Of a stretch of 64,000 nucleotides of DNA, positions 1 through 64,000 are shown piece after piece. The stretch is from Pseudoalteromonas ruthenica. GTDB taxonomy: Bacteria > Pseudomonadota > Gammaproteobacteria > Enterobacterales > Alteromonadaceae. A program made the translations under genes and the position numbers. Under the pieces are notes generated by a model. It ran no database searches and was not told where the DNA came from. It saw only the letters and a program-made list of their open reading frames with translations. Within the stretch, counting starts at the first letter, position 1. Every line of letters begins with the position of its first letter. The stretch spans positions 1,612,001-1,676,000 of the forward strand of contig NZ_CP023396.1 in NCBI RefSeq assembly GCF_008808095.1, read 5' to 3'.

Positions 1-973
1 ACAAAGGTGGCACCGCTAATTCAATGACATTGAGACGATAATATAAGTCTTCGCGAAAACGCCCTTGTTGAATATCACTGCGCAGGTCTGCATTGGTCGC
101 GGAGATCACCCGCACCGAGACCTTACGGGTTTGCGTGGAGCCCACGCGTTCAAATTCGCCACTTTGCAGCACACGCAACAATTTCATTTGCCCATCGAGT
201 GATAGGTTACCTATTTCATCAAGGAACAAGGTGCCCCCATCAGCGGCTTCAAAGCGTCCTATGCGTGTGGTTTTGGCTCCGGTAAATGCGCCGGCTTCAG
301 CGCCAAATAATTCCGCTTCAATTAAGTCGCTAGGCAGTGCCCCGGCATTCACTTTAATAAAGGGCTGTGCTTTGAGTACAGAGTTACGGTGCACAATCTC
401 AGCAATGCCTTCTTTACCACTGCCATTCGCTCCCGTGATAAGCACAGGCACATCAGCATGGGCCACCTGCAACGCCATATCCACAACCCGCTGCATTGCA
501 GCACTGGCAAATACCAACCCGGCTAAATCAGCGCCAGCATGAGCTTGGCTGCGCTCTTGGGCTTGGCGTTTAAAGGTTGCATTCTCACTGGCGGCTTCGC
601 CCAGCGCGACAAGGTTTTCGATGGTCGTTAACAGCTTTTGGTCATCCCAAGGCTTACCAATGTAGTCGGCTGCGCCGGCTTTGACTAATTCCACTGCGGT
701 ACTGAGCTCGGTCCAAGCGGTGATCAAGACCACCGGAAGGTGTGGGTTGATTTCTCGTAACTGATAAAACAGCGCTCTGCCCTCCTCACCTGAGGTGGTG
801 TCGGCACTGAAGTTCATATCCTGTAAAACTAAAGCAATGCGTTGATAGCGAACGATATGCAGCGCCTCGGTGGGCGTTTCACAGACCACGGGATGATAAC
901 CATGAATCTCCAGTAGTAGCGACAATGCTTCCAACACTGCGGTGTTATCGTCAACGATGAGTATCTTTTTCAT
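1..973 (-). CDS. Sigma-54-dependent response regulator (NtrC family), 3' end outside window
   Basis: Enhancer-binding activator that would drive RNA polymerase-sigma54. I translated it by hand from the minus strand because no stop codon lies in the window. An N-terminal receiver domain has a DD acidic pair near residues 8-9, phosphoacceptor Asp about 52 in LVLQDMNF, and Lys in GKPW. The AAA+ domain follows, with Walker A GANGSGKE (about 181-188; the usual form is GESGTGKE), the sigma54-contact loop GAFTGA (about 228-233) and Walker B GGTLFLDE (about 247-254). The C-terminal HTH is off the window. The start at 973 gives MKKILIVDD; an in-frame ATG at 982 is possible. It is the last visible gene of the export operon at 1023-5683, so it probably controls that operon through the palindromes at 5799-5837 (inference). 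A partner kinase could lie just outside the window. Confidence 0.93.
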
Positions 974-1022
974 ATTATCCATAATGTGGCGGCGCACCTA
1001 TCGGCGCCGCTTGTTATTGTAA

Positions 1023-2228
1023 TTATATAGACCGCGTAGCGATGCTGGGTTCGATATTGGCGGCCCGCTGAGCCGGCGCCCAGGCGGCAATCAAACTCAT
1101 TATGAGCATAAAAGTGGCACTCGCCAAGACAAAAGTCCACGATAGACTGGGCAAAGAAAAGACCGTCATAAGCTGCTGCCCTAATAACATGGCCAGACCC
1201 GCTCCAAGAACAATACCGACACTGGCAACCAATGCATTCTCGACCAAGAAGTAACGAACAATGGCCGAGCGTCTTGCACCTAAGGCGCGACGCGTACCGA
1301 TTTGTTTAGTGCGTTTGGAGATATTAAACAGCGTCAAGCCAAAAATACCTAGCGCAGTAACCAGTACTAAGACCACAATTAACACGATCAGCATACGCAT
1401 GACCAGCCTATCACGCGCCATATAAGCGGCTTTGCTTTCATCTAATCCCTCAATACGATAGATCACGCGCTGAGATTCGTTGTTAAGTAACAGCTCTTCG
1501 ATTTGTGCCATTACCTGTGCTCGTTTATGGGCCTCGGTGCGAACAATGAACTCGGCTCGCGAGTCGGCATAATTAAACGGAAAGAAGATCACATTGGCCG
1601 GGCGACTATCATCAAGCCACGGGCCTTTAATGGTATCGATAACCCCGATTATTTTCAGTGCGCCTTGCCCTTGATAAACGGTTTTCCCAAGCGCTGACTC
1701 ATCGGGAAACATCTCCTCGGCCAAATCTTTGGTGACAATGGCTGTGGTTGGCAAATTGTCGCGATTATCACTGTGCACGACTTCATCAGCACGGAAGTTA
1801 CGCCCAGCAATTAATGTGGCACCTAGGGTATTGAGGGCGCTGTCGCTGGTAAGCTGATACGCTGCACGCACACCACGGCCCATCTCTGGCGGTGGCGAAG
1901 TGTGCATACTGCTCGAGTCACCACTGCCGGACAGTGGCACCCAGTTAGTCATCGCCACATCAACCACACCATCGAGAGAGCGGATCGCCTGTTCATCCAA
2001 GGCGTATTGCTGAACCAGGTTGATATCAGGGTCAAAGTTATTCACTCGAAAGCTAAAAATAGCCGACTCGTCATAGCCAGTAGGTTGATTCAAATAGGCG
2101 AGACGGTCGCTTATCATAAACGCCGCGTTACTGACGATAGCCAAGGTGATGGCTACCTGTACCAGTAGTAACACAGCACCAATTTTTGAGCGCAGTAATG
2201 CGTTTATCATGGGTTTTAATTCTGACAT
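1023..2228 (-). CDS. MacB/FtsX-type ABC transporter permease
   Basis: A 401-residue inner-membrane permease. One membrane helix near residues 16-38 is followed by a large periplasmic MacB_PCD-like domain (about 40-275) and three C-terminal helices (about 278-300, 330-350 and 365-388). Between the last helices sits the FtsX-type cytoplasmic segment with RTKQIGTRRALGARR. This four-helix topology is that of MacB-family mechanotransmission exporters rather than pore-type importers. The gene starts 10 bp after the other permease stops, so the two probably form a heterodimer served by the ATPase at 3555-4289. The substrate cannot be read from the sequence. Confidence 0.88.
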   Translation of the reverse strand: MSELKPMINALLRSKIGAVLLLVQVAITLAIVSNAAFMISDRLAYLNQPTGYDESAIFSFRVNNFDPDINLVQQYALDEQAIRSLDGVVDVAMTNWVPLSGSGDSSSMHTSPPPEMGRGVRAAYQLTSDSALNTLGATLIAGRNFRADEVVHSDNRDNLPTTAIVTKDLAEEMFPDESALGKTVYQGQGALKIIGVIDTIKGPWLDDSRPANVIFFPFNYADSRAEFIVRTEAHKRAQVMAQIEELLLNNESQRVIYRIEGLDESKAAYMARDRLVMRMLIVLIVVLVLVTALGIFGLTLFNISKRTKQIGTRRALGARRSAIVRYFLVENALVASVGIVLGAGLAMLLGQQLMTVFSLPSLSWTFVLASATFMLIMSLIAAWAPAQRAANIEPSIATRSI

Positions 2229-2238
2229 GCTTTAGCTC

Positions 2239-3555
2239 CTACTGCGTTTTCAGATAATAAGCGGGGTTGGTTCGACACACCTGCCAGGCTGGTAACAAGC
2301 CAGCGACGACACACGCGATAATGGCAATGACTGGCGCACTGATAAGCATGAGCGCGTCCATGGTAGCCAAGTCACTGTAGGCGCTGTAACTTTCTCGCAC
2401 GCCCCAGAGGCTCAACTGTGCCAGAAAAATACCGAGCACACCGCCTAAGCTGCCAAGCAAGGCAACCTCGACCAAATGCTGCATAAATACTTGTGTTTTG
2501 CTCGCCCCCAAGGCTCGGCGCACACCCACTTCGGGTGCCCTACGCATAAACTTAGCGAGCAGTAGACCGAGGATATTCGCCAAGCAAACAGCCAAGAACA
2601 TAAAGCTTAATAACACTAAAATTTTATTGTCTTCGCTGACGACCTTGTTGTACGTCATCCACTGATTAACATCGCGCAAGGAAAACTTCGGATGCTCTCG
2701 CGTGAACCGCCCCAGTTGCTTTTGCTGGTCGATATAATTGCGCAAATAGTCGCTGTATTGCTGCTTTTGCTCATCATTATCTAGCTCGACCCAATATTGC
2801 AGCCAATAAATCTCCGAATTCAATTTATCTTGATAGCTTTTGATCTCTTCGCGTTTCCAACCGTTGGAGTTCCCCCATGAGGGCAATTCCAGCTCACGAA
2901 TTAAAGAGAACGGCACAAAAATGCGTTCTGGCTTGCGAAACGCGCCATTATTCAAATCGTAAAATTTGATATGACGGGTGACTGGCGCAACAACTCCCAC
3001 CACTTCAAACACATGATTGTCGAGGTATAAGGTTTTTCCCACTGGACTTTGCTGGCCGTAAAGTTCTTCGCTCAAGCTACGCTCAATGACCACCTGTTTC
3101 ATTGCGTCTTTGTCCGCCTGCTCGCGCCATGCTCCACCATGCACAAACTGGGCGTTAAACATGCTGAAAAAGTCGCGACTCGTTGCTCTTGCCCCCATCA
3201 GTTGTGGCTTGGTACGCGCATCTCCAAGATGTACGGCAAAACCTGTGCGCAACATTGGCGCTTGCGCTTTCGCTGCACGGTCTTGGTATAGATTTTCTGC
3301 ATCTGGGAAAGACAGTTGATAAGGCAAATCATCGCTGGTCCACCAGCCGTCGCCATCGTCCATAGACTGCAATTGCACGGCAAACAGTTGCTTGCTTTTT
3401 GCCGGAATAGGGTCGGCGCTCATCATGTGATACACCGATAAAGTCGTCATCGTTACACCAATGCCAATGGCGATAGCCAACACCATCAAGGTGCTCACCA
3501 TGGGGGTACGCTTGAGCGAACGCCAACTTAAATCAATATAGTGCCAAAACATCAT
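2239..3555 (-). CDS. MacB/FtsX-type ABC transporter permease
   Basis: A 438-residue permease with the same plan as its downstream neighbour: an N-terminal helix (about 20-42), a long periplasmic domain, and three C-terminal helices (about 318-340, 360-382 and 405-425). The motif RRAPEVGVRRALGASK marks the FtsX-family cytoplasmic turn. Its start codon overlaps the stop of the ATPase gene by one base, indicating translational coupling. The periplasmic domain is larger and clearly different from that of the second permease, so the pair is more likely a specialised heterodimer than a recent duplication. Confidence 0.88.
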   Translation of the reverse strand: MMFWHYIDLSWRSLKRTPMVSTLMVLAIAIGIGVTMTTLSVYHMMSADPIPAKSKQLFAVQLQSMDDGDGWWTSDDLPYQLSFPDAENLYQDRAAKAQAPMLRTGFAVHLGDARTKPQLMGARATSRDFFSMFNAQFVHGGAWREQADKDAMKQVVIERSLSEELYGQQSPVGKTLYLDNHVFEVVGVVAPVTRHIKFYDLNNGAFRKPERIFVPFSLIRELELPSWGNSNGWKREEIKSYQDKLNSEIYWLQYWVELDNDEQKQQYSDYLRNYIDQQKQLGRFTREHPKFSLRDVNQWMTYNKVVSEDNKILVLLSFMFLAVCLANILGLLLAKFMRRAPEVGVRRALGASKTQVFMQHLVEVALLGSLGGVLGIFLAQLSLWGVRESYSAYSDLATMDALMLISAPVIAIIACVVAGLLPAWQVCRTNPAYYLKTQ

Positions 3556-4289
3556 TAGCCCCCTACAGCCTGTTGAGCAATATCGCCGGCACTGCTTGCG
3601 CTACTAGGTCGGCCTTGATACAGACTAAAATCAGCAAGTTGGCCATCGACGACCTGAATATTGCGCGGCGCTCGGCGTGCCAACTCCGGATCATGAGTAA
3701 CCATGACAATGGTCGCCCCTTCACGGTTAATATCTTCAAGAATTTCCATGACCTGACGCGCCATTAAACTATCGAGGTTTCCGGTTGGTTCATCGGCAAG
3801 TAGAAAGCGCGGTTCGCCGGCCAACGCCCGAGCGATCGCGACACGCTGTTGTTGTCCCCCGGAGAGCTGTTGTGGTAGGTGTTTAGCGCGAGCACCGAGG
3901 CCTACCAGTTCAAGACACCGCTCTATGCGCTTTTTACGTTCTACGGCTTTGATACCGCGATATCGCAATGGTACTTCCACATTTTCATACAAGTTCAAAT
4001 CTGGGATAAGGTTAAATCCTTGGAAAATAAAGCCAATTTTTTGGTTTCGCAAATCAGCTCGTTGATTATCGTTCAAACCACCCACATCCACACCGTCGAG
4101 CTGATACTGACCGCTAGAGAATGGCTCTAACATCCCGGCAATGTTTAAAAACGTGGTTTTACCGCTGCCGCTCGGCCCAGTGACAGCGATAAATTCACCC
4201 TGCTCAACATTAAGATTGAAATCCCGTAGGGCGTGGGTTTGCACCATATCCGTTTGGTATATCTTGTTAATATTATTCATTTTAATCAT
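3555..4289 (-). CDS. ABC transporter ATP-binding protein (LolD/MacB class)
   Basis: A 244-residue nucleotide-binding subunit. Walker A GPSGSGKT is at about 38-45, the Q-loop Gln at 90, the signature LSGGQ at 142-146, Walker B FLLADE at 162-167 and the switch His at 199 in VTHD. Sequence type and neighbours place it with the LolD/MacB/FtsE group, which powers periplasmic conformational work rather than direct substrate threading. It sits between the adaptor gene (24 bp upstream) and the permease gene (1-bp overlap). Confidence 0.93.
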
Positions 4290-4313
4290 TTTTATATCCT
4301 TTTATAAAAGCGC

Positions 4314-5573
4314 TTAACGCAGCAATACACGTTGCGCTTGGTTAAATACATCGTAACTGGACACCACAAGTTCATCGCCTTGCTGTGCCCCTGCGGTGAG
4401 CTCGACCGCCGCCATACTGCTCGCCCCTGTTTGAATTTGAATTCGTTCAGCCACGTCGCCATTGACGCGATAGGCCACAAAGCCGCCTTGATTCATAAAT
4501 GCCCCACGGCGCACCATCAATACATCTTCACGGTTTTCTAGAAGAATGCGTGCCGAAATCCGTTGGTTTTGACGAATGCGCAAGCCCTCACGCTGGGTAA
4601 AACGCACTCGGGCGCTCACTTGGCGATCTTTCACTTCAGGAGAGATAGACACCAGCTCCCCCACCAGCTGCTCAGAGCCAATACTGAGTTCGACCTCAAG
4701 GCCTAAGCCAAGCTCATTGGCATAGCTTTCAGGTACCTGTAATTCGGCCTCAAAAGCGCTTAAATCAACCAACGTCATCAGTGCCTGGCTCGGAGCCACA
4801 GCTGCTTGCTGTTGAACAAAGTGGTTACCCACCACCCCGCTGACCGGCGCAACAATCGCTAATTCGCGCACTTTACGACTGATGTCATCAACAACAAGCT
4901 GCTGCCTGGTGACATCGCTGTGTGCTGACTTTAATTCGAATGCTAAGGTGTCTTCGCCAATTTGTACTTCTTGCTGAGCATGTTTATAGGCCAATTTGGC
5001 ACGCGCTAATTCATCTTGTGCCTGTTCCATATCAATTTGGCTGATAAGATTGTCTTTAATAGAGATAAGCGCTCGACGATGCTCACGTTTAGCCGCATCT
5101 AAAGTCACTTTGGCCATATCCAGCGTGCGCATAAGTGCGAGTTTATCGCGGCGCACCTGTAATTCTTTGCGCGAAAGCTCATCTTCTAAACGCTGAAGCT
5201 CAGACTGCTGTTGTTTTAAGTTGTTGGCCAGCTCGGGGCTTTTAACTCGCGCCACGACCTGCCCCACGGCAATGGTATCGCCGGGGTTGACCAGCAGTTC
5301 CACATAGCCCTGCGTTGGGCTATATACTTGCGGGGCATTGGCCGCGACGATAAACCCTGTGGTAGCGATATCGCGAACCAGGTTGCCCCGCTCGACGGTG
5401 GCAATTTTGACACTCTCACGGGCAATGGAGTGGCTGGTATTAGACTGGGGACTAGCAAAGGTATAGAGCGCTGCAGCGATGACTAATACGCTGATAAGAC
5501 CAATCAACAAGGGTTTGTATGAGCGCTGGCGCTCTTTCACAACAGTGTCCTGTGCTTGGGTATCGCGGATCAT
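4314..5573 (-). CDS. HlyD/MacA-like periplasmic adaptor (membrane fusion protein)
   Basis: A 419-residue adaptor linking the ABC permeases to an outer-membrane channel not encoded in this window. It has a cytoplasmic N-terminus, a single membrane anchor at about 21-41, a split lipoyl/biotinyl-like domain (YSPTQGYVELLVNPGDTI and VAPVSGVVGNHFV), and a long Glu/Lys/Gln-rich coiled-coil hairpin at about 110-210. A beta-barrel segment and a membrane-proximal domain follow. The start ATG overlaps the stop of the 37-residue ORF upstream, so the two are translationally coupled. The combination of adaptor, ATPase and two permeases resembles MacAB-type efflux, but with separate ATPase and permease chains. 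Confidence 0.92.
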   Translation of the reverse strand: MIRDTQAQDTVVKERQRSYKPLLIGLISVLVIAAALYTFASPQSNTSHSIARESVKIATVERGNLVRDIATTGFIVAANAPQVYSPTQGYVELLVNPGDTIAVGQVVARVKSPELANNLKQQQSELQRLEDELSRKELQVRRDKLALMRTLDMAKVTLDAAKREHRRALISIKDNLISQIDMEQAQDELARAKLAYKHAQQEVQIGEDTLAFELKSAHSDVTRQQLVVDDISRKVRELAIVAPVSGVVGNHFVQQQAAVAPSQALMTLVDLSAFEAELQVPESYANELGLGLEVELSIGSEQLVGELVSISPEVKDRQVSARVRFTQREGLRIRQNQRISARILLENREDVLMVRRGAFMNQGGFVAYRVNGDVAERIQIQTGASSMAAVELTAGAQQGDELVVSSYDVFNQAQRVLLR

Positions 5574-5683
5574 GACTGCGCCTCCCCGACCAACAGGCAG
5601 TTACTGTGTAACCAGGTGCTGATAAGTGCCGCCGCAAGCACCAATAATGGAGAGGTAAAAAAAACAAATAAAGTTAATAGCAT
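5570..5683 (-). CDS. Small single-span membrane peptide ORF (37 aa)
   Basis: A very short ORF read directly from the minus strand: ATG at 5683, TGA at 5570-5572. The product begins MLLTLFVFFTSPLLVLAAA and is a single hydrophobic helix of about 23 residues followed by a short polar tail. A good ribosome binding site (AAGGGAAG) lies 6-7 nt upstream. The stop codon overlaps the ATG of the adaptor gene in the TCATGA arrangement that is typical of coupled genes. It may be a real small membrane component of the exporter or a leader peptide that couples translation of the adaptor. No family is recognised. Confidence 0.55.
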   Translation of the reverse strand: MLLTLFVFFTSPLLVLAAALISTWLHSNCLLVGEAQS

Positions 5684-5716
5684 AACAACTTCCCTTAGTA
5701 CGTATGAGTACAGGGT

Positions 5717-5732
5717 TACGAAAACCATGCCA
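5717..5732 (-). promoter_or_regulatory. Candidate sigma-54 (-24/-12) promoter for the export operon
   Basis: On the minus strand the site reads TGGCATGGTTTTCGTA, against the consensus TGGCACG-N4-TTGCW. The -24 element has the invariant GG and matches except at the sixth base. The -12 element keeps the G but not the following C. Spacing is correct. Transcription would begin near 5705, just upstream of the ribosome binding site of the small ORF. Assignment rests on this partial match and on the enhancer-binding protein encoded in the operon. Confidence 0.45.
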
Positions 5733-5798
5733 ACTTAGAAAGAAAGATTAACTCATTGTTTTGTATGCACTTTTAATATAACTCTTGAGAATCTAAGG

Positions 5799-5810
5799 TG
5801 TCCGCGGACA
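5799..5810. promoter_or_regulatory. Palindromic operator 1 (TGTCCGCGGACA)
   Basis: A perfect 12-bp inverted repeat with half-site TGTCCG, lying only 2 bp from a second palindrome with the same core. The pair is about 70-120 bp upstream of the candidate -24/-12 promoter, which is the usual place for an enhancer-binding-protein site. It also lies about 85-125 bp upstream of the divergent porin promoter, so that gene could be affected too. Confidence 0.65.
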
Positions 5811-5812
5811 AT

Positions 5813-5837
5813 GAAAGTGTCCGCTGCGGACACTTTC
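5813..5837. promoter_or_regulatory. Palindromic operator 2 (12-bp arms, 1-bp centre)
   Basis: Arms GAAAGTGTCCGC and GCGGACACTTTC are perfect inverted repeats around a single T. The core GTGTCCGC/GCGGACAC repeats the half-site of operator 1, so two dimers of one regulator could bind side by side. The symmetry is far too long for chance in 25 bp. There is no adjacent U-tract, which argues against a terminator. Confidence 0.7.
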
Positions 5838-5895
5838 TTCACTTCATTAGCAATACGCTTACCTTGAACTACTGCTTAAGTATCAGTCACCTACC

Positions 5896-5923
5896 TTGTT
5901 AACTAGGTATTTTATTCTATGCT
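5896..5923 (+). promoter_or_regulatory. Candidate sigma-70 promoter for porin cassette 1
   Basis: TTGTTA and TATGCT are separated by 16 bp. Transcription would start about 30 bp before the porin ATG, whose ribosome binding site AAGGAA is well placed. Both hexamers are only moderate matches. Confidence 0.4.
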
Positions 5924-5962
5924 CAAAAGGCACCCTTAATCGGTAACAGTAAGGAAATCAAC

Positions 5963-7153
5963 ATGAAGAAAACGTTACTAGGGCTGTCTATTGCAGCCGC
6001 ACTGGTTAGCTTGCCCAGCTTTGCTGAGGTAAGAATAAATGGTTTCGCCTCTATTGTCGGTGGTCAAACTCTGGATGATGACGATACGCTCTATGGATAT
6101 GATAACGACTTTAATATGGAGCAAGAGAGCAAGTTCGCCTTGCAGGTGTCGGCCGATTTGCAAGAGCGCCTAAGCGCCACCGCACAGGTCATTGCGCGTG
6201 GAGAGAACGACTTTGATGCTGAGTTTGAATGGGCCTATCTCACCTACGAGATATCTGACAATTCACAGCTTAGCGCCGGGAAAATGCGTATTCCTTTTTA
6301 TCGCTATTCAGACTTTTTAGATGTGGGTTACGCCTATCGTTGGGTGCGCCCGCCAAAATCGGTGTATAACCTCAACTTTTCCACTTATGAAGGGTTAAGC
6401 TATTTATATAACAGCAATATTGGCGAATGGGATAGCAGCATCCAGCTGATGTATGGCTCAGTGAATGAAGATATAGCAGCAGTTACCGAGAGCGATAATG
6501 TCGAAATCAATGATGCATTTGGCTTCAATTGGACACTATCAAAAGACTGGTTTACTGCGCGAGCGGCATACATTCTCAGCGAGGTTTCTATTGATGTAAG
6601 TAATAGTGCACAGTTAAGTGCATTGTTTAGTGGCCTTTCAGGCTATGGACTCAATGAGCAACGCCAAGACTTAGCTGTTGAAGAGGATGACTCTTACTTC
6701 GCCGGCATTGGTTTTGGTATTGATTACAATAACTTTTTATTTGACGCTGAATATACCCAGTATGAAATTGAGGATAGCTTCTTAGCAAAACAGAGTCAGT
6801 ACTATGCCTCGGTGGGTTATCGTATCGATGACTGGACAGTGCATTTTACCTATGAAAACAACGACGACGAAAATGATAGTTCCGAGTTGAATACGATACC
6901 CGCACAGATCCAAACACCTAACGGCCCTATCAATGTGTCGACTAACCCGAGTGACCCAAATGCGCCGTTGCTGCGAGATGTAACTAACTTTGCCTTACTC
7001 TCTCAGCGGGCAGAATCCAATACCTACACTATAGGCGCACGCTATAATTTCCATCCATCGGCGGCATTTAAAATTGATGTGAGTCGATTCGAAGACGATA
7101 TTACCAATACCGAAGTAGATCTTGTATCTATGGGTGTAGACTTAGTGTTCTAA
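5963..7153 (+). CDS. Outer-membrane beta-barrel porin, cassette 1
   Basis: A 396-residue protein with a clear Sec signal peptide (cleavage after SFA, about residue 21). The mature chain is acidic and rich in alternating polar/aromatic strands, and ends in LVF with the C-terminal Phe typical of Gram-negative outer-membrane barrels. A 30-residue stretch near residues 70-125 (FDAEFEWAYL, then YSDFLDVGYAYRWVRPP) is strongly conserved in the paralogue at 12324-13403. Ten bases separate it from the PstS-like gene, so the two form an operon ending at the terminator at 7594. The solute is unknown. The phosphate-binding-like partner suggests an anion such as phosphate, but that is inference. Confidence 0.85.
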   Translation: MKKTLLGLSIAAALVSLPSFAEVRINGFASIVGGQTLDDDDTLYGYDNDFNMEQESKFALQVSADLQERLSATAQVIARGENDFDAEFEWAYLTYEISDNSQLSAGKMRIPFYRYSDFLDVGYAYRWVRPPKSVYNLNFSTYEGLSYLYNSNIGEWDSSIQLMYGSVNEDIAAVTESDNVEINDAFGFNWTLSKDWFTARAAYILSEVSIDVSNSAQLSALFSGLSGYGLNEQRQDLAVEEDDSYFAGIGFGIDYNNFLFDAEYTQYEIEDSFLAKQSQYYASVGYRIDDWTVHFTYENNDDENDSSELNTIPAQIQTPNGPINVSTNPSDPNAPLLRDVTNFALLSQRAESNTYTIGARYNFHPSAAFKIDVSRFEDDITNTEVDLVSMGVDLVF

Positions 7154-7163
7154 GGGGAAAAAC

Positions 7164-7571
7164 ATGTTAAAAAAAGTAGCAGCAGTTTCGCTTTTAGTAT
7201 TCGCGCAAGGGGTGTGGGCTGATATTGCCGTAGTTGTTCACCCCAGTAATGGTGCAAGTCTAGATCAAAATGCGATCAAGAAGCTTTATCTCGGTAAATC
7301 TAAGTCTTTCCCTGATGGCAATAGCGCCACGGCGGTGAATCAAGATGGCACACCCGCCTTTGATGAGTTTAACGATAAGGTGGTAGGCAAATCGAGTTCA
7401 CAACTTAACGCCTACTGGTCTAAACTAGTGTTCACAGGTAAAGGAACACCACCGGACAAGTTAGCGAACGATCAAGCGGTGATTGACTTTGTGGCAGCCA
7501 ACCCTGGGGCAATAGGGTACGTTAGTGCCGCAAGTGCCAGTGACAAGGTGAAGGTGGTCGCCACCTTCTAA
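7164..7571 (+). CDS. Small PstS-like periplasmic binding protein, cassette 1
   Basis: A 135-residue protein with a signal peptide (cleavage after VWA, about residue 19). The mature part starts DIAVVVHPSNG and contains the PBP-like blocks KLYLGKSKSFPDG, YWSKLVFTGKGTPP and GAIGYVSA found in short phosphate-ABC-type binding proteins. It is less than half the length of PstS, so it covers only one lobe-like domain, and no ABC permease is nearby. It may act as an accessory or sensory solute-binding protein together with the porin encoded upstream. The ribosome binding site is AAGGGG. Its paralogue at 13419-13823 is very similar. Confidence 0.8.
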   Translation: MLKKVAAVSLLVFAQGVWADIAVVVHPSNGASLDQNAIKKLYLGKSKSFPDGNSATAVNQDGTPAFDEFNDKVVGKSSSQLNAYWSKLVFTGKGTPPDKLANDQAVIDFVAANPGAIGYVSAASASDKVKVVATF

Positions 7572-7593
7572 ATTAAATAAACCTAAACCGAGC

Positions 7594-7639
7594 CTGCCAG
7601 ATTGGATAAGTGGAACCTAGTCCAATCTGGCAGTTTTTT
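7594..7639 (+). terminator. Rho-independent terminator after porin cassette 1
   Basis: A 13-bp perfect stem (CTGCCAGATTGGA pairing with TCCAATCTGGCAG) with a 14-nt loop, followed by TTTTTT, 22 bp after the stop of the PstS-like gene. Confidence 0.93.
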
Positions 7640-7813
7640 AAGCGCCTTTTATAGTTGGTGGTAATGTTTTGTTAAGTGACAATAAACTTTGATTACACTC
7701 ACGCGAAACGCCAAGCCAACTGCTAATAACTAGCCTAAGCTAGGCTGATTTACGAAAGTGCTAAGTTATATCAATTGCCCTCATTCCATCGAGATGCAAA
7801 TTAGTCACACAGT

Positions 7814-9049
7814 TTATTTGGCTTTAGCATTTAGATTTTGTATGAATACGGCTCCTGAATCCATGCCGTTTTTATCATGATTCGGGGCAGAAACTACTGC
7901 AAATCTGTTAGATAACGCAACGTTCCAGCCGAACCTATCTTTGGAAGAACTGACCTTAGCTGTGATTTTCGACGCAAAGTTCCAGTCCCCTGACTCTTTC
8001 TTAAAAATATATATCGCCCCGGTATCAATACCGTTTGCATCATTGTTCATTGCACTAATGATTGCAGTATCTTTGGTTAGTGCCACTGCACGTCCAAACC
8101 TGTCGTCTGCAGCTCCATCTGGGGACGTTAGCTTTGATATTTGCCTCCATACACCCTTGTGTCGCTCGAAAACATACGCTGAACCTGCATCTATACCTAC
8201 TCCTTCAATATCATCTCTTCTAGCTGAAATTAATGCAGTATTATCAAAAAGCGCGACTCTAACACCAAAGATGTCTGTTTTATTTCCATCATTCGCCATC
8301 AGTTTGGCTTCTTCTTTCCATTGCTTCTCTTCTAGAGAGTAAACATACACAGCTCCAGCATTTTCAGCTTTGGCGTCATGTAAATCAGCACCCACAATAA
8401 TGGTGCTACCATGAGTATCAAGGCTTATGCCAAACAGATCCCCTGCAGCACCGTCACTGGCAGTGATTTTACTTTGATAACGCCATTTACCCTTATCTCG
8501 TTTATAAATGTAGGCAGCTCCAGAATCTTCTCCCAAGGCGTCGTTTCGCGGAGCTCCAACAACGAGGTGGTTTTCAGTAAGAGAAATACTTTGGCCAAAA
8601 GCATCACCTGGTTTGGCATCTGGAGCGGTGAGAACTTGCGTTTGTCTCCAGTTATGTGAGTGGCGCTCGAAAATGATCACTGCACCAGAGTCTTTCCCTT
8701 TATCATCCCTATTCATAGCGCCTAATACGGCCACATCATTTTTCAATGCCACCTTACCACCTACAGTGTCTTCAGCGACGCTTTGCTCTGCTACAAGCTT
8801 CGCTTGTTGAGACCAGCCACTATGATTTAATACATAGACATAAGCAGCTCCAGCATCCATTACCCCTTTAGTATCTGCTTTATATGCACCAACGAGTACA
8901 CTATTACCATCAGTCGCTACACTATATCCAAAGTAATCTTCAGTCTTACCATCGCTTGGTAAGATCATGTGTTGCGTTGCGAGACTGTCTGTGGCCACCA
9001 AAATAACTATCGTGCTAAAGAATAGCTTGGTCTTATATATTAATCTCAC
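7814..9049 (-). CDS. Secreted seven-bladed FG-GAP (integrin-like) beta-propeller protein
   Basis: A 411-residue protein with an N-terminal signal peptide (about 1-24, ending SLA) and then seven consecutive repeats of about 53-57 residues filling the chain. Each repeat follows the pattern DGxxxDxFGxxVAL-x-DTxxIxAxxxDxxGxDSGAxYIF-x-W. The FG pair and the acidic loop (for example NDANGIDTG) are the hallmarks of FG-GAP repeats of integrin alpha N-termini, whose acidic loops bind Ca2+. Seven copies make one closed propeller with no other domain. It is monocistronic and divergent from a LysR gene. Codon use and base composition are more AT-rich than the flanking genes, which may point to acquisition. 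Adhesion or ligand binding is only inferred. Confidence 0.82.
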   Translation of the reverse strand: MRLIYKTKLFFSTIVILVATDSLATQHMILPSDGKTEDYFGYSVATDGNSVLVGAYKADTKGVMDAGAAYVYVLNHSGWSQQAKLVAEQSVAEDTVGGKVALKNDVAVLGAMNRDDKGKDSGAVIIFERHSHNWRQTQVLTAPDAKPGDAFGQSISLTENHLVVGAPRNDALGEDSGAAYIYKRDKGKWRYQSKITASDGAAGDLFGISLDTHGSTIIVGADLHDAKAENAGAVYVYSLEEKQWKEEAKLMANDGNKTDIFGVRVALFDNTALISARRDDIEGVGIDAGSAYVFERHKGVWRQISKLTSPDGAADDRFGRAVALTKDTAIISAMNNDANGIDTGAIYIFKKESGDWNFASKITAKVSSSKDRFGWNVALSNRFAVVSAPNHDKNGMDSGAVFIQNLNAKAK

Positions 9050-9355
9050 CGATTCTCTCCTGCTCTGTCAAAGGGGTAACGCAGATAGCTTGCACCATAT
9101 TATTCAGACATGCCTCTTACGTTTGTCATGATTTCGGTTAGATGCAAAACTGCAGTGATGAGGAACGATAATCTGAATCTTTTTTACGTACATATTTTTC
9201 TATATGTTTAACCGACTAACTCATATTAAGAGAACACAGGGTAAAAATATAATTTTAAAATGGCATACAACTCATTTCAAAATATGATGAATACAGCAAA
9301 ATAATCAGTTATACATATATACAATACTTAAAAATAACAATTAAGGATGAGAGTT
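9050..9355. other. AT-rich divergent intergenic region
   Basis: This 306-bp stretch separates the propeller gene from the LysR gene. It is distinctly AT-rich (long A/T runs at 9190-9345), holds no convincing ORF or RNA gene, and must contain both divergent promoters. The usual layout for LysR proteins, in which the regulator binds between itself and its target, would fit here, but I cannot point to a specific operator. Confidence 0.5.
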
Positions 9356-10294
9356 ATGCGCCCGCAGGAGTTAAAATTATTGGTTATCTTTGATGTGATA
9401 ATGACAGAGAAATCAATAACTCTGGCTGCTAAACGACTATCAATGACTCAACCTGCTGTGTCAAATGCAGTGTCTAAAATGAGGGGCTTATGGAAAGATG
9501 AATTATTTGTTCCTGATGGTCGAACAATACAACCAACAACCTACGCCATTAATTTTTGGGTACAGATACGAAGTTCTCTACATAACATTAAGCAAGCAAT
9601 AGAACCTGAAGAGTTTGAGCCCAGCAGCGCTAATCGAACATTTAGAGTTGCCTTGCCTGATATTGCCCTTGATGCGCTGTGGCTAGATTTAAGAAAATTA
9701 TTCGAAAAAGAGGCTAAAGGGCTTAACTTACATGCACTCCCTTATGCTATAACCCGTACTAAAACAATGTTAGATGCCGCTGACGTTGATCTTGTGATAG
9801 GGCAAAGTAACCGCTCTTTAGAGAATATATGTACAGAGCACTTATTTGATACAAGCTATGTTTGTGTCATGCGTAAAGACCACCCTTTGACGAAAAAGCC
9901 TTTAACAATAGAGGCATTTTCATTGGCAGATCATTTATTAGTTTCGTTATCCGGTGATATCGCTAGCCCAACAGACCAAGCTTTACAGCAACTGGGACTA
10001 AGTCGGCGAGTAGCTTTTACAGTCAATAGCTTTTCCTCCGCCGTCCCTATCATTATGGAGAGTAATCTTATTGCGGTTTTGCCTACAGACCTGATTCACA
10101 AATATTTAGCTTACGGTGAGCTTGCTATTACTCATCTGCCACTCGATATTCCCCACTCTTCAATTTCAATGTTATGGCATAAGCGACAAAACACTGACAA
10201 AGGGCTGATTTGGTTACGCAAACACATAAAGCAAATATTCATTAAGCGACGAACACATCAGATAGAAGCGGTGAAGAGCTTCATTGGCTCATAG
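9356..10294 (+). CDS. LysR-family transcriptional regulator
   Basis: A 312-residue regulator. I chose ATG 9356 because AAGGA at 9343-9347 is 8 nt upstream; an earlier in-frame ATG at 9347 would overlap that ribosome binding site. The N-terminal winged HTH is clear (SITLAAKRLSMTQPAVSNAV, about residues 20-39), followed by the LysR substrate-binding fold with LFDTSYVCVMRKDHPL. The form of the HTH and the effector region resembles the NodD/LeuO/PnbR group. It is divergent from the propeller gene, which is its most likely target. The effector is unknown. The gene shares the AT-rich composition of that neighbour. Confidence 0.88.
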   Translation: MRPQELKLLVIFDVIMTEKSITLAAKRLSMTQPAVSNAVSKMRGLWKDELFVPDGRTIQPTTYAINFWVQIRSSLHNIKQAIEPEEFEPSSANRTFRVALPDIALDALWLDLRKLFEKEAKGLNLHALPYAITRTKTMLDAADVDLVIGQSNRSLENICTEHLFDTSYVCVMRKDHPLTKKPLTIEAFSLADHLLVSLSGDIASPTDQALQQLGLSRRVAFTVNSFSSAVPIIMESNLIAVLPTDLIHKYLAYGELAITHLPLDIPHSSISMLWHKRQNTDKGLIWLRKHIKQIFIKRRTHQIEAVKSFIGS

Positions 10295-10424
10295 TCTTGA
10301 TTTGTTAAACTGTTATTATCGTGGGGGCCTTTTAGCCGAACATGTACCAATCTGAAGGGGGAGTCTAAGCCTATTCACCTAAAGCATGAGATCAGAAATG
10401 CGCGACGACACCTCAGTAAAGACC

Positions 10425-10454
10425 TAAAAAAGGGCGCTATTTAGTAGCGCCCTT
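10425..10454 (-). terminator. Rho-independent terminator of the chemoreceptor gene
   Basis: On the minus strand AAGGGCGCTA and TAGCGCCCTT form a 10-bp stem with a 5-nt loop, followed by TTTTTAGG. It lies 18 bp past the stop of the chemoreceptor gene. Confidence 0.9.
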
Positions 10455-10471
10455 ACTCACCCTTGATTCAC

Positions 10472-12097
10472 TTATTCCACTTTAAATTTGGCAGTGGCGT
10501 CCAATAGGTTGTCAGATAGATAGTGTAGGTTTTTAGCAACATCGCGCACTTCACTAAGCGCTTGCATCGTATCTTCAAAGGATCGGTGCATTGAGGTGAC
10601 ATTATCAACGACCATAGTGGCCACTGAGGTCTGCTCCTCGGTGGCGGCGGCAATTTGCCCATTCATAGTGTTAATAGATAAAATCTGTTCGGAGATTTGC
10701 TCAATCGATTGCCCTGTTTGCTCGGCGGCTTGAGCATTATTACTGGCCATATCCCGCGCTGAGGTCATTGCTTTAACGGCATCATTGGCTGCTTCAGTTA
10801 ACACGGTAAGCAATTCGCGAATTTCATTGGTGGATTTGGCGGTACGTGAGGCCAGCTCTCGAACCTCATCGGCGACCACCGCAAAGCCTCGACCTTGCTC
10901 GCCAGCACGGGCGGCCTCGATTGCTGCATTCAATGCCAATAAGTTAGTTTGCTCTGCAATTGAGGTAATAACATTGAGAATCTGGGTCACATTCTGGGTA
11001 TCATCCGCCAACTTATTAATGGTGCCTGCGGCGCGGTTGATTTCCTCACTCAAGGTTTGTGATTCACTCACGGATACACGAATTTGGTCCTTGCTCTGTG
11101 CCACCTCTTGCTCGGCAAGTTGCGCTGCGTCGGATGCTTGCGAAGCAGAATGAGAAATATCGCCCACACTCTGGCGCATCTCTTCCATCGACTGGCGGAC
11201 AATTTCTGCATCACTGGTTTGCTGGTTGGTAGCAGACTCTGCTTTTTCCATGCCTTGCACCAAGCGTGTGGAATTCTCCATCAGCGGTTCAACCACATTC
11301 ATCACTTCAACCACCGCTTTTTTTAGCAGAGCAATAAATTCATTAAAATTGATGGAGACTTGGCCAATTTCATCATGAGAACGCACATTGAGCGTGGTCG
11401 ACAACGACCCCTGCCCCTGTGCCAACAAATGCAAATTTTGCGCGGCATCTTTTGCCGAGTTACCTATACCTCGGGCGATCACCACCGCAAGTAGCACCAC
11501 AAAAATCACAGAGACCACGGCGACAATTAACATGGTTGTCATTGCTGTGCCTGAGCGGCTTTCAGTTTCGTTTATCAGCTGTAAAAAGCGCGCATTGGCA
11601 CGCTCTTCGGCGTTGTTAAAGTCAGTCGTGAGGGAATTGAAAATGTCGGTTTTCTGCTTTGCGTTTTGTTGAATTTTACTAAAGTCCGCCGTGCCATCGA
11701 TCATCCCCTTGGCGATGCTAGCGGCTATGTTTTTATAATCTTGTAGCCGCTTAGTGGTGTTCGCAGGCATAAAACCGCTTTGGATGTTATTTAGCTTTTC
11801 TAAATTATCCGTGATGGTTTGATAGACTTCTTCGGCTTTATCCAGCAACTCTGCATCACCAAAGGTGACAGCCTGGGTATAAAGCTCATCAACGCTGTTC
11901 AGCGCAGTGGCGTTTTCTGCGGTGATGTTGAGCAGGTTGTAGGTGGAAGTCTCAAGCTCGTTGAGTGACTGCTGATTTGAGCTCATTGCGGAATAGTTGA
12001 CTAACACAATCACCACAAAAGCCACCACCGCAACGCAAGTAATCGCGTGGATTTTTTTAGTAATGCTTAGGTTTGCGAACGAGAAACCCGTATTCAT
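10472..12097 (-). CDS. Methyl-accepting chemotaxis protein
   Basis: A 541-residue transmembrane chemoreceptor that would control CheA. ATG 12097 is preferred over the upstream GTG 12106 because GAGGTG sits 6-7 nt before it. Order: helix about 17-37, periplasmic four-helix-type sensor domain about 38-185, second helix about 188-210, HAMP, then a long coiled-coil signalling domain. The hairpin tip is [20 protein letters not shown], the most conserved motif of the family. There is no C-terminal CheR/CheB tether pentapeptide. It is divergent from porin cassette 2, so the ligand may relate to what that cassette takes up or binds (inference). Confidence 0.92.
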
Positions 12098-12323
12098 AGT
12101 GTACACCTCAGAAAGTAATGCTTATTAGGTATCGGCCAGCTACCTCTAAGTGTTAACCAAATTTAAGAAAATTCTAACTTTTTTTGCTTTTTCTCTCATT
12201 TTTATTGGTTCATGCAAAAAACGCCACGGCGGTGGTTGCCTGCTGAATATACAACAAAAAATTTACAAACCTTATATTTGTCTATACTCAAGGAGCACTA
12301 AGCACACAACTTAGGAAACAGGT

Positions 12324-13403
12324 ATGAAACTCAAACTATCGTTAATTGCAGTGGCGTTGTCGTTCAGCTCGCAAAGTTTTGCGGATGTCAACGTATCGGG
12401 CTTTGTCAGCATAAATGCTGGTAAAGTACTCAGTGGTGATGGTGTTCCACAATATGGTGTAGAGCCGACTTTTTTAGCCGACTACCCCATTGTTAGTGCT
12501 TACACCGATGAAATATCTTTCGAACCCGAGTCGCTATTCGGCCTTCAAGTGAGTGCCGACTTGATGGATGGTCTTAGCGCAACAGGGCAAATAGTGGCTC
12601 GCGGTGCTAATGATTTTGATGCTGAGTTCGAGTGGGCCTACTTATCCTATGAGCTCAATGAGAATTGGACTTTGCAAGGGGGTAAGAAGCGCCTACCGCT
12701 ATTCTACTACTCGGACTTCTATGATGTTGGTTATGCCTATGTATGGATGCGGCCTCCTGCCGATAATTACACCTGGCAAATATTCAATTACAACGGTCTT
12801 AACTTGCTATACAACGGCTATGTTGGCGATTGGTCCATCAGCGGTAATATTTATGGCGGCCGTGAAGACGACGAAAGCAACAAGCTACTCAGCGAGTTTT
12901 TCTTCCAGGAGCCAACCAGAGAAATATGGAAAGATATCATTGGCGGCGTAATTCAAGCGAGTAACGACTGGTTTGAAATACGGGCTACACACATGCGTTA
13001 TACCAATGAGCGTTATCGCAGTGGCAATATCGTTGTTTGGGAAGATGGGGATACCGAACGCGACGGTAAGTTCTACGGTCTCGCCTTGAACCTCGACTTT
13101 GGCGACGCCTTTGTATTAACAGAGCTTAACCGCCTCGATCTCGATGGCAACCTCGACACCTATATGGTCAGCGCGGGCTACCGCTTTGATGGCATCACCC
13201 CCTATGTGAGTTACTCTGAGTTTGATCAAGAGGGCGATGGCGATACCGAGCAGCACAACACCACATCGGTGGGTGTAAGGTGGGACTTCCACCCGTCCGC
13301 TGCATTTAAAGTGCAATTCGATAAAGTTGAAGATGATTCTTTTGACTTAGCGGTTGCGGGTGACAGTGAGTCGATCACCATCGGTGTTGACGCGGTATTC
13401 TAA
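12324..13403 (+). CDS. Outer-membrane beta-barrel porin, cassette 2
   Basis: A 359-residue paralogue of the porin at 5963-7153. It has a signal peptide ending SFA (about residue 20), the shared core FDAEFEWAYL and YSDFYDVGYAYVWMRPP, and a terminal AVF with C-terminal Phe. It is shorter by 37 residues, mainly because the extracellular loop before the last strands in cassette 1 (containing IQTPNGPINV) is missing. A ribosome binding site (AGGA) lies before the ATG, and TTTACA/TATACT 15 bp apart at 12262-12288 is a possible weak promoter. It is followed directly by the second PstS-like gene. Confidence 0.85.
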   Translation: MKLKLSLIAVALSFSSQSFADVNVSGFVSINAGKVLSGDGVPQYGVEPTFLADYPIVSAYTDEISFEPESLFGLQVSADLMDGLSATGQIVARGANDFDAEFEWAYLSYELNENWTLQGGKKRLPLFYYSDFYDVGYAYVWMRPPADNYTWQIFNYNGLNLLYNGYVGDWSISGNIYGGREDDESNKLLSEFFFQEPTREIWKDIIGGVIQASNDWFEIRATHMRYTNERYRSGNIVVWEDGDTERDGKFYGLALNLDFGDAFVLTELNRLDLDGNLDTYMVSAGYRFDGITPYVSYSEFDQEGDGDTEQHNTTSVGVRWDFHPSAAFKVQFDKVEDDSFDLAVAGDSESITIGVDAVF

Positions 13404-13418
13404 ATGAGGAGCACAATT

Positions 13419-13823
13419 ATGTATAAGATCGCATTTTTGTTCACGCTATTAAGCTCATCAGTCGCTCTGGCTGATGTGGCCGTTATCGTTCACCCCAGTA
13501 ATGGCAGTGATATCAATAAAGACACGGTGGAGCGTATCTTTATTGGCAAAGAGAAATCGTTCTCCAATGGCAATAAAGCAATTCCCATTAGCCAAGCCAG
13601 CGGAGCCACCGCCGATGAATTTAACCAAAAAGTACTGAATAAGTCCTCAGGACAACTCAAGGCTTATTGGTCAAAACTCGTGTTTACAGGAAAGGGCACA
13701 CCGCCTAAAGAGGTAGATAACGATGCAGAAGTGATTCAGTTAGTCAGCTCAAACCCCGATACCATCGGCTTTGTTGATGCTGGCAGCGTCACAGATGCTG
13801 TTAAAGTGGTCACCACTTTCTAA
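13419..13823 (+). CDS. Small PstS-like periplasmic binding protein, cassette 2
   Basis: A 134-residue protein starting MYKIAFLF. ATG 13419 is chosen because GAGGAG (from 13407) is the right distance upstream, whereas an in-frame ATG at 13404 overlaps that site. Signal peptide to about residue 19 (ALA), then DVAVIVHPSNG and YWSKLVFTGKGTPP, nearly the same blocks as in the cassette 1 protein. The two copies agree over the whole mature length, so the cassette was duplicated as a unit. No transporter membrane subunit is encoded nearby. Confidence 0.8.
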   Translation: MYKIAFLFTLLSSSVALADVAVIVHPSNGSDINKDTVERIFIGKEKSFSNGNKAIPISQASGATADEFNQKVLNKSSGQLKAYWSKLVFTGKGTPPKEVDNDAEVIQLVSSNPDTIGFVDAGSVTDAVKVVTTF

Positions 13824-13849
13824 CGGATATTCTAAGCGTTAGATAAAAC

Positions 13850-13874
13850 AACGGGGCGTTTTTCGCCCCGTTTT
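13850..13874. terminator. Bidirectional terminator between cassette 2 and the mrp operon
   Basis: AACGGGGCG and CGCCCCGTT form a 9-bp stem with a TTTTT loop. There are T residues on the right and A residues on the left, so it can serve both the plus-strand cassette and the minus-strand mrp operon that ends at 13893. Confidence 0.85.
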
Positions 13875-13892
13875 CATTTCGAATATTGCTAC

Positions 13893-14222
13893 TTAGTCGT
13901 CTTCTATTTTATCCAACCCTTTGGTATCTTCTCGCGCTTTTAAATCGTGGTGAATAGCCGATTTGATAAGCATATAACCTGTGATGGGGGCGGTGATCAG
14001 CAAAAATATAGAAATCAGAATCTCTTTGATGTTCACTTCACCATTAGTAACACTAAAGTAAACATTGGCGGCAATAAGTAGCGATGCCATCCCTAAGGTG
14101 GTGGCCTTCGTTGGGCCATGTAAACGCATAAAGAAATCCGGCATTTTTACCAGACCAATAGAACCAATTAAAATAAACGCGCCGCCTGCAAGTAAGAACG
14201 CGGCAATTATCCACTCAAACAT
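13893..14222 (-). CDS. mrpG: Na+/H+ antiporter subunit G
   Basis: A 109-residue small membrane subunit with three predicted helices (about 3-25, 38-58 and 68-90). It carries the family signature FFMRLHGPTKATTLG and a charged C-terminal tail. MrpG is required for assembly and activity of the Mrp complex. It is the last gene of a six-gene operon, 8 bp after mrpF, and is followed by the shared terminator. Confidence 0.92.
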   Translation of the reverse strand: MFEWIIAAFLLAGGAFILIGSIGLVKMPDFFMRLHGPTKATTLGMASLLIAANVYFSVTNGEVNIKEILISIFLLITAPITGYMLIKSAIHHDLKAREDTKGLDKIEDD

Positions 14223-14230
14223 ACCCTCTC

Positions 14231-14500
14231 CTACTCAATGATATCGCCACGTAGTAAATATTTACATACTGCGACAGTGCTGACAAAACCAAGCATGGCA
14301 ATAAGCAGCGCAGCTTCAAAATAAATTTGTGTTTGCATACCGATACCATACAAAATAATCAACGCGATGGTATTAATGTACATGGTATCGAGTGCCAAGA
14401 TACGATCAGGGATAGAAGGGCCGACAATTAAGCGCCACAAATTGAGCACCAGTGACACGCCAATCATCGCAAACACGATAAGTAAAACATGTTCTAACAT
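14231..14500 (-). CDS. mrpF: Na+/H+ antiporter subunit F
   Basis: An 89-residue protein with three helices and the conserved block GPSIPDRILALDTMYIN characteristic of MrpF/PhaF. It overlaps the end of mrpE by 7 bp, showing tight translational coupling within the antiporter operon. Confidence 0.92.
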   Translation of the reverse strand: MLEHVLLIVFAMIGVSLVLNLWRLIVGPSIPDRILALDTMYINTIALIILYGIGMQTQIYFEAALLIAMLGFVSTVAVCKYLLRGDIIE

Positions 14501-15030
14501 TGAAAAATCTCCTTCAACGGCGCTTCGTAACGGCTTTTAATGGAGTTAATCAGCTCCTGTTCGTCTCCCATATCAAGCACATGGATCAACAAGAAGCGTT
14601 GTTCTGGCTCTTGTCCTTGTGGCAGAGACTCTGGAATCGGATACACCTCAGCACTGACCGTGCCGGGAGTTAATGACACAGTGCTCGCAAGCATGGTGAT
14701 AGGTAAATCATGTTTCAAATCTAACGGCACTTTAATAAACCCAGGACGCAAACGCTTGCTTGGCCCCAGTATTTTTATCGCTACTTCAACATTCGCAGTG
14801 ATAATGTCCCACAGCACGATAAGTAGTTGCTTGAATGCCAAGCCGGGGCGCAATATTAACGGCTGAGGCTTGCGAAATGGTGCGATAGACAGCGGAATAA
14901 CAATAGCCAGTACCGCCCCTAAAATTAAATGGCCCGGCGATACGCTGTTGTTAAGCAACAGCCAAACCGCAAACAATAATATGGTGCGAAACGGGGTGGG
15001 TAACCACTTATATTTTGCTTGTAAACGCAT
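14494..15030 (-). CDS. mrpE: Na+/H+ antiporter subunit E
   Basis: A 178-residue subunit. Its N-terminal membrane pair (about 18-55) is followed by a cytoplasmic domain with the MrpE motif LASTVSLTPGTVSAEV. It abuts mrpD with no spacer. Confidence 0.92.
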   Translation of the reverse strand: MRLQAKYKWLPTPFRTILLFAVWLLLNNSVSPGHLILGAVLAIVIPLSIAPFRKPQPLILRPGLAFKQLLIVLWDIITANVEVAIKILGPSKRLRPGFIKVPLDLKHDLPITMLASTVSLTPGTVSAEVYPIPESLPQGQEPEQRFLLIHVLDMGDEQELINSIKSRYEAPLKEIFQC

Positions 15031-16557
15031 TTATTGCCCCTTAGCCAACGCAAAAACAGTATCAACCGCGACTTGAGTATTATGCAATGTTGCTGCTGCA
15101 TGCTGGCTCACTTCGGTCAGTGGTGCAGCGAACACTGTCATTAATACTGGCACTGCAAGCATCAATAGCACCGCGAAGCTTCGGCGTTTGCCAGCGTATA
15201 CGGCATCTTCAAATTGTTCATCTTGCTGTGGGTTGTCATGCCAAAATAGGCTCGTTCCAGCTCGCGACAAGGCCACAAGGGTTGCCAAACTGACAATCAG
15301 GTATATGGGCCAGAACACCCAGGCAACGTTGCTTTCCCAAGCCGCATCCAATAACCATAATTTAGCGATAAAGCCAGAAAGTGGTGGCAAACCGGCCAAG
15401 GCAATGGCGCACAGCACAAAGCAGATACCGAGTAGCTTAGGCTCGGCAACACTGCGGCTATTCACCAGCCTATCTTGCACTTTACCACGCTGTAAGCCAA
15501 TCAAGTCCGCGACTAAGAACATTGCCGCACAGCCTACTGTTGAGTGCAGTAAATAATAGATTGCCACAGCTGTGGCCTGCTCATTATTCAGAGCCACCAT
15601 AGCCACTAAGGTGCCCACCGAAACAATGACTAAATTTGCCGTTAGCCGACGTAAATCTTCCGAAGCTAAAACGCCAACAGCCCCAACCACTAAGGTGACC
15701 AGTGCCAGAGGCCATAACCAAGTGGTGGCCATACCGCTGAGCTCGCCGGCGTTATCACCGAAGATCATAGTGAACACGCGCATCATGGCGTAAATACCAA
15801 CCTTGGTCATAACCGCAAATTGCGCTGCTACCGCAGGCATTGCACGGCTATAAGTTGCCGCTAACCACAAATGTAATGGCAATAAGGCGGCCTTTAGAGC
15901 GAAGACAATAAGCAGCAACAAACCACCTATTTTAGCCAAGTAAATATCATCGCCCTGTAGCTGAGCTACTTTAGTAGCTAAATCCGCCATATTCAACGTA
16001 CCGAGTACCCCATAAAGAATCCCTAAGGCGATGAGGAAGATACTCGAGCCCACCAAGTTAAGCACCACGTAGTGAAGCGCGGCTTTGGTGGTCTGTTTAT
16101 CCGTTTTATGCATTAGCAATGCATAGGAAGCAATCAGTAGCACTTCAAAAAAGACGAACAAGTTAAATAAATCCCCGGTTAAAAAGGCACCATTCACACC
16201 CATAAGCAAGAAGTGCGTAAGGGGATGATAGAAGCTGCCTTTTTTGTCATCACCGCGACTGGCGTAAATGGTGGTAACCAAGGTTAGGAAGCTTGTTAGG
16301 ATAGTCAGTAGCACCGCCAACGGATCGGCGTATAAAACGATACCAAAGGGTGGCTGCCAAGTACCAATAGCATACACAATCGGGCCGCCTTGCAACAGTT
16401 GCTGCAATAACACCGTGCTCGCTATTAACGTAAGCAGTGCCATAAACATCGCTGTCCAGCGGCGAATAATGAGGTTTTTACCACAAGGCGGGAGCAGTAA
16501 AATGATCCCCGCAAGTAAAGGCAGTAGGATAGGTAAAGTGATCAAATGCTGCATCAA
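15031..16557 (-). CDS. mrpD: Na+/H+ antiporter subunit D
   Basis: A 508-residue, roughly 14-helix subunit homologous to the NuoN/NuoM proton-channel subunits of complex I. The conserved Glu of NLFVFFEVLLIASY and the Lys of FALKAALLPLHLWL, both essential in this superfamily, are present. With MrpA it forms the ion-translocating core of the complex. Confidence 0.94.
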   Translation of the reverse strand: MMQHLITLPILLPLLAGIILLLPPCGKNLIIRRWTAMFMALLTLIASTVLLQQLLQGGPIVYAIGTWQPPFGIVLYADPLAVLLTILTSFLTLVTTIYASRGDDKKGSFYHPLTHFLLMGVNGAFLTGDLFNLFVFFEVLLIASYALLMHKTDKQTTKAALHYVVLNLVGSSIFLIALGILYGVLGTLNMADLATKVAQLQGDDIYLAKIGGLLLLIVFALKAALLPLHLWLAATYSRAMPAVAAQFAVMTKVGIYAMMRVFTMIFGDNAGELSGMATTWLWPLALVTLVVGAVGVLASEDLRRLTANLVIVSVGTLVAMVALNNEQATAVAIYYLLHSTVGCAAMFLVADLIGLQRGKVQDRLVNSRSVAEPKLLGICFVLCAIALAGLPPLSGFIAKLWLLDAAWESNVAWVFWPIYLIVSLATLVALSRAGTSLFWHDNPQQDEQFEDAVYAGKRRSFAVLLMLAVPVLMTVFAAPLTEVSQHAAATLHNTQVAVDTVFALAKGQ

Positions 16558-16896
16558 CTATGACCCCTTTTTCGAGCGTGGTTGACCATCCACATGGTCA
16601 TTACCTAAATCCGCGCGACCACGAATAGCCAAGATCACCACAAACGCGGTCATCGCAAAACCAATCACGATGGCGGTCAATACTAACGCTTGGGGAAGCG
16701 GATCGGCATACCCTGCAGACTGACCCAACACCGGCGCCTTATTGATTTGTAGACGCCCTGAGGAGAACAAAAATAGGTTCACCGCGTAAGAGAGCATGGT
16801 AAGCCCGAGCACCACCGGGAAAGTGCGCGCTCGTAAAATAAGATACACTCCGCAGGCCACTAATAGACCTACACAGCTTGCATATAAGAGTTCCAT
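16558..16896 (-). CDS. mrpC: Na+/H+ antiporter subunit C
   Basis: A 112-residue, three-helix subunit similar to NuoK, with the motif LGLTMLSYAVNLFLFSSG and a following helix ALVLTAIVIGFAMTA. Its start overlaps the mrpA stop by one base, and its stop directly precedes the mrpD start. Confidence 0.93.
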   Translation of the reverse strand: MELLYASCVGLLVACGVYLILRARTFPVVLGLTMLSYAVNLFLFSSGRLQINKAPVLGQSAGYADPLPQALVLTAIVIGFAMTAFVVILAIRGRADLGNDHVDGQPRSKKGS

Positions 16897-19688
16897 TAGA
16901 GGTTGACCTTTTCTTTCGGTGTTTCTGCTGTCAATTTACCTAGGCTTGCCAAAATCATCAAAGTGGCACCTACCACAGTGAGATAGACCCCTAGGTCGAA
17001 AATCATTGCGCTGGCAAGCTCGGTTTTGCCCACCAACGGAATATCAAAATAATCAAACCAGCTGGTTAAGAAGTTACGCCCAAACAGCCAGCTTCCCATG
17101 CCTGTCAGTGTAGCAATGGCTAATCCTGAGGCTATCACCTTGCGGTAATTGATATCCATGCGCGCACGTATCCAGTTCGAACCATTGGCCATGTACTGCA
17201 AGATGAAGGCGATAGAAGTAACCAAGCCAGCGATGAAGCCACCACCCGGTAAGTTGTGACCACGCAAGAAAATATACACGGACACCATAATGGCCAGCGG
17301 CAGCAAACTTTGCGAGATACTCGCCAGCAACAGCGGGTGACGTTCGCGAGCCCAAGGACGCCCTTCACTGTCTGATGCTGGCATAAACAGTGGCAGATTA
17401 AGTAATAGCTTGTAGATACCCAGCGCTGCGATACCCAGTACAGTAATTTCACCAAGAGTATCAAAGCCACGGAAGTCTACGAGAATAACGTTTACAACGT
17501 TGGTACCGCCGCCACCGGTTTTGGCATTGGCAACAAAGAATTGCGAGATGCTCTCGTGGGGGCGTGTGAGCACCGCATAACAAATACTGCCGATGACGAT
17601 ACCAATGGCACTACTGATCCCTAAATCTCGCAAGATTCGAATTGAGCTTGATTCCTTTGGCGTACGTTGCGGTAAGAAAAACAGTGCCAACATCAATAGC
17701 ATCACCGTGACTACTTCCACAGTAAGCTGAGTGAGCGCCAAGTCAGGCGCAGAGAAACGACTGAAGGCCACTGAGGTCATCAACCCCACCACCGAAATCA
17801 TGATGAGGGCCACCATGCGCGAGCGATGCCATACCAAGGTGGCAAGCGCGCCAATCATGAGCAAGGCCGCGCCAATGGCATTATGAGCATCAATATCGCT
17901 CAGACCTTTAGACCCAGCCAGCGTATGCATTTCAAATAATGGCAGACCGGCAAGAACCAGTGCCGAGAGCAATAAAATAAAGACATAGCGCTGCAAAGAG
18001 CCATTCTCTATACGCAGAACTTGCTCACGTGACCACGTCATCACCTGTTGGATACCGGCGTCGAATGCCCTTTTTGCATTAACACTGGGTAGCGAGGCTT
18101 GGAACTGGAATAAATATTTGCGTTGAGAATAGATAAACAAACCACCGGCTACTGCCACCGCACTCATAAATAGCGGTAGATTAAAACCGTGCCAAATAGC
18201 CAGTTTGTAATCCGGTGCATCACCGGCTAAAACTGCATTGGAAGCGACCGATAAAATAGGGTCCACTACAAAGGCTGGGAACAAACCGACGAGCACACAC
18301 ATCGCAACCAACACTTCAATGGGCACGCGCATATAACGCGGCGCTTCGTGAGGATCCTTAGGCAGGTCTTTGGGCTCACCATTGAAAAATACATCGTGAA
18401 TAAAACGCGCCGAATAAGCCACTGACAATGCCCCGGCTACCGTCGCTAACACTGGAATTAACCATGACATAGACCCCAGCATTTGCTGGTGTAAAGTCTC
18501 AGCAAAGAACATCTCTTTTGATAAGAAGCCGTTCAAAAGCGGCACACCGGCCATGGACGCCGCCGCCACCATCGCTAAGGTCGCGGTATAAGGCATATAA
18601 CGCCACATACCGTTCAGTTTACGCATGTCTCGAGTACCGGTTTCGTGATCGATAATACCCGTCGCCATAAACAGTGATGCTTTAAAAATAGCGTGATTAA
18701 TAATGTGGAAAATCGCCGCAACTGTCGCCAGCTGCGTATCCAGGCCTAGGAGCAAGGTAATAAGACCCAAATGACTGATGGTCGAGTATGCCAACAAGCC
18801 CTTTAAGTCGTGTTTGAATAAAGCAATGTAAGCACCGACTAACAAGGTTGTCAGGCCGGTTACGCCAACAATAATGAACCATAGCTCGGTGCCTGCCAGT
18901 GCGGGATAAAAGCGGGCTAACAGGAAAATTCCGGCTTTAACCATCGTTGCCGAATGTAAGTAGGCGCTGACTGGCGTAGGTGCCGCCATCGCATGCGGCA
19001 ACCAAAAGTGAAAGGGAAACTGCGCAGATTTGGTGAACGCCCCTAGCAACACCAACACCAAAATAACCGGATACCAAGACGATGACTTGATCACCTCGGC
19101 ACTTTGTAGAATAACGTCAAGCTCGTAGCTGCCCACTAACTGGCCGATGAGCACTAAGCCCGCCAACAGGGCCAGACCGCCAGCGCCGGTAATAGCCAAT
19201 GCCATACGTGCGCCTTTACGTGCTTCAGGTTTATGGGACCAGTAGCTGATCAATAAAAATGAGCTAATACTGGTGAGCTCCCAGAAGAACCACATTTGAA
19301 TAATATTATTCGCCGTCACAATGCCTAGCATGGCTGTCATAAACAGCATTAAGTAGGCATAAAGCTTAGGCATGGAGTCATTCTCACTAAGGTAATAGCG
19401 AGCATAAAGAATAACCAGCAAACCGATACACAGGATCAGTAAGCAAAACAGCAGGGCTAACCCGTCCAGACGGAAAGACAAGTTCACGCCTAATTCAGGT
19501 ATCCAGGGTAGGCTGGAATAGAGGGTCTCACCCGCCAGCACATCGGGGGCTAAACTCAGTACTAGGGCTAAGCCTAAAATGGGCATTATTGCGGTGATAA
19601 TCGCACTTTGATTGCGCGATAATTTACCAGTAAAACTCGCAAGTAAACTGCCTATAAGGGATAACAGGGGTATCCACAGCAAAGTCAT
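16896..19688 (-). CDS. mrpA: Na+/H+ antiporter fused subunit A/B
   Basis: A 930-residue protein. The first 500 or so residues are the NuoL-like core, with [16 protein letters not shown], the ion-channel Lys in [16 protein letters not shown] and conserved His/Lys segments. The middle is the MrpA-specific extension. The last 130 or so residues (from [15 protein letters not shown], with [15 protein letters not shown]) are the MrpB domain, so A and B are one chain. This is the group 2 (PhaA') arrangement, giving six genes instead of seven. The complex exchanges cytoplasmic Na+ for H+ and supports salt and alkali tolerance, fitting a marine bacterium. Several TATA-like boxes occur upstream (19700-19830), but no single promoter stands out. 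Confidence 0.94.
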
Positions 19689-19922
19689 AGTTTGTGAACC
19701 TTTATTATGGTCGCTGAACCTTCAAACAACCTTCTTATAATCAACTCCAGCATCGGGTTTGCTTCCGTGTGCTAAGTTCCTCAACTAGGGTTAGTATAGC
19801 GCCAATTAAACATTAATAATTAGTCAGTTATACTGTTGTGCTCACTCTTTGTCTAGCCTAGATGCGGCTATTCGCCTAAAACTTGGGCTGAGATTAACAC
19901 CTCACTAACCTTGCTTACAAAT

Positions 19923-21137
19923 CTAGTTGTTGGCTTGGTTAATAGTTGTACGGCCTTCACCTGCTCCATGTGTGGCAAGTGGGTGGCGTTGTAGCCAGAT
20001 TGGTAGCGCACTTAGGCGATGAAAGTAATCTTGATAGCGCAGTAATTCATCGCTGTGTTGGCGCAATTGTTTCACCCAAAGGCGACGATACAAAGGCGAT
20101 AAGCCAACCTCTGAGTGTTGCATAATGCTGATTTTATCAGTGGGTTTATAGCCACGCCCATTGTTGCAAAAATCGCTTTTATACCAACCAGAAGGCCTTG
20201 TATCATCGACATAAAGGTTAGCATAGATTTGCCCTTTGTCTGTGCATGCGTGTTGTTGTACTTTAGGCCCCGGATATTCGTCCGTGAACCCGGCAAAATG
20301 CATGAGTTCGTGTAAAAACACATGATAAGGTGCCTCTGTGCTTAATTGCATGACTCCTGCTTGGACATTGGCGCGCCCCTGCTTGGTCATCATAACAATG
20401 AAATCAAAACCCGGGGGCAGTCGTGATGGCTGCTCTGCCAAAGGCTGCCAATTGCAGCGCACATAGCCCCCCCTACTCGACGTGCAATCAAGCTGGCTAC
20501 CCATATAAACAGGCTTAGATAAACACATCAGTCCCGGTTGTGGCTCTGCTTTTGCAAGGTATCGTTCACGCAATTGTTTTAACCTCACGATGCCTTGCGC
20601 GTGATCTGCCAATAATAAAATATTGTAATCACATTGGCGTGCCTCAATTGCTCCTAAGCGCACTTCAAAATCATGATGCTGCGCATAGTCAGTGGTAATT
20701 CGACTTGGCGGCACACCTTGGTGCATCAGTAGAGGCTGAGCAACTTCTTCACTAAGCGCACGATGTTGTGAGATGGTCGTGAGCGAGTGCCACTGCTCAT
20801 TAAGGAGTAGCCGCTTGGTAAGTTGCTGCCACTGCACAGCTTGGGTGTCGTTTTGATGTGATAACGCCGCCTGCCAATACGGCGTGGCATCCTCTACACG
20901 GTGGTCATTGAGTAGCTTGACGGCTAGGGCCAGTTGCGCTGGCGCCACACTCTGCCCTGCCAACACTCGCAGCTGTGCCTGATTAAGTGATTGATAGTCG
21001 ATACTGTGTGGCTGATAGCGATGCCAATAACCAAGGTAACTGGCAGAGTTTGCCGCTAGATGGGAAGCTAAATGAGGGGAGAAACTGCTGCTGGCACAAA
21101 GTAGTAGTGCCAGCAGTATAATTACACTAGTGCGCAC
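19923..21137 (-). CDS. Secreted putative zinc metalloprotease (HELMH), coupled to nlpI
   Basis: A 404-residue protein of unrecognised family. It begins with GTG at 21137, overlapping the nlpI stop by 11 bp, so it is translated by coupling. An N-terminal hydrophobic segment (about 4-20) looks like a signal peptide or anchor. The middle is helical with no known motif. At 276-280 there is HELMH followed by FAGFTDEY, matching the HExxHxxGxxDE pattern of zinc metallopeptidases, where the third ligand would be the Asp or the Glu. Several Cys residues between 168 and 228 may form disulfides. Proteolytic activity is inferred from this motif only. Confidence 0.7.
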   Translation of the reverse strand: MRTSVIILLALLLCASSSFSPHLASHLAANSASYLGYWHRYQPHSIDYQSLNQAQLRVLAGQSVAPAQLALAVKLLNDHRVEDATPYWQAALSHQNDTQAVQWQQLTKRLLLNEQWHSLTTISQHRALSEEVAQPLLMHQGVPPSRITTDYAQHHDFEVRLGAIEARQCDYNILLLADHAQGIVRLKQLRERYLAKAEPQPGLMCLSKPVYMGSQLDCTSSRGGYVRCNWQPLAEQPSRLPPGFDFIVMMTKQGRANVQAGVMQLSTEAPYHVFLHELMHFAGFTDEYPGPKVQQHACTDKGQIYANLYVDDTRPSGWYKSDFCNNGRGYKPTDKISIMQHSEVGLSPLYRRLWVKQLRQHSDELLRYQDYFHRLSALPIWLQRHPLATHGAGEGRTTINQANN

Positions 21138-22005
21138 CCTCGCCTGCCATTAAGCTCAGCTCCAAACGGGCGTACTTATATTCAACAAACTCGTACACAT
21201 TAGTCGATAACGCCAATTTAAAGTAGTCACTGGCCAAGGCTGTATTGCCTTCAGCTTGGTGACGCTTGGCGATATAGAAATACGCCTCACACAATCGCTC
21301 AGCATACTCTTGATGCGACTCGACGCCCTCGCTCAAGGTGTTTAACAGAGCCTTTTCATCAATATCGCCATTGTAATAAGCGACCAACTGATAGGCCCAA
21401 TTCTGTGGGTCTAACGCTTGCGCCATCTTAGCTAAATTGGCTTTTGCTTGTTGAGCGTCGTTCGCACTTTGCGCCAAATAAAGCCATAGCACACGGTAGG
21501 GATCGTCCGGCGCAAAATCTAAAAAAGCTTGTAAGTCGTCACTGGCCAGTTTAGGGCGCTCCCCATAATAAAGGGCGATGCCTCGGTTTAAGTATGCATA
21601 TTCATGCTCAGCGTTAAGCTCCAACACCGAGTCGAACATTTCGTAAGCTTTGCCGTATTGCTGCATTAGGGTGTGATGAATGCCTAAAAAGTTATAGACC
21701 TCGGCTAAATCAGGCTTAAGTTTTACTGCGCGGTTAAAGTCAATGCGCGCCAAGGTACTAAGCCCTAAGCTATCAAATAGTACACCTCGGTCATAATAAA
21801 GCTGCGCTTGTTGCTCATTAGGAAGTTCAGCTTGCTCAATGAGCTCGGTATAACGAGCTATGGCAATTTCGCTGCGAAAATCACTGGGCAGAGGCGCTGT
21901 AAATGGCACTGCAACTAAATACTGAGGCTCTTGGGAAGTGGATTGGCAACCAGCCAACACAGCGGCTAGTGCGCCTGCAATAATGAGCGAAATGGGTTTT
22001 CTCAA
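21127..22005 (-). CDS. nlpI: NlpI-like TPR lipoprotein
   Basis: A 292-residue outer-membrane lipoprotein with a lipobox (LAGC, Cys 20) followed by tandem TPR motifs (about 62-200), including AEVYNFLGIHHTLMQQYG. In E. coli NlpI is the adaptor that brings the peptidoglycan endopeptidase MepS to protease Prc and scaffolds other hydrolases. Size and position directly after pnp match E. coli. Here it is followed by a coupled metalloprotease-like gene. Confidence 0.92.
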   Translation of the reverse strand: MRKPISLIIAGALAAVLAGCQSTSQEPQYLVAVPFTAPLPSDFRSEIAIARYTELIEQAELPNEQQAQLYYDRGVLFDSLGLSTLARIDFNRAVKLKPDLAEVYNFLGIHHTLMQQYGKAYEMFDSVLELNAEHEYAYLNRGIALYYGERPKLASDDLQAFLDFAPDDPYRVLWLYLAQSANDAQQAKANLAKMAQALDPQNWAYQLVAYYNGDIDEKALLNTLSEGVESHQEYAERLCEAYFYIAKRHQAEGNTALASDYFKLALSTNVYEFVEYKYARLELSLMAGEGAH

Positions 22006-22052
22006 CGTCCTGCACCTATATTCAACGGCTATAGATTTTCATTAAACCACAA

Positions 22053-22078
22053 AAAAGGGGGCTAAACAGCCCCCTTTT
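22053..22078 (-). terminator. Rho-independent terminator after pnp
   Basis: On the minus strand AAAAGGGGGCT and AGCCCCCTTTT form an 11-bp stem with a 4-nt loop, ending in TTTTTT. It lies between pnp and nlpI, so nlpI either has its own promoter or depends on read-through. Confidence 0.88.
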
Positions 22079-22093
22079 ACATCAGATTAATGC

Positions 22094-24223
22094 TTATTCA
22101 GCGCTTTTTGACTCTTCTGCGTTTGCAGCTGGTTTTTCTTGCGCTTCTTTGATACTCAAGCGAACGCGGCCTTGGCGGTCTACTTCTAGTACCTTAACTT
22201 TAACTTCTTGACCAACGCTTAGGTGATCAGTCACGTTATTCACACGCTCTTCGCTGATTTGTGAAATGTGTACTAAACCATCTTTGCCTGGCAATACATT
22301 AACAAACGCACCGAAGTCTACGATACGAACTACTTTACCTTCGTAGATTGTACCTACTTCAAGTTCTGCAGTTAACTGCTCTACGCGAGCGATTGCAGCG
22401 CGTGCGCTTTCGCCATCGGTGGCAGCGATCTTAACCGTACCGTCATCATCGATTTCGATAGTAGTGCCAGTTTCTTCAGTTAACGCACGGATTGTTGCAC
22501 CGCCTTTACCAATTACGTCAGCAATTTTCTTCGGTGGAATGTTTACCGTGTAAATGCGTGGTGCGTAATCTGAAAGCTCAGCCGCTGGTGAAGAGATGGC
22601 TTCATCCATCACGCCAAGAATATGCAAACGGGCAGCTTGTGCTTGGTTAAGCGCAATTTGCATGATTTCTTTAGTGATACCTTCAATCTTGATATCCATT
22701 TGCAGCGCAGTGATACCTTCAGAAGTACCGGCTACTTTAAAGTCCATGTCGCCTAGGTGGTCTTCGTCACCCAAGATGTCAGAAAGAACAACAAAGTTGT
22801 CGCCTTCTTTAACAAGACCCATAGCAATACCCGCTACAGATGCCTTAGTTGGGACACCGGCATTCATCAGCGCCAGCGAAGTACCACATACCGAGGCCAT
22901 TGAAGATGAACCGTTCGATTCAGTGATCTCTGATACCACACGGATTGAGTAAGGGAATTCTTCAAGCGTAGGAAGAACAGCCGCAATACCACGCTTAGCA
23001 AGGTTACCATGACCAATTTCACGACGCTTAGGTGAGCCTACAAAGCCTGTTTCGCCAACACAGAATGGAGGGAAGTTGTAGTGCAACATGAAGCGGTTAG
23101 TTGAGGTACCCGTAATAGCATCAATCATCTGTGCGTCACGTTCTGTACCCAGCGTTGCGGTAACAAGTGCCTGAGTTTCACCACGGGTGAAGATAGCACT
23201 ACCGTGCGTACGTGCAAGCACACCGGTTTTAACATCTAGGGCACGGATCATCTCAGGAGTACGGCCATCAATACGTTTTTCACCGGCAATGATGCGACCA
23301 CGTACGATTTTCTTCTCAAGTGAACCGAATACACCCGATACTTCTTGCTCATCTAAGCTTTCGTCTTCACCCAGCTCAGCGCTTAGCTTCTCGATTACTT
23401 GTGCTTTCGCTGCGCTTAGCGCATCTTTACGCGCTACCTTGTCAGTGATGTGATACGCTTCACCGATTTTCGCTTCCGCGATGGCAGCCACTTTTTCCGC
23501 TAGCGACTCGTCTTTCGCTGGTGCGGTCCAATCCCATACAGGCTTGCCTGCTTCGCTAGCAAATTCGTTAATTGCAGTAATAATGGCTTGTGACTGCTCA
23601 TGACCGTAAACAACGGCGCCTAGCATCACGTCTTCTGGCAATGTTTCAGCTTCCGACTCAACCATCAGTACCGCGTTGTCAGTACCAGCAACAACAAGGT
23701 CTAGCTTACTTTCGTTTAGCTCAGTAAGTGTTGGGTTAAGGACATATTGACCGTCGATAAAGCCTACACGAGACGCACCGATTGGGCCATTGAATGGAAT
23801 ACCCGAAAGCGCAAGCGCCGCTGAAGTACCAATCAGCGCGACGATATCTGGTTGAATTTCAGGGTCTACTGAAACAACGGTTGCGATAACTTGCACTTCG
23901 TTTACGAAGCCATCAGGGAACAGTGGACGGATTGGACGGTCAATCAAGCGCGCGATCAGTGTCTCGCCGTCTGATGGACGACCTTCACGCTTCAAGAAAC
24001 CACCAGGGATACGACCCGCTGCGTACATTTTTTCAATGTAGTTAACAGTCAGAGGAAAGAAGTCTTGACCTGGGTTTGCTTCACGCTTACCAACCACAGT
24101 CACGAGTACCGAGGTATCGCCAATGCTAGCAAGTACGGCACCGTCTGCTTGACGTGCAATCGCACCCGTTTCTAGCGATACAGTGTGTTCACCGTATTGA
24201 AATTCTTTAATAATTGGTTGCAC
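22094..24223 (-). CDS. pnp: Polyribonucleotide nucleotidyltransferase (PNPase)
   Basis: A 709-residue 3'-5' phosphorolytic exoribonuclease of the degradosome. Two RNase PH-like domains (the second with [15 protein letters not shown] and the phosphate site [13 protein letters not shown]) are followed by a KH domain (about 555-610, [17 protein letters not shown]) and an S1 domain (about 620-690, [17 protein letters not shown]). The length equals that of E. coli. It lies 264 bp downstream of rpsO. In E. coli pnp mRNA is autoregulated after RNase III cleavage of the leader, and a similar role for the spacer is possible. Confidence 0.98.
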
Positions 24224-24440
24224 TTAATTATTTCCTTTAAGTTGCATTTAGCCCTACTTAATCGTACTAAGCAGACTAAAGTTTGGTTTTCTCAAGCACC
24301 TTACCAATTACAGTAAATAACCACACTCACGCTGGAATGCCTTTATTTACTACAATTGGCAATATGGTGCCATCTTAGCCGACGGCCATACATTGCCCTA
24401 CCGACTTAGACAGGGCCTAGTATACTCGCCAAAAGCACAC

Positions 24441-24468
24441 AAAAAAAGGGGCTAGATAGCCCCTTTTT
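24441..24468 (-). terminator. Terminator after rpsO
   Basis: AAAAAGGGGCTA and TAGCCCCTTTTT pair perfectly around a 2-base centre and are followed on the minus strand by TTTTTTTG. It is 20 bp past the rpsO stop. As in E. coli, partial read-through would supply pnp. Confidence 0.9.
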
Positions 24469-24487
24469 GTAAACTGATTTCAAAGAA

Positions 24488-24757
24488 TTAGCGACGTAGG
24501 CCAAGTTCTTGAATTAGTGCAGTGTAACGCTCGATGCTTTTACCTTTTAGGTAGTTAAGCAAGTTACGGCGTTGGCTTACTTTGCGAAGCAGACCACGAC
24601 GTGAGTGGTTGTCTTGCTTGTGGTTAGCAAAGTGACCTTGAAGCTTGTTGATATCGTGAGTTAGCAAAGCTACTTGTACTTCAGGTGAACCTGTGTCGCC
24701 TTCAGCGCGTGCGAATTTTGCGATGATATCTGCTTTTTCTTGGTTGCTTAGTGACAT
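24488..24757 (-). CDS. rpsO: 30S ribosomal protein S15
   Basis: An 89-residue primary 16S rRNA-binding protein. ATG 24757 ([11 protein letters not shown]) gives the usual family length, with GGAG 7 nt upstream; a TTG four codons earlier overlaps that site and is rejected. The central-domain residues [13 protein letters not shown], with the KHDLHSRRGL-type block, are present. Confidence 0.98.
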
Positions 24758-24832
24758 AAATAACTCCAAAAAATGAGTGTTTTAATACGGTAAGAGCCGA
24801 TCACTAATCCAGCCCCACCAAATGAGCGCGCT

Positions 24833-24860
24833 ATTTTAACAATTTACGCGAGAACTACAA
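24833..24860 (-). promoter_or_regulatory. Candidate rpsO promoter
   Basis: Minus-strand TTGTAG and TAAAAT are separated by 16 bp in the gap between truB and rpsO, giving a 5' UTR of roughly 70 nt. E. coli also has an independent rpsO promoter here. Confidence 0.5.
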
Positions 24861-24885
24861 GCGCTTTATAGGGTGCGCCACTTTC

Positions 24886-25821
24886 CTAGCTGGTAATTGC
24901 CACAGCACGTTTGGCCTTTAAGTGGCCGTGTTGGTTACGCTCACCAACGCCTAGAAAGCGTGTTTTGCAGCGCACCGCACATACCGGCGCAACCTGCTCG
25001 CCGACAACCACAGTTTGCCCGTGGGCAAAAGCAGTGGCTTGTTGTTCGTCAAGCTCGATGCTTGGTAAGTCTTGCACCGCAGTATCCATCGGCAACAGCA
25101 AGGGGTCGAGTACCTCTGCTGGGGCGATGTCTTTGGCTTTGGCCTCATCGAGTAGCTGCTGCAACGTCTCTAACGTCACCATTTTTTCTGCCGGATAGTG
25201 ACCTACTTTAGAACGGTGAAGCATAATCACATGGGCGCCACACCCGAGTAACTCACCTAAGTCATCAACAATCGTACGTATATAGGTGCCTTTGGATACG
25301 TGCGCGGTCATTTGTATCTCGTTGCGCTCACTGTCGAACTCATCTAAGGTCAAACTGTAGACATGAATACGGCGGCATTTACGCGGTACTTCAATGCCTT
25401 CACGGGCATATTTATACAGTGGTTGGCCTTGGTATTTCAGTGCCGAGTACATCGACGGATACTGATCCGACTCCCCAATAAAACTGGCAACCTGTTCACG
25501 TAAATCCGCTTCACAGACATCCACTGCTCGGGTTTGCACAATTTCACCATCGGCGTCAGAGGTGGTCGTGCGCTCGCCTAGTTTAGCCCGAACCACATAG
25601 GTTTTGTCGGTGTCGAGTAAAAACTGTGAAAACTTGGTCGCTTCACCGAAGCACACCGGTAACATCCCCGTAGCAAGAGGGTCTAACGCGCCGGTGTGGC
25701 CCGCCTTTTGCGCAAAGAAAATACCTTTTGCTTGTTGTAACGCGCGGTTACTGGAGATCCCTTGCGGCTTATTAACCAATAGTACGCCATCGACCGGGCG
25801 GCCTTTTGTCCGTCTGGCCAT
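24886..25821 (-). CDS. truB: tRNA pseudouridine(55) synthase
   Basis: A 311-residue enzyme that isomerises U55 in the T-loop of tRNAs. The catalytic Asp is about residue 47 in [12 protein letters not shown]. The second motif KGTYIRTI and a C-terminal PUA-like domain (about 245-305) are visible. It is 5 bp after rbfA, in the classical nusA operon order. Confidence 0.97.
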
Positions 25822-25826
25822 CGCGC

Positions 25827-26216
25827 TTACTCTTCTTCGTCGCTGTTGTTGCGCTTATCCTGATCTTCACGCATTACGGTGTCGACCAAGTTAGAAATAC
25901 GCATCCCCTCGAGCAGCGAGTTATCAATCACGAAACGCAACTCAGGGATAATGCGAGCACGAATACGCTTGCCTAATAAGGAGCGAATGTAGCCGCTGGC
26001 ATCGTTCAAAATACGCATGCTTTGTTTCGCTTTAGTGTCGTCATCTTGGTTAAAGACGGTGACAAAAATTTTGGCGTAGGACAAATCACGGGATACTTCC
26101 ACCGCAGACACGGTCACCATGCCTAAACGCGGGTCTTTCACTTCGCGCTGGATGATCACCGCGATTTCTTTTTGGATTTGCTGCGCTACGCGCTCTGTGC
26201 GAGAAAATTCTCTCAT
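25827..26216 (-). CDS. rbfA: 30S ribosome-binding factor A
   Basis: A 129-residue cold-shock and 16S maturation factor with a KH-like fold. The start [10 protein letters not shown] at 26216 matches the family N-terminus; two upstream GTG codons are less likely. Blocks [20 protein letters not shown] and [11 protein letters not shown] are diagnostic. The acidic tail ([10 protein letters not shown]) is typical. Confidence 0.96.
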
Positions 26217-26250
26217 TTCCACCACTTCTATTGATTACACAATGCACAAA

Positions 26251-26269
26251 TGGGGGCACAAGGCCCCCA
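26251..26269 (-). terminator. Hairpin between infB and rbfA
   Basis: TGGGGGC and GCCCCCA form a 7-bp GC-rich stem with a 5-nt loop, 26 bp after the infB stop. The following T-run is weak (ATTTG), so it may slow RNA decay or partly attenuate rather than terminate. Confidence 0.45.
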
Positions 26270-26294
26270 TACTTTTTATGACTAACTGTGAGGT

Positions 26295-28964
26295 TTACAG
26301 CGAGCGTTGTACTTCAACGACTTCGAATACCTCAATTTGGTCACCGACCTTAACGTCATTATAGTTCTTAACGCCGATACCACATTCCATACCGTTACGA
26401 ACTTCTTGAACGTCATCTCTGAATCGACGTAGCGACTCAAGCTCACCTTCATAGATAACGACGTTATCACGAAGAACGCGAATTGGGTTAGAACGTTTAA
26501 CCACACCTTCGGTTACCATACAACCAGCGACAGAGCCAATCTTCGGTGCCTTAAATACATCACGTACTTCGGCAAGACCAATGATTTCCTGCTTGAATTC
26601 AGGCTGTAGCATACCGGTCATGGCTTGCTTCACTTCTTCAATCAGGTCATAGATAACGCTGTAGTAACGCAGGTCAATGCTTTCGCTTTCAATCACTTTA
26701 CGTGCAGAAGCGTCAGCACGAACGTTAAAGCCAACGACAATCGCATTTGATGCGGCGGCAAGTGATGCATCAGTCTCGGTGATACCACCAACACCGCTAC
26801 CCACGATTTTCACTTTAACTTCTTCAGTAGAAAGCTTAGTCAGTGAATCAGCAATCGCTTCGATAGAGCCTTGAACGTCGGCCTTAAGGACAATGTTCAC
26901 TTCGCTCACGTCACCTTCAGACATATTGCTAAACATGTTTTCCAGTTTCGCTTTTTGCTGACGAGCAAGCTTCACTTCGCGGAATTTGCCTTGACGATAA
27001 AGCGCTACTTCACGCGCTTTACGCTCATCGCGTACCACAGTGGCTTCGTCACCAGCTGCAGGCACACCAGAGAGACCTAAAATCTCGACTGGAATTGACG
27101 GGCCCGCTTCTTTGATTTCTTTACCATTCTCATCGCGCATTGCACGAACACGGCCATATTCAAGACCACAAAGAACGATATCGCCTTGCTTAAGCATACC
27201 TTCTTGAACAAGCACAGTGGCTACTGGACCACGGCCTTTATCTAGACGTGATTCAATCACCACACCCGAGGCCATGCCTTCAGGAATAGCGGTTAGTTCA
27301 AGGATTTCTGACTGCATCAAGACAGCTTCAAGAAGCTCATCAACACCTTCACCCGTTTTCGCTGAGATATGAACGAACTGCGTTTCTCCGCCCCATTCTT
27401 CTGGGATAACATCTAACGCTGCAAGTTCATTCTTAACGCGATCTGGGTCCGCGCCTTCTTTATCGATTTTGTTCACCGCAACAATCAACGGTACTTCTGC
27501 TGCTTTAGCGTGCTGTACTGCTTCTTTGGTTTGCGGCATTACACCATCGTCGGCAGCAACAACAAGGATAACGATATCCGTTGCTTTTGCACCCCGTGCA
27601 CGCATTGAAGTAAAGGCCGCGTGCCCTGGTGTATCTAAGAAGGTGATCATGCCGTTGTCGGTGTCAACGTGGTAAGCACCAATGTGCTGGGTAATACCGC
27701 CAGCCTCACCCGATGCCACTTTGGCTTTACGGATGTAGTCAAGCGTCGAGGTTTTACCGTGGTCAACGTGACCCATTACAGTTACAACCGGTGCACGCGA
27801 TTCAGCCTGACCGCCTTCAGAGCGATCGCTTAATACGCGCTCTTCAAGCTCGTTTTCTTTGGTGATCACTACTTTGTGACCCATTTCTTCGGCCACCAGT
27901 TGTGCTGTTTCCTGATCGATAACTTGGTTAATGGTTACCATGTCACCCATCTTCATCATGGTTTTCACCACTTCAGCGCCTTTCACCGCCATACGTGATG
28001 CTAACTCAGCAACGGTGATGGTTTCACCAATGCGTACTTCAGCTTTTTTATCCGCTACCGGCTTTTTAAAGCCATGCTGTAAAGACGTAGGCGCTTTCAG
28101 CTTACCTTTCTTGCCTTTAAGCTTAGCTGGAGCCTCGGTTTTACCCTTTGGCTTTTTCTTTTTACGACGTGCACTTTTCTCTTCGCGCGCGTCTGATTCG
28201 TCCTCTGCTTCACGGGCATAGGTCGAGGTTGTGAGGTGATGGTCCGCTGTTTCCTCGCGGCGCTTACGTTCCTCTTCTTCTTTCTTCCAACGCGCTTCGT
28301 TTTCTTCCGCTAGACGGCGGGCTTCTTCGGCTTGACGTTTCGCTTCTTCTTCGGCTTTCTTCAATGCTGCCTCTTCTGCTTCTTTCTGTAAGCGCTCAGC
28401 TTCTTCACGTTCTTTCTGAGTTTGCTCCTCGTCCTTTGCAGAATCATGACTGTCTTTGCGCTGTGCTTCAGCTTTACGCTTCGCTTCTTCTTTAGCCTTA
28501 CGCTCTGCTTCTTGTTTCGCTTTGCGTTCAGCCTCTTCTTTTGCTTTGCGTTCGGCTTCTTCTTTGGCCTTACGCTCTGCTTCTTCTTTGGCCTGTGCCT
28601 CGGCCTCTTTACGCGCTTGCTCCTCTGCTTCTAAACGAGCTTGCTCCTGCTGCTCCTCTAGCGCGCTCTTTTTCACGTAGGTGCGCTTTTTACGCACTTC
28701 TACTTGTACGGCTTTCGCCTTACCCGTTGAACCTGTCACGCTGAGCGTACTTTTCTTCTTACGCTGCAGGGTCATGCGCTCGGGGCCAGTTGAACCCGCA
28801 CCGCCGTGTTGCTTCGACAAGTGGTCGAGTAGTTGTGCTTTTTCTGACTCAGAGACATGGTCGTCAGCGCCTTTTTTTATACCGGCACTGTCTAATTGCT
28901 GGAGCAATTTATCAACAGTTGTACCAATGTCCTCGGCCAGTTTTGCTACACTTACTTCTGCCAT
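26295..28964 (-). CDS. infB: Translation initiation factor IF-2
   Basis: An 889-residue GTPase that places fMet-tRNA on the 30S subunit. Start ATG 28964 ([10 protein letters not shown]) has GGAGGT upstream and gives a length like E. coli IF2-alpha; a longer frame from 29000 overlaps nusA and is rejected. There is an N-terminal IF2_N domain, a long charged Lys/Glu/Ala linker with octapeptide repeats (about 119-168), a second IF2_N domain (about 310-365), then the G domain with GHVDHGKT (near residue 397), DTPGH and NKID. Domains II-IV follow. Confidence 0.98.
28461..28610 (-). repeat. In-frame 24-bp tandem repeats in infB linker
   Basis: About six copies of a 24-nt unit encode [16 protein letters not shown] octapeptides (IF2 residues about 119-168), giving a highly charged helix. 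Units differ by scattered substitutions. Such tracts are prone to slippage in whole units, so copy number is likely to vary among strains. Confidence 0.85.
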
Positions 28965-28989
28965 ATTCTTTGTTACCTCCGTTAATAAA

Positions 28990-30489
28990 TTACTCGTCAC
29001 CGAACCAGCAAACGTTACGCGCGGCCATAATCAGGTCGCCCGCTTCCTGCTCGGAAAGCTCGGTAATTTCAACTAGTTCATCAATGCCTTGCTCAGCTAG
29101 ATCTTCTAAAGTAATCACCCCTTTACTTGCCATGACAAAGGCAAGGTGGCGATCAAGTCCTTCAAGATTCAATAAGTCTTCAGCTGGCTCAGCACCTTCT
29201 AGCGATTCTTCGTCTTTCAACGCTTTCGTTGTTAATGCATCTTTAGCGCGGTTACGTAGCTCTTCAACAGTCTCTTCATCAAGACCATCAATTTCTAGGA
29301 GCTCGCTAGTAGGCACATAGGCCACTTCTTCAAGCGTTGAGAAGCCCTCGCCGATTAATAATTCAGCGAAGTCGTCATCAATATCTAACCCTTCAGTGAA
29401 TAGGTTGATAAGTTTGTCTGATTCTTCACGGTTTTTAGATTCCATATCTTCAACCGTCATCACGTTCAGTTCCCAACCTGTAAGTTGGCTCGCTAAACGT
29501 ACGTTTTGTCCGTTACGACCAATGGCCTGTGCCAGGTTATCAGCCTCGACAGCAATATCCATTGAGCGCGAATCTTCGCCCATAACAATGGATGCGACCT
29601 CAGCAGGTGCCATCGCATTAATAACGAATTGCGCTGGGTTATCATCGTATAACACGATGTCAACGCGCTCGCCGCCAAGCTCTGTAGAGACAGCTTGCAC
29701 ACGCGCTCCTCGCATCCCCACACAGGCACCCACAGGGTCAATGCGCTTGTCATTCGATTTTACTGCGATTTTGGCACGTGAACCTGGGTCACGCGCTGCA
29801 GAGCGTAGCTCAATCATTTCTTCGCCAATCTCTGGCACCTCAATGCGGAATAGTTCCATCAGCATTTCAGGTTTAGAGCGAGTGACGAACAATTGCGCGC
29901 CGCGCGCTTCGGGGCGCACTGCATAGAGTAAACCACGAACACGGTCACCTGGGCGGAAGTTTTCGCGCGGTAACATATCTTCACGATAAATGACGGCTTC
30001 GGCATTGTTGCCTAAATCAAGCACGATGGCGTCGCGGCTGGCTTTTTTCACCACGCCAGTAACTAACTCACCTTCTTGATCTTTATACGCTTCAACCACT
30101 AAAGCGCGTTCTGCTTCACGCACTTTTTGGACGATAACTTGCTTCGCCATTTGCGTGGTAATACGGTCAAACTTAATAGATTCAATCTGTTCTTCAACAA
30201 AATCACCAAGCTGGATTTCAGGTTCTTCTACCTGCGCCGCTTCGAGGGTGATCTCGCGGTATGGGTGTTCTAGGCTGCCATCTTCTAGCGCCTCTGCCAC
30301 CTGCCAACGACGGAACGTATCGTATTCACCGGTTTTGCGGTCGATAGATACACGCACATCGATATCACCGTCATGTTTTTTCTTTGTTGCGGTCGCTAGT
30401 GCGAACTCTAATGCTTCAAAAATTTTCTCTTTGGGGACCGCTTTTTCATTGGAAACGGCTTCCGCCACCAATAGGATTTCTTTTGCCAT
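28990..30489 (-). CDS. nusA: Transcription termination/antitermination factor NusA
   Basis: A 499-residue RNA-polymerase-binding factor. The N-terminal domain (about 1-125) is followed by S1 (about 135-200, [22 protein letters not shown]), two KH domains (about 230-345, [17 protein letters not shown] and [13 protein letters not shown]), and two C-terminal acidic repeats (about 365-495), as in E. coli. It lies 39 bp after rimP and 25 bp before the infB start. Confidence 0.98.
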
Positions 30490-30528
30490 AGGTATTGCCT
30501 CGCTTGCCCTATTCCTTTCGCACTGAAA

Positions 30529-30984
30529 TTAAAATTTGGCGATGATATTGGCACGCTCAACGTTGCTGATCATCAACATAAACTCTTGATTATCAACGTT
30601 GATAGTGACCATATCACCATTAACTGCTACTAAGTCGCCCTTAAAATTACGGCGACCATCTTGTGGAAGCTTGGTACGCAAGCGTACTTCTTCACCCACT
30701 GCTTGTTGGTAATGTTCTGGTTTGAACAGTGGACGATCAACGCCTGGCGACGACACTTCCAAGTCGTATTCGTTGGTAATGGGGTCTTCTACATCGAGAA
30801 TCGCGCTCACCTGTCGACTTACATCTGCACAATTATCCACAGTAATGCCATCTGGATGGTCGATATACACACGTAATGTGGAATGGCGACCCGCTTGAAT
30901 AAATTCAAGCCCCAGTAGCTCGAAGTCTAAGGCTTCAACTGCCGGTGTTAACATGTCAGTTAATGTTTGCTCGAGCTTTGTCAC
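30529..30984 (-). CDS. rimP: Ribosome maturation factor RimP
   Basis: A 151-residue 30S assembly factor. I place the start at GTG 30984 (TKLEQTLTDM follows) because GGAGGAG is 6 nt upstream and the family N-terminus aligns there; the longer frame to 31005 would cover that site. It shows an N-terminal alpha/beta domain (DFELLGLEFIQ), the block YDLEVSSPGVDRPL and a C-terminal SH3-like domain. It heads the nusA-infB operon behind the structured leader. Confidence 0.96.
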   Translation of the reverse strand: MTKLEQTLTDMLTPAVEALDFELLGLEFIQAGRHSTLRVYIDHPDGITVDNCADVSRQVSAILDVEDPITNEYDLEVSSPGVDRPLFKPEHYQQAVGEEVRLRTKLPQDGRRNFKGDLVAVNGDMVTINVDNQEFMLMISNVERANIIAKF

Positions 30985-31312
30985 GAAACTCCTCCATAGA
31001 AACAAAAAAAGGGCTTAAGCCCCATTTTTCAAGTACAGATACAACAACGCCCCGAACCAAGCGGGGCGTCACACCGGAGATATTCGTAGTACGAAGATCT
31101 CCTGATCTTCTGAGCGGCCTAGGGCCAAGCTTGGCTGCGGGCTATATCTGCACGATAAAAACCGCTGCAACGTTTAGCAAAGTTGCCTTGGCTAAACGCA
31201 AAACGCGCATTACTAAGAATGCGCGAACATCAAATAAAACAAAGCCAACGTAAAGAGAACCTTGTTTGAAAATCTGCTGCATGAGAGATACGGCTGCATC
31301 ACCTCATTCGTG
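30985..31312 (-). promoter_or_regulatory. Structured 5' leader of the rimP-nusA-infB operon
   Basis: About 330 nt of non-coding RNA between the promoter at 31319-31347 and the rimP start. From 5' to 3' on the transcript it contains consecutive hairpins: GCGCATT/AATGCGC, CGTTTAGC/GCTAAACG, the GCCAAGCTTGGC palindrome, a long stem GGAGAT..TTCGTA/TACGAA..ATCTCC, the 8-bp stem ACGCCCCG/CGGGGCGT, and last a terminator-type hairpin right before the ribosome binding site. Rfam lists a rimP leader attenuator from gammaproteobacteria at this place, and this region fits that idea. A covariance search is needed to confirm it. Confidence 0.65.
31004..31022 (-). terminator. Terminator-type hairpin in the rimP leader (possible attenuator)
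   Basis: The self-complementary GGGCTTAAGCCC is followed on the minus strand by TTTTTTTG, and the rimP ribosome binding site begins about 7 nt further on. Placed after a promoter and before the first gene of an essential operon, it can only work as a conditional terminator. Confidence 0.7.
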
Positions 31313-31318
31313 GCGACT

Positions 31319-31347
31319 ATTATAGAGGTAAGGTTTATATTTAGCAA
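31319..31347 (-). promoter_or_regulatory. Sigma-70 promoter of the rimP operon
   Basis: Minus-strand TTGCTA, a 17-bp spacer and a perfect TATAAT. The predicted start is near 31312. Confidence 0.8.
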
Positions 31348-31392
31348 CCACCTAGCATGACTAAAGGCCAGTATTAACAAGGCCTTTACAAT

Positions 31393-31422
31393 AAAAAAGC
31401 CAAGCAGATGCTTGGCTTTTTT
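31393..31422 (-). terminator. Terminator after tRNA-Leu
   Basis: AAAAAAGCCAAGC and GCTTGGCTTTTTT form a 13-bp stem with a 4-nt loop, 4 bp past the CCA end of the tRNA. It ends the tpiA-secG-tRNA-Leu transcript. Confidence 0.92.
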
Positions 31423-31426
31423 AATT

Positions 31427-31512
31427 TGGTGCCGTGGGCGGGACTTGAACCCGCACGAGCATAGCTCACCACCCCCTCAAGATGGCGTGTCTACCAATTC
31501 CACCACCACGGC
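31427..31512 (-). tRNA. tRNA-Leu (anticodon GAG)
   Basis: An 86-nt class II tRNA with encoded CCA. The acceptor stem is GCCGTGG/CCACGGC and the D-arm contains AATTGGTAGACACG. The anticodon loop is CTTGAGG with anticodon GAG, the variable arm is long (GGTGGTGAGCTATGCTCGT region), and the T-loop is GGTTCAAGTCC. It closely follows the E. coli tRNA-Leu(GAG) plan and, as there, lies just after secG. Confidence 0.97.
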
Positions 31513-31520
31513 TTAATTTT

Positions 31521-31874
31521 TTAGTTTGGCACGTCTGGATTCGTGCTCTTAGGCTCTTCTACTGGTACATCAGATGCATCTTCAGTCACCGTCTGTGCAG
31601 CAGGTGCTGATTCTAGGTTTTCCCACTCGTCGGTCTTTTTAATTTGACCTGCAGTTAAGTTACCTAGCACGATGCTTAGCACAAAGAAGATAGTTGCTAA
31701 TACTGTGGTTGTCTTAGTCATAAAGTTACCAGCACCTGACGAACCAAAAACGGTTGCCGATGCACCTGCACCAAATGAAGACCCCATATCAGCGCCTTTA
31801 CCTTGTTGAATTAGCACGAAACCAACCAGTGCAATTGCAACAATCAAATAAATTACTAATAGAATTTCGTACAT
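31521..31874 (-). CDS. secG: Preprotein translocase subunit SecG
   Basis: A 117-residue SecYEG subunit with two membrane helices (about 4-24 and 52-74). The intervening loop is the family signature LIQQGKGADMGSSFGAGAS. The C-terminal tail is acidic and Pro-rich. It starts 6 bp after tpiA. Confidence 0.96.
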   Translation of the reverse strand: MYEILLVIYLIVAIALVGFVLIQQGKGADMGSSFGAGASATVFGSSGAGNFMTKTTTVLATIFFVLSIVLGNLTAGQIKKTDEWENLESAPAAQTVTEDASDVPVEEPKSTNPDVPN

Positions 31875-31880
31875 TTAATA

Positions 31881-32624
31881 TTATCCTTTTGCACTTTCAC
31901 AGATGCTGACAAAAGCGCCTGTTTTTAGACTTGCACCGCCGATAAGGCCGCCGTCTATATCTTGTTGTGCAAATAATTCTTCACTATTCTTTTCGTTTAC
32001 GCTGCCGCCATACAATATGCGTAAGCCTTGTGATAGACCCTGATCTTGCTGGGCAATCTTATCACGAATAAACTGGTGTATGTCTTGAGCTTGCTGCGGC
32101 GATGCAGTTTTACCTGTGCCTATAGCCCAAACCGGCTCGTATGCTATCACAGATTGTGATAATGCAGCCACACCTAATTTTTGGATTACCGCCTCAATTT
32201 GAGCACTAATCACTGATTCTGTTTCACCCTGTTCACGTTGCTGCTCGGTTTCTCCGACACACAGTACAGGGATAAGGCCCTGCTGTTGCGCCATAGCAAA
32301 CTTATTTGCTACGTCTTCGTCAGACTCACCAAAAACATGGCGACGCTCAGAGTGCCCAACTAAGGTGTAAGTGACACCTAGCTGCTTAGCCAGCGCCGCT
32401 TGGGTCTCCCCAGTGTAAGCGCCCGCTTCATATTCAGACACAGTCTGCACACCCGTTTGCAAACCTAATTTTACAGCTTCTGCTGCTAACAAGGCGGGAA
32501 CAAACAGTGCCACATCGACTTCTTGGCCATTAATATCTTCTAAAACATTAGCCATTTCATTGAGCAATGTTTGAGAACCATTTAACTTCCAATTACCAGC
32601 CACTAAAGGCTTACGTGATGCCAT
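31881..32624 (-). CDS. tpiA: Triosephosphate isomerase
   Basis: A 247-residue TIM-barrel enzyme interconverting dihydroxyacetone phosphate and glyceraldehyde 3-phosphate. Catalytic residues visible are Lys 13 in GNWKLN, His 91 in GHSERR and Glu 163 in AYEPVWAIGTG. The phosphate loop GGSVN is also present. Confidence 0.98.
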   Translation of the reverse strand: MASRKPLVAGNWKLNGSQTLLNEMANVLEDINGQEVDVALFVPALLAAEAVKLGLQTGVQTVSEYEAGAYTGETQAALAKQLGVTYTLVGHSERRHVFGESDEDVANKFAMAQQQGLIPVLCVGETEQQREQGETESVISAQIEAVIQKLGVAALSQSVIAYEPVWAIGTGKTASPQQAQDIHQFIRDKIAQQDQGLSQGLRILYGGSVNEKNSEELFAQQDIDGGLIGGASLKTGAFVSICESAKG

Positions 32625-32704
32625 GTTTTACTCCATGTCTGAAAGCGGACGAGATAGTACCCCGAGTCATTTCAACTTACAAGTAGTTATTTATGCAAAC
32701 TTGT

Positions 32705-34048
32705 TTAACTGCTCACACTTTCAACAACTTGCGCTATTTTACTACTCAAATCCAGTACTTGTTTTTCATGCTCGGCTTCAACCATCACACGAACCACCGG
32801 CTCGGTACCCGATTTACGTAGTAGCACCCGCCCTTTACCGGCGAGCTCCTGTTCAACCTCGGCGACAACCTGTTGCACAGTGGGTGCTTGTGTTGGATCA
32901 CTACCAGGGGCATAGCGCACGTTAATCATATTCATCGGGTATTTAACAAATCCTTGCCCTAAATCGCGCAATGTTTTGTTCGTCGTGACCATAGCGGCAA
33001 GTACTTGCAAGCTGGAAATAATACCGTCGCCAGTGCTGATTAAATCCAAGTTCAGCACGTGCCCTGAACTTTCACCGCCGATTTTCCACCCTTTTTGCTT
33101 TAATAGTTCCATCACATAACGGTCACCCACTTTCGAGCGAGCAAAGTCTATTCCTTTCTCTTTAAGGGCATTTTCAAGACCCATGTTGGACATCACCGTG
33201 CCTACCACGCCACCACCCAGCTCTCCTTGATGGTGCAGCGCGCTGGCAATGATGTAAACGATATCATCGCCATCAAACACTTGCCCTTTGTGGTCGACCA
33301 TCATCACCCGATCGCCGTCACCGTCATAAGCAATCCCTACATCGGCCTGCTCTTCAAGCACTTTGCGTTTCAGTGCGGATACATCAGTGGCGCCACACTC
33401 AGCATTTATGTTCAAGCCATTAGGCTGACAGGCATAAGGGATCACCTCTGCACCCAGCTCTTGCATAACGGCAGGCGCAATGTGATAGGTTGCGCCATTG
33501 GCACAATCGAGGACAATTTTAAGCCCTTCCAAAGAATGCCCTTGCGGGAACTGACCTTTACAGAATTCAATATAGCGGCCATCTGCACTTACCAGACGTC
33601 GCGCTTTACCCAGCTTTTCAGAAGGCACACAGGTCATATCACTGTCGAGCATGGCTTCTATTTCAAGTTCAATATCGTCGGCTAGTTTAAGGCCATCGCT
33701 GGAAAAAAACTTAATACCGTTATCGTGATAAGGGTTGTGTGAAGCACTTATCACAATGCCCGCTTCCGCTCTAAAGGTTTGCGTTAAATAAGCAACCGCT
33801 GGCGTTGGCATTGGACCAAGTAAGACAACATCAATGCCCGCTGCGATAAGCCCGGCCTCTAAAGAGGTCTCAAGTAAGTAACCGGAAATGCGGGTGTCTT
33901 TCCCGATAATAACCTTCCTCGTTCCTGTTTTGGAGAGAACCTTACCAGCCGCCCAACCTAGCTTAAGAGCAAATTCTGGCGTTATCGGGTATTCACCAAC
34001 CTGACCTCGCACGCCATCGGTGCCAAAGTATTTACGTGTTGTACTCAT
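32705..34048 (-). CDS. glmM: Phosphoglucosamine mutase
   Basis: A 447-residue enzyme converting glucosamine 6-phosphate to glucosamine 1-phosphate for UDP-GlcNAc synthesis. The phosphoserine site is [11 protein letters not shown] (Ser about 103), the Mg2+ loop is DGDGDR (near 243), the substrate loop GGESSGH, and the C-terminal phosphate site [12 protein letters not shown]. It is 8 bp after folP. Confidence 0.98.
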
Positions 34049-34056
34049 GTTTTCTC

Positions 34057-34905
34057 CTAATCTTGTACTTGCAAAGGGGCCTGGGTGGCTTGGAAAACCT
34101 TTACAATATCCGTTGTTTCTTGCACATCATGCACGCGCACAATGCGCGCGCCCTTTTGCATACAGATTAATGCGCCAGCTAAGCTTGCGCTGAGACGCTG
34201 ATCTGCATCTCGATTTAATAATTTTCCGAACATTGATTTGCGCGATAGACCAGTGAGTACTGGGTATCCTAGTCGCTGTAGTTGCTCAAGCTCACTCAAC
34301 AATTGATAGTTATGTTGCAGTGATTTACCAAAGCCAAAGCCGGGGTCGATAATAATGTTCGTTTTACTTATCCCAGCTTCGATACATTGTCGCGCTCGCT
34401 CTTGTAAAAACGTACCCACCTCTTTGGTGACATCAATGTAATCAGGAGCATTCTGCATAGAGCGTGGTTGCCCGCGCATGTGCATAATGCACACAGGAAC
34501 CTGAGCGCTGGCTGCTGCGCTGAGTGCTCCAGGTTCTTGCAGCGCGCGCACATCGTTGATGATATCTGCACCGGCCTGAACCGCCGCTGTCATCACGCCG
34601 GCCTTACTGGTATCAATGGAGATGACGCAATCACTGCGCTCGCGAATGGCGTTGATTACGGGGACCACCCGCTGCAACTCTTCTTGTTCAGCGACATCGT
34701 CTGCGCCTGGGCGTGTTGACTCGCCGCCCACATCAATAATAGTGGCACCTTGTTCTAACATCGTTAGGGCACGGTTGACAGCGTTGTCTAGGGTATTGTG
34801 TTGGCCGCCATCGGAGAAGGAGTCCGGCGTGACATTTAAAATCCCCATGACTTGGGGAGTACTGAGATCCAAATAACGATCTCGAGGAAGTGTTAACCTT
34901 GTCAT
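34057..34905 (-). CDS. folP: Dihydropteroate synthase
   Basis: A 282-residue folate enzyme joining p-aminobenzoate to 6-hydroxymethyl-dihydropterin diphosphate, and the target of sulfonamides. Motifs are [15 protein letters not shown] (about 20-34), [11 protein letters not shown] (about 60-70), [19 protein letters not shown], and the pterin site DPGFGFGKS. It lies downstream of ftsH, as in E. coli. Confidence 0.98.
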
Positions 34906-34965
34906 TACTTACTCTGTCTATGAAGGTCTTCCAAGTACCGGTTAATCAATGGCTAACTTGGGGAA

Positions 34966-34993
34966 AGGAAAAGCCCCAAACTGTGTTGGGGCT
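34966..34993 (-). terminator. Terminator after ftsH
   Basis: AGCCCCAA and TTGGGGCT form an 8-bp stem with a 6-nt loop, followed on the minus strand by TTTTCCTTTCC. It lies 8 bp past the ftsH stop and 60 bp before folP. Confidence 0.65.
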
Positions 34994-35001
34994 ATTGGTT
35001 T

Positions 35002-36936
35002 TTACTCTTTGTCGTCAGAGTTCGGCTTATCGACGTTATTATCGTCTTGCGCCGTTGCTTCATCGGCCAGCTCACCTTGCGATTTAGCTTTGGCATCTGC
35101 TGGAGGCTTCTGATCGTGGGCATCACGTGGTGGACGCACCTCGCGACGCTCCATCAAATCATCGATTTGCAGCGCATCAATGGTCTCATACTTCATCAAT
35201 GCGTCTTTCATGGCATGCAAGATATCAATGTTATCACGCAAGATTTGCTCTGCACGTTCGTAGTTTCTATCTGAGATATCACGTACTTCTGAATCAATCA
35301 GTTTGGCTGTGTCATCAGACATGCTGGCACTGCGTGATGAGCCTCGGCCCATAAACACTTCGCCTTCTTCTTCAGCGTACAGCAGCGGGCCCATTTTCGC
35401 GCTTAAGCCCCACTGCGTCACCATCTTACGGGCAATTTCAGTGGCCCGCTCAATGTCGTTACTCGCACCCGTTGTCACTTTCTCATCGCCATAAATAATG
35501 GCTTCAGCAATACGGCCGCCGTACAAGCTAGAAATCATTGATTCCAAGTGCTCTTTCGAGTGGCTCACTCGGTCTTGCTCTGGCAAGTACATGGTGACAC
35601 CTAAGGCACGACCACGTGGAATGATTGACACTTTGTACACTGGGTCGTGCTCTGGCACGATACGCCCAACAATAGCGTGACCGGCTTCGTGATACGCGGT
35701 CATCTCTTTTTCTTCCTCAGACATCACCATCGATTTGCGCTCTGCGCCCATCATGATTTTATCTTTGGCGGCATCAAATTCAGCCATGCTCACAACACGC
35801 TTGTTACCACGAGCAGCGAATAGTGCGGCTTCGTTCACAAGGTTGGCTAAGTCAGCACCAGAGAAACCAGGCGTTCCTCGAGCAATCACCGAGGCTTCAA
35901 CATTATCGGCCAATGGCACTTTTCGCATGTGCACTTTTAGGATCTGCTCACGACCGCGAATATCTGGTAAACCAACGACCACCTGACGGTCAAAGCGACC
36001 TGGGCGAAGTAATGCAGGGTCCAGTACATCCGGACGGTTGGTTGCAGCAATAACGATAATACCTTCGTTACCTTCGAAACCATCCATCTCTACCAGCATT
36101 TGGTTCAAGGTTTGCTCACGTTCATCGTGACCACCACCCATACCAGCACCCCGTTGGCGACCTACGGCGTCAATCTCATCAATAAAGATGATGCAAGGAG
36201 CGGCTTTTTTCGCTTGCTCAAACATGTCGCGAACCCGGGATGCACCCACGCCCACGAACATCTCAACAAAGTCAGAACCTGAAATTGTAAAAAACGGCAC
36301 TTTCGCTTCACCAGCAACAGCTTTAGCGAGCAAGGTTTTACCTGTACCAGGAGGGCCTACCATGAGTACGCCCTTAGGAATACTGCCGCCCAATTTTTGG
36401 AACTTGGATGGGTCGCGCAAGAAATCCACTAGCTCGGTAACGTCCTCTTTGGCCTCATCGCAACCAGCAACGTCAGCGAAGGTGGTCTTCACCTGGTCTT
36501 CGCTCATTAAACGAGCCTTACTTTTGCCAAAGGACATCGCGCCTTTGCCGCCACCACCTTGCATTTGTCGCATGAAGAATATCCATACGCCAATAAGCAG
36601 TAACATTGGGAACCAGGAAATGAAAATGCTTGCCAGTAAGGACTGCTCTTCAGGTTGAACACCTTTTACGTTGACATCATTTTTGAGTAAGTCATTGATA
36701 AGGTCTTCGTCATACATAGGCATGGTTGTTTGAAAACGCTCACCACTGGTTTTAACTCCAGCAATTGCGCCTGTTCCACGGTCTATCACGACTTCGCGCA
36801 ACGAACCGCTGCGTACATCCTTGACGAATTGTGTGTAACTCGTTTGCCTGTCTAAATTGTCGGAGCCGTTAAAGCTTTGAAAAACCGACATCAAAACAAC
36901 GGCAATAACCAGCCATAGTATTAAATTCTTTGCCAT
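35002..36936 (-). CDS. ftsH: ATP-dependent zinc metalloprotease FtsH
   Basis: A 644-residue membrane-anchored AAA+ protease of LpxC, sigma-32 and unassembled membrane proteins. ATG 36936 ([10 protein letters not shown]) is the family start; a TTG three codons earlier is rejected. Two membrane helices (about 5-22 and 98-120) flank a periplasmic domain. The AAA module has GPPGTGKT and [12 protein letters not shown], and the second region of homology follows. The zinc site is HEAGH (near 415), with a distal Asp in the peptidase domain. Confidence 0.98.
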
Positions 36937-37000
36937 ATCACTCAAGGTGTTAACCTCTTGTATCCAAATTAATTAAATTCAACTTTTCCCGACAACTGTA

Positions 37001-37630
37001 CTACAGTTTGTAGCCCGTAGCTACTACATATACCTCACGGGAACGTGGGCGCGACGCATCGGGTTTACGTATTTTTACAGTGCGAAAGCTGTCACGAACG
37101 TCTTTGACAAACTGATCAAAGCCCTCGCCTTGGAACACTTTAACCGCAAAGGCGCCGTTTTTCTTTAGCACTTGGTGGCACATATCCAATGCCAACTCTA
37201 CCAAATACATGCTTCCCGCTTGGTCAGTACTCATATTACCGCTCATATTCGGGGCCATATCCGAGAACACCACATCGACGTTCTGCCCATCTATACGCTC
37301 GAGCAACGCATTTAGCACAGCCTCTTCGCGAAAATCGCCTTGTAAAAAGTCGACCCCAGCCAAAGAATCCATAGGCAGGATATCACAGGCGATAACCTGA
37401 CCATTGTCGCCAACCTTCTGCGCCAAGTACTGTGACCAACTTCCTGGGGCTGCGCCTAAATCGACGACCGCCATGCCGGGTTTAAGTAATTTGTCTTTGT
37501 TTTGGATTTCATCAAGTTTGAAAACCGCGCGCGACCGCCACCCTTGCTTTTGCGCTTCATGCACATAATGGTCGTCGAAATGCTCTTTCAACCATCGCTG
37601 GGAGCTCGCCGAGTGCTTCTTATTCGCCAT
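37001..37630 (-). CDS. rlmE: 23S rRNA 2'-O-methyltransferase RlmE
   Basis: A 209-residue SAM-dependent enzyme methylating U2552 in the A-loop. The Rossmann SAM motif is [15 protein letters not shown] (about 54-68). The catalytic K-D-K-E set can be placed at Lys in [10 protein letters not shown], Asp in VFSDMAPN, Lys in FAVKVFQG and Glu in SREVYVVA. It pairs with ftsH, as in E. coli. Confidence 0.98.
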
Positions 37631-37719
37631 AAATTAACACGCAACTAAAATAGTAATATCTGCTAGATGGCGTTAGAATACCGATAATTCAAGCTCGAAT
37701 CAGCAAAATTTGAAAATCT

Positions 37720-38016
37720 ATGAAACTATCGAATAAACAGAAGCAATACCTAAAAAGCCTCGCACACCCACTTAAGCCTGTGGTTTTGTTGGGTGCTAAC
37801 GGCCTGACCGAAGGGGTGATTGCCGAAATCGACAGTGCTTTGGACATCCATGAGCTCATTAAGGTTAGAGTGCCAACCAGTGATAGAGAAACTAAAGCAC
37901 TTATTTTTGATGCCATCATCCGTGAAACGGGTGCTTACAAAGTGCAAAGCATTGGTCATATTTTAACTATTTATCGCCAAAGCGAAGAGCGTAAAATTCA
38001 GCTACCTCGCGGGTAG
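37720..38016 (+). CDS. yhbY: YhbY-type ribosome-assembly RNA-binding protein
   Basis: A 98-residue CRM-domain protein associated with pre-50S particles. It has the GANGLTEG motif (about 28-35), equivalent to the GxxG RNA-binding loop, and the conserved start LSNKQKQYLKSLAH. It is divergent from rlmE across about 90 bp, the same head-to-head layout as in E. coli. Confidence 0.95.
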   Translation: MKLSNKQKQYLKSLAHPLKPVVLLGANGLTEGVIAEIDSALDIHELIKVRVPTSDRETKALIFDAIIRETGAYKVQSIGHILTIYRQSEERKIQLPRG

Positions 38017-38030
38017 TCACAAACGCTTAT

Positions 38031-38061
38031 AAAAAAGGTCGGCTCATGCCGACCTTTTTTT
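38031..38061. terminator. Bidirectional terminator between yhbY and a serine hydrolase gene
   Basis: AAAAAAGGTCGGC and GCCGACCTTTTTT pair over 13 bp with a TCAT loop, with T-runs usable on both strands. It separates two convergent genes. Confidence 0.93.
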
Positions 38062-38077
38062 GTTTCAACGCCCACTT

Positions 38078-39238
38078 TTATGCCGGTTGTGACATCGCCA
38101 GCAACTGATCAAGAAATTGCGTGGTCAACTCGTTAATTAAACCTGTTTCGGCATTCAGCAGCAGACTAAAACCCACATTTAAACGGGGGATAACCACAAT
38201 ATCGGTGCGATAGCCCTGCACCCAACCGCTGTGATAAAAGATGGTCTCATCATCATAATCATAGATACGCCAACCCAGGCCATAATGTGCCTCATTTACA
38301 TGCTTTCGCCACACGCGACGATAGCGCTCCTTTTTGGTCACCGTGTAAGGACGCACTTGTGCCTGTAACGCCTCAGGCGGCAGCACACTTGGGTACATGC
38401 CAAGCTGTGCTTTGAGCCACTGCACCATGTCTGCGGCGCTGGCATTGACGCCTGCCGCTGGGGAAACCTTGTAGTAATTTTTCTTTAACCGCGCCGTATG
38501 CCAGCGTTTTCGCCCGCGCACATGGGGGTAAGCAAAGTTTTCATCCCGCACCATCCCCTCATAACCAATACTGGCATGACGCATACGTAACGGTTTAAAT
38601 ATAAACTCTTGCATCCATGTTTCGTACTCTAAGCCGCTGGCATTACGAATCACATCACCGACCATAGCAAACATCACATTTTGATACCCGTAGCACTGCC
38701 CTGGTGTGCATAATGGCTCAACTTTCAATAGCTTTGAGACGATATCTGGATAGTCCATGCGTGACTCAATGAGGTTATCATAGGCGTTAGGCACTAATCC
38801 GCTGGAGTGACTTAATAGATGAGCGACTTTTAAGTTGTCCCTATAAACGGTATCATTGAACGCGGGTAAATATTTTTGCACCGGTGCATCTAGATTGAGC
38901 ACACCTTGCGCCGCCAGCTTAGCAGCTAACGAACCGGTAAATGTTTTTGAGACCGAGGCAAGTCGAAAACGGGTATTTACGTCCACTTGTCGGCCTTTTC
39001 TTATTTTTGTTTTACCAAATCCTAAGGCGATGGAAGGAAAGTCAGGGTGAACAATAGAAAGCGCGGCCCCGGGCACTTTTTTTTGCTCCAGTTGACGTTC
39101 TAAGCTCGCCACATAATTATCAACAAACCGGTGCCATTGTTTAGCATCGGTTGCCTCGGTGAACGGTGGCTGTTGTTCAGCATAAGAAAATGCACTAAAC
39201 GCAGCAACAAAGAGAATAACTAAGAACTTCATTTTCAT
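38078..39238 (-). CDS. Beta-lactamase-fold serine hydrolase (class C/esterase type), secreted
   Basis: A 386-residue periplasmic protein with a signal peptide ending SYA (about residue 20). It has the three motifs of the penicillin-recognising fold: SVSK (about 95-98, nucleophile Ser 95), YQN (185-187) and HSGW (near 340) in place of KTG. This pattern fits class C-like esterases and D-aminopeptidases as well as AmpC. The HSG third motif makes a carboxylesterase or peptidase role more likely than a true beta-lactamase. It stands alone, with its own terminator. Confidence 0.85.
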   Translation of the reverse strand: MKMKFLVILFVAAFSAFSYAEQQPPFTEATDAKQWHRFVDNYVASLERQLEQKKVPGAALSIVHPDFPSIALGFGKTKIRKGRQVDVNTRFRLASVSKTFTGSLAAKLAAQGVLNLDAPVQKYLPAFNDTVYRDNLKVAHLLSHSSGLVPNAYDNLIESRMDYPDIVSKLLKVEPLCTPGQCYGYQNVMFAMVGDVIRNASGLEYETWMQEFIFKPLRMRHASIGYEGMVRDENFAYPHVRGRKRWHTARLKKNYYKVSPAAGVNASAADMVQWLKAQLGMYPSVLPPEALQAQVRPYTVTKKERYRRVWRKHVNEAHYGLGWRIYDYDDETIFYHSGWVQGYRTDIVVIPRLNVGFSLLLNAETGLINELTTQFLDQLLAMSQPA

Positions 39239-39370
39239 TATTATAGTTATGGCAATGCTGAATCATAATCGCAGAATAATATCATGAAGTTTACAGTAAA
39301 CTCACGTACAATGCTGCGGTTCAACTTGCTGGGATATGAGTGAATGAGTGTAATTGAGAGTTATGGCACT

Positions 39371-40198
39371 ATGAACAAGCATTTATTAGTAACTGCCTTT
39401 AGCGCGTCAGTGCTATTGACCAGTGGTTGCACCACTATGGAAACGACCTTGGCACCGGTCCCTGAAAAAGTACGGATGCCAATTAAACCAAGCCTAAGTG
39501 AGCGCACCTACATACTCGAGTATCAATACGCGCACCAAGCGCCGCGTGTGAAATCAGTGCAATTGCCCGCACACCCTATTACACGAGGCCAAAGTGTGGT
39601 CATCGAAAGTGAGCAGGTGGCATTAACCGAGCGCCTGCGCAATCGCCTAGTGGCTATTTTAAATGATAAGCAACTAACGGTGATCAGTGACCGCAAGCAA
39701 GCCGATTATGCATTAAGCATAAACCAGCTAGATATCAGTGAAACCGAAAGTATCGAATATCAACTTGCTAACGCCACTGTGTTTGGCGAAAGTGATTTGG
39801 CGCAGCAGTTTACCACCAAACAGTGCAGCAATATTCTCGGCTCTGTGAGCATGAAGCTTTCCCATCAAAGCTCTCAAGATGTTGTATGGTTTGCTAAATC
39901 GTCAATAGACACCGCCAGTTTCCAACGTAACCCTCTGCGCTACAAGCTGGTAATGTCTGATCACATAGAAAACCTTGAGCAAGTGCAACAGTTTGTAAAT
40001 ACTCACAATGCACCCGATGCGATGCAAAAACGAGGGGCTCAGCCAGCACCGCAAGCACCTCAATACATAGTACGCACTAAAAGTTCAGGCTTAAGTAAAA
40101 TAGCAGGAGCCTGTGAGCAAGCTGAAGTCAGTGCTTTAGTCCCTGATTTACATTACTATTTAAGTGGTATTTTGCTAGAGAAGATCAACGTAAACTAG
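39371..40198 (+). CDS. Predicted lipoprotein of unknown function
   Basis: A 275-residue protein starting MNKHLLVTAF. An earlier in-frame ATG (39344) would put charged residues before the signal and is less likely. The lipobox LTSGC (Cys about 20) and Thr-Thr after it suggest outer-membrane sorting. The rest has no recognised domain; it is alpha/beta with one block DRKQADYALSINQLDIS that looks like the LPS-assembly or YajG-type half-fold, but this resemblance is weak. It is monocistronic, with a hairpin at 40213 downstream. Confidence 0.7.
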   Translation: MNKHLLVTAFSASVLLTSGCTTMETTLAPVPEKVRMPIKPSLSERTYILEYQYAHQAPRVKSVQLPAHPITRGQSVVIESEQVALTERLRNRLVAILNDKQLTVISDRKQADYALSINQLDISETESIEYQLANATVFGESDLAQQFTTKQCSNILGSVSMKLSHQSSQDVVWFAKSSIDTASFQRNPLRYKLVMSDHIENLEQVQQFVNTHNAPDAMQKRGAQPAPQAPQYIVRTKSSGLSKIAGACEQAEVSALVPDLHYYLSGILLEKINVN

Positions 40199-40212
40199 TC
40201 CCCTTTGGTCAC

Positions 40213-40234
40213 GCATGGCGGCTTGCTGCCATGC
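40213..40234 (+). terminator. Hairpin with CUUG tetraloop after the lipoprotein gene
   Basis: GCATGGCGG and CTGCCATGC pair over 9 bp (one G-U) with a CTTG loop, then TACATTTTCTT. The U-tract is interrupted, so termination may be partial, allowing some read-through into the MipA module. Confidence 0.45.
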
Positions 40235-40299
40235 TACATTTTCTTACAGACTTGGCCGCTGGAGATCGGTACACTGGAAAATAAAAAACCATTACCACT

Positions 40300-41130
40300 A
40301 TGCGCGCCTTAATCTCCCTCATTATTTTACTTGTTAGTTTTGCTGTCTCTGCGAGTAACCGCTATTACTCAGATAATCGTCTTGAACCACAGCAGGGTTT
40401 TAACTGGGACTGGAGCGTAGGTCTGGGCTACTACGTCGAGGACTCGTACCTTATCGGCTTGGACTCTTATGATGATGGCCTTGAACCCAATATTAACTTA
40501 GTGCTCAGCTACGATAAGTTTTACCTCGACGTCGACAATAGCCAACTCAGTGGTGGCATGGTCATTGGCTATTCACTCATCGATAAATATGACTGGGGCT
40601 TGGATATTCTTGGCACCAATGTGCAATCCGGTTTTGATGAAACAGGCTTAAAGTTATACGACCGAGATGTGATAGATGCCCTCGCGGGTATCGACCGACG
40701 TCACTATGATTTTGATATGGGTATTAGGCTATCGCGGCGCTTTGAGAGCAGCCAATTATCTTTTGAGTTACTTCATGATGTCACTGATACCCACAACGAC
40801 TGGGTATTTACCACGTTTCTATCGAGCATTCAGCAATATCGCAACTGGGAGTTTCGAGGTGGTCTAGGATTTAATGTGTATGGTCGTGAGTTTAGCGATT
40901 ATTACTTTGGTATCGATGAGCATGAAAGCACCGAAACTCGACCGTATTATAAGCCAGATATCGCGTATGCGGTCATGCTAGAGCTCCATGCTGAGCACCC
41001 ACTATCACAGAATTGGGTATTCCTTGCAGGCTGGTTATCAACCTATTTCTCGGGTGAGATCAGTGACAGCCCTATCATTTCTCAATCTTATCAGCATAAA
41101 GCCAAGGTAGGCGTGCGTTATGTGTTTTAG
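40300..41130 (+). CDS. MipA/OmpV-family outer-membrane protein, module 1
   Basis: A 276-residue beta-barrel protein. It has a signal peptide (about 1-18, ending VSA), many aromatic amphipathic strands (WDWSVGLGYYVEDSYL, KFYLDVDNSQLSGGMVIGY), and ends in RYVF with the outer-membrane C-terminal Phe. E. coli MipA binds the lytic transglycosylase MltA and PBP1B; OmpV proteins are outer-membrane antigens or porins. It overlaps the DUF3019 gene by 11 bp. A paralogue in the same gene order is at 61168-62001. Confidence 0.88.
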   Translation: MRALISLIILLVSFAVSASNRYYSDNRLEPQQGFNWDWSVGLGYYVEDSYLIGLDSYDDGLEPNINLVLSYDKFYLDVDNSQLSGGMVIGYSLIDKYDWGLDILGTNVQSGFDETGLKLYDRDVIDALAGIDRRHYDFDMGIRLSRRFESSQLSFELLHDVTDTHNDWVFTTFLSSIQQYRNWEFRGGLGFNVYGREFSDYYFGIDEHESTETRPYYKPDIAYAVMLELHAEHPLSQNWVFLAGWLSTYFSGEISDSPIISQSYQHKAKVGVRYVF

Positions 41131-41515
41131 ATTAGCCCTCGCCCTCTTCGGCACAACCGTGTTCCCGAGTGCGCCCTTAGCACAGCAAACAACGCCGCCA
41201 ACGCACGCTTTATTGGCAACGCCGAATACCTGTGTAGCACTGCGTCAGGGCCGCACCTGTTACTCTGATATCGAGTTGCAATGGCAAGTGGCCAATGACG
41301 CAGCTTACTGCATCCGTGAACAAACTAAGCAGCAACCTCTGCATTGCTGGCAAGGACAACGTCAAGGCTATATGATCGTCGATTTTGCCAGCCCTAAAGC
41401 CGTGCGCTTCGAGCTCTTTCCAAGAGCATCAGGCGAGACCATTGCTGACACCGAAGTGCGAGTGCAGTGGGTTTATACCAATGGACAGAAAAAACGTCGC
41501 TGGAGATTATTTTAG
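41120..41515 (+). CDS. DUF3019-type small exported protein, module 1
   Basis: A 131-residue protein with a signal peptide (about 1-21, LAQ). The mature part has four Cys in the order NTCVALRQGRTC, then YCIREQ, then LHCWQGQRQG, all conserved in the module 2 paralogue and probably two disulfides. The C-terminus is basic and aromatic (KKRRWRLF). Its start lies within the end of the MipA gene and its stop abuts the regulator gene, so it is coupled on both sides. Function is unknown; its position suggests a periplasmic input or accessory of the kinase (inference). Confidence 0.8.
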   Translation: MCFRLALALFGTTVFPSAPLAQQTTPPTHALLATPNTCVALRQGRTCYSDIELQWQVANDAAYCIREQTKQQPLHCWQGQRQGYMIVDFASPKAVRFELFPRASGETIADTEVRVQWVYTNGQKKRRWRLF

Positions 41516-42223
41516 ATGCAGCAATCACCCCATATTCTTGTTGTTGAAGACGACCTTTCTCTGAGCGAGTGGATGCAAGACTTCCTAAGCCAAAATGGCT
41601 ATCAGGTCGGCTGCTGTGGTAACGGCAAGGAAGTAGAAAGCTATGTACAAAGTTATCATCCTGATTTGGTGTTACTCGATGTCATGCTACCAGGAATGGA
41701 TGGCATAAGTGTCTGTACACGCTTACGGCAATTTTATCAGCAGCCGATTATTATGTTGACTGCGCGCGATGATGAATTAGATGAAGTCATCGGCCTTGAA
41801 GTGGGTGCTAGCGACTATATCGCCAAGCCGGTACGCCCTCGAGTTCTACTGGCTCGCATTAAAGCGGCGTTACGCCCAGGCAGCGACGAGCAACCGCCCA
41901 AAAAAGAACGCGAGAGCATTCAAGTGGGCGGTCTCAGTATCGATACTGAAGCGCGACGTGTCAGTTTTAACAATAACGAGGTGGCACTGTCGAATGCCGA
42001 GTTTGCCTTGCTCTGTTACCTTGCCCAGCATGCCGGTGAAGTGGTAGACAGAGATTCCGTGTTTCGTGCCGTTAAGGGACGAGAATACGATGGCCTTGAC
42101 CGCAGTATTGATGTAGTGGTCTCGGCGCTGCGCAAACACTTTAATGACAATGGCAACAAGCCGCAGCGCATTAAAACCATATGGGGCAAAGGGTACTTGT
42201 TAGTGAAGGATGCGTGGAGTTAG
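41516..42223 (+). CDS. OmpR/RstA-like response regulator, module 1
   Basis: A 235-residue regulator. The receiver domain has EDD at about 11-13, phosphoacceptor Asp 55 in LLDVMLPGMDG and Lys in IAKPVRPR. The C-terminal OmpR winged helix contains the recognition region YDGLDRSIDVVVSALRKHF and the WGKGYLL hairpin. The closest well-known relative by appearance is RstA. It begins directly after the DUF3019 stop and is followed by its kinase 19 bp on. Confidence 0.93.
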   Translation: MQQSPHILVVEDDLSLSEWMQDFLSQNGYQVGCCGNGKEVESYVQSYHPDLVLLDVMLPGMDGISVCTRLRQFYQQPIIMLTARDDELDEVIGLEVGASDYIAKPVRPRVLLARIKAALRPGSDEQPPKKERESIQVGGLSIDTEARRVSFNNNEVALSNAEFALLCYLAQHAGEVVDRDSVFRAVKGREYDGLDRSIDVVVSALRKHFNDNGNKPQRIKTIWGKGYLLVKDAWS

Positions 42224-42242
42224 CTCCTAATCGTGCGTTTAT

Positions 42243-43511
42243 ATGAAAAAACTGTACTTATCTTTGTTATGCACAGCGTTAATTTCTGTGGTGTTGCTAA
42301 GCTGGCTTATCGACAGCTTCGCTAGTGGCCCAACGCAACAGGATAACTTCACACAACAACGGCAAGTGCTTGCAGGAATGGTCTCTTACCTGAGTGAGTA
42401 CGAGGCGAAAAATCAGCAACATGGATTGGATGCGCTAAACCAACACTTCAAACTCGATATCGGTCTTGAGAATAACGCTACGTTAGCCCTTCCCCCTTCT
42501 TTAATCACCCAGCTGTATAGTAATTCCGGACTAGTACTTGCCGATAACCAGGGCCTTTATTTAGTGCGCGCTGCCGACAGCTTGCATGGGAAGCACCTCA
42601 CCATGCGCCTACCCAAACCCAAAGCGGCGGATCATGACTTGCTACTCACGGTGTTATTCTACACCGGGGTCAGTTTGTGTATGTGGCTCCCTCTTATCCC
42701 CCTCACCCGTCGTATTAGTGTGCTCTCTAATGTAACTCAACAATTTGCTGACGGTCATTTAGAAAAACGTATTAGCGCCAGCCGCTGGAGCTATACCACA
42801 CAATTAGAGCGACGCTTTAATGCCATGGCGGAGCAAATTAATGCGCTACTCGATGAGAATAAACTGATGGCGTCGAGCCTCTCTCATGACATTCGTACAC
42901 CCATTGCCTGCCTGCGCTTTGGCTTGGATGCGGCAATCGAAAATGACGACCCAGGCGCGCAACAGCGCTACCTCCAGCGTATGGAAAAAGATTTAGACAC
43001 CATGGAGTCGATGCTAAGCAGCTACCTGAGCTACGCGGCTCTGCAACAGCAAACTCAACAATTAACCTATAGTCAAACAAGCGCGTCGCTCTACTTGCAC
43101 GATATTTGCGAGCAATTACAAGCGCAAGCGAAGGCCAATGGGCAACATATTGAGGTAAGCTGCTCAAATGCATTAAAAATAAACGCCGACCTACACTGGC
43201 TGGCGCGAGCATTGATTAATATTTTGGGTAATGCTCTTCGCTATGCACATCAATCAGTAACCGTCTGTGCAGATATTGACGGTCACTTTCTAGCGATTAC
43301 GATTGAAGATGATGGCCCCGGGATCCCTCAGGCAGAACGTGCGGCAATATTAAAACCTTTCTATCAAAGTGCCAAACACCGCTCTGCGCAGGGTTATGGA
43401 TTAGGCTTGGCCATATGTCAAAAAGTCATGGTCTGGCATCACGGCTACTTAGAAGTGAGTGAATCAAACTCTTTAGGTGGGGCAAAATTCACCCTTAAAT
43501 TACCTCTGTAA
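42243..43511 (+). CDS. Sensor histidine kinase, module 1
   Basis: A 422-residue membrane kinase. Helix 1 about 4-26, periplasmic sensor about 27-135, helix 2 about 137-157, HAMP, then the H-box SLSHDIRTPIACLRF, N-box LINILGNALRYA, and ATP-lid motifs EDDGPGI and GYGLGLAI. The His is followed by Asp where Glu is more usual (HDIRTP). RstB-like order and size. The sensor domain shows little similarity to that of the module 2 kinase, so the two systems probably detect different cues. Confidence 0.93.
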   Translation: MKKLYLSLLCTALISVVLLSWLIDSFASGPTQQDNFTQQRQVLAGMVSYLSEYEAKNQQHGLDALNQHFKLDIGLENNATLALPPSLITQLYSNSGLVLADNQGLYLVRAADSLHGKHLTMRLPKPKAADHDLLLTVLFYTGVSLCMWLPLIPLTRRISVLSNVTQQFADGHLEKRISASRWSYTTQLERRFNAMAEQINALLDENKLMASSLSHDIRTPIACLRFGLDAAIENDDPGAQQRYLQRMEKDLDTMESMLSSYLSYAALQQQTQQLTYSQTSASLYLHDICEQLQAQAKANGQHIEVSCSNALKINADLHWLARALINILGNALRYAHQSVTVCADIDGHFLAITIEDDGPGIPQAERAAILKPFYQSAKHRSAQGYGLGLAICQKVMVWHHGYLEVSESNSLGGAKFTLKLPL

Positions 43512-43721
43512 CCTTCAATTTACATTCCCTACACTGAATCACACTTGGTCGCAAATAAGCTCAAACAGCGAGATTACGGCCCTTTATGATAGGCGACCTT
43601 TTTTCTATGTACAGCGCGCTTTACCCTGCTATACGGGCAATTAATGCCCCCGTGAGCTTTTTATTTCATGGAAATTACAGTAGATTGGGAGCGCCGTTCA
43701 CCTACAGAGAAATATAATAAT

Positions 43722-45071
43722 ATGAGTGCGTCGCGTGGGGAGTTTAGCTCCCGTTTTGGTTTTATAATGGCCGCTGCTGGCTCAGCGGTCGGACTCGGTA
43801 ATATTTGGGGCTTCCCCACCCAAACAGCCTCCAATGGCGGGGCTGCTTTTGTATTGGCTTATTTAGTATTGGCGTTTTGCTTAGCCTATCCCGCACTGAT
43901 GGCGGAATTGGTCGTTGGTCGCTATGGTCAGGCCAATGCGGTGGCGTCGCTTAAGAAGGTGTCGAACCATCGCTGGCAACACCCCTTAGCCTTTATTGTT
44001 GGCTTTGGCGGCATCATTTGTGCGGGGTTAATTTTAAGCTTTTATGCCATAGTGGCGGGTTGGATGATCAGCTTCACTGCTGAGCCAGTAGCGCAACTAG
44101 CCGGGCAGAGCGAGGCTGCCAATTGGCTGACTAGCCAGTCACTGTCACGCAACTTACTCTTTGCAGGCGGCTTTATTCTCCTGACCGTGATGATCATTAG
44201 TAAGGGCGTTGAAAATGGCATTGAAAAGTGGTCAAAACGATTGATGCCAGCGTTACTGGCAATTTTATTCGCTCTGATCGCCTACGTAATGAGCCAAGAA
44301 GGCGCGACACAAGGATTAAAGAACTACTTGCTGCCTGACTTTTCTGCGCTATTTGAACCGGCGCTGCTGGTCAGTGCTTTAGGCCAAGCATTCTTCTCGC
44401 TGTCGTTGGGCACCAGTGTCATGATCATTTATGGCTCGTATATCTCTAAAAGCGAAAACCTCGTTACCCTCGGTGCATCGGTTACCTTAATTGACGTGTT
44501 TATAGCCTTTGTTGCTGGCCTTTTGATAATCCCAGCGATGTACGTAGCACAAGCCCAAGGTGTTGAAATATTTGATGCCTCTGGCAAATTACTTTCTGAA
44601 GACACGCTGGTCTTTCAAGTGTTACCGGCACTTTTTGATTCCATGGGAAGTGCGGGGCTGTATGTGGGTTTTGCCTTTTTCGCCTTGATGAGCATTGCCG
44701 CGCTAACCTCGTCTATTTCCATGCTTGAAGCACCTGTGTCTTATACCGTTGAGAAGTTTGGTCTTAACCGCCGCCCAGCAACCTGGGTGATCGGCGTACT
44801 GATTTGTTTAGTGAGCTTCACCATCATTTTCAACTTTGAGCAACTGTTTGGCTTCGTGATTGCGCTAACAACGCGCTTCGGACAGCCCCTACTTGGACTT
44901 ATGTGTTGTGTTTTTGTGGGATGGATTTGGCATCGAGCGTCACTGCTCAAAGAAATTCAGTCTGGTTGCCCTGAGGCAGCGAATAGCTGGTTCTGGAAAA
45001 TCTGGCCTTGGTATATCAAGTTCGTTTGCCCCATTTGTATTTCCTTGGTATTCATCAACTCGCTGCGCTAA
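43722..45071 (+). CDS. Sodium-dependent transporter, NSS/SNF family
   Basis: A 449-residue, roughly 12-helix symporter of the LeuT fold for amino acids or amines. The opening SRFGFIMAAAGSAVGLGNIWGFP carries the family Na+/substrate-binding motif; the usual WRFP is here WGFP. The start is uncertain: ATG 43722 (MSASRGEF) gives the standard N-terminus, but ATG 43668 adds 18 residues, and neither has a strong ribosome binding site. The gene is monocistronic. The substrate is not determined. Confidence 0.88.
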   Translation: MSASRGEFSSRFGFIMAAAGSAVGLGNIWGFPTQTASNGGAAFVLAYLVLAFCLAYPALMAELVVGRYGQANAVASLKKVSNHRWQHPLAFIVGFGGIICAGLILSFYAIVAGWMISFTAEPVAQLAGQSEAANWLTSQSLSRNLLFAGGFILLTVMIISKGVENGIEKWSKRLMPALLAILFALIAYVMSQEGATQGLKNYLLPDFSALFEPALLVSALGQAFFSLSLGTSVMIIYGSYISKSENLVTLGASVTLIDVFIAFVAGLLIIPAMYVAQAQGVEIFDASGKLLSEDTLVFQVLPALFDSMGSAGLYVGFAFFALMSIAALTSSISMLEAPVSYTVEKFGLNRRPATWVIGVLICLVSFTIIFNFEQLFGFVIALTTRFGQPLLGLMCCVFVGWIWHRASLLKEIQSGCPEAANSWFWKIWPWYIKFVCPICISLVFINSLR

Positions 45072-45081
45072 CAGCCTAGCT

Positions 45082-45112
45082 AGTCAGCCGCATTGAGTTA
45101 CTGCGGCTGACT
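45082..45112. terminator. Convergent hairpin overlapping the cyclase gene end
   Basis: AGTCAGCCGCA and TGCGGCTGACT form an 11-bp perfect stem with a 9-nt loop between the convergent transporter and cyclase genes. No T-run follows, so it may protect 3' ends rather than terminate by itself. Confidence 0.45.
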
Positions 45113-46084
45113 CCCCTGCTCAACAGTACATATCGCTTTATTTCGTCCTTGTGCTTTTGCTTGGTATAGGTTTTCATCTGCTTGTTTAATCATGCTGCGC
45201 CAGTCCTCAGGTGCAAATCCACAGGTGATCCCGCCAACAGAGACACTAATGCGGTGATAGTCCGAGTGTTTATGAGGTAAGGCTAACGCCCTGACACCGG
45301 TGAGTACCCGCTCTGCGATAAGTTGTGCTCCGCTTGCATCGGTATGCGGCAAAATAACCGCGAACTCCTCCCCTCCTAAGCGGGTTACAAAGTCTGTCGA
45401 GCGCATTAAGCTACGCGTGAGTACTTCAGCGATCTGTACCAACGCCGCATCCCCGGCGAGGTGGCCGTAGCTGTCGTTGTACTTTTTGAACCAGTCCACA
45501 TCAATCAGCAAGGCCGATATTTCCGGTGTTTCATGGCGACTGGATAACTGCAGCATGGTGGACTCAAGGTAGCGGCGATTAAACACTTTTGTGAGTGAAT
45601 CAACCATGGCCGCTTCTTTGTATTCATCGAGCATTTTCTTGTATTTTAAATGGTGCATTACTCGCTTGTACAAGGTCGTTAAGCTGTAGGGCTTACGCAC
45701 AAAGTCACTGCACCCAGCATCCCAAAAATCAACTTCGCGCTGGGCATGCTCCTCACTGCTGACCATTAATACCGGAATATCATCAAAACGGCTGTGCTCT
45801 CGAATTCGCTGACATAAAACAATACCGTCCATGCCTTGCAAACTAAATTCGGTGATCACGATATGCGGGGCAATGTCCATGATAAGCCGCAGCGCAGCTT
45901 CACCATCACGGCAGCGCTTAACATTGAAATGAGGGGATAACACCTCCCGCAGTAAATCAAAGTCGGCATCATTGTCTTCGACTATTAAGACAGTGCTATC
46001 GTCGATAGCTTCTCTTAGGTGTTCTTCGACCTCTTCAGTATCCGGTTCCATCGGGGTGTTTGTTGCACTCAAGTCGCCCTCCAT
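45098..46084 (-). CDS. Receiver-GGDEF diguanylate cyclase with Glu in place of the receiver Asp
   Basis: A 328-residue cytoplasmic protein. The receiver domain (about 30-150) has ED at 36-37 and Lys in VRKPYSL, but where a phosphoacceptor Asp is expected it reads ITEFSLQGMDG (Glu about 79). The GGDEF domain (about 160-320) has the active-site loop GGEEF (about 237-241) and, five residues before it, RSTD, an intact product-inhibition I-site. It should therefore make c-di-GMP with feedback control, while phosphorylation control may be lost or locked on. It is monocistronic with no kinase adjacent. Confidence 0.92.
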   Translation of the reverse strand: MEGDLSATNTPMEPDTEEVEEHLREAIDDSTVLIVEDNDADFDLLREVLSPHFNVKRCRDGEAALRLIMDIAPHIVITEFSLQGMDGIVLCQRIREHSRFDDIPVLMVSSEEHAQREVDFWDAGCSDFVRKPYSLTTLYKRVMHHLKYKKMLDEYKEAAMVDSLTKVFNRRYLESTMLQLSSRHETPEISALLIDVDWFKKYNDSYGHLAGDAALVQIAEVLTRSLMRSTDFVTRLGGEEFAVILPHTDASGAQLIAERVLTGVRALALPHKHSDYHRISVSVGGITCGFAPEDWRSMIKQADENLYQAKAQGRNKAICTVEQGSQPQ

Positions 46085-46188
46085 TGAGTCACTGGCGTTG
46101 TAATGCCCAGCCGGTGGCTTGTCATCTACTAGTTACTTTTATTCCCTAAAGGTAGGTGATATGAGCCATTAAGCAACTTTAGCGGGGG

Positions 46189-46638
46189 TTAGCGCTTATG
46201 CAAATACATATCCTGATGCTCAATGCCGTCTTCTAGATAAGGCGACCCACGCGTAACAAACCCCAATTGCTGATAAAAGCCAAGTAAATAGGTCTGCGCA
46301 CTTAACATTACCGGACGTTCACTAAAAAACTGCTCACACACGCCTAGAGCATGCTGCATTAAGCGCTGGGCTACCCCCTGTCCTCGTGCATGGGGCAGCA
46401 CGAGCACGCGTCCGATAGCGACACTTTCTGACTTGTCGATACAACGCGCATAAGCACACAATTGATTGTTCTGATACCCTAAAATATGTTTGCTATTGGC
46501 ATCAATATCGCCATCATCTAGTTCTGGATAGGGGCAGTTCTGCTCGACGACAAAAACATCAACACGAGCACGCATCAAAGTGAATAATTCGGTGGTTGTC
46601 AGCTCATCAAAGCCTTTACATAGCCAGTGTATCGTCAT
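46189..46638 (-). CDS. ElaA-like GNAT acetyltransferase
   Basis: A 149-residue single-domain N-acetyltransferase. It has the ElaA-type start (LMRARVDVFVVEQNCPYPELD) and the acetyl-CoA loop RVLVLPHARGQGVAQRLM (about 79-96), ending in GIEHQDMYLHKR. The substrate of ElaA proteins is not established. It is downstream of the Spo0M-like gene but separated by a terminator. Confidence 0.9.
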   Translation of the reverse strand: MTIHWLCKGFDELTTTELFTLMRARVDVFVVEQNCPYPELDDGDIDANSKHILGYQNNQLCAYARCIDKSESVAIGRVLVLPHARGQGVAQRLMQHALGVCEQFFSERPVMLSAQTYLLGFYQQLGFVTRGSPYLEDGIEHQDMYLHKR

Positions 46639-46652
46639 ACTTATATCCCATT

Positions 46653-46677
46653 AAAAAAGCCCAGCGGTGCTGGGCTT
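46653..46677 (-). terminator. Terminator after the Spo0M-like gene
   Basis: AAGCCCAGC and GCTGGGCTT form a 9-bp stem with a 3-nt loop; on the minus strand it is followed by TTTTAATGGG. Confidence 0.8.
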
Positions 46678-46699
46678 AACGCTTTGTTGTTCTGCTAAC

Positions 46700-47443
46700 T
46701 TAGTGAATTAAGCGCTCTAATTGGTCGCAGATCTGTGATAAGTTCACATGATCGTGCTCTATGGTCAAATCAATGTACCCATCGGAGCGAAACGCGCGAT
46801 CTAACTCAATTAAAACATGCGTTTTATGTGCTTCGGGGACAAACGATAGCTCGACCTCTTGAATGCCAAACATGCCGCCGCTTTGCGGTCGGTACTCAAG
46901 TTCTTGATAGCACCCCGAGGTAGAATGGAAGCTCGGTGCGCGCAAATAGCCTTTTTCAACATCGGCTTTCATTAACCTAAAGCCCAGCCTATCCATTGCC
47001 TGCATACAGGCTTTAACAGCTTCGTTAGGGTAAATATGCAACGGATCGCGATCGCTGGCGTCAATGGCCAAATCGATATTTAAACCTGTTTGAATCCATA
47101 CATGGGTTTGGTTGTAACCGGCGATAAATTCGGTGATCGGAGTTTCAGAATGCAATCGTGCTTCAAACGGAATACGTTTTTCTTCACCAGGTTGTAAGAT
47201 CAGCTTCTCACCCACACGCCACTTTTCAATAATATGATTCGTAAAGTAATCGCCATCATCTGACTCTACTTTTACGCGGGTCATCAAGGCCAATTCCAAA
47301 CCAGAAATATCTTGTTCTACTTCACCCCCTTTTATAATGATTTCGGCATGAAACTTTTGCCCGGGGTGTAAATGCTCAGTTTGTAGTACCGTATCGACTT
47401 TCGCGGCACCAATTCCTACAGAGGCCAGGATTTTTTTAAACAT
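46700..47443 (-). CDS. Spo0M-family protein (arrestin-like fold)
   Basis: A 247-residue soluble protein. ATG 47443 (MFKKILASVGIG) is preferred, with GGAG 5 nt upstream, over a GTG one codon earlier. The N-terminal half (HPGQKFHAEIIIKGG, and the conserved GEEKRIPFEARLHSETPIT) is characteristic of the SpoOM family, which has an arrestin-like beta-sandwich. Bacillus Spo0M affects sporulation control; in non-sporing bacteria its role is unknown. Confidence 0.88.
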   Translation of the reverse strand: MFKKILASVGIGAAKVDTVLQTEHLHPGQKFHAEIIIKGGEVEQDISGLELALMTRVKVESDDGDYFTNHIIEKWRVGEKLILQPGEEKRIPFEARLHSETPITEFIAGYNQTHVWIQTGLNIDLAIDASDRDPLHIYPNEAVKACMQAMDRLGFRLMKADVEKGYLRAPSFHSTSGCYQELEYRPQSGGMFGIQEVELSFVPEAHKTHVLIELDRAFRSDGYIDLTIEHDHVNLSQICDQLERLIH

Positions 47444-47638
47444 CACTTCTCCTGTTAATGAATCCTTTATTGCATCTTAACCACAATTGCGCGCCCTTGT
47501 CAGTGAAAACTTATGCAAACCATAAAAAAACTTCAATCACGATTAAAGCGAGAGGAAATGGGCCCTGGCATACATAGTATTTTCAATAACTTCTACAATT
47601 AGTTACACTGATTACACCTGCACTAAGATAACACTTTT

Positions 47639-49213
47639 ATGGAACTGATCTTTTTTGCCGTTGCCTTTGTTTGTGGTTTTGCCGCCTATCAAGTAAAACT
47701 TCCCCCCATGGTCGGCTTTTTGGTAGCCGGATTTGTCTTACATATGGCTGGCTATAAAACCACTGCATTATTGGATCAAATCGCCGCGTTGGGGATCACC
47801 CTATTGTTGTTTAGCATAGGCTTGAAGCTCAAAGTATCGAGCTTGATGAAAGTGCAAGTGTGGCTCCCCGCCAGTGCCCACATTATTATTAGTACCGCAT
47901 TGTTTTGTGGCTTTTTGCTACTGCTCGGGGTGTTCGCCCTGCCCCTCTTTATCGACCTGAACTGGCAAACCGCATTATTGCTTGGCTTTGCGTTTAGTTT
48001 CTCCAGTACCGTTTTTGCCGTTAAAGTGCTTGAAGATCGCGGTGAGATGTCGAGCCTCCACGGTAAAATATCCATCGGCATCCTGGTCATGCAAGACATC
48101 TTCGCGGTGCTATTCTTAGTAGCCAGTACTGGCAAATTACCCAATTACTGGGCGATTGCCCTAGTGGTGTTGTTGCCACTGATGCGCCCAGTCATGTTTT
48201 GGATATTGAACCGCTCCAAACATGGCGAACTACTGCCCCTGTTTGGCTTCTTTTTCGCACTTGTCGCCGGTTATCAAGCTTTTGAATTTGCAGGCATCAA
48301 AGGCGATTTAGGGGCCTTGATCTTAGGAATGATGTTTGCCAGCCACAAAAAAGCGGGTGAACTCGCTAAGTCATTACTGAGCTTTAAAGATATTCTTCTG
48401 GTTGGTTTTTTCTTAACCATAGGTCTTAATGCCGAGCTCACCGCCAGTGCATTGGTTGCAGCTATCTTGGTGGTCTCTGTGCTGGTCTTTAAAGTCGCGC
48501 TTTATTATGTACTGACTAATGCTGTGCGCCTACGTGCGCGTACCTCCCTATTGAGTGCTTTTACGCTTGCCAACTACAGTGAGTTTGGCCTTATTGTCTG
48601 TGCGCTAGCCGCAAGCAGTGGTTGGCTGTCGTCACAATGGCTAGCTGTGGTTGCCACGGCGGTCGCCATTACCTTCGTGATTGCTTCACCGTTAAATGCC
48701 AGAGCCAATGATATCTATGTAAAAATAGAGCGTTGGCTACTGCCTTTTGAAAGTGACTCGCGACTGCCAGAAGAGCTACCTGTGAATCTACACAATACCC
48801 GCATCGCTATTTTTGGCATGGGCCGCATAGGCACCGGTGCCTATGAGACTATAGCCCAGAGCTTCCCACAAGCGGTGGCGGGGATCGATATTAAACCCGA
48901 AGTGGTGGCTCGTCATGTCAAGCGCGGGCGTCGAGTGGTCACTGCCGATGCCACCGATCCTGATTTTTGGCAACGATTGAACCATGCGAAGGTGGAAATG
49001 GTGATGTTAGCCATGCCCAAGCACAATCAAAATATCTTCGCCTTAGAACAGTTACAAGCTTCGGGGTATGAGGGGCAAGTTACCGCCATTGCAAATTACC
49101 CAGATCAGCAAAAAGAGCTCGAGGAATTGGGCGTAAACTCTACTTACAACTTCTACCTTGAGGCCGGTAGTGGTTTCGCTGAGCACGTCAAAGAGAAAAT
49201 TTCACTTTCTTAA
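47639..49213 (+). CDS. CPA2-family cation/proton antiporter with TrkA-N domain
   Basis: A 524-residue KefB/YbaL-type transporter. About 12 membrane helices (1-370) form the Na+/H+ exchanger domain, with KLPPMVGFLVAGFVLHMAG and SFSSTVFAVKVLED carrying the family motif. Then comes a cytoplasmic Rossmann RCK/TrkA-N domain (about 380-500) opening IAIFGMGRIGTGAYETI, which binds NAD(H) or another nucleotide. No KefF/KefG partner is nearby. Probably monovalent-cation efflux coupled to proton entry. Confidence 0.88.
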   Translation: MELIFFAVAFVCGFAAYQVKLPPMVGFLVAGFVLHMAGYKTTALLDQIAALGITLLLFSIGLKLKVSSLMKVQVWLPASAHIIISTALFCGFLLLLGVFALPLFIDLNWQTALLLGFAFSFSSTVFAVKVLEDRGEMSSLHGKISIGILVMQDIFAVLFLVASTGKLPNYWAIALVVLLPLMRPVMFWILNRSKHGELLPLFGFFFALVAGYQAFEFAGIKGDLGALILGMMFASHKKAGELAKSLLSFKDILLVGFFLTIGLNAELTASALVAAILVVSVLVFKVALYYVLTNAVRLRARTSLLSAFTLANYSEFGLIVCALAASSGWLSSQWLAVVATAVAITFVIASPLNARANDIYVKIERWLLPFESDSRLPEELPVNLHNTRIAIFGMGRIGTGAYETIAQSFPQAVAGIDIKPEVVARHVKRGRRVVTADATDPDFWQRLNHAKVEMVMLAMPKHNQNIFALEQLQASGYEGQVTAIANYPDQQKELEELGVNSTYNFYLEAGSGFAEHVKEKISLS

Positions 49214-49483
49214 ATAATCCCGCTTTTAGGTAAGTGATAACGCGTTTTATTTAGTTATCACTTACTTATCAATTTTGTACCTTGTCACCAAGCTTGGAAC
49301 GTTCCGAATACAGGTGTGGCGCTATTTACAAAGCTTTACACGGTTGTTGGTAATAACCGTAAAAAAAGGAGTAAACTAGGTCTATACAGTGATGTAAGTC
49401 ACTATTTTTAACACAGAATTTAGCAAAGGCAACCAGATTACATTCGTTAATATGCAATTGCCGATGTGTGTAGGAGGTTGATT

Positions 49484-49750
49484 ATGACCATCGACAATAA
49501 GCAAGCAACGCACAGCAAACTTGATAAGCAGCAAATGCGTGAATTGCAGTCGCAGCTCGATGATATCCAAGACTCAGGTGTGACTCCGGAATTTTTACGT
49601 TACGTACTATTCCAAAAAATGCTCGATGTCTATCAAGTGCCAAAAGATCATGCCCTGCGCGGTGACAGCACCCCAGAGCGCTTAGACGACCCGGCCTTGA
49701 TCAATCATCTACATCAGTTAGGTTTTGCCAAGCGCAGCGCCTACCACTAA
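49484..49750 (+). CDS. Conserved-looking small protein, unknown function
   Basis: An 88-residue soluble, strongly charged protein starting MTIDNKQATHSK. The ATG at 49484 has a perfect AGGAGG 7 nt upstream; an in-frame upstream start at 49466 is rejected for that reason. It is predicted all-alpha (LDKQQMRELQSQLDDIQDS, then FLRYVLFQKMLDVYQV), with no signal peptide or membrane span. The strong ribosome binding site and own hairpin terminator argue that it is expressed. No family is recognised. Confidence 0.75.
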   Translation: MTIDNKQATHSKLDKQQMRELQSQLDDIQDSGVTPEFLRYVLFQKMLDVYQVPKDHALRGDSTPERLDDPALINHLHQLGFAKRSAYH

Positions 49751-49779
49751 CTACTTTCTGAGGGCCTACTCCCTCATTT

Positions 49780-49811
49780 AATAGGCTGGCAATGCCCGTC
49801 GCCAGCCTATT
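49780..49811. terminator. Hairpin between convergent genes
   Basis: AATAGGCTGGC and GCCAGCCTATT form an 11-bp stem with a 10-nt loop between the small gene and the hydroxylase-like gene. The U-tracts on both sides are weak (TTCCTCT and AAATGAG). Confidence 0.6.
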
Positions 49812-49826
49812 CCTCTACCTTACTTT

Positions 49827-50807
49827 TTATGCCACTGGCTTTTTCAAAGTATCCGCTTTGCGCTTAGGTTTTAGGCTTGCGAAAGAATCGCGCACCGGTT
49901 TAGTGTAAATAGCCCAGATAGAATCATGCCCGGCATCGTATTGACCCACTCCGATACTGATCTTGCCCACTTCATCGGCGCGAATGAGGGTGCCGAATAA
50001 TCGGTCCCATATGGCTAAAGCCGAACCCAGGTTGGTATCAAAGTGCTGCGGGTTGTCACTGTGATGAATTTGGTGTTGCGCGGGACTAATCAACCATTTT
50101 TCAACATGGCGCCCCCAACTCAGCCACACATGAGAATGCCGCAAGTTTGACCCCATGGCATTAAAAGCGAACACAAAAATGTTAGCACCGAGAATGTCCA
50201 CCATGGATAACTTAGTCCCGAATAAGTAGTAGCATACACCGACCACCATCCCTTGTGAGAGCGCCATACGGCAGGCATAAAGGTAACTCTCTAGCGGGTG
50301 AGAGCGATAAATGGTGAAAGGGGTCAGCACTTTAGCAGAATGGTGTACCTTGTGGTAATGCCACAAAAAAGGCACCTTGTGTAGTGCGTAATGCAGTAAA
50401 AACCGTGAAAAGTCATCGGCTAAAAACAGCAATACGGTAAAAATGATGACCACGCTGGTTTCACTCAACGGCATCGGCGCCCGTAAACCAAACGCGCCCT
50501 CTAATAACTCCGTTGTGGCCAGCGCCACTGGCACCATGGTCAAGATAATAGGCGTAAACAACAGTGCCTTAAGCACACGGTTGTAAATCCATAACTGATA
50601 GTCTTGGCGGGCACTGGGTGCCCACCAGATTTTTTTGGCAAACACATAGCGAAAAAAGCCACGTGTTGATTTCTTGCTCTTACGCAAGCCATAAGCAAGC
50701 GCAGCTAAGATAAGGGCCATGATGCTGTAACCAATAAAAATACGCTTATTGGCGTCAAACAGATAATCCGGCGTTTGCGCAATGCTTTGCCAAATAGTCT
50801 CTAGCAT
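49827..50807 (-). CDS. Fatty acid hydroxylase/sterol desaturase family membrane protein
   Basis: A 326-residue integral-membrane di-iron enzyme candidate. It has about five helices and the His clusters HYALH (about 146-150), HYHKVHH (about 155-161) and HQIHH (about 243-247) that bind the two irons in this superfamily. It follows the TonB receptor gene by 12 bp and is the last gene of the iron cluster. Either it modifies a lipid or siderophore-like molecule, or it simply shares the iron-responsive operon. The substrate is unknown. Confidence 0.85.
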   Translation of the reverse strand: MLETIWQSIAQTPDYLFDANKRIFIGYSIMALILAALAYGLRKSKKSTRGFFRYVFAKKIWWAPSARQDYQLWIYNRVLKALLFTPIILTMVPVALATTELLEGAFGLRAPMPLSETSVVIIFTVLLFLADDFSRFLLHYALHKVPFLWHYHKVHHSAKVLTPFTIYRSHPLESYLYACRMALSQGMVVGVCYYLFGTKLSMVDILGANIFVFAFNAMGSNLRHSHVWLSWGRHVEKWLISPAQHQIHHSDNPQHFDTNLGSALAIWDRLFGTLIRADEVGKISIGVGQYDAGHDSIWAIYTKPVRDSFASLKPKRKADTLKKPVA

Positions 50808-50819
50808 GGCCCGACCCTC

Positions 50820-53024
50820 TTAGAACTGGTATTTATAACCAAGCGACAGCGTCCGTGGTTTACCCGGTCGCGCCCCATAAGGGCGACGGCTGACGATGTT
50901 GTCTTGGTCAAACAGGTTATCTACCTTGGCATACACGCGGCCATATTGGCCAAGCTCATAATGAGCCGCGATATCAACCACCGTCGTTGCCGGCACTTCT
51001 TGACCCGCTAAGGCGACATCAAAGCCCTCGTAACCGACGCCCGCCGTTTCTGGCATATCGCTGACATACTTAATGAGCATATCAACCGCCCAATTTTTAT
51101 GTGCCAACCCGATACTGAGCGTCGCTTGGTGCGTTGGCAAATAAGGCAGCCTATCGCCAGGGCGAATGTAACCCCACTGCACAAACTCAGAGAACAACGC
51201 TTGTTTGAACTCGCTTTGCGTATAGGTATAAGTCAAACTCATAGGAATATCGAGTTGCAGATTTAACGGATAGGTTTGAGCTATTTGCGACTCGACTCCC
51301 CACACATCGACCTCGCCACCGCTGAATTCTTGATCAAGCTGACCTTGGCTGCCGCAATTTGACTGTCCACAGCTTTCAATTAGATTAGCGTAATCATTGA
51401 AAAAGCCGACCATTTCAAATTGGGTGATGCCGTCGTTATAACGACCACCAAATTCATAGTTCACGCTTTTTTCAAACTCGTCTTCGCCATCGCGCACTGG
51501 CGCTGACGGGCTAGCAGGAACAAAGCCTTGGTGAACACCAAATAGCAAGCCGCTGTTATCATCTAACTGATAAAAGCCGCTGATCCCTGGCAACCATACA
51601 CGGGTGGTCTTTTGTTGCCAATCATCAGCAAAACCCGACTTATCATTTTGATAGGTCATATCCATCAGCTCACCGCGCACGCCAACACCTAAGGTTAGCT
51701 TATCGATGGTTACCTGATCTTCTATATACACCGACCAGGCATCGGTGCTTTCTGTGTTCTCGGTGGTGAACCGGCGGGTCTCGGCGATGGCAGTATTAAT
51801 GCCGTCAACCATGGCATAGGTGTCTTCATAGTGATTACGCTCAATCTCATCTTGGTGGAAACGAACCCCAAACGAGACTGTGTGCTGCAAGCCAAACAGC
51901 GGTACTTGCCAATCACCATCGAGCTGAATGCCTTGTGAGTAGTACTCACGGTCATTGGTGCCCATATTTAAAAAGTAATTGGTTTCACCGGTGAGCACAG
52001 AATCGCGCTGGCCACTTAACACCTGATATTGACCAGCAAACTGCTCAGGGTTTGCCAAAATATCAGACAAGCTAGCATTGCTGTTAGACAGGCTATTTAG
52101 CTTTAACCAGGCGCGCTCATAATCGTTACGGTAAACCCGCGTTGTTAGGTTTACATCTTCAGCGCTTAGCTGATAGGTAAACATCACTTGCGTATGCTTA
52201 GTATCCATTTGTGCCGGCTGAGATGCGGCATAACGGCGATAAGGGTTAGCCTTGTAATCGGCGTCGGTCAGACCTAAATAGGTCTCATCGGAGAGTTCAT
52301 CGGCGTAAGAAAGCTTGACCTCAAAACGCTGGTCGAAACGCTGGCCATCCAGCTGATAATCCACTTTGACCAGTAAATCGTCTTTATCGAAGCCGGTATC
52401 ACCGCCGCCATCGAGCTCTTTAAAGCCATCACTTTGTAAGTGCACCCCTTCGACTAAAAAGCCAAGGTTGCCTTGGCGGTCGCCATAATAAGCATGGGCT
52501 TTTTTGTAGCCATCTCCACCGGCAGATAAATCGACGCCACCAATACGATAATCTGGCACTTGGCGGCTGACCATATTCAGTGTTCCGGCCACGGTTTGTG
52601 GGCCGTATTTTATCGCCGCAGGCCCTTTAAAGACCTCCACCGCCGTCATTCGCGTGGTTAACGGGAAGTAGTAAGCGGCAGGCGCAGAATAAGGAGCCGG
52701 ACCAATCAACACCCCGTCTTCTAAAATGGTGATCTTCTTACTACGCTCTGGCGTCACTCCACGAAAGCCGATATTCGGGCGCAAGCCGTAGCCGTCTTCT
52801 TCGCGTATGTTGACTCCGGGTACGTGTGATAGCACGCGGTGAATATCGTCAAATTCAAACTCTTCAAGCTGCGCTTCACCTATTAAGGTGGCCGAGCCTG
52901 CTTCGGTGCGCAGTTTGTCGTGGTGGCTAATAATCTGTATATGCTCGAGCTCTTTATCAGCAGCAAAAGCATTCAATCCAAATGCCGCAATACTCACGGC
53001 TAAGGCAAGTTTACTGTGTTTCAT
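50820..53024 (-). CDS. TonB-dependent outer-membrane receptor (FecA-like)
   Basis: A 734-residue receptor. Of two adjacent ATGs, 53024 has the better spacing from AAGGA. Signal peptide to about residue 22 (AFA); a plausible TonB box ELEHIQI follows. The plug domain (about 40-155) includes GVNIREEDGYGLRPNIGFRG and VEVFKGPAAIKYG, then a 22-strand barrel ends in YKYQF. The plug resembles ferric citrate/FecA-type receptors. It is 8 bp after the imelysin gene and belongs to a Fur-box-headed cluster, so an iron chelate is the likely ligand. Confidence 0.93.
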   Translation of the reverse strand: MKHSKLALAVSIAAFGLNAFAADKELEHIQIISHHDKLRTEAGSATLIGEAQLEEFEFDDIHRVLSHVPGVNIREEDGYGLRPNIGFRGVTPERSKKITILEDGVLIGPAPYSAPAAYYFPLTTRMTAVEVFKGPAAIKYGPQTVAGTLNMVSRQVPDYRIGGVDLSAGGDGYKKAHAYYGDRQGNLGFLVEGVHLQSDGFKELDGGGDTGFDKDDLLVKVDYQLDGQRFDQRFEVKLSYADELSDETYLGLTDADYKANPYRRYAASQPAQMDTKHTQVMFTYQLSAEDVNLTTRVYRNDYERAWLKLNSLSNSNASLSDILANPEQFAGQYQVLSGQRDSVLTGETNYFLNMGTNDREYYSQGIQLDGDWQVPLFGLQHTVSFGVRFHQDEIERNHYEDTYAMVDGINTAIAETRRFTTENTESTDAWSVYIEDQVTIDKLTLGVGVRGELMDMTYQNDKSGFADDWQQKTTRVWLPGISGFYQLDDNSGLLFGVHQGFVPASPSAPVRDGEDEFEKSVNYEFGGRYNDGITQFEMVGFFNDYANLIESCGQSNCGSQGQLDQEFSGGEVDVWGVESQIAQTYPLNLQLDIPMSLTYTYTQSEFKQALFSEFVQWGYIRPGDRLPYLPTHQATLSIGLAHKNWAVDMLIKYVSDMPETAGVGYEGFDVALAGQEVPATTVVDIAAHYELGQYGRVYAKVDNLFDQDNIVSRRPYGARPGKPRTLSLGYKYQF

Positions 53025-53032
53025 CATGATCC

Positions 53033-54313
53033 TTAATCGTTATCACCCGCCGAAGTGGTCGGCAACTCAAGTGCCAGCTCATTGATAAAGTCGTTCTTCA
53101 ACTCATCGGTAATGGCTTTAACCTGGGTGTGCACTTCACGTACCTGCTCTTCGTTATCAAGTAATGCAGTGGCTAAGTCACTTTCAATTGCCGCAATCGC
53201 CGCTTTAGTGTCACTGATCCCTTGCAGCATACGCTCCTTAGTGGCGCTTGCTTGCTCATCATCAAGGTAATCGTCGAAACCCACTAACGCGGGCTCGCCC
53301 TGGCGTTGACCCACGACTAGGGCTTCAAAGGCGAGCAAGTTGGCTTTGATATTCGCCAATGAGCTTTTAGCATCGAGGCTCTCTACATCCTGTGGACACG
53401 CAGACGTACCACAGGAGTTAGGTAAAATCCCTATGGGCTCCGCCAACTTTTTATCTTTGACCACTTCGGTTAAATAAAACATTGCATCGGAGATGTGATT
53501 CAGGGCGCTATGGGCAGATTCAAACTGCGACCCGCTTTGCCCCGCTGATTTGAGCTCGGCGGCAAAGCCATTGTCGCCCTGCCATTTTTCCAACAGTTCA
53601 GCACTGGAGTTGTGCACATCCATTGCTGCGGTGACAGCATACTCACAGCGCGCCACTTTACGCGCCAGCACTGTGCGGCTATTCCAATCCGCTAAGGCAT
53701 CATTAGCAACGCTACAATGGTGATCATACTGCTCATTAAAAAGCACATGTTGCAACGCAAAGAGGCCACGCCGTGTGGCGGTACGGGCACTGATATCGTA
53801 TGGTCGCTCAGGGTCGTTATTAATGATGCCGTCTTGGTGGTACACCACATCTTGGTCAATGCCACAGCGGCTAATAGCAGGCCACGAATAAATGCGGTTA
53901 CGCAGCTCGCCGTTGTTGGTCAAAAGCGGCCCCATTTGCATCATTTCCACCTGCTGCCAAGCGCCCATGGCATCTAACCATGCATCTTGGGCTTCAAGCA
54001 TGGCCGTTTGCGCCTGCTCCGAACTACTTTGTACGCTGGCTTTTTCTAATTCACAATAACTGGCAATCGCACTTTGCTGCGCTTGTGCTTGCTGATGAAA
54101 TAAAGTAAACGCCGGGGTGATCACGTTATCAACTAAACTTGCCACCAGCGCCGCTTCATCAAAGCTGGTCGGCTCGGTCGGTGAGGTTGGCTCACCGCTG
54201 CCACTGTCATTAAAACCGGCGCCTTGCGAGCTTGAGGTGCTCTCACCACAGCCGCCCAGAGCGAATGCCACAGCGAGGGCCAGAGCGCCCTGCTTGAGGA
54301 TTGCTTTTTTCAT
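53033..54313 (-). CDS. Imelysin-family (M75-like) lipoprotein
   Basis: A 426-residue lipoprotein. ATG 54313 (MKKAILKQG) has GGAAGG upstream and gives a proper signal with lipobox ALGGC (Cys about 21); a longer frame to 54373 is rejected. The helical imelysin domain follows, with RRGLFALQHVLF near residues 190-200, which corresponds to the GxHxxE-like region of the family (IrpA, EfeO relatives). Such proteins bind iron or assist iron uptake at the envelope and are not proven proteases. It precedes the TonB receptor. Confidence 0.87.
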   Translation of the reverse strand: MKKAILKQGALALAVAFALGGCGESTSSSQGAGFNDSGSGEPTSPTEPTSFDEAALVASLVDNVITPAFTLFHQQAQAQQSAIASYCELEKASVQSSSEQAQTAMLEAQDAWLDAMGAWQQVEMMQMGPLLTNNGELRNRIYSWPAISRCGIDQDVVYHQDGIINNDPERPYDISARTATRRGLFALQHVLFNEQYDHHCSVANDALADWNSRTVLARKVARCEYAVTAAMDVHNSSAELLEKWQGDNGFAAELKSAGQSGSQFESAHSALNHISDAMFYLTEVVKDKKLAEPIGILPNSCGTSACPQDVESLDAKSSLANIKANLLAFEALVVGQRQGEPALVGFDDYLDDEQASATKERMLQGISDTKAAIAAIESDLATALLDNEEQVREVHTQVKAITDELKNDFINELALELPTTSAGDND

Positions 54314-54360
54314 TCTACCTTCCCACTTGCTAGGTATCCCACTAGGGGATTTAAACGACA

Positions 54361-54401
54361 AAAAGGCTAGCATTAAGCCGAGGCCTAAAAGCTAACCTTT
54401 T
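54361..54401 (-). terminator. Intra-operon hairpin between DUF4856 and imelysin genes
   Basis: Minus-strand AAAAGGTTAGC and GCTAGCCTTTT pair over 11 bp with one G-U pair and a 19-nt loop, followed by U residues. It may reduce transcription into the imelysin and receptor genes. Confidence 0.5.
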
Positions 54402-54439
54402 ATGATCTTTATGCTGGCCTTAGGCCATGCAGCTGAGCC

Positions 54440-56197
54440 TTACCAGTTGGCAACATTCTCAGCGTTGAAGCCGTATACTTGTTGCATCAAGTCACGAGCT
54501 GTTTCTAGGTCAGCCTTGTATGCGGCAATGGCATCGGCGTCGCCTGTTACTGGTGCGTCACCAAATAGCGCGTGTAACTCGGCGAACTTACCAGCATTGG
54601 CATCGTCATTAAAAGGAGAGAATGGGCTGAACTGGAAGTTCAACGCAAAGCCTTTCATCTCACCAAAGTGCTTAGCTAAGTCGGCAAAGTTGTCGGCACT
54701 GTAGTCACCATCGCTAATTTCATCTAAATCAGCCATCGTATCGTTGATGTAGTGCACAACCGTAGCGGCAACCGCTTTTTCCCAATTGGCAACAGCGATA
54801 TCACGGTGCGCCAATAACTCATCCATTTGCGCGTCGCTAAGCTCGCTGCCGACATTATCGTTGATGATTTTACGCCCGGCTATAAAGGCGTTCATCGCTG
54901 CTGCGGTGAAATCAGTGGTCACAGTCGCGCCACGGTCACGCTTTGCGGCGTTCGTTGAGTTACCCCAGTTATACTCCGCAGCTAGGTCAATCTGACCATT
55001 GCTGTCGTAATCGTTGTAGCCATTAGCAAAACCATCACGGCCACCCTTACCGGCGATTTCATCGTCGCTGTACTCTAGGTAGTTGCGCGCCGCACCAAAA
55101 TAACCAAAACCTTCATCAAACTGGTGCTCAAGCGTGGTGTATAAAGCACCGTCTTTTTGCGCCACGATGTTATCGGTGGTCAGACCTTCATCAAGGTAGT
55201 CATCGGTGCCTTGAGAGAACATCAATGCGCCTAGGGTGTGCTTTTGAATAAGCTGATTGAGGTCAAGACCAGTTTCAGTAATGTACAACTTCGTGATTTG
55301 ATTGCCCGCTGGGTCAACCAACAGCTCGCCTGCATTGTATTTATCAATGTTTGCCGCTAGCAGGTCGAAATAATGAAACACTAACCCTTCAGGTGTTTCG
55401 GCCTCGGCACCAAATTCGCTCCATCCCACAAAGCTGCCGGCTGCAAGCCAGTCTTTATGCATTTTCGCTGCGTCTGCACCAGCGACTTTGCCGCTAAGCT
55501 CTTTACCTGATGAAGAGATTTGAGCAAAAGAGTTTTGCTCTGTCTCAATGCCATCAGCGAAGTTAAGGCTGCCGTCTTTGATGGCTTCATAGTCACCCCA
55601 CAATGCCATCAACTGCGCTTTTACAGCATCGCCGGTCAAGCTGTTAGTGGTTACAAAGTCACCAGTGAGTTGGCCAATGTAGTTTTTGATTTCTGCGCTT
55701 AGGGCATGGCGAGCGATCTGTCCGGTGTAGCTCACCGAAGAACCGCTTCCTAGTTTAGAATCGAACTCATAAAGGTTAACACCTGCTTCAGGGGCCACAT
55801 CGGCAACCGTTACGGTTAATTCTTTTGCAAAGCTTAAACCACCCGCATCGGTCACTGTGACGCTTACGCTAACCTCAGTTTGCTGCTCGTAGTTCAGAGC
55901 AATACCATCTTTAAGCTTGAGGGTATTACCGTCAACAATTTCAAAACGCGCTTCATCAGCGCTCAGCGTATAGGTAAAACCAGAATCAGCGTCATCAGTG
56001 GCACTCAACGCGCCTACTTCAGCGCCCACCAAATCGTCATTTACCGACGTGCTAGACAAGCTGATGTCGGTAGGAGCTGTATTTGTTGGTTGTTCTGGGG
56101 TGGTGTTATCTGATGAATCTGATGAACCACCGCAGCCAGTTAAACCTAAGGTGGCAGCTAGCACGGCACTAGCAACTAAAGATTTACGCAATGTCAT
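54440..56197 (-). CDS. DUF4856 lipoprotein with N-terminal cadherin-like domain
   Basis: A 585-residue lipoprotein with lipobox LTGC (Cys about 22) and a Ser/Thr/Asn-rich linker. Next is a cadherin-like beta domain (about 40-130, TDISLSSTSVNDDLVGAEVG and VSVTVTDAGG). The large DUF4856 domain (about 140-585), mostly helical, contains acidic calcium-like loops (NDYDSNGQIDLAAEYNWG). DUF4856 proteins commonly neighbour imelysins and TonB receptors. It is the first gene of the cluster, behind a Fur box, and is surface or periplasmic. Its exact job is unknown. Confidence 0.85.
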   Translation of the reverse strand: MTLRKSLVASAVLAATLGLTGCGGSSDSSDNTTPEQPTNTAPTDISLSSTSVNDDLVGAEVGALSATDDADSGFTYTLSADEARFEIVDGNTLKLKDGIALNYEQQTEVSVSVTVTDAGGLSFAKELTVTVADVAPEAGVNLYEFDSKLGSGSSVSYTGQIARHALSAEIKNYIGQLTGDFVTTNSLTGDAVKAQLMALWGDYEAIKDGSLNFADGIETEQNSFAQISSSGKELSGKVAGADAAKMHKDWLAAGSFVGWSEFGAEAETPEGLVFHYFDLLAANIDKYNAGELLVDPAGNQITKLYITETGLDLNQLIQKHTLGALMFSQGTDDYLDEGLTTDNIVAQKDGALYTTLEHQFDEGFGYFGAARNYLEYSDDEIAGKGGRDGFANGYNDYDSNGQIDLAAEYNWGNSTNAAKRDRGATVTTDFTAAAMNAFIAGRKIINDNVGSELSDAQMDELLAHRDIAVANWEKAVAATVVHYINDTMADLDEISDGDYSADNFADLAKHFGEMKGFALNFQFSPFSPFNDDANAGKFAELHALFGDAPVTGDADAIAAYKADLETARDLMQQVYGFNAENVANW

Positions 56198-56217
56198 GTT
56201 GTTATCCCACTAAAGAT

Positions 56218-56237
56218 GTGAATCATTCTCATTTTAA
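56218..56237 (-). promoter_or_regulatory. Fur box of the iron cluster
   Basis: The minus-strand sequence AAAATGAGAATGATTCAC closely follows the Fur pattern (AATGAGAATGATTCTCATT type). It lies 20 bp before the DUF4856 start, where bound Fur would block initiation under iron-replete conditions. Confidence 0.75.
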
Positions 56238-56531
56238 TTGCTGTCATTATAGGGATACTCAAATAACAATCAATGGTATTTATAAGTTTTTTTAAAATCA
56301 CAAATTAAAATAAATTAAACAGGTACGTAAGAAACCCGCTGAGGGCTCACACTGTTCACATCACCGATGTGAGCATACTTAATTAAGACGCGAATAAGCG
56401 CTGCGCGCACGAGCAATCGTATATAAAGGATAACAATCGGACGATAAATTAGGATGGGCTGGCTAAAGACATAAGCCGAAATGCTAGCTCAGCGCCAAAG
56501 GCGCCAAGCCATGTATGTCAGTGATGTGCTG
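56238..56531. other. Intergenic stretch between iron cluster and DUF2975 gene
   Basis: With the Fur box, this forms a 334-bp non-coding interval. It should hold the promoter of the iron cluster on its left. A 7-bp hairpin (TCACATC/GATGTGA at 56356-56372) and a small GCGCC/GGCGC hairpin near 56490 are visible, neither followed by a T-run. I find no convincing ORF. Confidence 0.5.
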
Positions 56532-57146
56532 TTACACCACCTCCAGCGTGTCTGGTTTTTTACTGAAAAATAGCGTTAGCACAATAAGTGCCATTGGGAA
56601 TAGCAGCAAGTTCACGTAGGCAAACACCATCGTCAGCTGTAAAGTAGCAATGATGAGTAGCATGATTGCGAAGACTTTTAGCAACACTTGCTCACGAGCT
56701 GTCTCAACTAACAAGATAAGCGCCAAAGAAATAGCGAAAACGCTGTACAGTAACAAGCAACCACCGGCAATAAATAGGGCAACAACCGCACTATTTGAAA
56801 ACGTATCAGGCTGCATCTCCTGGCCTGTTATCGCAAAGTACAGATCAAAGAGTATGGTGGCGTGAAATATAGCGACAATACACGCTAAGATGATGAGCAT
56901 TGTCCGCGCCAAGCGCAAACTCAAATGATTTTTTAATACTCTCGCCAGGGTCCAATAAATATAGATCTCAAGAGCACCAATCACCATAAACAAGGCATCG
57001 GACCAAGACAGGCTATAAAGGTCTTGTTGAAATGCGGTGTCAAAGCCATCAAACGCGTGGCCATATAGGTTGCTCCAATATAGTGGAAATAGAATCGCTA
57101 GCAATACCGTAGCGATAGCCGGGATAACGAGATCACGGTTTAACAT
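56532..57146 (-). CDS. DUF2975-type membrane protein
   Basis: A 204-residue protein with four predicted helices (about 8-27, 48-68, 85-110 and 128-200 as two). ATG 57146 (MLNRDLVIPA) has GGAG 6 nt upstream; the alternative in-frame upstream start overlaps the regulator gene. DUF2975 proteins are typically paired with a small XRE regulator, exactly as here, and may form a membrane-controlled regulatory pair. Function unknown. Confidence 0.8.
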   Translation of the reverse strand: MLNRDLVIPAIATVLLAILFPLYWSNLYGHAFDGFDTAFQQDLYSLSWSDALFMVIGALEIYIYWTLARVLKNHLSLRLARTMLIILACIVAIFHATILFDLYFAITGQEMQPDTFSNSAVVALFIAGGCLLLYSVFAISLALILLVETAREQVLLKVFAIMLLIIATLQLTMVFAYVNLLLFPMALIVLTLFFSKKPDTLEVV

Positions 57147-57162
57147 ATCTGCTCCTGAGATT

Positions 57163-57393
57163 TTATTTATCATTATCTAAGTAATCAGCATCACGCTCGT
57201 AGACCAAAATATCACCGGGCTGACAGTGCAATACATCACAGATCGCAGCCAAGGTGCTAAAGCGAATCGCCTTTACTTTGCCATTTTTGAGTAAAGATAA
57301 GTTGGTCATCGAAATGCCTATTCTTTGCGACAATTCCGTGAGTGACATCTTTTTCTTTGCTAACTCTACATCAAGGTTTATGCGTATTTTCAT
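57163..57393 (-). CDS. Small XRE-family HTH regulator (YozG-like)
   Basis: A 76-residue Cro/C1-type DNA-binding protein. I place the start at ATG 57393 (MKIRINLDVEL), the usual family start; an upstream extension rich in hydrophobics is unlikely. HTH region SLTELSQRIGISMTNLSLLK (about 17-36), and the ending HCQPGDILVY is diagnostic for the YozG/DUF2975-partner group. It lies 16 bp before the DUF2975 gene. Confidence 0.88.
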   Translation of the reverse strand: MKIRINLDVELAKKKMSLTELSQRIGISMTNLSLLKNGKVKAIRFSTLAAICDVLHCQPGDILVYERDADYLDNDK

Positions 57394-57576
57394 GCTGACT
57401 AAATTACGACCAAAAACAATGTTTGTCAAAATATATTTTATGATAAACATAAAACATTTTGGGTTAGGCTGATCGAGGGAGGTTCATTTTCAATGGCATA
57501 AGCGTGGTTCAGCAGTGGTCATACACGCCCACTCAGTGTTAGCATTAAAGGAACAGGGAAGTGTTAGGAATGTCGA

Positions 57577-58749
57577 ATGCAGCAGCGTTTTCATTATATT
57601 GATAATTTACGGGGCTTAGCGTTATTACTTGGCGTCGTGTTCCACGCCGCCTTGGCCTATGGCCCTTATTTTCACAATATGTGGCTGAGTGTCGATACCA
57701 ACAAACATGTGCTGTTTGACTATCTCGCCATGTGGACACACCTATTTCGCATGCCACTGTTTTTTGTTATCGCTGGGTTCTGTGCCGCTATTTTAGTGAC
57801 TAAACGCGGCAATGGTCATTTTATTCGCAACCGCTCCAAGCGCGTGCTGCTACCCTTTGTTATTTTTTTGCCACTGACGCTGCTGGTGCTATTTCAATTA
57901 ATGGTATGGGGAGTAGAGTTCAGTGACCATCCCCCGCCGTTAGTAAATCTGCTGATGGCCGAGAAAGAGCCGCAGATCAACACTATGCATCTATGGTTTT
58001 TATGGTACTTGATGCAATTCTGTGCACTGTTTTGGTTGCTGAATAAAAGTCAGCGGTTAATAAGCAAGTTGCTTGAGGTGGTTGTTAATACGGTATTTAT
58101 AGTGGTTGCGTTACCCGTTGTAATAAGTGCTGGGATGGCTCACTTAGTCGTGCCCTTCCCTGCACCCCACACCTTACAGCCGCAACTTTGGGCTTATTGC
58201 ACCTATGGGCTTTTGTTTATGCTAGGTGCAAGTTTATACCATCACCACAATACCGTATTAGCTGCGCTGCGTTATTTTAAGCCGCTCGTGCTCGTTGCCT
58301 GTTTAACCGTGGGCGCGTATTTTTACCTATTACCTGAAGCACCGAGCCTTGAGCAAGTAAGGATTGCCGTAAATACCGGTGAAACTCGCGTAGCGCATAT
58401 CAACCTGTTGTTAGTTGTAGTACAAACCCTCGCCATATTAAGCTGCACCGCTTTGGTATATTTAGCGGGCTATCGCTGGCTGAACCAATACAATGAGTAT
58501 AGCCGCTACATCTCCGACGCTTCCTATTGGATTTACCTTATGCACATTCCAGTATTAATGTGCGTGCAAATACCAATCAGCAATACCCTACTTCCAACCT
58601 TCGCCAAGTTTACTATTTCACTTAGTACCACGTTGTTGATAGGTTTTATCAGCTACCATTTCGGCGTGAGATATACCGTGCTGGGGATGTTGTTAAATGG
58701 CGCCAAGGCAACGCCTATGCAAAGCAAGGCGATGGATTCACTGCGCTAG
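57577..58749 (+). CDS. Acyltransferase family 3 membrane protein (OpgC-like)
   Basis: A 390-residue, roughly ten-helix protein. It opens with RFHYIDNLRGLALLLGVVFHA, the Acyl_transf_3 signature with the catalytic-type His (about 23), and has RMPLFFVIAGFCA and RSKRVLLPF typical of the OpgC/MdoC branch. Such enzymes transfer acyl groups, for example succinyl, from the cytoplasm to envelope glucans or polysaccharides. Acceptor unknown. AGGA lies just upstream of the ATG. It is convergent with the module 2 kinase gene. Confidence 0.85.
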   Translation: MQQRFHYIDNLRGLALLLGVVFHAALAYGPYFHNMWLSVDTNKHVLFDYLAMWTHLFRMPLFFVIAGFCAAILVTKRGNGHFIRNRSKRVLLPFVIFLPLTLLVLFQLMVWGVEFSDHPPPLVNLLMAEKEPQINTMHLWFLWYLMQFCALFWLLNKSQRLISKLLEVVVNTVFIVVALPVVISAGMAHLVVPFPAPHTLQPQLWAYCTYGLLFMLGASLYHHHNTVLAALRYFKPLVLVACLTVGAYFYLLPEAPSLEQVRIAVNTGETRVAHINLLLVVVQTLAILSCTALVYLAGYRWLNQYNEYSRYISDASYWIYLMHIPVLMCVQIPISNTLLPTFAKFTISLSTTLLIGFISYHFGVRYTVLGMLLNGAKATPMQSKAMDSLR

Positions 58750-58815
58750 GAGGTATCTGCCGTCGCTCTTGTTGTGCTAATACCGCAAGGCGAGTAAGGC
58801 AAGGTCTGTATTTGG

Positions 58816-60072
58816 CTAGTCTAAGCCAAGGGTTTTGCCTTTGATGAACGGTAATGTGATGGTAAAGCGTGCACCGCCGAGTGGACTGTCGTCGACACTG
58901 ATCTCTCCTTGGTGCCAGTGAACAATTTTGCCACATATAGCCAAACCAAGGCCGTAGCCCCCAGTGCGTTTATCACGGCTTTTATCCAAGCGAATGAATG
59001 GTTTAAAGATATCTGCTCGTTTACTATCAGGGATCCCCTCGCCATCATCTTCGACACTGATGATACATTGCTCCTTGCTGGCTTGGAGGCGCACTTCTAT
59101 ACGACTGTGGGCATGTTTAATGGCGTTGCCTAAAATATTTTGAAATGCACGGCTGATAAAGTGTGGATCGCAACGATACAAATTAGGCTGCTCATAAATT
59201 ACTGAGATTGCAATTGCGCTGTCAAAATTGAGCTTGTCTACCAGTGATTCCATCAGCTCATTCAAATCCACTAGATGAGATTCTAAACTCGGACTTTGCG
59301 CGTCCAAGCGCGCATAATGCAGCATTTCACTGACTAAATTTTCCAGCTCGGTAACATCACCGGTCATCGACTGCACGTACTTGCGCTGTTTTTCATCGGC
59401 GCCCTGCTCAACCATTGCCAAAGCAAACTTAAGGCGCGCTAGAGGGGTGCGAAACTCATGGGATACGGAGGATGTCAGTTCACGTTGTGCGTCTAGCAAG
59501 CTGTGAATACGTCGCTGCATCACTTGCAGCGCATCGGTAATGGGCAATAAAAACGAGCGGCCAATGTCACTGACCTGAAACTCGCGGCGGCCATCCACTT
59601 CGGCACAGGCTTCGCTGAGCTTATTAAAATCCCGCCACAACATGAAGCTCCACAGCCCCACCGGCGCACCAACAACCAAGAGCACTAACAGATACGGCCA
59701 AAAGAAGCCTTCTTTTTCAGGCTTTTCCAAGCGTACGGGGCCCACTTGTAAAAGCTGTAAATCGCCTACAGGGACATACCAAATAAGATGCTCATTGGCG
59801 TCATACACATGCACAGCTTCTTTATTATCGATCCGTGTTTGTAGCTCAACAGGCAAGGCAATGGCACCACTGTCGATGGTGCGCATAGGATAGTGACTTT
59901 GGATATATTGACGCCCTAATGGGCTTTGTGCCAGCGCTTTGAAGTTATGGCCTAACTCCAACGCTAACGGAGTCGATTGTTCATCAACGGGCCACAGGCG
60001 CTCGATTACGCCGGTCACCAACACTAAGGATACAATGATATATAGATAAAGGCTGACGAACAGTTTGCCCAA
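58816..60072 (-). CDS. Sensor histidine kinase, module 2
   Basis: A 418-residue membrane kinase. Helix 1 about 5-23, periplasmic sensor about 24-122, helix 2 about 124-145, HAMP-like linker, then H-box SVSHEFRTPLARLKF, N-box FQNILGNAIKHA, EDDGEGIP and GYGLGLAI. The sensor contains YDANEHLIWYVPVGDLQ, a PAS-like strand pattern that differs from the module 1 kinase. It starts 5 bp after its regulator. Confidence 0.93.
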   Translation of the reverse strand: MGKLFVSLYLYIIVSLVLVTGVIERLWPVDEQSTPLALELGHNFKALAQSPLGRQYIQSHYPMRTIDSGAIALPVELQTRIDNKEAVHVYDANEHLIWYVPVGDLQLLQVGPVRLEKPEKEGFFWPYLLVLLVVGAPVGLWSFMLWRDFNKLSEACAEVDGRREFQVSDIGRSFLLPITDALQVMQRRIHSLLDAQRELTSSVSHEFRTPLARLKFALAMVEQGADEKQRKYVQSMTGDVTELENLVSEMLHYARLDAQSPSLESHLVDLNELMESLVDKLNFDSAIAISVIYEQPNLYRCDPHFISRAFQNILGNAIKHAHSRIEVRLQASKEQCIISVEDDGEGIPDSKRADIFKPFIRLDKSRDKRTGGYGLGLAICGKIVHWHQGEISVDDSPLGGARFTITLPFIKGKTLGLD

Positions 60073-60077
60073 ATTAG

Positions 60078-60770
60078 TTATTCACTCCACGCATCGCTTA
60101 CAAACAGGTAACCCTGACCCCATACCGTTTTTATTCTATAGGGTTTATCACTATTATCACCTAGTTTTTTGCGTAATCGTGAAATTCGTACATCAACAGT
60201 TCTATCTAAACCATCGTACTGTCGGCCAATCATTTGTTCGTGTACATATTCGCGGCTCAGTACATCACCAGCATTGCTTGCCAGTAACCATAATAGCTCG
60301 AACTCATGAGAGGTCAGCGATACTTCCTGCCCTTTCAACGTCACAATACGGCTATTTTTATCAATTTTCAGCTCGCCAAAGGTGACACTTTGCACGCTTT
60401 TGTCTTGCTCTTGGGTGCGTCTTAACAGTGCGGTAATACGCGCCAGCAACACCCGAGGCTCAGCAGGTTTTATCACATAGTCATCTGCACCTAGCTCAAG
60501 ACCGATAACTTGGTCAAAATCTTCGCCTTTGGCGGTCAACATTAAAATGGGTAGCGCGTACTTATCACGTACTTCGCGGCACACAGTGAAGCCATCCTTG
60601 CCTGGCAGCATGACATCTAAAATCATTAAATCCACTTTGTGTTTACTAAGGTAGTCCATCACCTCGTCACCGCGAGACAGCACTGCGACATGTAAATTAT
60701 TCTGTTGCAGATAGTCTCGGGTTAGCTCTTGTAGAGCCAAATCGTCCTCAACTAAGAGTATGTTCGCCAT
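60078..60770 (-). CDS. OmpR/RstA-like response regulator, module 2
   Basis: A 230-residue regulator. Receiver Asp is about 52 in ILDVMLPGKDG, and the output winged helix has YDGLDRTVDVRISRLRKKLG and VWGQGYLFVSDAW. It keeps the same recognition-helix frame as the module 1 regulator (YDGLDRS/TVDV), so the operators may be related. It lies 15 bp after the DUF3019 gene. Confidence 0.94.
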   Translation of the reverse strand: MANILLVEDDLALQELTRDYLQQNNLHVAVLSRGDEVMDYLSKHKVDLMILDVMLPGKDGFTVCREVRDKYALPILMLTAKGEDFDQVIGLELGADDYVIKPAEPRVLLARITALLRRTQEQDKSVQSVTFGELKIDKNSRIVTLKGQEVSLTSHEFELLWLLASNAGDVLSREYVHEQMIGRQYDGLDRTVDVRISRLRKKLGDNSDKPYRIKTVWGQGYLFVSDAWSE

Positions 60771-60785
60771 GTGCCAACTCCTGAA

Positions 60786-61166
60786 TTAAAAAAAACTCCA
60801 CACCGAACGTAAGCGCCGACGCGAGCTTTGCATCGTTTGCAGTTCCAGTTGGGTATCTACGACTAATTCGCCGGTTTGTGCATGGGTAAGGGAGTATATG
60901 GCCGGTAACTGAACCTTGGCTTTATACTGCCACTGCCCTTGCCGTTGGTCTTGCCAGCATTGCAAGGTTCGCTCGTTCTCGCGCAAGCACACCGGCATCG
61001 CTTGCGGTAGTTGCCAACGGATATGCATGGCCGTTTCGCACGCCTGTCCCTTTTCGGCAACCACACAATATTGCGGAGCAATCACCAATGCCGTATCACT
61101 TAGCGTAAGCGTACTACTAAGTTGCATGGCATTAACTAAGGTCGCTGCAAAAACGGCGCTGATCAT
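60786..61166 (-). CDS. DUF3019-type small exported protein, module 2
   Basis: A 126-residue protein. ATG 61166 lies one base after the MipA stop and gives a signal peptide starting MISAVFAATL; an upstream TTG (61190) is the alternative. The four conserved Cys recur (PQYCVVAEKGQAC, VCLRE, LQCWQDQRQG), and the basic aromatic C-terminus is RRRLRSVWSFF. Outside these points the two copies are quite divergent, showing an old duplication or separate acquisition. Confidence 0.78.
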   Translation of the reverse strand: MISAVFAATLVNAMQLSSTLTLSDTALVIAPQYCVVAEKGQACETAMHIRWQLPQAMPVCLRENERTLQCWQDQRQGQWQYKAKVQLPAIYSLTHAQTGELVVDTQLELQTMQSSRRRLRSVWSFF

Positions 61167-61167
61167 A

Positions 61168-62001
61168 TTAAAACACGTGCTTGAGGCCAATAAAGGCCGT
61201 TACTGCGCTCGACTCCTCAAACAAGGGACTATCGCTGGCTAGGCTATGGTAGTCAATATAACCCACATGAAAGCGTAGCGCATTGCGCTTATTCAATATA
61301 AAGCTGACATCAATGTTGGCATAGGGCTGTAAAGTGCTGCCTAGGCTCAACGCATCTAGCCCGGTCACCTCTTGCTGTTGTAGGCCATAAAAGTAGGTAT
61401 TCATTTCTGCATTAGCGTACTTGATACCCACCGTCGGTTCGACGATCCACCGCTGCATACGATAACTGTTACGCCAACTAATATCCGCGCGCCAACCATT
61501 ATAGACACTGGTGGTATCCGCCAGCGCATTAACGGTGACTTGCCCGGCGCTGGAAAAGTAATGGTACTCCAAGCCTACATCTAATGCCCACTGACGCTTT
61601 CGTACATCGTGAATATCAACGACCCGTGGGCCATCCATCTCCATACTAGCGAAAGAATTCCCTTGTAAAGCGAAGACGCGGCTCGGGTGCCAATCAACAA
61701 AAAAACGGGTTTCAGGGTTAAATTCAGTGACGACACTAAGCACATGTTCGGAGTGTTCAACAAAGGTGTAGCCTAGTTGCGCATTGTCAAAATACCAAGA
61801 CTCGCCATAGTATGCGATATCGGGGATAAGTATTAATGGCAGATTATCACCACCATGAAGTGGATTGGTCATGCTGCCGTAGCCGAGGTTAGCGCCTACA
61901 TGCCACTGATTTAGCGCGACTTCCTCACCTCGTGCCGACGGCGCGCTAAACACCGCAGCGATCAGAAACATAGCCAATAGTCGACTGTGCGTGCCAAGCA
62001 T
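61168..62001 (-). CDS. MipA/OmpV-family outer-membrane protein, module 2
   Basis: A 277-residue barrel protein with a signal peptide ending in ARG or SARG (about 24) and strands such as WHVGANLGYGSMTNPL and LRFHVGYIDYHSL. It ends KHVF, again with C-terminal Phe. It is the first gene of the module 2 operon, on the minus strand, with GGGGTG before the ATG. Confidence 0.87.
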   Translation of the reverse strand: MLGTHSRLLAMFLIAAVFSAPSARGEEVALNQWHVGANLGYGSMTNPLHGGDNLPLILIPDIAYYGESWYFDNAQLGYTFVEHSEHVLSVVTEFNPETRFFVDWHPSRVFALQGNSFASMEMDGPRVVDIHDVRKRQWALDVGLEYHYFSSAGQVTVNALADTTSVYNGWRADISWRNSYRMQRWIVEPTVGIKYANAEMNTYFYGLQQQEVTGLDALSLGSTLQPYANIDVSFILNKRNALRFHVGYIDYHSLASDSPLFEESSAVTAFIGLKHVF

Positions 62002-62132
62002 AGATCACCCCTAAATTAAACGTCTCGACATGCTAGCAACACCCTTTTAACAGATCAGCAATAATTACAATCATTCACAAATTGCGTCCTTTTAATCACG
62101 CTTATAGAACCGATAGTGAATGCACTTAGGCA

Positions 62133-63017
62133 TTATTTCAGTTGCGCCGCCAATTGCCAACATGCACCGAGTACTGATTCACTTAAACGGCGCTGTTGCG
62201 CGACTAAACCTATTTCAAAGGGCGGTGGCGCATTGTCCACATTTAAGATCTGCACGCTCTGTGCAAATGGGCTATTTTCTAACACCACCTGAGGAATTAG
62301 CGCAACACCCAACCCCAAAGATACCATAGAGACCAACGCCTCGTGACCGCTGACTTGCGCATAAATAGGCGGTTGTATACGCCGCTTTCGCCACCAGCTG
62401 ATTAGTCGGGTACGGTTCTCTCCTTGCTCAGGAATAATAAAAGGCAGTTGCTGCCAAGGAATGGAAGGTGAGTTAGCCACTTGACGACTGATATCGCACG
62501 GTGTTTTAGGAGCAATAAATACTAATTGCGACCACCCTAGGCGGCGAAAGGCAATTTGCGCGGGTAACTTCGCTGGTTTAGCGGCGATAGCCATATCTTC
62601 ATGGTGATCCAACACACGTTCTAACGCATAAGCAGGGTCGCCGGTATGCAGCTTTACTTCGACGCCGCAATAACGTTCGCGCACAGCACTTAATAACGGG
62701 TGTAAAAAACTATACGCGGCACTGACCGAGCAATAAATACTCAGCGCTCCTTGGAGCTCCTTCGCACCATGTAAACTAGCCTTTAGCTGTTGCCACTGCA
62801 TCAACGTATTTTTCGCGTAGGTGATGAAATGCTCACCGGCATCGCTCAGCGCCACTTGACGATTGTCTCTGATAAACAACTTGGCACCTAACAGCTGCTC
62901 TAACTGCTTTATATTACGACTCAGCGTCGGTGCACTGATATAGCAGCGTTCACTGGCACGGCCAAAATGCAAGGTCTCCGCCAAGGCTAAAAAATATTCC
63001 AACTGTTTATGATGCAT
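62133..63017 (-). CDS. ilvY: LysR-family regulator IlvY
   Basis: A 294-residue activator of ilvC, responding to acetolactate/acetohydroxybutyrate in E. coli. ATG 63017 has GGAAAG 7 nt upstream. The HTH is LHFGRASERCYISAPTLSRN (about 17-36). The identity is supported by the IlvY-type blocks YCSVSAAYSFLHPLL and VEVKLHTGDPAYALERV and by divergence from ilvC. Confidence 0.93.
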   Translation of the reverse strand: MHHKQLEYFLALAETLHFGRASERCYISAPTLSRNIKQLEQLLGAKLFIRDNRQVALSDAGEHFITYAKNTLMQWQQLKASLHGAKELQGALSIYCSVSAAYSFLHPLLSAVRERYCGVEVKLHTGDPAYALERVLDHHEDMAIAAKPAKLPAQIAFRRLGWSQLVFIAPKTPCDISRQVANSPSIPWQQLPFIIPEQGENRTRLISWWRKRRIQPPIYAQVSGHEALVSMVSLGLGVALIPQVVLENSPFAQSVQILNVDNAPPPFEIGLVAQQRRLSESVLGACWQLAAQLK

Positions 63018-63031
63018 ATTACTTTCCAGCA

Positions 63032-63046
63032 TTTCATATTATGAAA
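63032..63046. promoter_or_regulatory. Candidate IlvY operator
   Basis: TTTCATATTATGAAA is a perfect 15-bp dyad, with the T-N11-A pattern of LysR sites. It lies 15 bp from the ilvY start and about 100 bp from the ilvC start. Confidence 0.55.
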
Positions 63047-63149
63047 CACAGTAATACAAATATATCATTTTACGCAACATAAAAAGTGACCTACATTCTC
63101 TAGCAATGACTTTTCAAAGTGCAGCAATTTTTTATTCAAGGATTTAACC

Positions 63150-64000
63150 ATGGCAAACTATTTCAATACCCTGTCTCTGCGAGAGCAATTGGCTCAATTA
63201 GGTCAATGCGAATTTATGGACAGCAGTGAGTTCAGCGACGGTGTCGATGCATTAGTGGGGAAGAAACTCGTGATTGTCGGTTGTGGTGCGCAGGGACTCA
63301 ACCAAGGCCTTAATCTCCGTGACTCAGGTTTGAACGTAAGCTATGCACTGCGTGATTCTGCTATTGAACAACAGCGTCAATCATTTTTAAATGCCAGTGA
63401 AAACGGCTTTATCGTCGGGACTTACGAGGAGCTGATCCCAGACGCTGATTTAGTGCTTAACCTAACGCCAGATAAGCAACATAGCAGCGTCGTGGAAAAG
63501 GTCATGCCACTGATGAAACAAGGCGCAACTTTGGCCTATTCTCATGGCTTTAATATCGTTGAGGAAGGTCAACAAATTCGCGATGACATCACCGTGATCA
63601 TGGTGGCGCCGAAATGCCCGGGCTCTGAGGTACGAGAGGAATACAAACGTGGTTTTGGTGTCCCTACACTCATTGCTGTACACCCAGAAAACGACCCTGA
63701 AGGCAAAGGTTTAACACAAGCGAAGGCCTATGCGGCAGGCACCGGAGGCGATCGCGCTGGGGTGTTGCTGTCTTCTTTTGTCGCCGAGGTAAAATCCGAC
63801 TTGATGGGCGAGCAAACTATTTTGTGTGGCATGTTACAAACCGGTTCACTATTGTGCTTTGATAAAATGGTCGAAAAAGGCATTGACGCTGGTTACGCAT
63901 CCAAGCTCATCCAATATGGCTGGGAAGTGATCACCGAAGCCCTTAAACATGGTGGCGTTACCAACATGCTCGACCGCTTAAGTAACCCTGCCAAGTTGAA
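63150..64000 (+). CDS. ilvC: Ketol-acid reductoisomerase, 3' end outside window
   Basis: The first 283 or so residues of IlvC (second step of valine and isoleucine synthesis, NADPH and Mg2+ dependent). It is of the long class II type as in E. coli, with an N-terminal extension ([18 protein letters not shown]) before the Rossmann motif [14 protein letters not shown] (about 38-51), the phosphate-site region LRDS, and the Mg2+-domain start [13 protein letters not shown] with the conserved Asp and Glu. A ribosome binding site AAGGA precedes the ATG. Confidence 0.97.

Follow-up and report, generated by a model that had tools for sequence, protein, structure and literature searches.

The window, the whole 64,000-nucleotide stretch of Pseudoalteromonas ruthenica DNA that was analysed, raises the question of why a small exported protein of the DUF3019 family should twice be encoded between an outer-membrane barrel and a two-component system, and what the two envelope proteins do beside the kinase. 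Modules A (40300-43511, + strand) and B (58816-62001, - strand) form a convergent pair, each with the order MipA–DUF3019–response regulator–kinase. A first-pass annotation had described this eight-gene double module, and it stands in full: all eight genes lie at the coordinates in Table 1, in the same order twice, and both copies are supported by Pfam matches to PF06629 (MipA), PF11456 (DUF3019), Response_reg with Trans_reg_C, and HisKA with HATPase_c. The MipA proteins A and B score 118.1 and 110.9 bits, above the cut-off of 24.2, and the DUF3019 proteins 87.3 and 76.3 bits, above the cut-off of 25; neither barrel (67.9 and 28.9 bits) reaches the 400-bit cut-off of NF045789, the equivalog model for OmpV of Vibrio. 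The only two DUF3019 genes of the genome are those in the window, and two of its four MipA genes belong to the modules. The start of DUF3019-A at 41120 lies inside the 3' end of MipA-A (stop codon 41128-41130). For DUF3019-B the more likely start, judged from the gene junction, is the ATG at 61166, one base past the MipA-B stop; the TTG at 61190 would give a longer reading.

Table 1. Genes of the two modules and candidate operators, in window coordinates
Feature	Position	Strand	Evidence
Candidate operator A, CTACA-N5-TTACAG (TACA-N6-TACA, RstA-box type)	40234..40249	+	51-66 bases before MipA-A start
MipA/OmpV outer-membrane barrel, module A	40300..41130	+	PF06629 E 8.2e-34
Secreted protein of the DUF3019 family, module A; Ig-like beta-sandwich fold predicted, with four cysteines and the tail KKRRWRLF	41120..41515	+	PF11456 E 1.2e-24; AlphaFold model
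OmpR-family response regulator, RstA-like, module A	41516..42223	+	Pfam; RstA best NCBIfam model, 232.8 bits, cut-off 330
Sensor histidine kinase, module A; periplasmic sensor at residues ~28-127 predicted to be ParS-like	42243..43511	+	Pfam; sensor model vs PDB
Sensor histidine kinase, module B	58816..60072	-	Pfam
OmpR-family response regulator, RstA-like, module B	60078..60770	-	Pfam; RstA model 253.3 bits, cut-off 330
DUF3019 secreted protein, module B	60786..61166	-	PF11456 E 2.8e-21; gene junction
MipA/OmpV outer-membrane barrel, module B	61168..62001	-	PF06629 E 1.3e-31
Candidate operator B, TTACA-N5-TCACA, imperfect box, inverted relative to operon	62065..62079	+	One half-site CACA

Identity between the two copies ranges from 21 to 51%. 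As had been suggested, the regulators are alike (51%) whereas the kinases (30%) and the DUF3019 proteins (27%) have diverged, and the barrels have diverged most of all (21% over 155 columns). All four gene trees split A and B alike, which bears out the expectation of congruent trees, and the four families track one another even among paralogues of a single genome. A and B represent two separate lineages of old standing. Outside the genus, MipA, regulator and kinase all accompany DUF3019 for 126 of 133 genes read (125 in exactly the same order), and six DUF3019-regulator-kinase units lack MipA. Within Pseudoalteromonas, MipA adjoins DUF3019 in 71 of 71 copies: 58 have the same order, four have MipA inverted and nine lack kinase and regulator, and in one genome such a kinase-less pair holds the sole DUF3019. 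The 133 genes exclude L130 and L234, at both of which the reading-frame step recorded no DUF3019; L130 does have MipA, DUF3019-regulator and kinase, and L234 is a truncated match. L215 and L220 are two matches in one locus, and L149 lies close to a contig end. The placement of DUF3019 is thus not independent of MipA or the kinase. MipA generally is independent of both: class-wide, 27 of 30 MipA loci have neither DUF3019 nor OmpR-type two-component genes within 1.5 kb, so that the link runs one way.

Since related bacteria keep operon order by descent, the genes might stand together through operon inertia alone, with no joint function. We regard this as highly improbable, because gene order survives strong divergence between copies of a family that occurs in 30 of the 114 genera sampled from the order and also outside it, because only 10 of 135 non-genus loci have any further neighbouring gene in common with the window stretch, and because at the loci read DUF3019 was not seen without MipA or kinase, the one exception being a truncated, unread copy. 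The recurrence of the arrangement across the order, and of the convergent A/B pair within the genus, argues that it is not due to chance.

DUF3019 has about 100 residues, and AlphaFold models it as an Ig-like sandwich; its four cysteines are invariant and its C-terminus is cationic and aromatic. The earlier description as Cys-rich can be made more precise: in 179 of 183 modules the protein has exactly four cysteines within its final 105 residues (duplicate sequences were merged prior to promoter, tree and charge counts). A lipobox, sought with a simple pattern, is absent in 180 of 183. On the model, the protein would lie in the periplasm and form two disulfides. Its last 16 residues carry a net charge of at least +3 in 177 of 183 modules and end in W-x-x-F, with W at position -4 in 172 and F last in 152; MipA is net negative in 173 of 183. 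Such a tail is much like a tryptophan/arginine-rich antimicrobial peptide. No covariation is seen between the charges of MipA and DUF3019 (rho -0.12, p 0.10), and a partial distance correlation of 0.10, once the regulator and kinase core were removed, gave no clear sign of direct contact. Up to E 10, the sole other Pfam match of the two DUF3019 proteins is T2SSN (E 0.05, B only), and the family is named in no paper of the literature searched. For the kinase, the sensor model, of medium confidence (pLDDT 77.5), has the ParS sensor as its best PDB match (Foldseek E 3.6e-3); a sequence profile of the sensor did not find ParS significantly (E 1.1).

ParS belongs to a studied system, and the first-pass view that no system of this kind is established is not supported. 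In P. aeruginosa, MipA-MipB with ParRS is a published polymyxin (co)sensor, in which MipA-MipB are proposed to activate ParS; MipA binds polymyxins, and models give it a negatively charged channel and have MipB docking via charged residues at its open periplasmic side; mipBA is directly activated by the ParR regulator, and two-component genes stood beside mipA in most loci that the authors screened (PMC10936184). As in both modules here, the MipA gene adjoins an OmpR-family kinase-regulator pair, and ParS is the best match of the medium-confidence sensor model. The gene order differs, and so does the partner: MipB is a lipoprotein that combines a beta-lactamase fold with two additional beta-barrel domains, whereas DUF3019 is predicted to be Ig-like, and no MipB-type lipoprotein with a beta-lactamase fold is found among the four genes of either window operon. 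Two genes away from module A, on the opposite strand, a PF00144 protein is encoded at 38078-39238. A second relative comes from V. cholerae, where a title cited in PMC13413815 presents carRS-ompV-virK as an operon that senses antimicrobial peptides. As far as that title conveys, it too brings together two-component genes, a barrel of the OmpV/MipA kind and one further small gene, but the kinase genes come first and the barrel later, and the small gene is named virK. BesRS of Burkholderia thailandensis is RstAB/ParR-like and responds to polymyxin B and ampicillin; its regulon includes a MipA/OmpV gene, unlike the present case as one of many members, and the term DUF is absent from the main text of that paper (PMC9426598). 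Sensing by barrel plus kinase is therefore already published, and DUF3019 is the part without precedent in the literature searched. On the best reading the module is likely related to mipBA-parRS and carRS-ompV-virK, regulates itself, and has DUF3019 as an added part.

A different role is suggested by E. coli MipA, which work cited in PMC10936184 describes as interacting with MltA and PBP1B: MipA could be a scaffold of murein enzymes, the cassette monitoring peptidoglycan damage and DUF3019 partnering those enzymes. Class C beta-lactamase-family genes (PF00144) adjoin module A in the genus and also occur within or next to a few of the distant modules, as this would allow; DUF3019 resembles no murein enzyme among the fold matches listed, and we consider a cell-wall role unlikely.

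How the operon may be controlled is indicated by a repeat upstream of MipA. A perfect TACA-N6-TACA lies at 40235-40248, and the box precedes MipA-A in 13 of 14 genus loci and none of seven flanking or intervening genes (0/14 at each); a box of the imperfect type precedes MipA-B in 8 of 14. Among regulator-linked units, 109 of 214 have TACA-N6-TACA before MipA, against a shuffle mean of 3.2 and almost solely with this spacing (upstream regions under 150 bases were left out). Counting against the model, the other 105 have no perfect box, and 82 lack even a version in which one half-site has a C. Genome-wide there is no excess of the site, with three occurrences against six for the reversed control, nor of the CTACA form across 40 genus genomes (about 94 against 91 for the reversed control, by our own sums). 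Among NCBIfam models, RstA and RstB score highest with the two regulators and the two kinases, and the candidate operators are of the RstA type (A perfect, B with a CACA half-site), although all four proteins fall under the curated cut-offs, the kinases at 207.4 and 231 bits against 478 for RstB. The V. vulnificus CarR site, GACA-N6-TACA (PMC10433830), also resembles the candidate operator. We infer that the RstA-like regulator binds TACA-N6-TACA upstream of the operon, and the unit probably switches itself on. Because the genus boxes stand at MipA promoters and not at the neighbours, the main target that can be seen is the operon itself.

That same pattern would suit another scheme, in which the kinase senses envelope damage alone and MipA and DUF3019 act as its effectors; the barrel might, for instance, trap or exclude cationic peptides, with DUF3019 as a small helper in the periplasm that stabilises it. 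PMC13413815 proposes that OmpV of V. mimicus traps polymyxin B inside a negatively charged cavity; no perfect box occurs in the 25 units without a regulator nearby, nearly all of one clade; and pairs without a kinase are retained, as 9 of the 71 copies in the genus, so that MipA and DUF3019 can work without the circuit. All four parts are nevertheless linked almost without exception and inherited together, paralogues included, which goes beyond what we would expect for an effector gene, and in the closest studied system deletion of mipBA abolished polymyxin induction of mexXY-oprA (PMC10936184). We hold the effector-only scheme to be a serious possibility, if not the favoured one.

We favour instead, at a probability of about 0.5, the reading that each module is a self-regulated four-part envelope-sensing unit with MipA and DUF3019 as both its front end and its main output. 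Outer-membrane damage, most likely by cationic antimicrobial peptides, would be registered at the outer-membrane barrel MipA; DUF3019, exported into the periplasm as an Ig-like domain with two predicted disulfides and a free cationic-aromatic C-terminus, would hand the signal to the ParS-type periplasmic sensor of the kinase; and the RstA-like regulator, on TACA-N6-TACA upstream, would raise the whole operon and close a positive feedback. We infer the inducer, any contact among MipA, DUF3019 and kinase, and the direction of signal flow. Modules A and B would be two channels, which may be insulated, since their operators differ in strand and half-site. Of the modular envelope-sensing system first proposed, a real co-inherited module is upheld and the operator makes the barrel and DUF3019 probable regulated genes; their role in signal input is possible. 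DUF3019 is, on the best reading, a new periplasmic partner in a barrel-plus-kinase system. A more specific version, which we think rather doubtful, makes its tail a built-in signal mimic that at rest sits in the periplasmic opening of MipA; cationic peptides arriving there would push it out, and the freed DUF3019 would switch on the ParS-like kinase, giving a competition sensor that spans both membranes with DUF3019 as messenger.

The self-regulated sensing unit provides a first concrete role hypothesis for DUF3019, a Pfam family of unknown function present in 30 of the 114 sampled genera of the order. Natural variants without the kinase exist, and the site at the MipA promoter is directly usable as a reporter. 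In DUF3019, one marine bacterium carries, in two old copies, a small, predicted-soluble and always-linked candidate messenger.

The 4.1-Mb genome (two contigs) that contains the window carries two DUF3019 (PF11456) genes, one in each of two four-gene modules, termed A and B, and no others were found. The two modules are convergent, with about 15.3 kb between them, and their proteins share 51% identity for the regulator, 30% for the kinase, 27% for DUF3019 and 21% for MipA. Two extra MipA genes of the same genome adjoin neither DUF3019 nor OmpR-type two-component genes; one of these lies directly after short-chain-dehydrogenase and ketoacyl-synthase genes, as if it belonged to a fatty-acid or polyene cluster.

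Features of the window and of individual loci from other places (L-numbers)
Locus	Position	Strand	Feature
Window	38078-39238	-	class C beta-lactamase-family serine hydrolase (PF00144), adjoining module A
Window	39344-40198	+	predicted exported protein or lipoprotein, no Pfam match, directly 5' of MipA-A
Window	40300-43511	+	module A: MipA/OmpV barrel, DUF3019 protein, OmpR-family regulator, histidine kinase
Window	47594-47607		perfect TACA-N6-TACA, just 5' of Na/H-exchanger-family gene at 47639
Window	49827-58749		inter-module block with genes for fatty-acid hydroxylase, TonB receptor, imelysin (PF09375) and DUF4856
Window	58816-62001	-	module B: gene order identical to module A
L130	4761-6038		DUF3019 and response regulator as one open frame, 426 residues
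L213	4087-4818		additional gene between DUF3019 and regulator
L217	4150-4839		additional gene between DUF3019 and regulator
L218	3998-4702		additional gene between DUF3019 and regulator
L246	G000:C2:709125-722838		extra MipA gene of the window's genome

Within Pseudoalteromonas we considered all 71 DUF3019 matches from the 28 genomes returned by family searches, the window included. MipA is adjacent in all 71 copies: 58 are full modules in the window's order, four have MipA inverted behind the kinase (L271, L273, L274 and L275, where DUF3019-regulator-kinase is followed by a MipA gene that runs on the other strand and converges on the kinase gene), and nine are MipA-DUF3019 pairs with neither kinase nor regulator. 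These nine, one of which is its genome's sole DUF3019, show that the pair can be retained without a kinase. A convergent A/B pair within 20 kb was observed in 15 of the 28 genomes (the window and L248-L261), and in two further genomes at about 17 kb; the arrangement is therefore old. The two genes directly upstream of module A, encoding the serine hydrolase and the predicted exported protein, each have orthologues in 14/14 genus pair loci. The larger gap between the modules in the window is occupied by a block of genes that has no match between the modules of pair loci L248, L252 and L261; in L262, relatives of its imelysin and DUF4856 genes come straight after kinase B.

Across the order, a family search found DUF3019 in 87 of 394 genomes (30 of 114 genera) and in 0/14 control genomes, and the family is rare across the class (9/369 genomes, including the window genome and one of its family). 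We retrieved all 135 non-genus matches with up to 5 kb on either side, and the reading-frame step recognised DUF3019 in 133; the other two are a truncated copy and L130, a stretch of a fragmented assembly whose single frame likely contains an internal start. MipA, regulator and kinase all lie close to DUF3019 in 126 of the 133 loci, 125 of them in strict consecutive order on one strand; six lack MipA but keep regulator and kinase, and one has MipA and kinase with no recognised regulator frame. Flanking genes matching any window gene between 30 and 64 kb were found at only 10/135 loci, and neighbours beyond the module are thus not common to the window and the non-genus loci. Outside the order, within 1.5-kb flanks, MipA-DUF3019-regulator is kept in six of seven copies, four of which also have the kinase, and the seventh reads kinase-MipA-DUF3019 with no regulator seen. 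The linkage is one-way: DUF3019 is tied to MipA, but MipA is not tied to DUF3019 or to two-component genes, given that, among 30 MipA loci from across the class, a regulator or kinase lies within 1.5 kb in only 3 and DUF3019 in only 2. By our own frame calls, the most frequent MipA-DUF3019 junction is an 8-base overlap before the MipA stop (64/216 distinct full modules).

Several departures from this plan were also observed. One locus (L215/L220) reads MipA-DUF3019-MipA-DUF3019-regulator-kinase, a tandem in which barrel and DUF3019 were duplicated together. The additional gene of L213, L217 and L218 resembles another small barrel of the outer membrane, with weak Pfam matches for L218 and none for L213. 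PF00144-like proteins recur at distant modules, between DUF3019 and regulator in L159 and adjoining the kinase in L130 and L166, and bring to mind MipB of P. aeruginosa.

Protein distances between module parts correlate (r 0.72-0.84; 183 full modules, 108 genomes). When partners were permuted within the 56 genomes having at least two modules, r fell from 0.74-0.86 to means of 0.21-0.32, and none of 200 permutations per pair exceeded 0.48. This is as expected from co-inheritance as a cassette and is no demonstration of physical contact; little correlation remains after a stricter partial correlation (0.10 for MipA-DUF3019; 0.20-0.21 for MipA or DUF3019 with the sensor). The genus A copies (19) and B copies (18) form separate clades in the concatenated tree and in every single-gene tree, and each clade is joined by other genera before the two meet, with first joins that are weak in places; 21 of the 58 full genus modules are of other types. 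The module is one inherited unit, of which A and B are two old lineages.

Upstream of MipA-A lies a candidate operator, CTACATTTTCTTACAG. We surveyed 239 distinct upstream regions, 214 of which are followed by a regulator. Of these 214, 109 contain TACA-N6-TACA, against a mean of 3.2 and a maximum of 7 in 20 shuffles; weighted by 60% MipA clusters, the figures are 42.9 of 111 versus 1.1. No other spacing of the TACA repeat from 0 to 15 gives more than 16. The repeat is found in 0/25 regions without a regulator within 1.5 kb, a weak contrast because these comprise four clusters (23 Pseudoalteromonas pairs and two mis-sorted non-genus units). Among the genus loci it stands upstream of MipA-A in 13/14 and, as an imperfect inverted box, upstream of MipA-B in 8/14; it occurs upstream of none of seven neighbouring genes (0/14 each) and of one further neighbour in 2/7. 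The perfect copy before the exchanger gene is not conserved in 14 relatives. Genome-wide, sites are no more numerous than in controls, so the operon itself is the only target that can be seen. Since half of the regulator-linked units have no perfect box, a general rule would require other site variants. The site bound by E. coli RstA, TACATNTNGTTACA, has TACA in tandem (PMC4117788), and V. vulnificus CarR, required for polymyxin resistance, is reported to bind GACA-N6-TACA (PMC10433830); by its motif, the repeat upstream of MipA is an RstA-type box. The regulators score best against the RstA model, yet below its cut-off, so we call them RstA-like rather than RstA.

Sensing by a barrel together with a two-component system is already known. 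As reported in PMC10936184, polymyxin induces mipBA of P. aeruginosa via ParRS, MipA binds polymyxins and co-purifies with MipB, deletion of mipBA abolished mexXY-oprA induction, and the authors proposed MipA-MipB as a polymyxin (co)sensor for ParS; most mipA loci screened there had adjoining two-component genes. The V. cholerae operon carRS-ompV-virK is described as antimicrobial-peptide-sensing in a title cited in PMC13413815, which itself reports that V. mimicus ompV is polymyxin-induced but concludes that it is not tied to CarRS. We found no mention of DUF3019 or PF11456 in the literature searched, a collection thin in subscription journals. The module has the same kind of barrel as mipBA-parRS and carRS-ompV-virK, a kinase sensor that may be ParS-like, judging by its predicted structure, and a candidate operator like those of RstA and CarR; DUF3019 stands where MipB or VirK would be. 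From these likenesses, we hypothesize that the module is most likely an autoregulated envelope sensor of the mipBA-parRS/carRS kind with DUF3019 as a new periplasmic partner, in which DUF3019 and MipA would either feed the kinase or be just its output.
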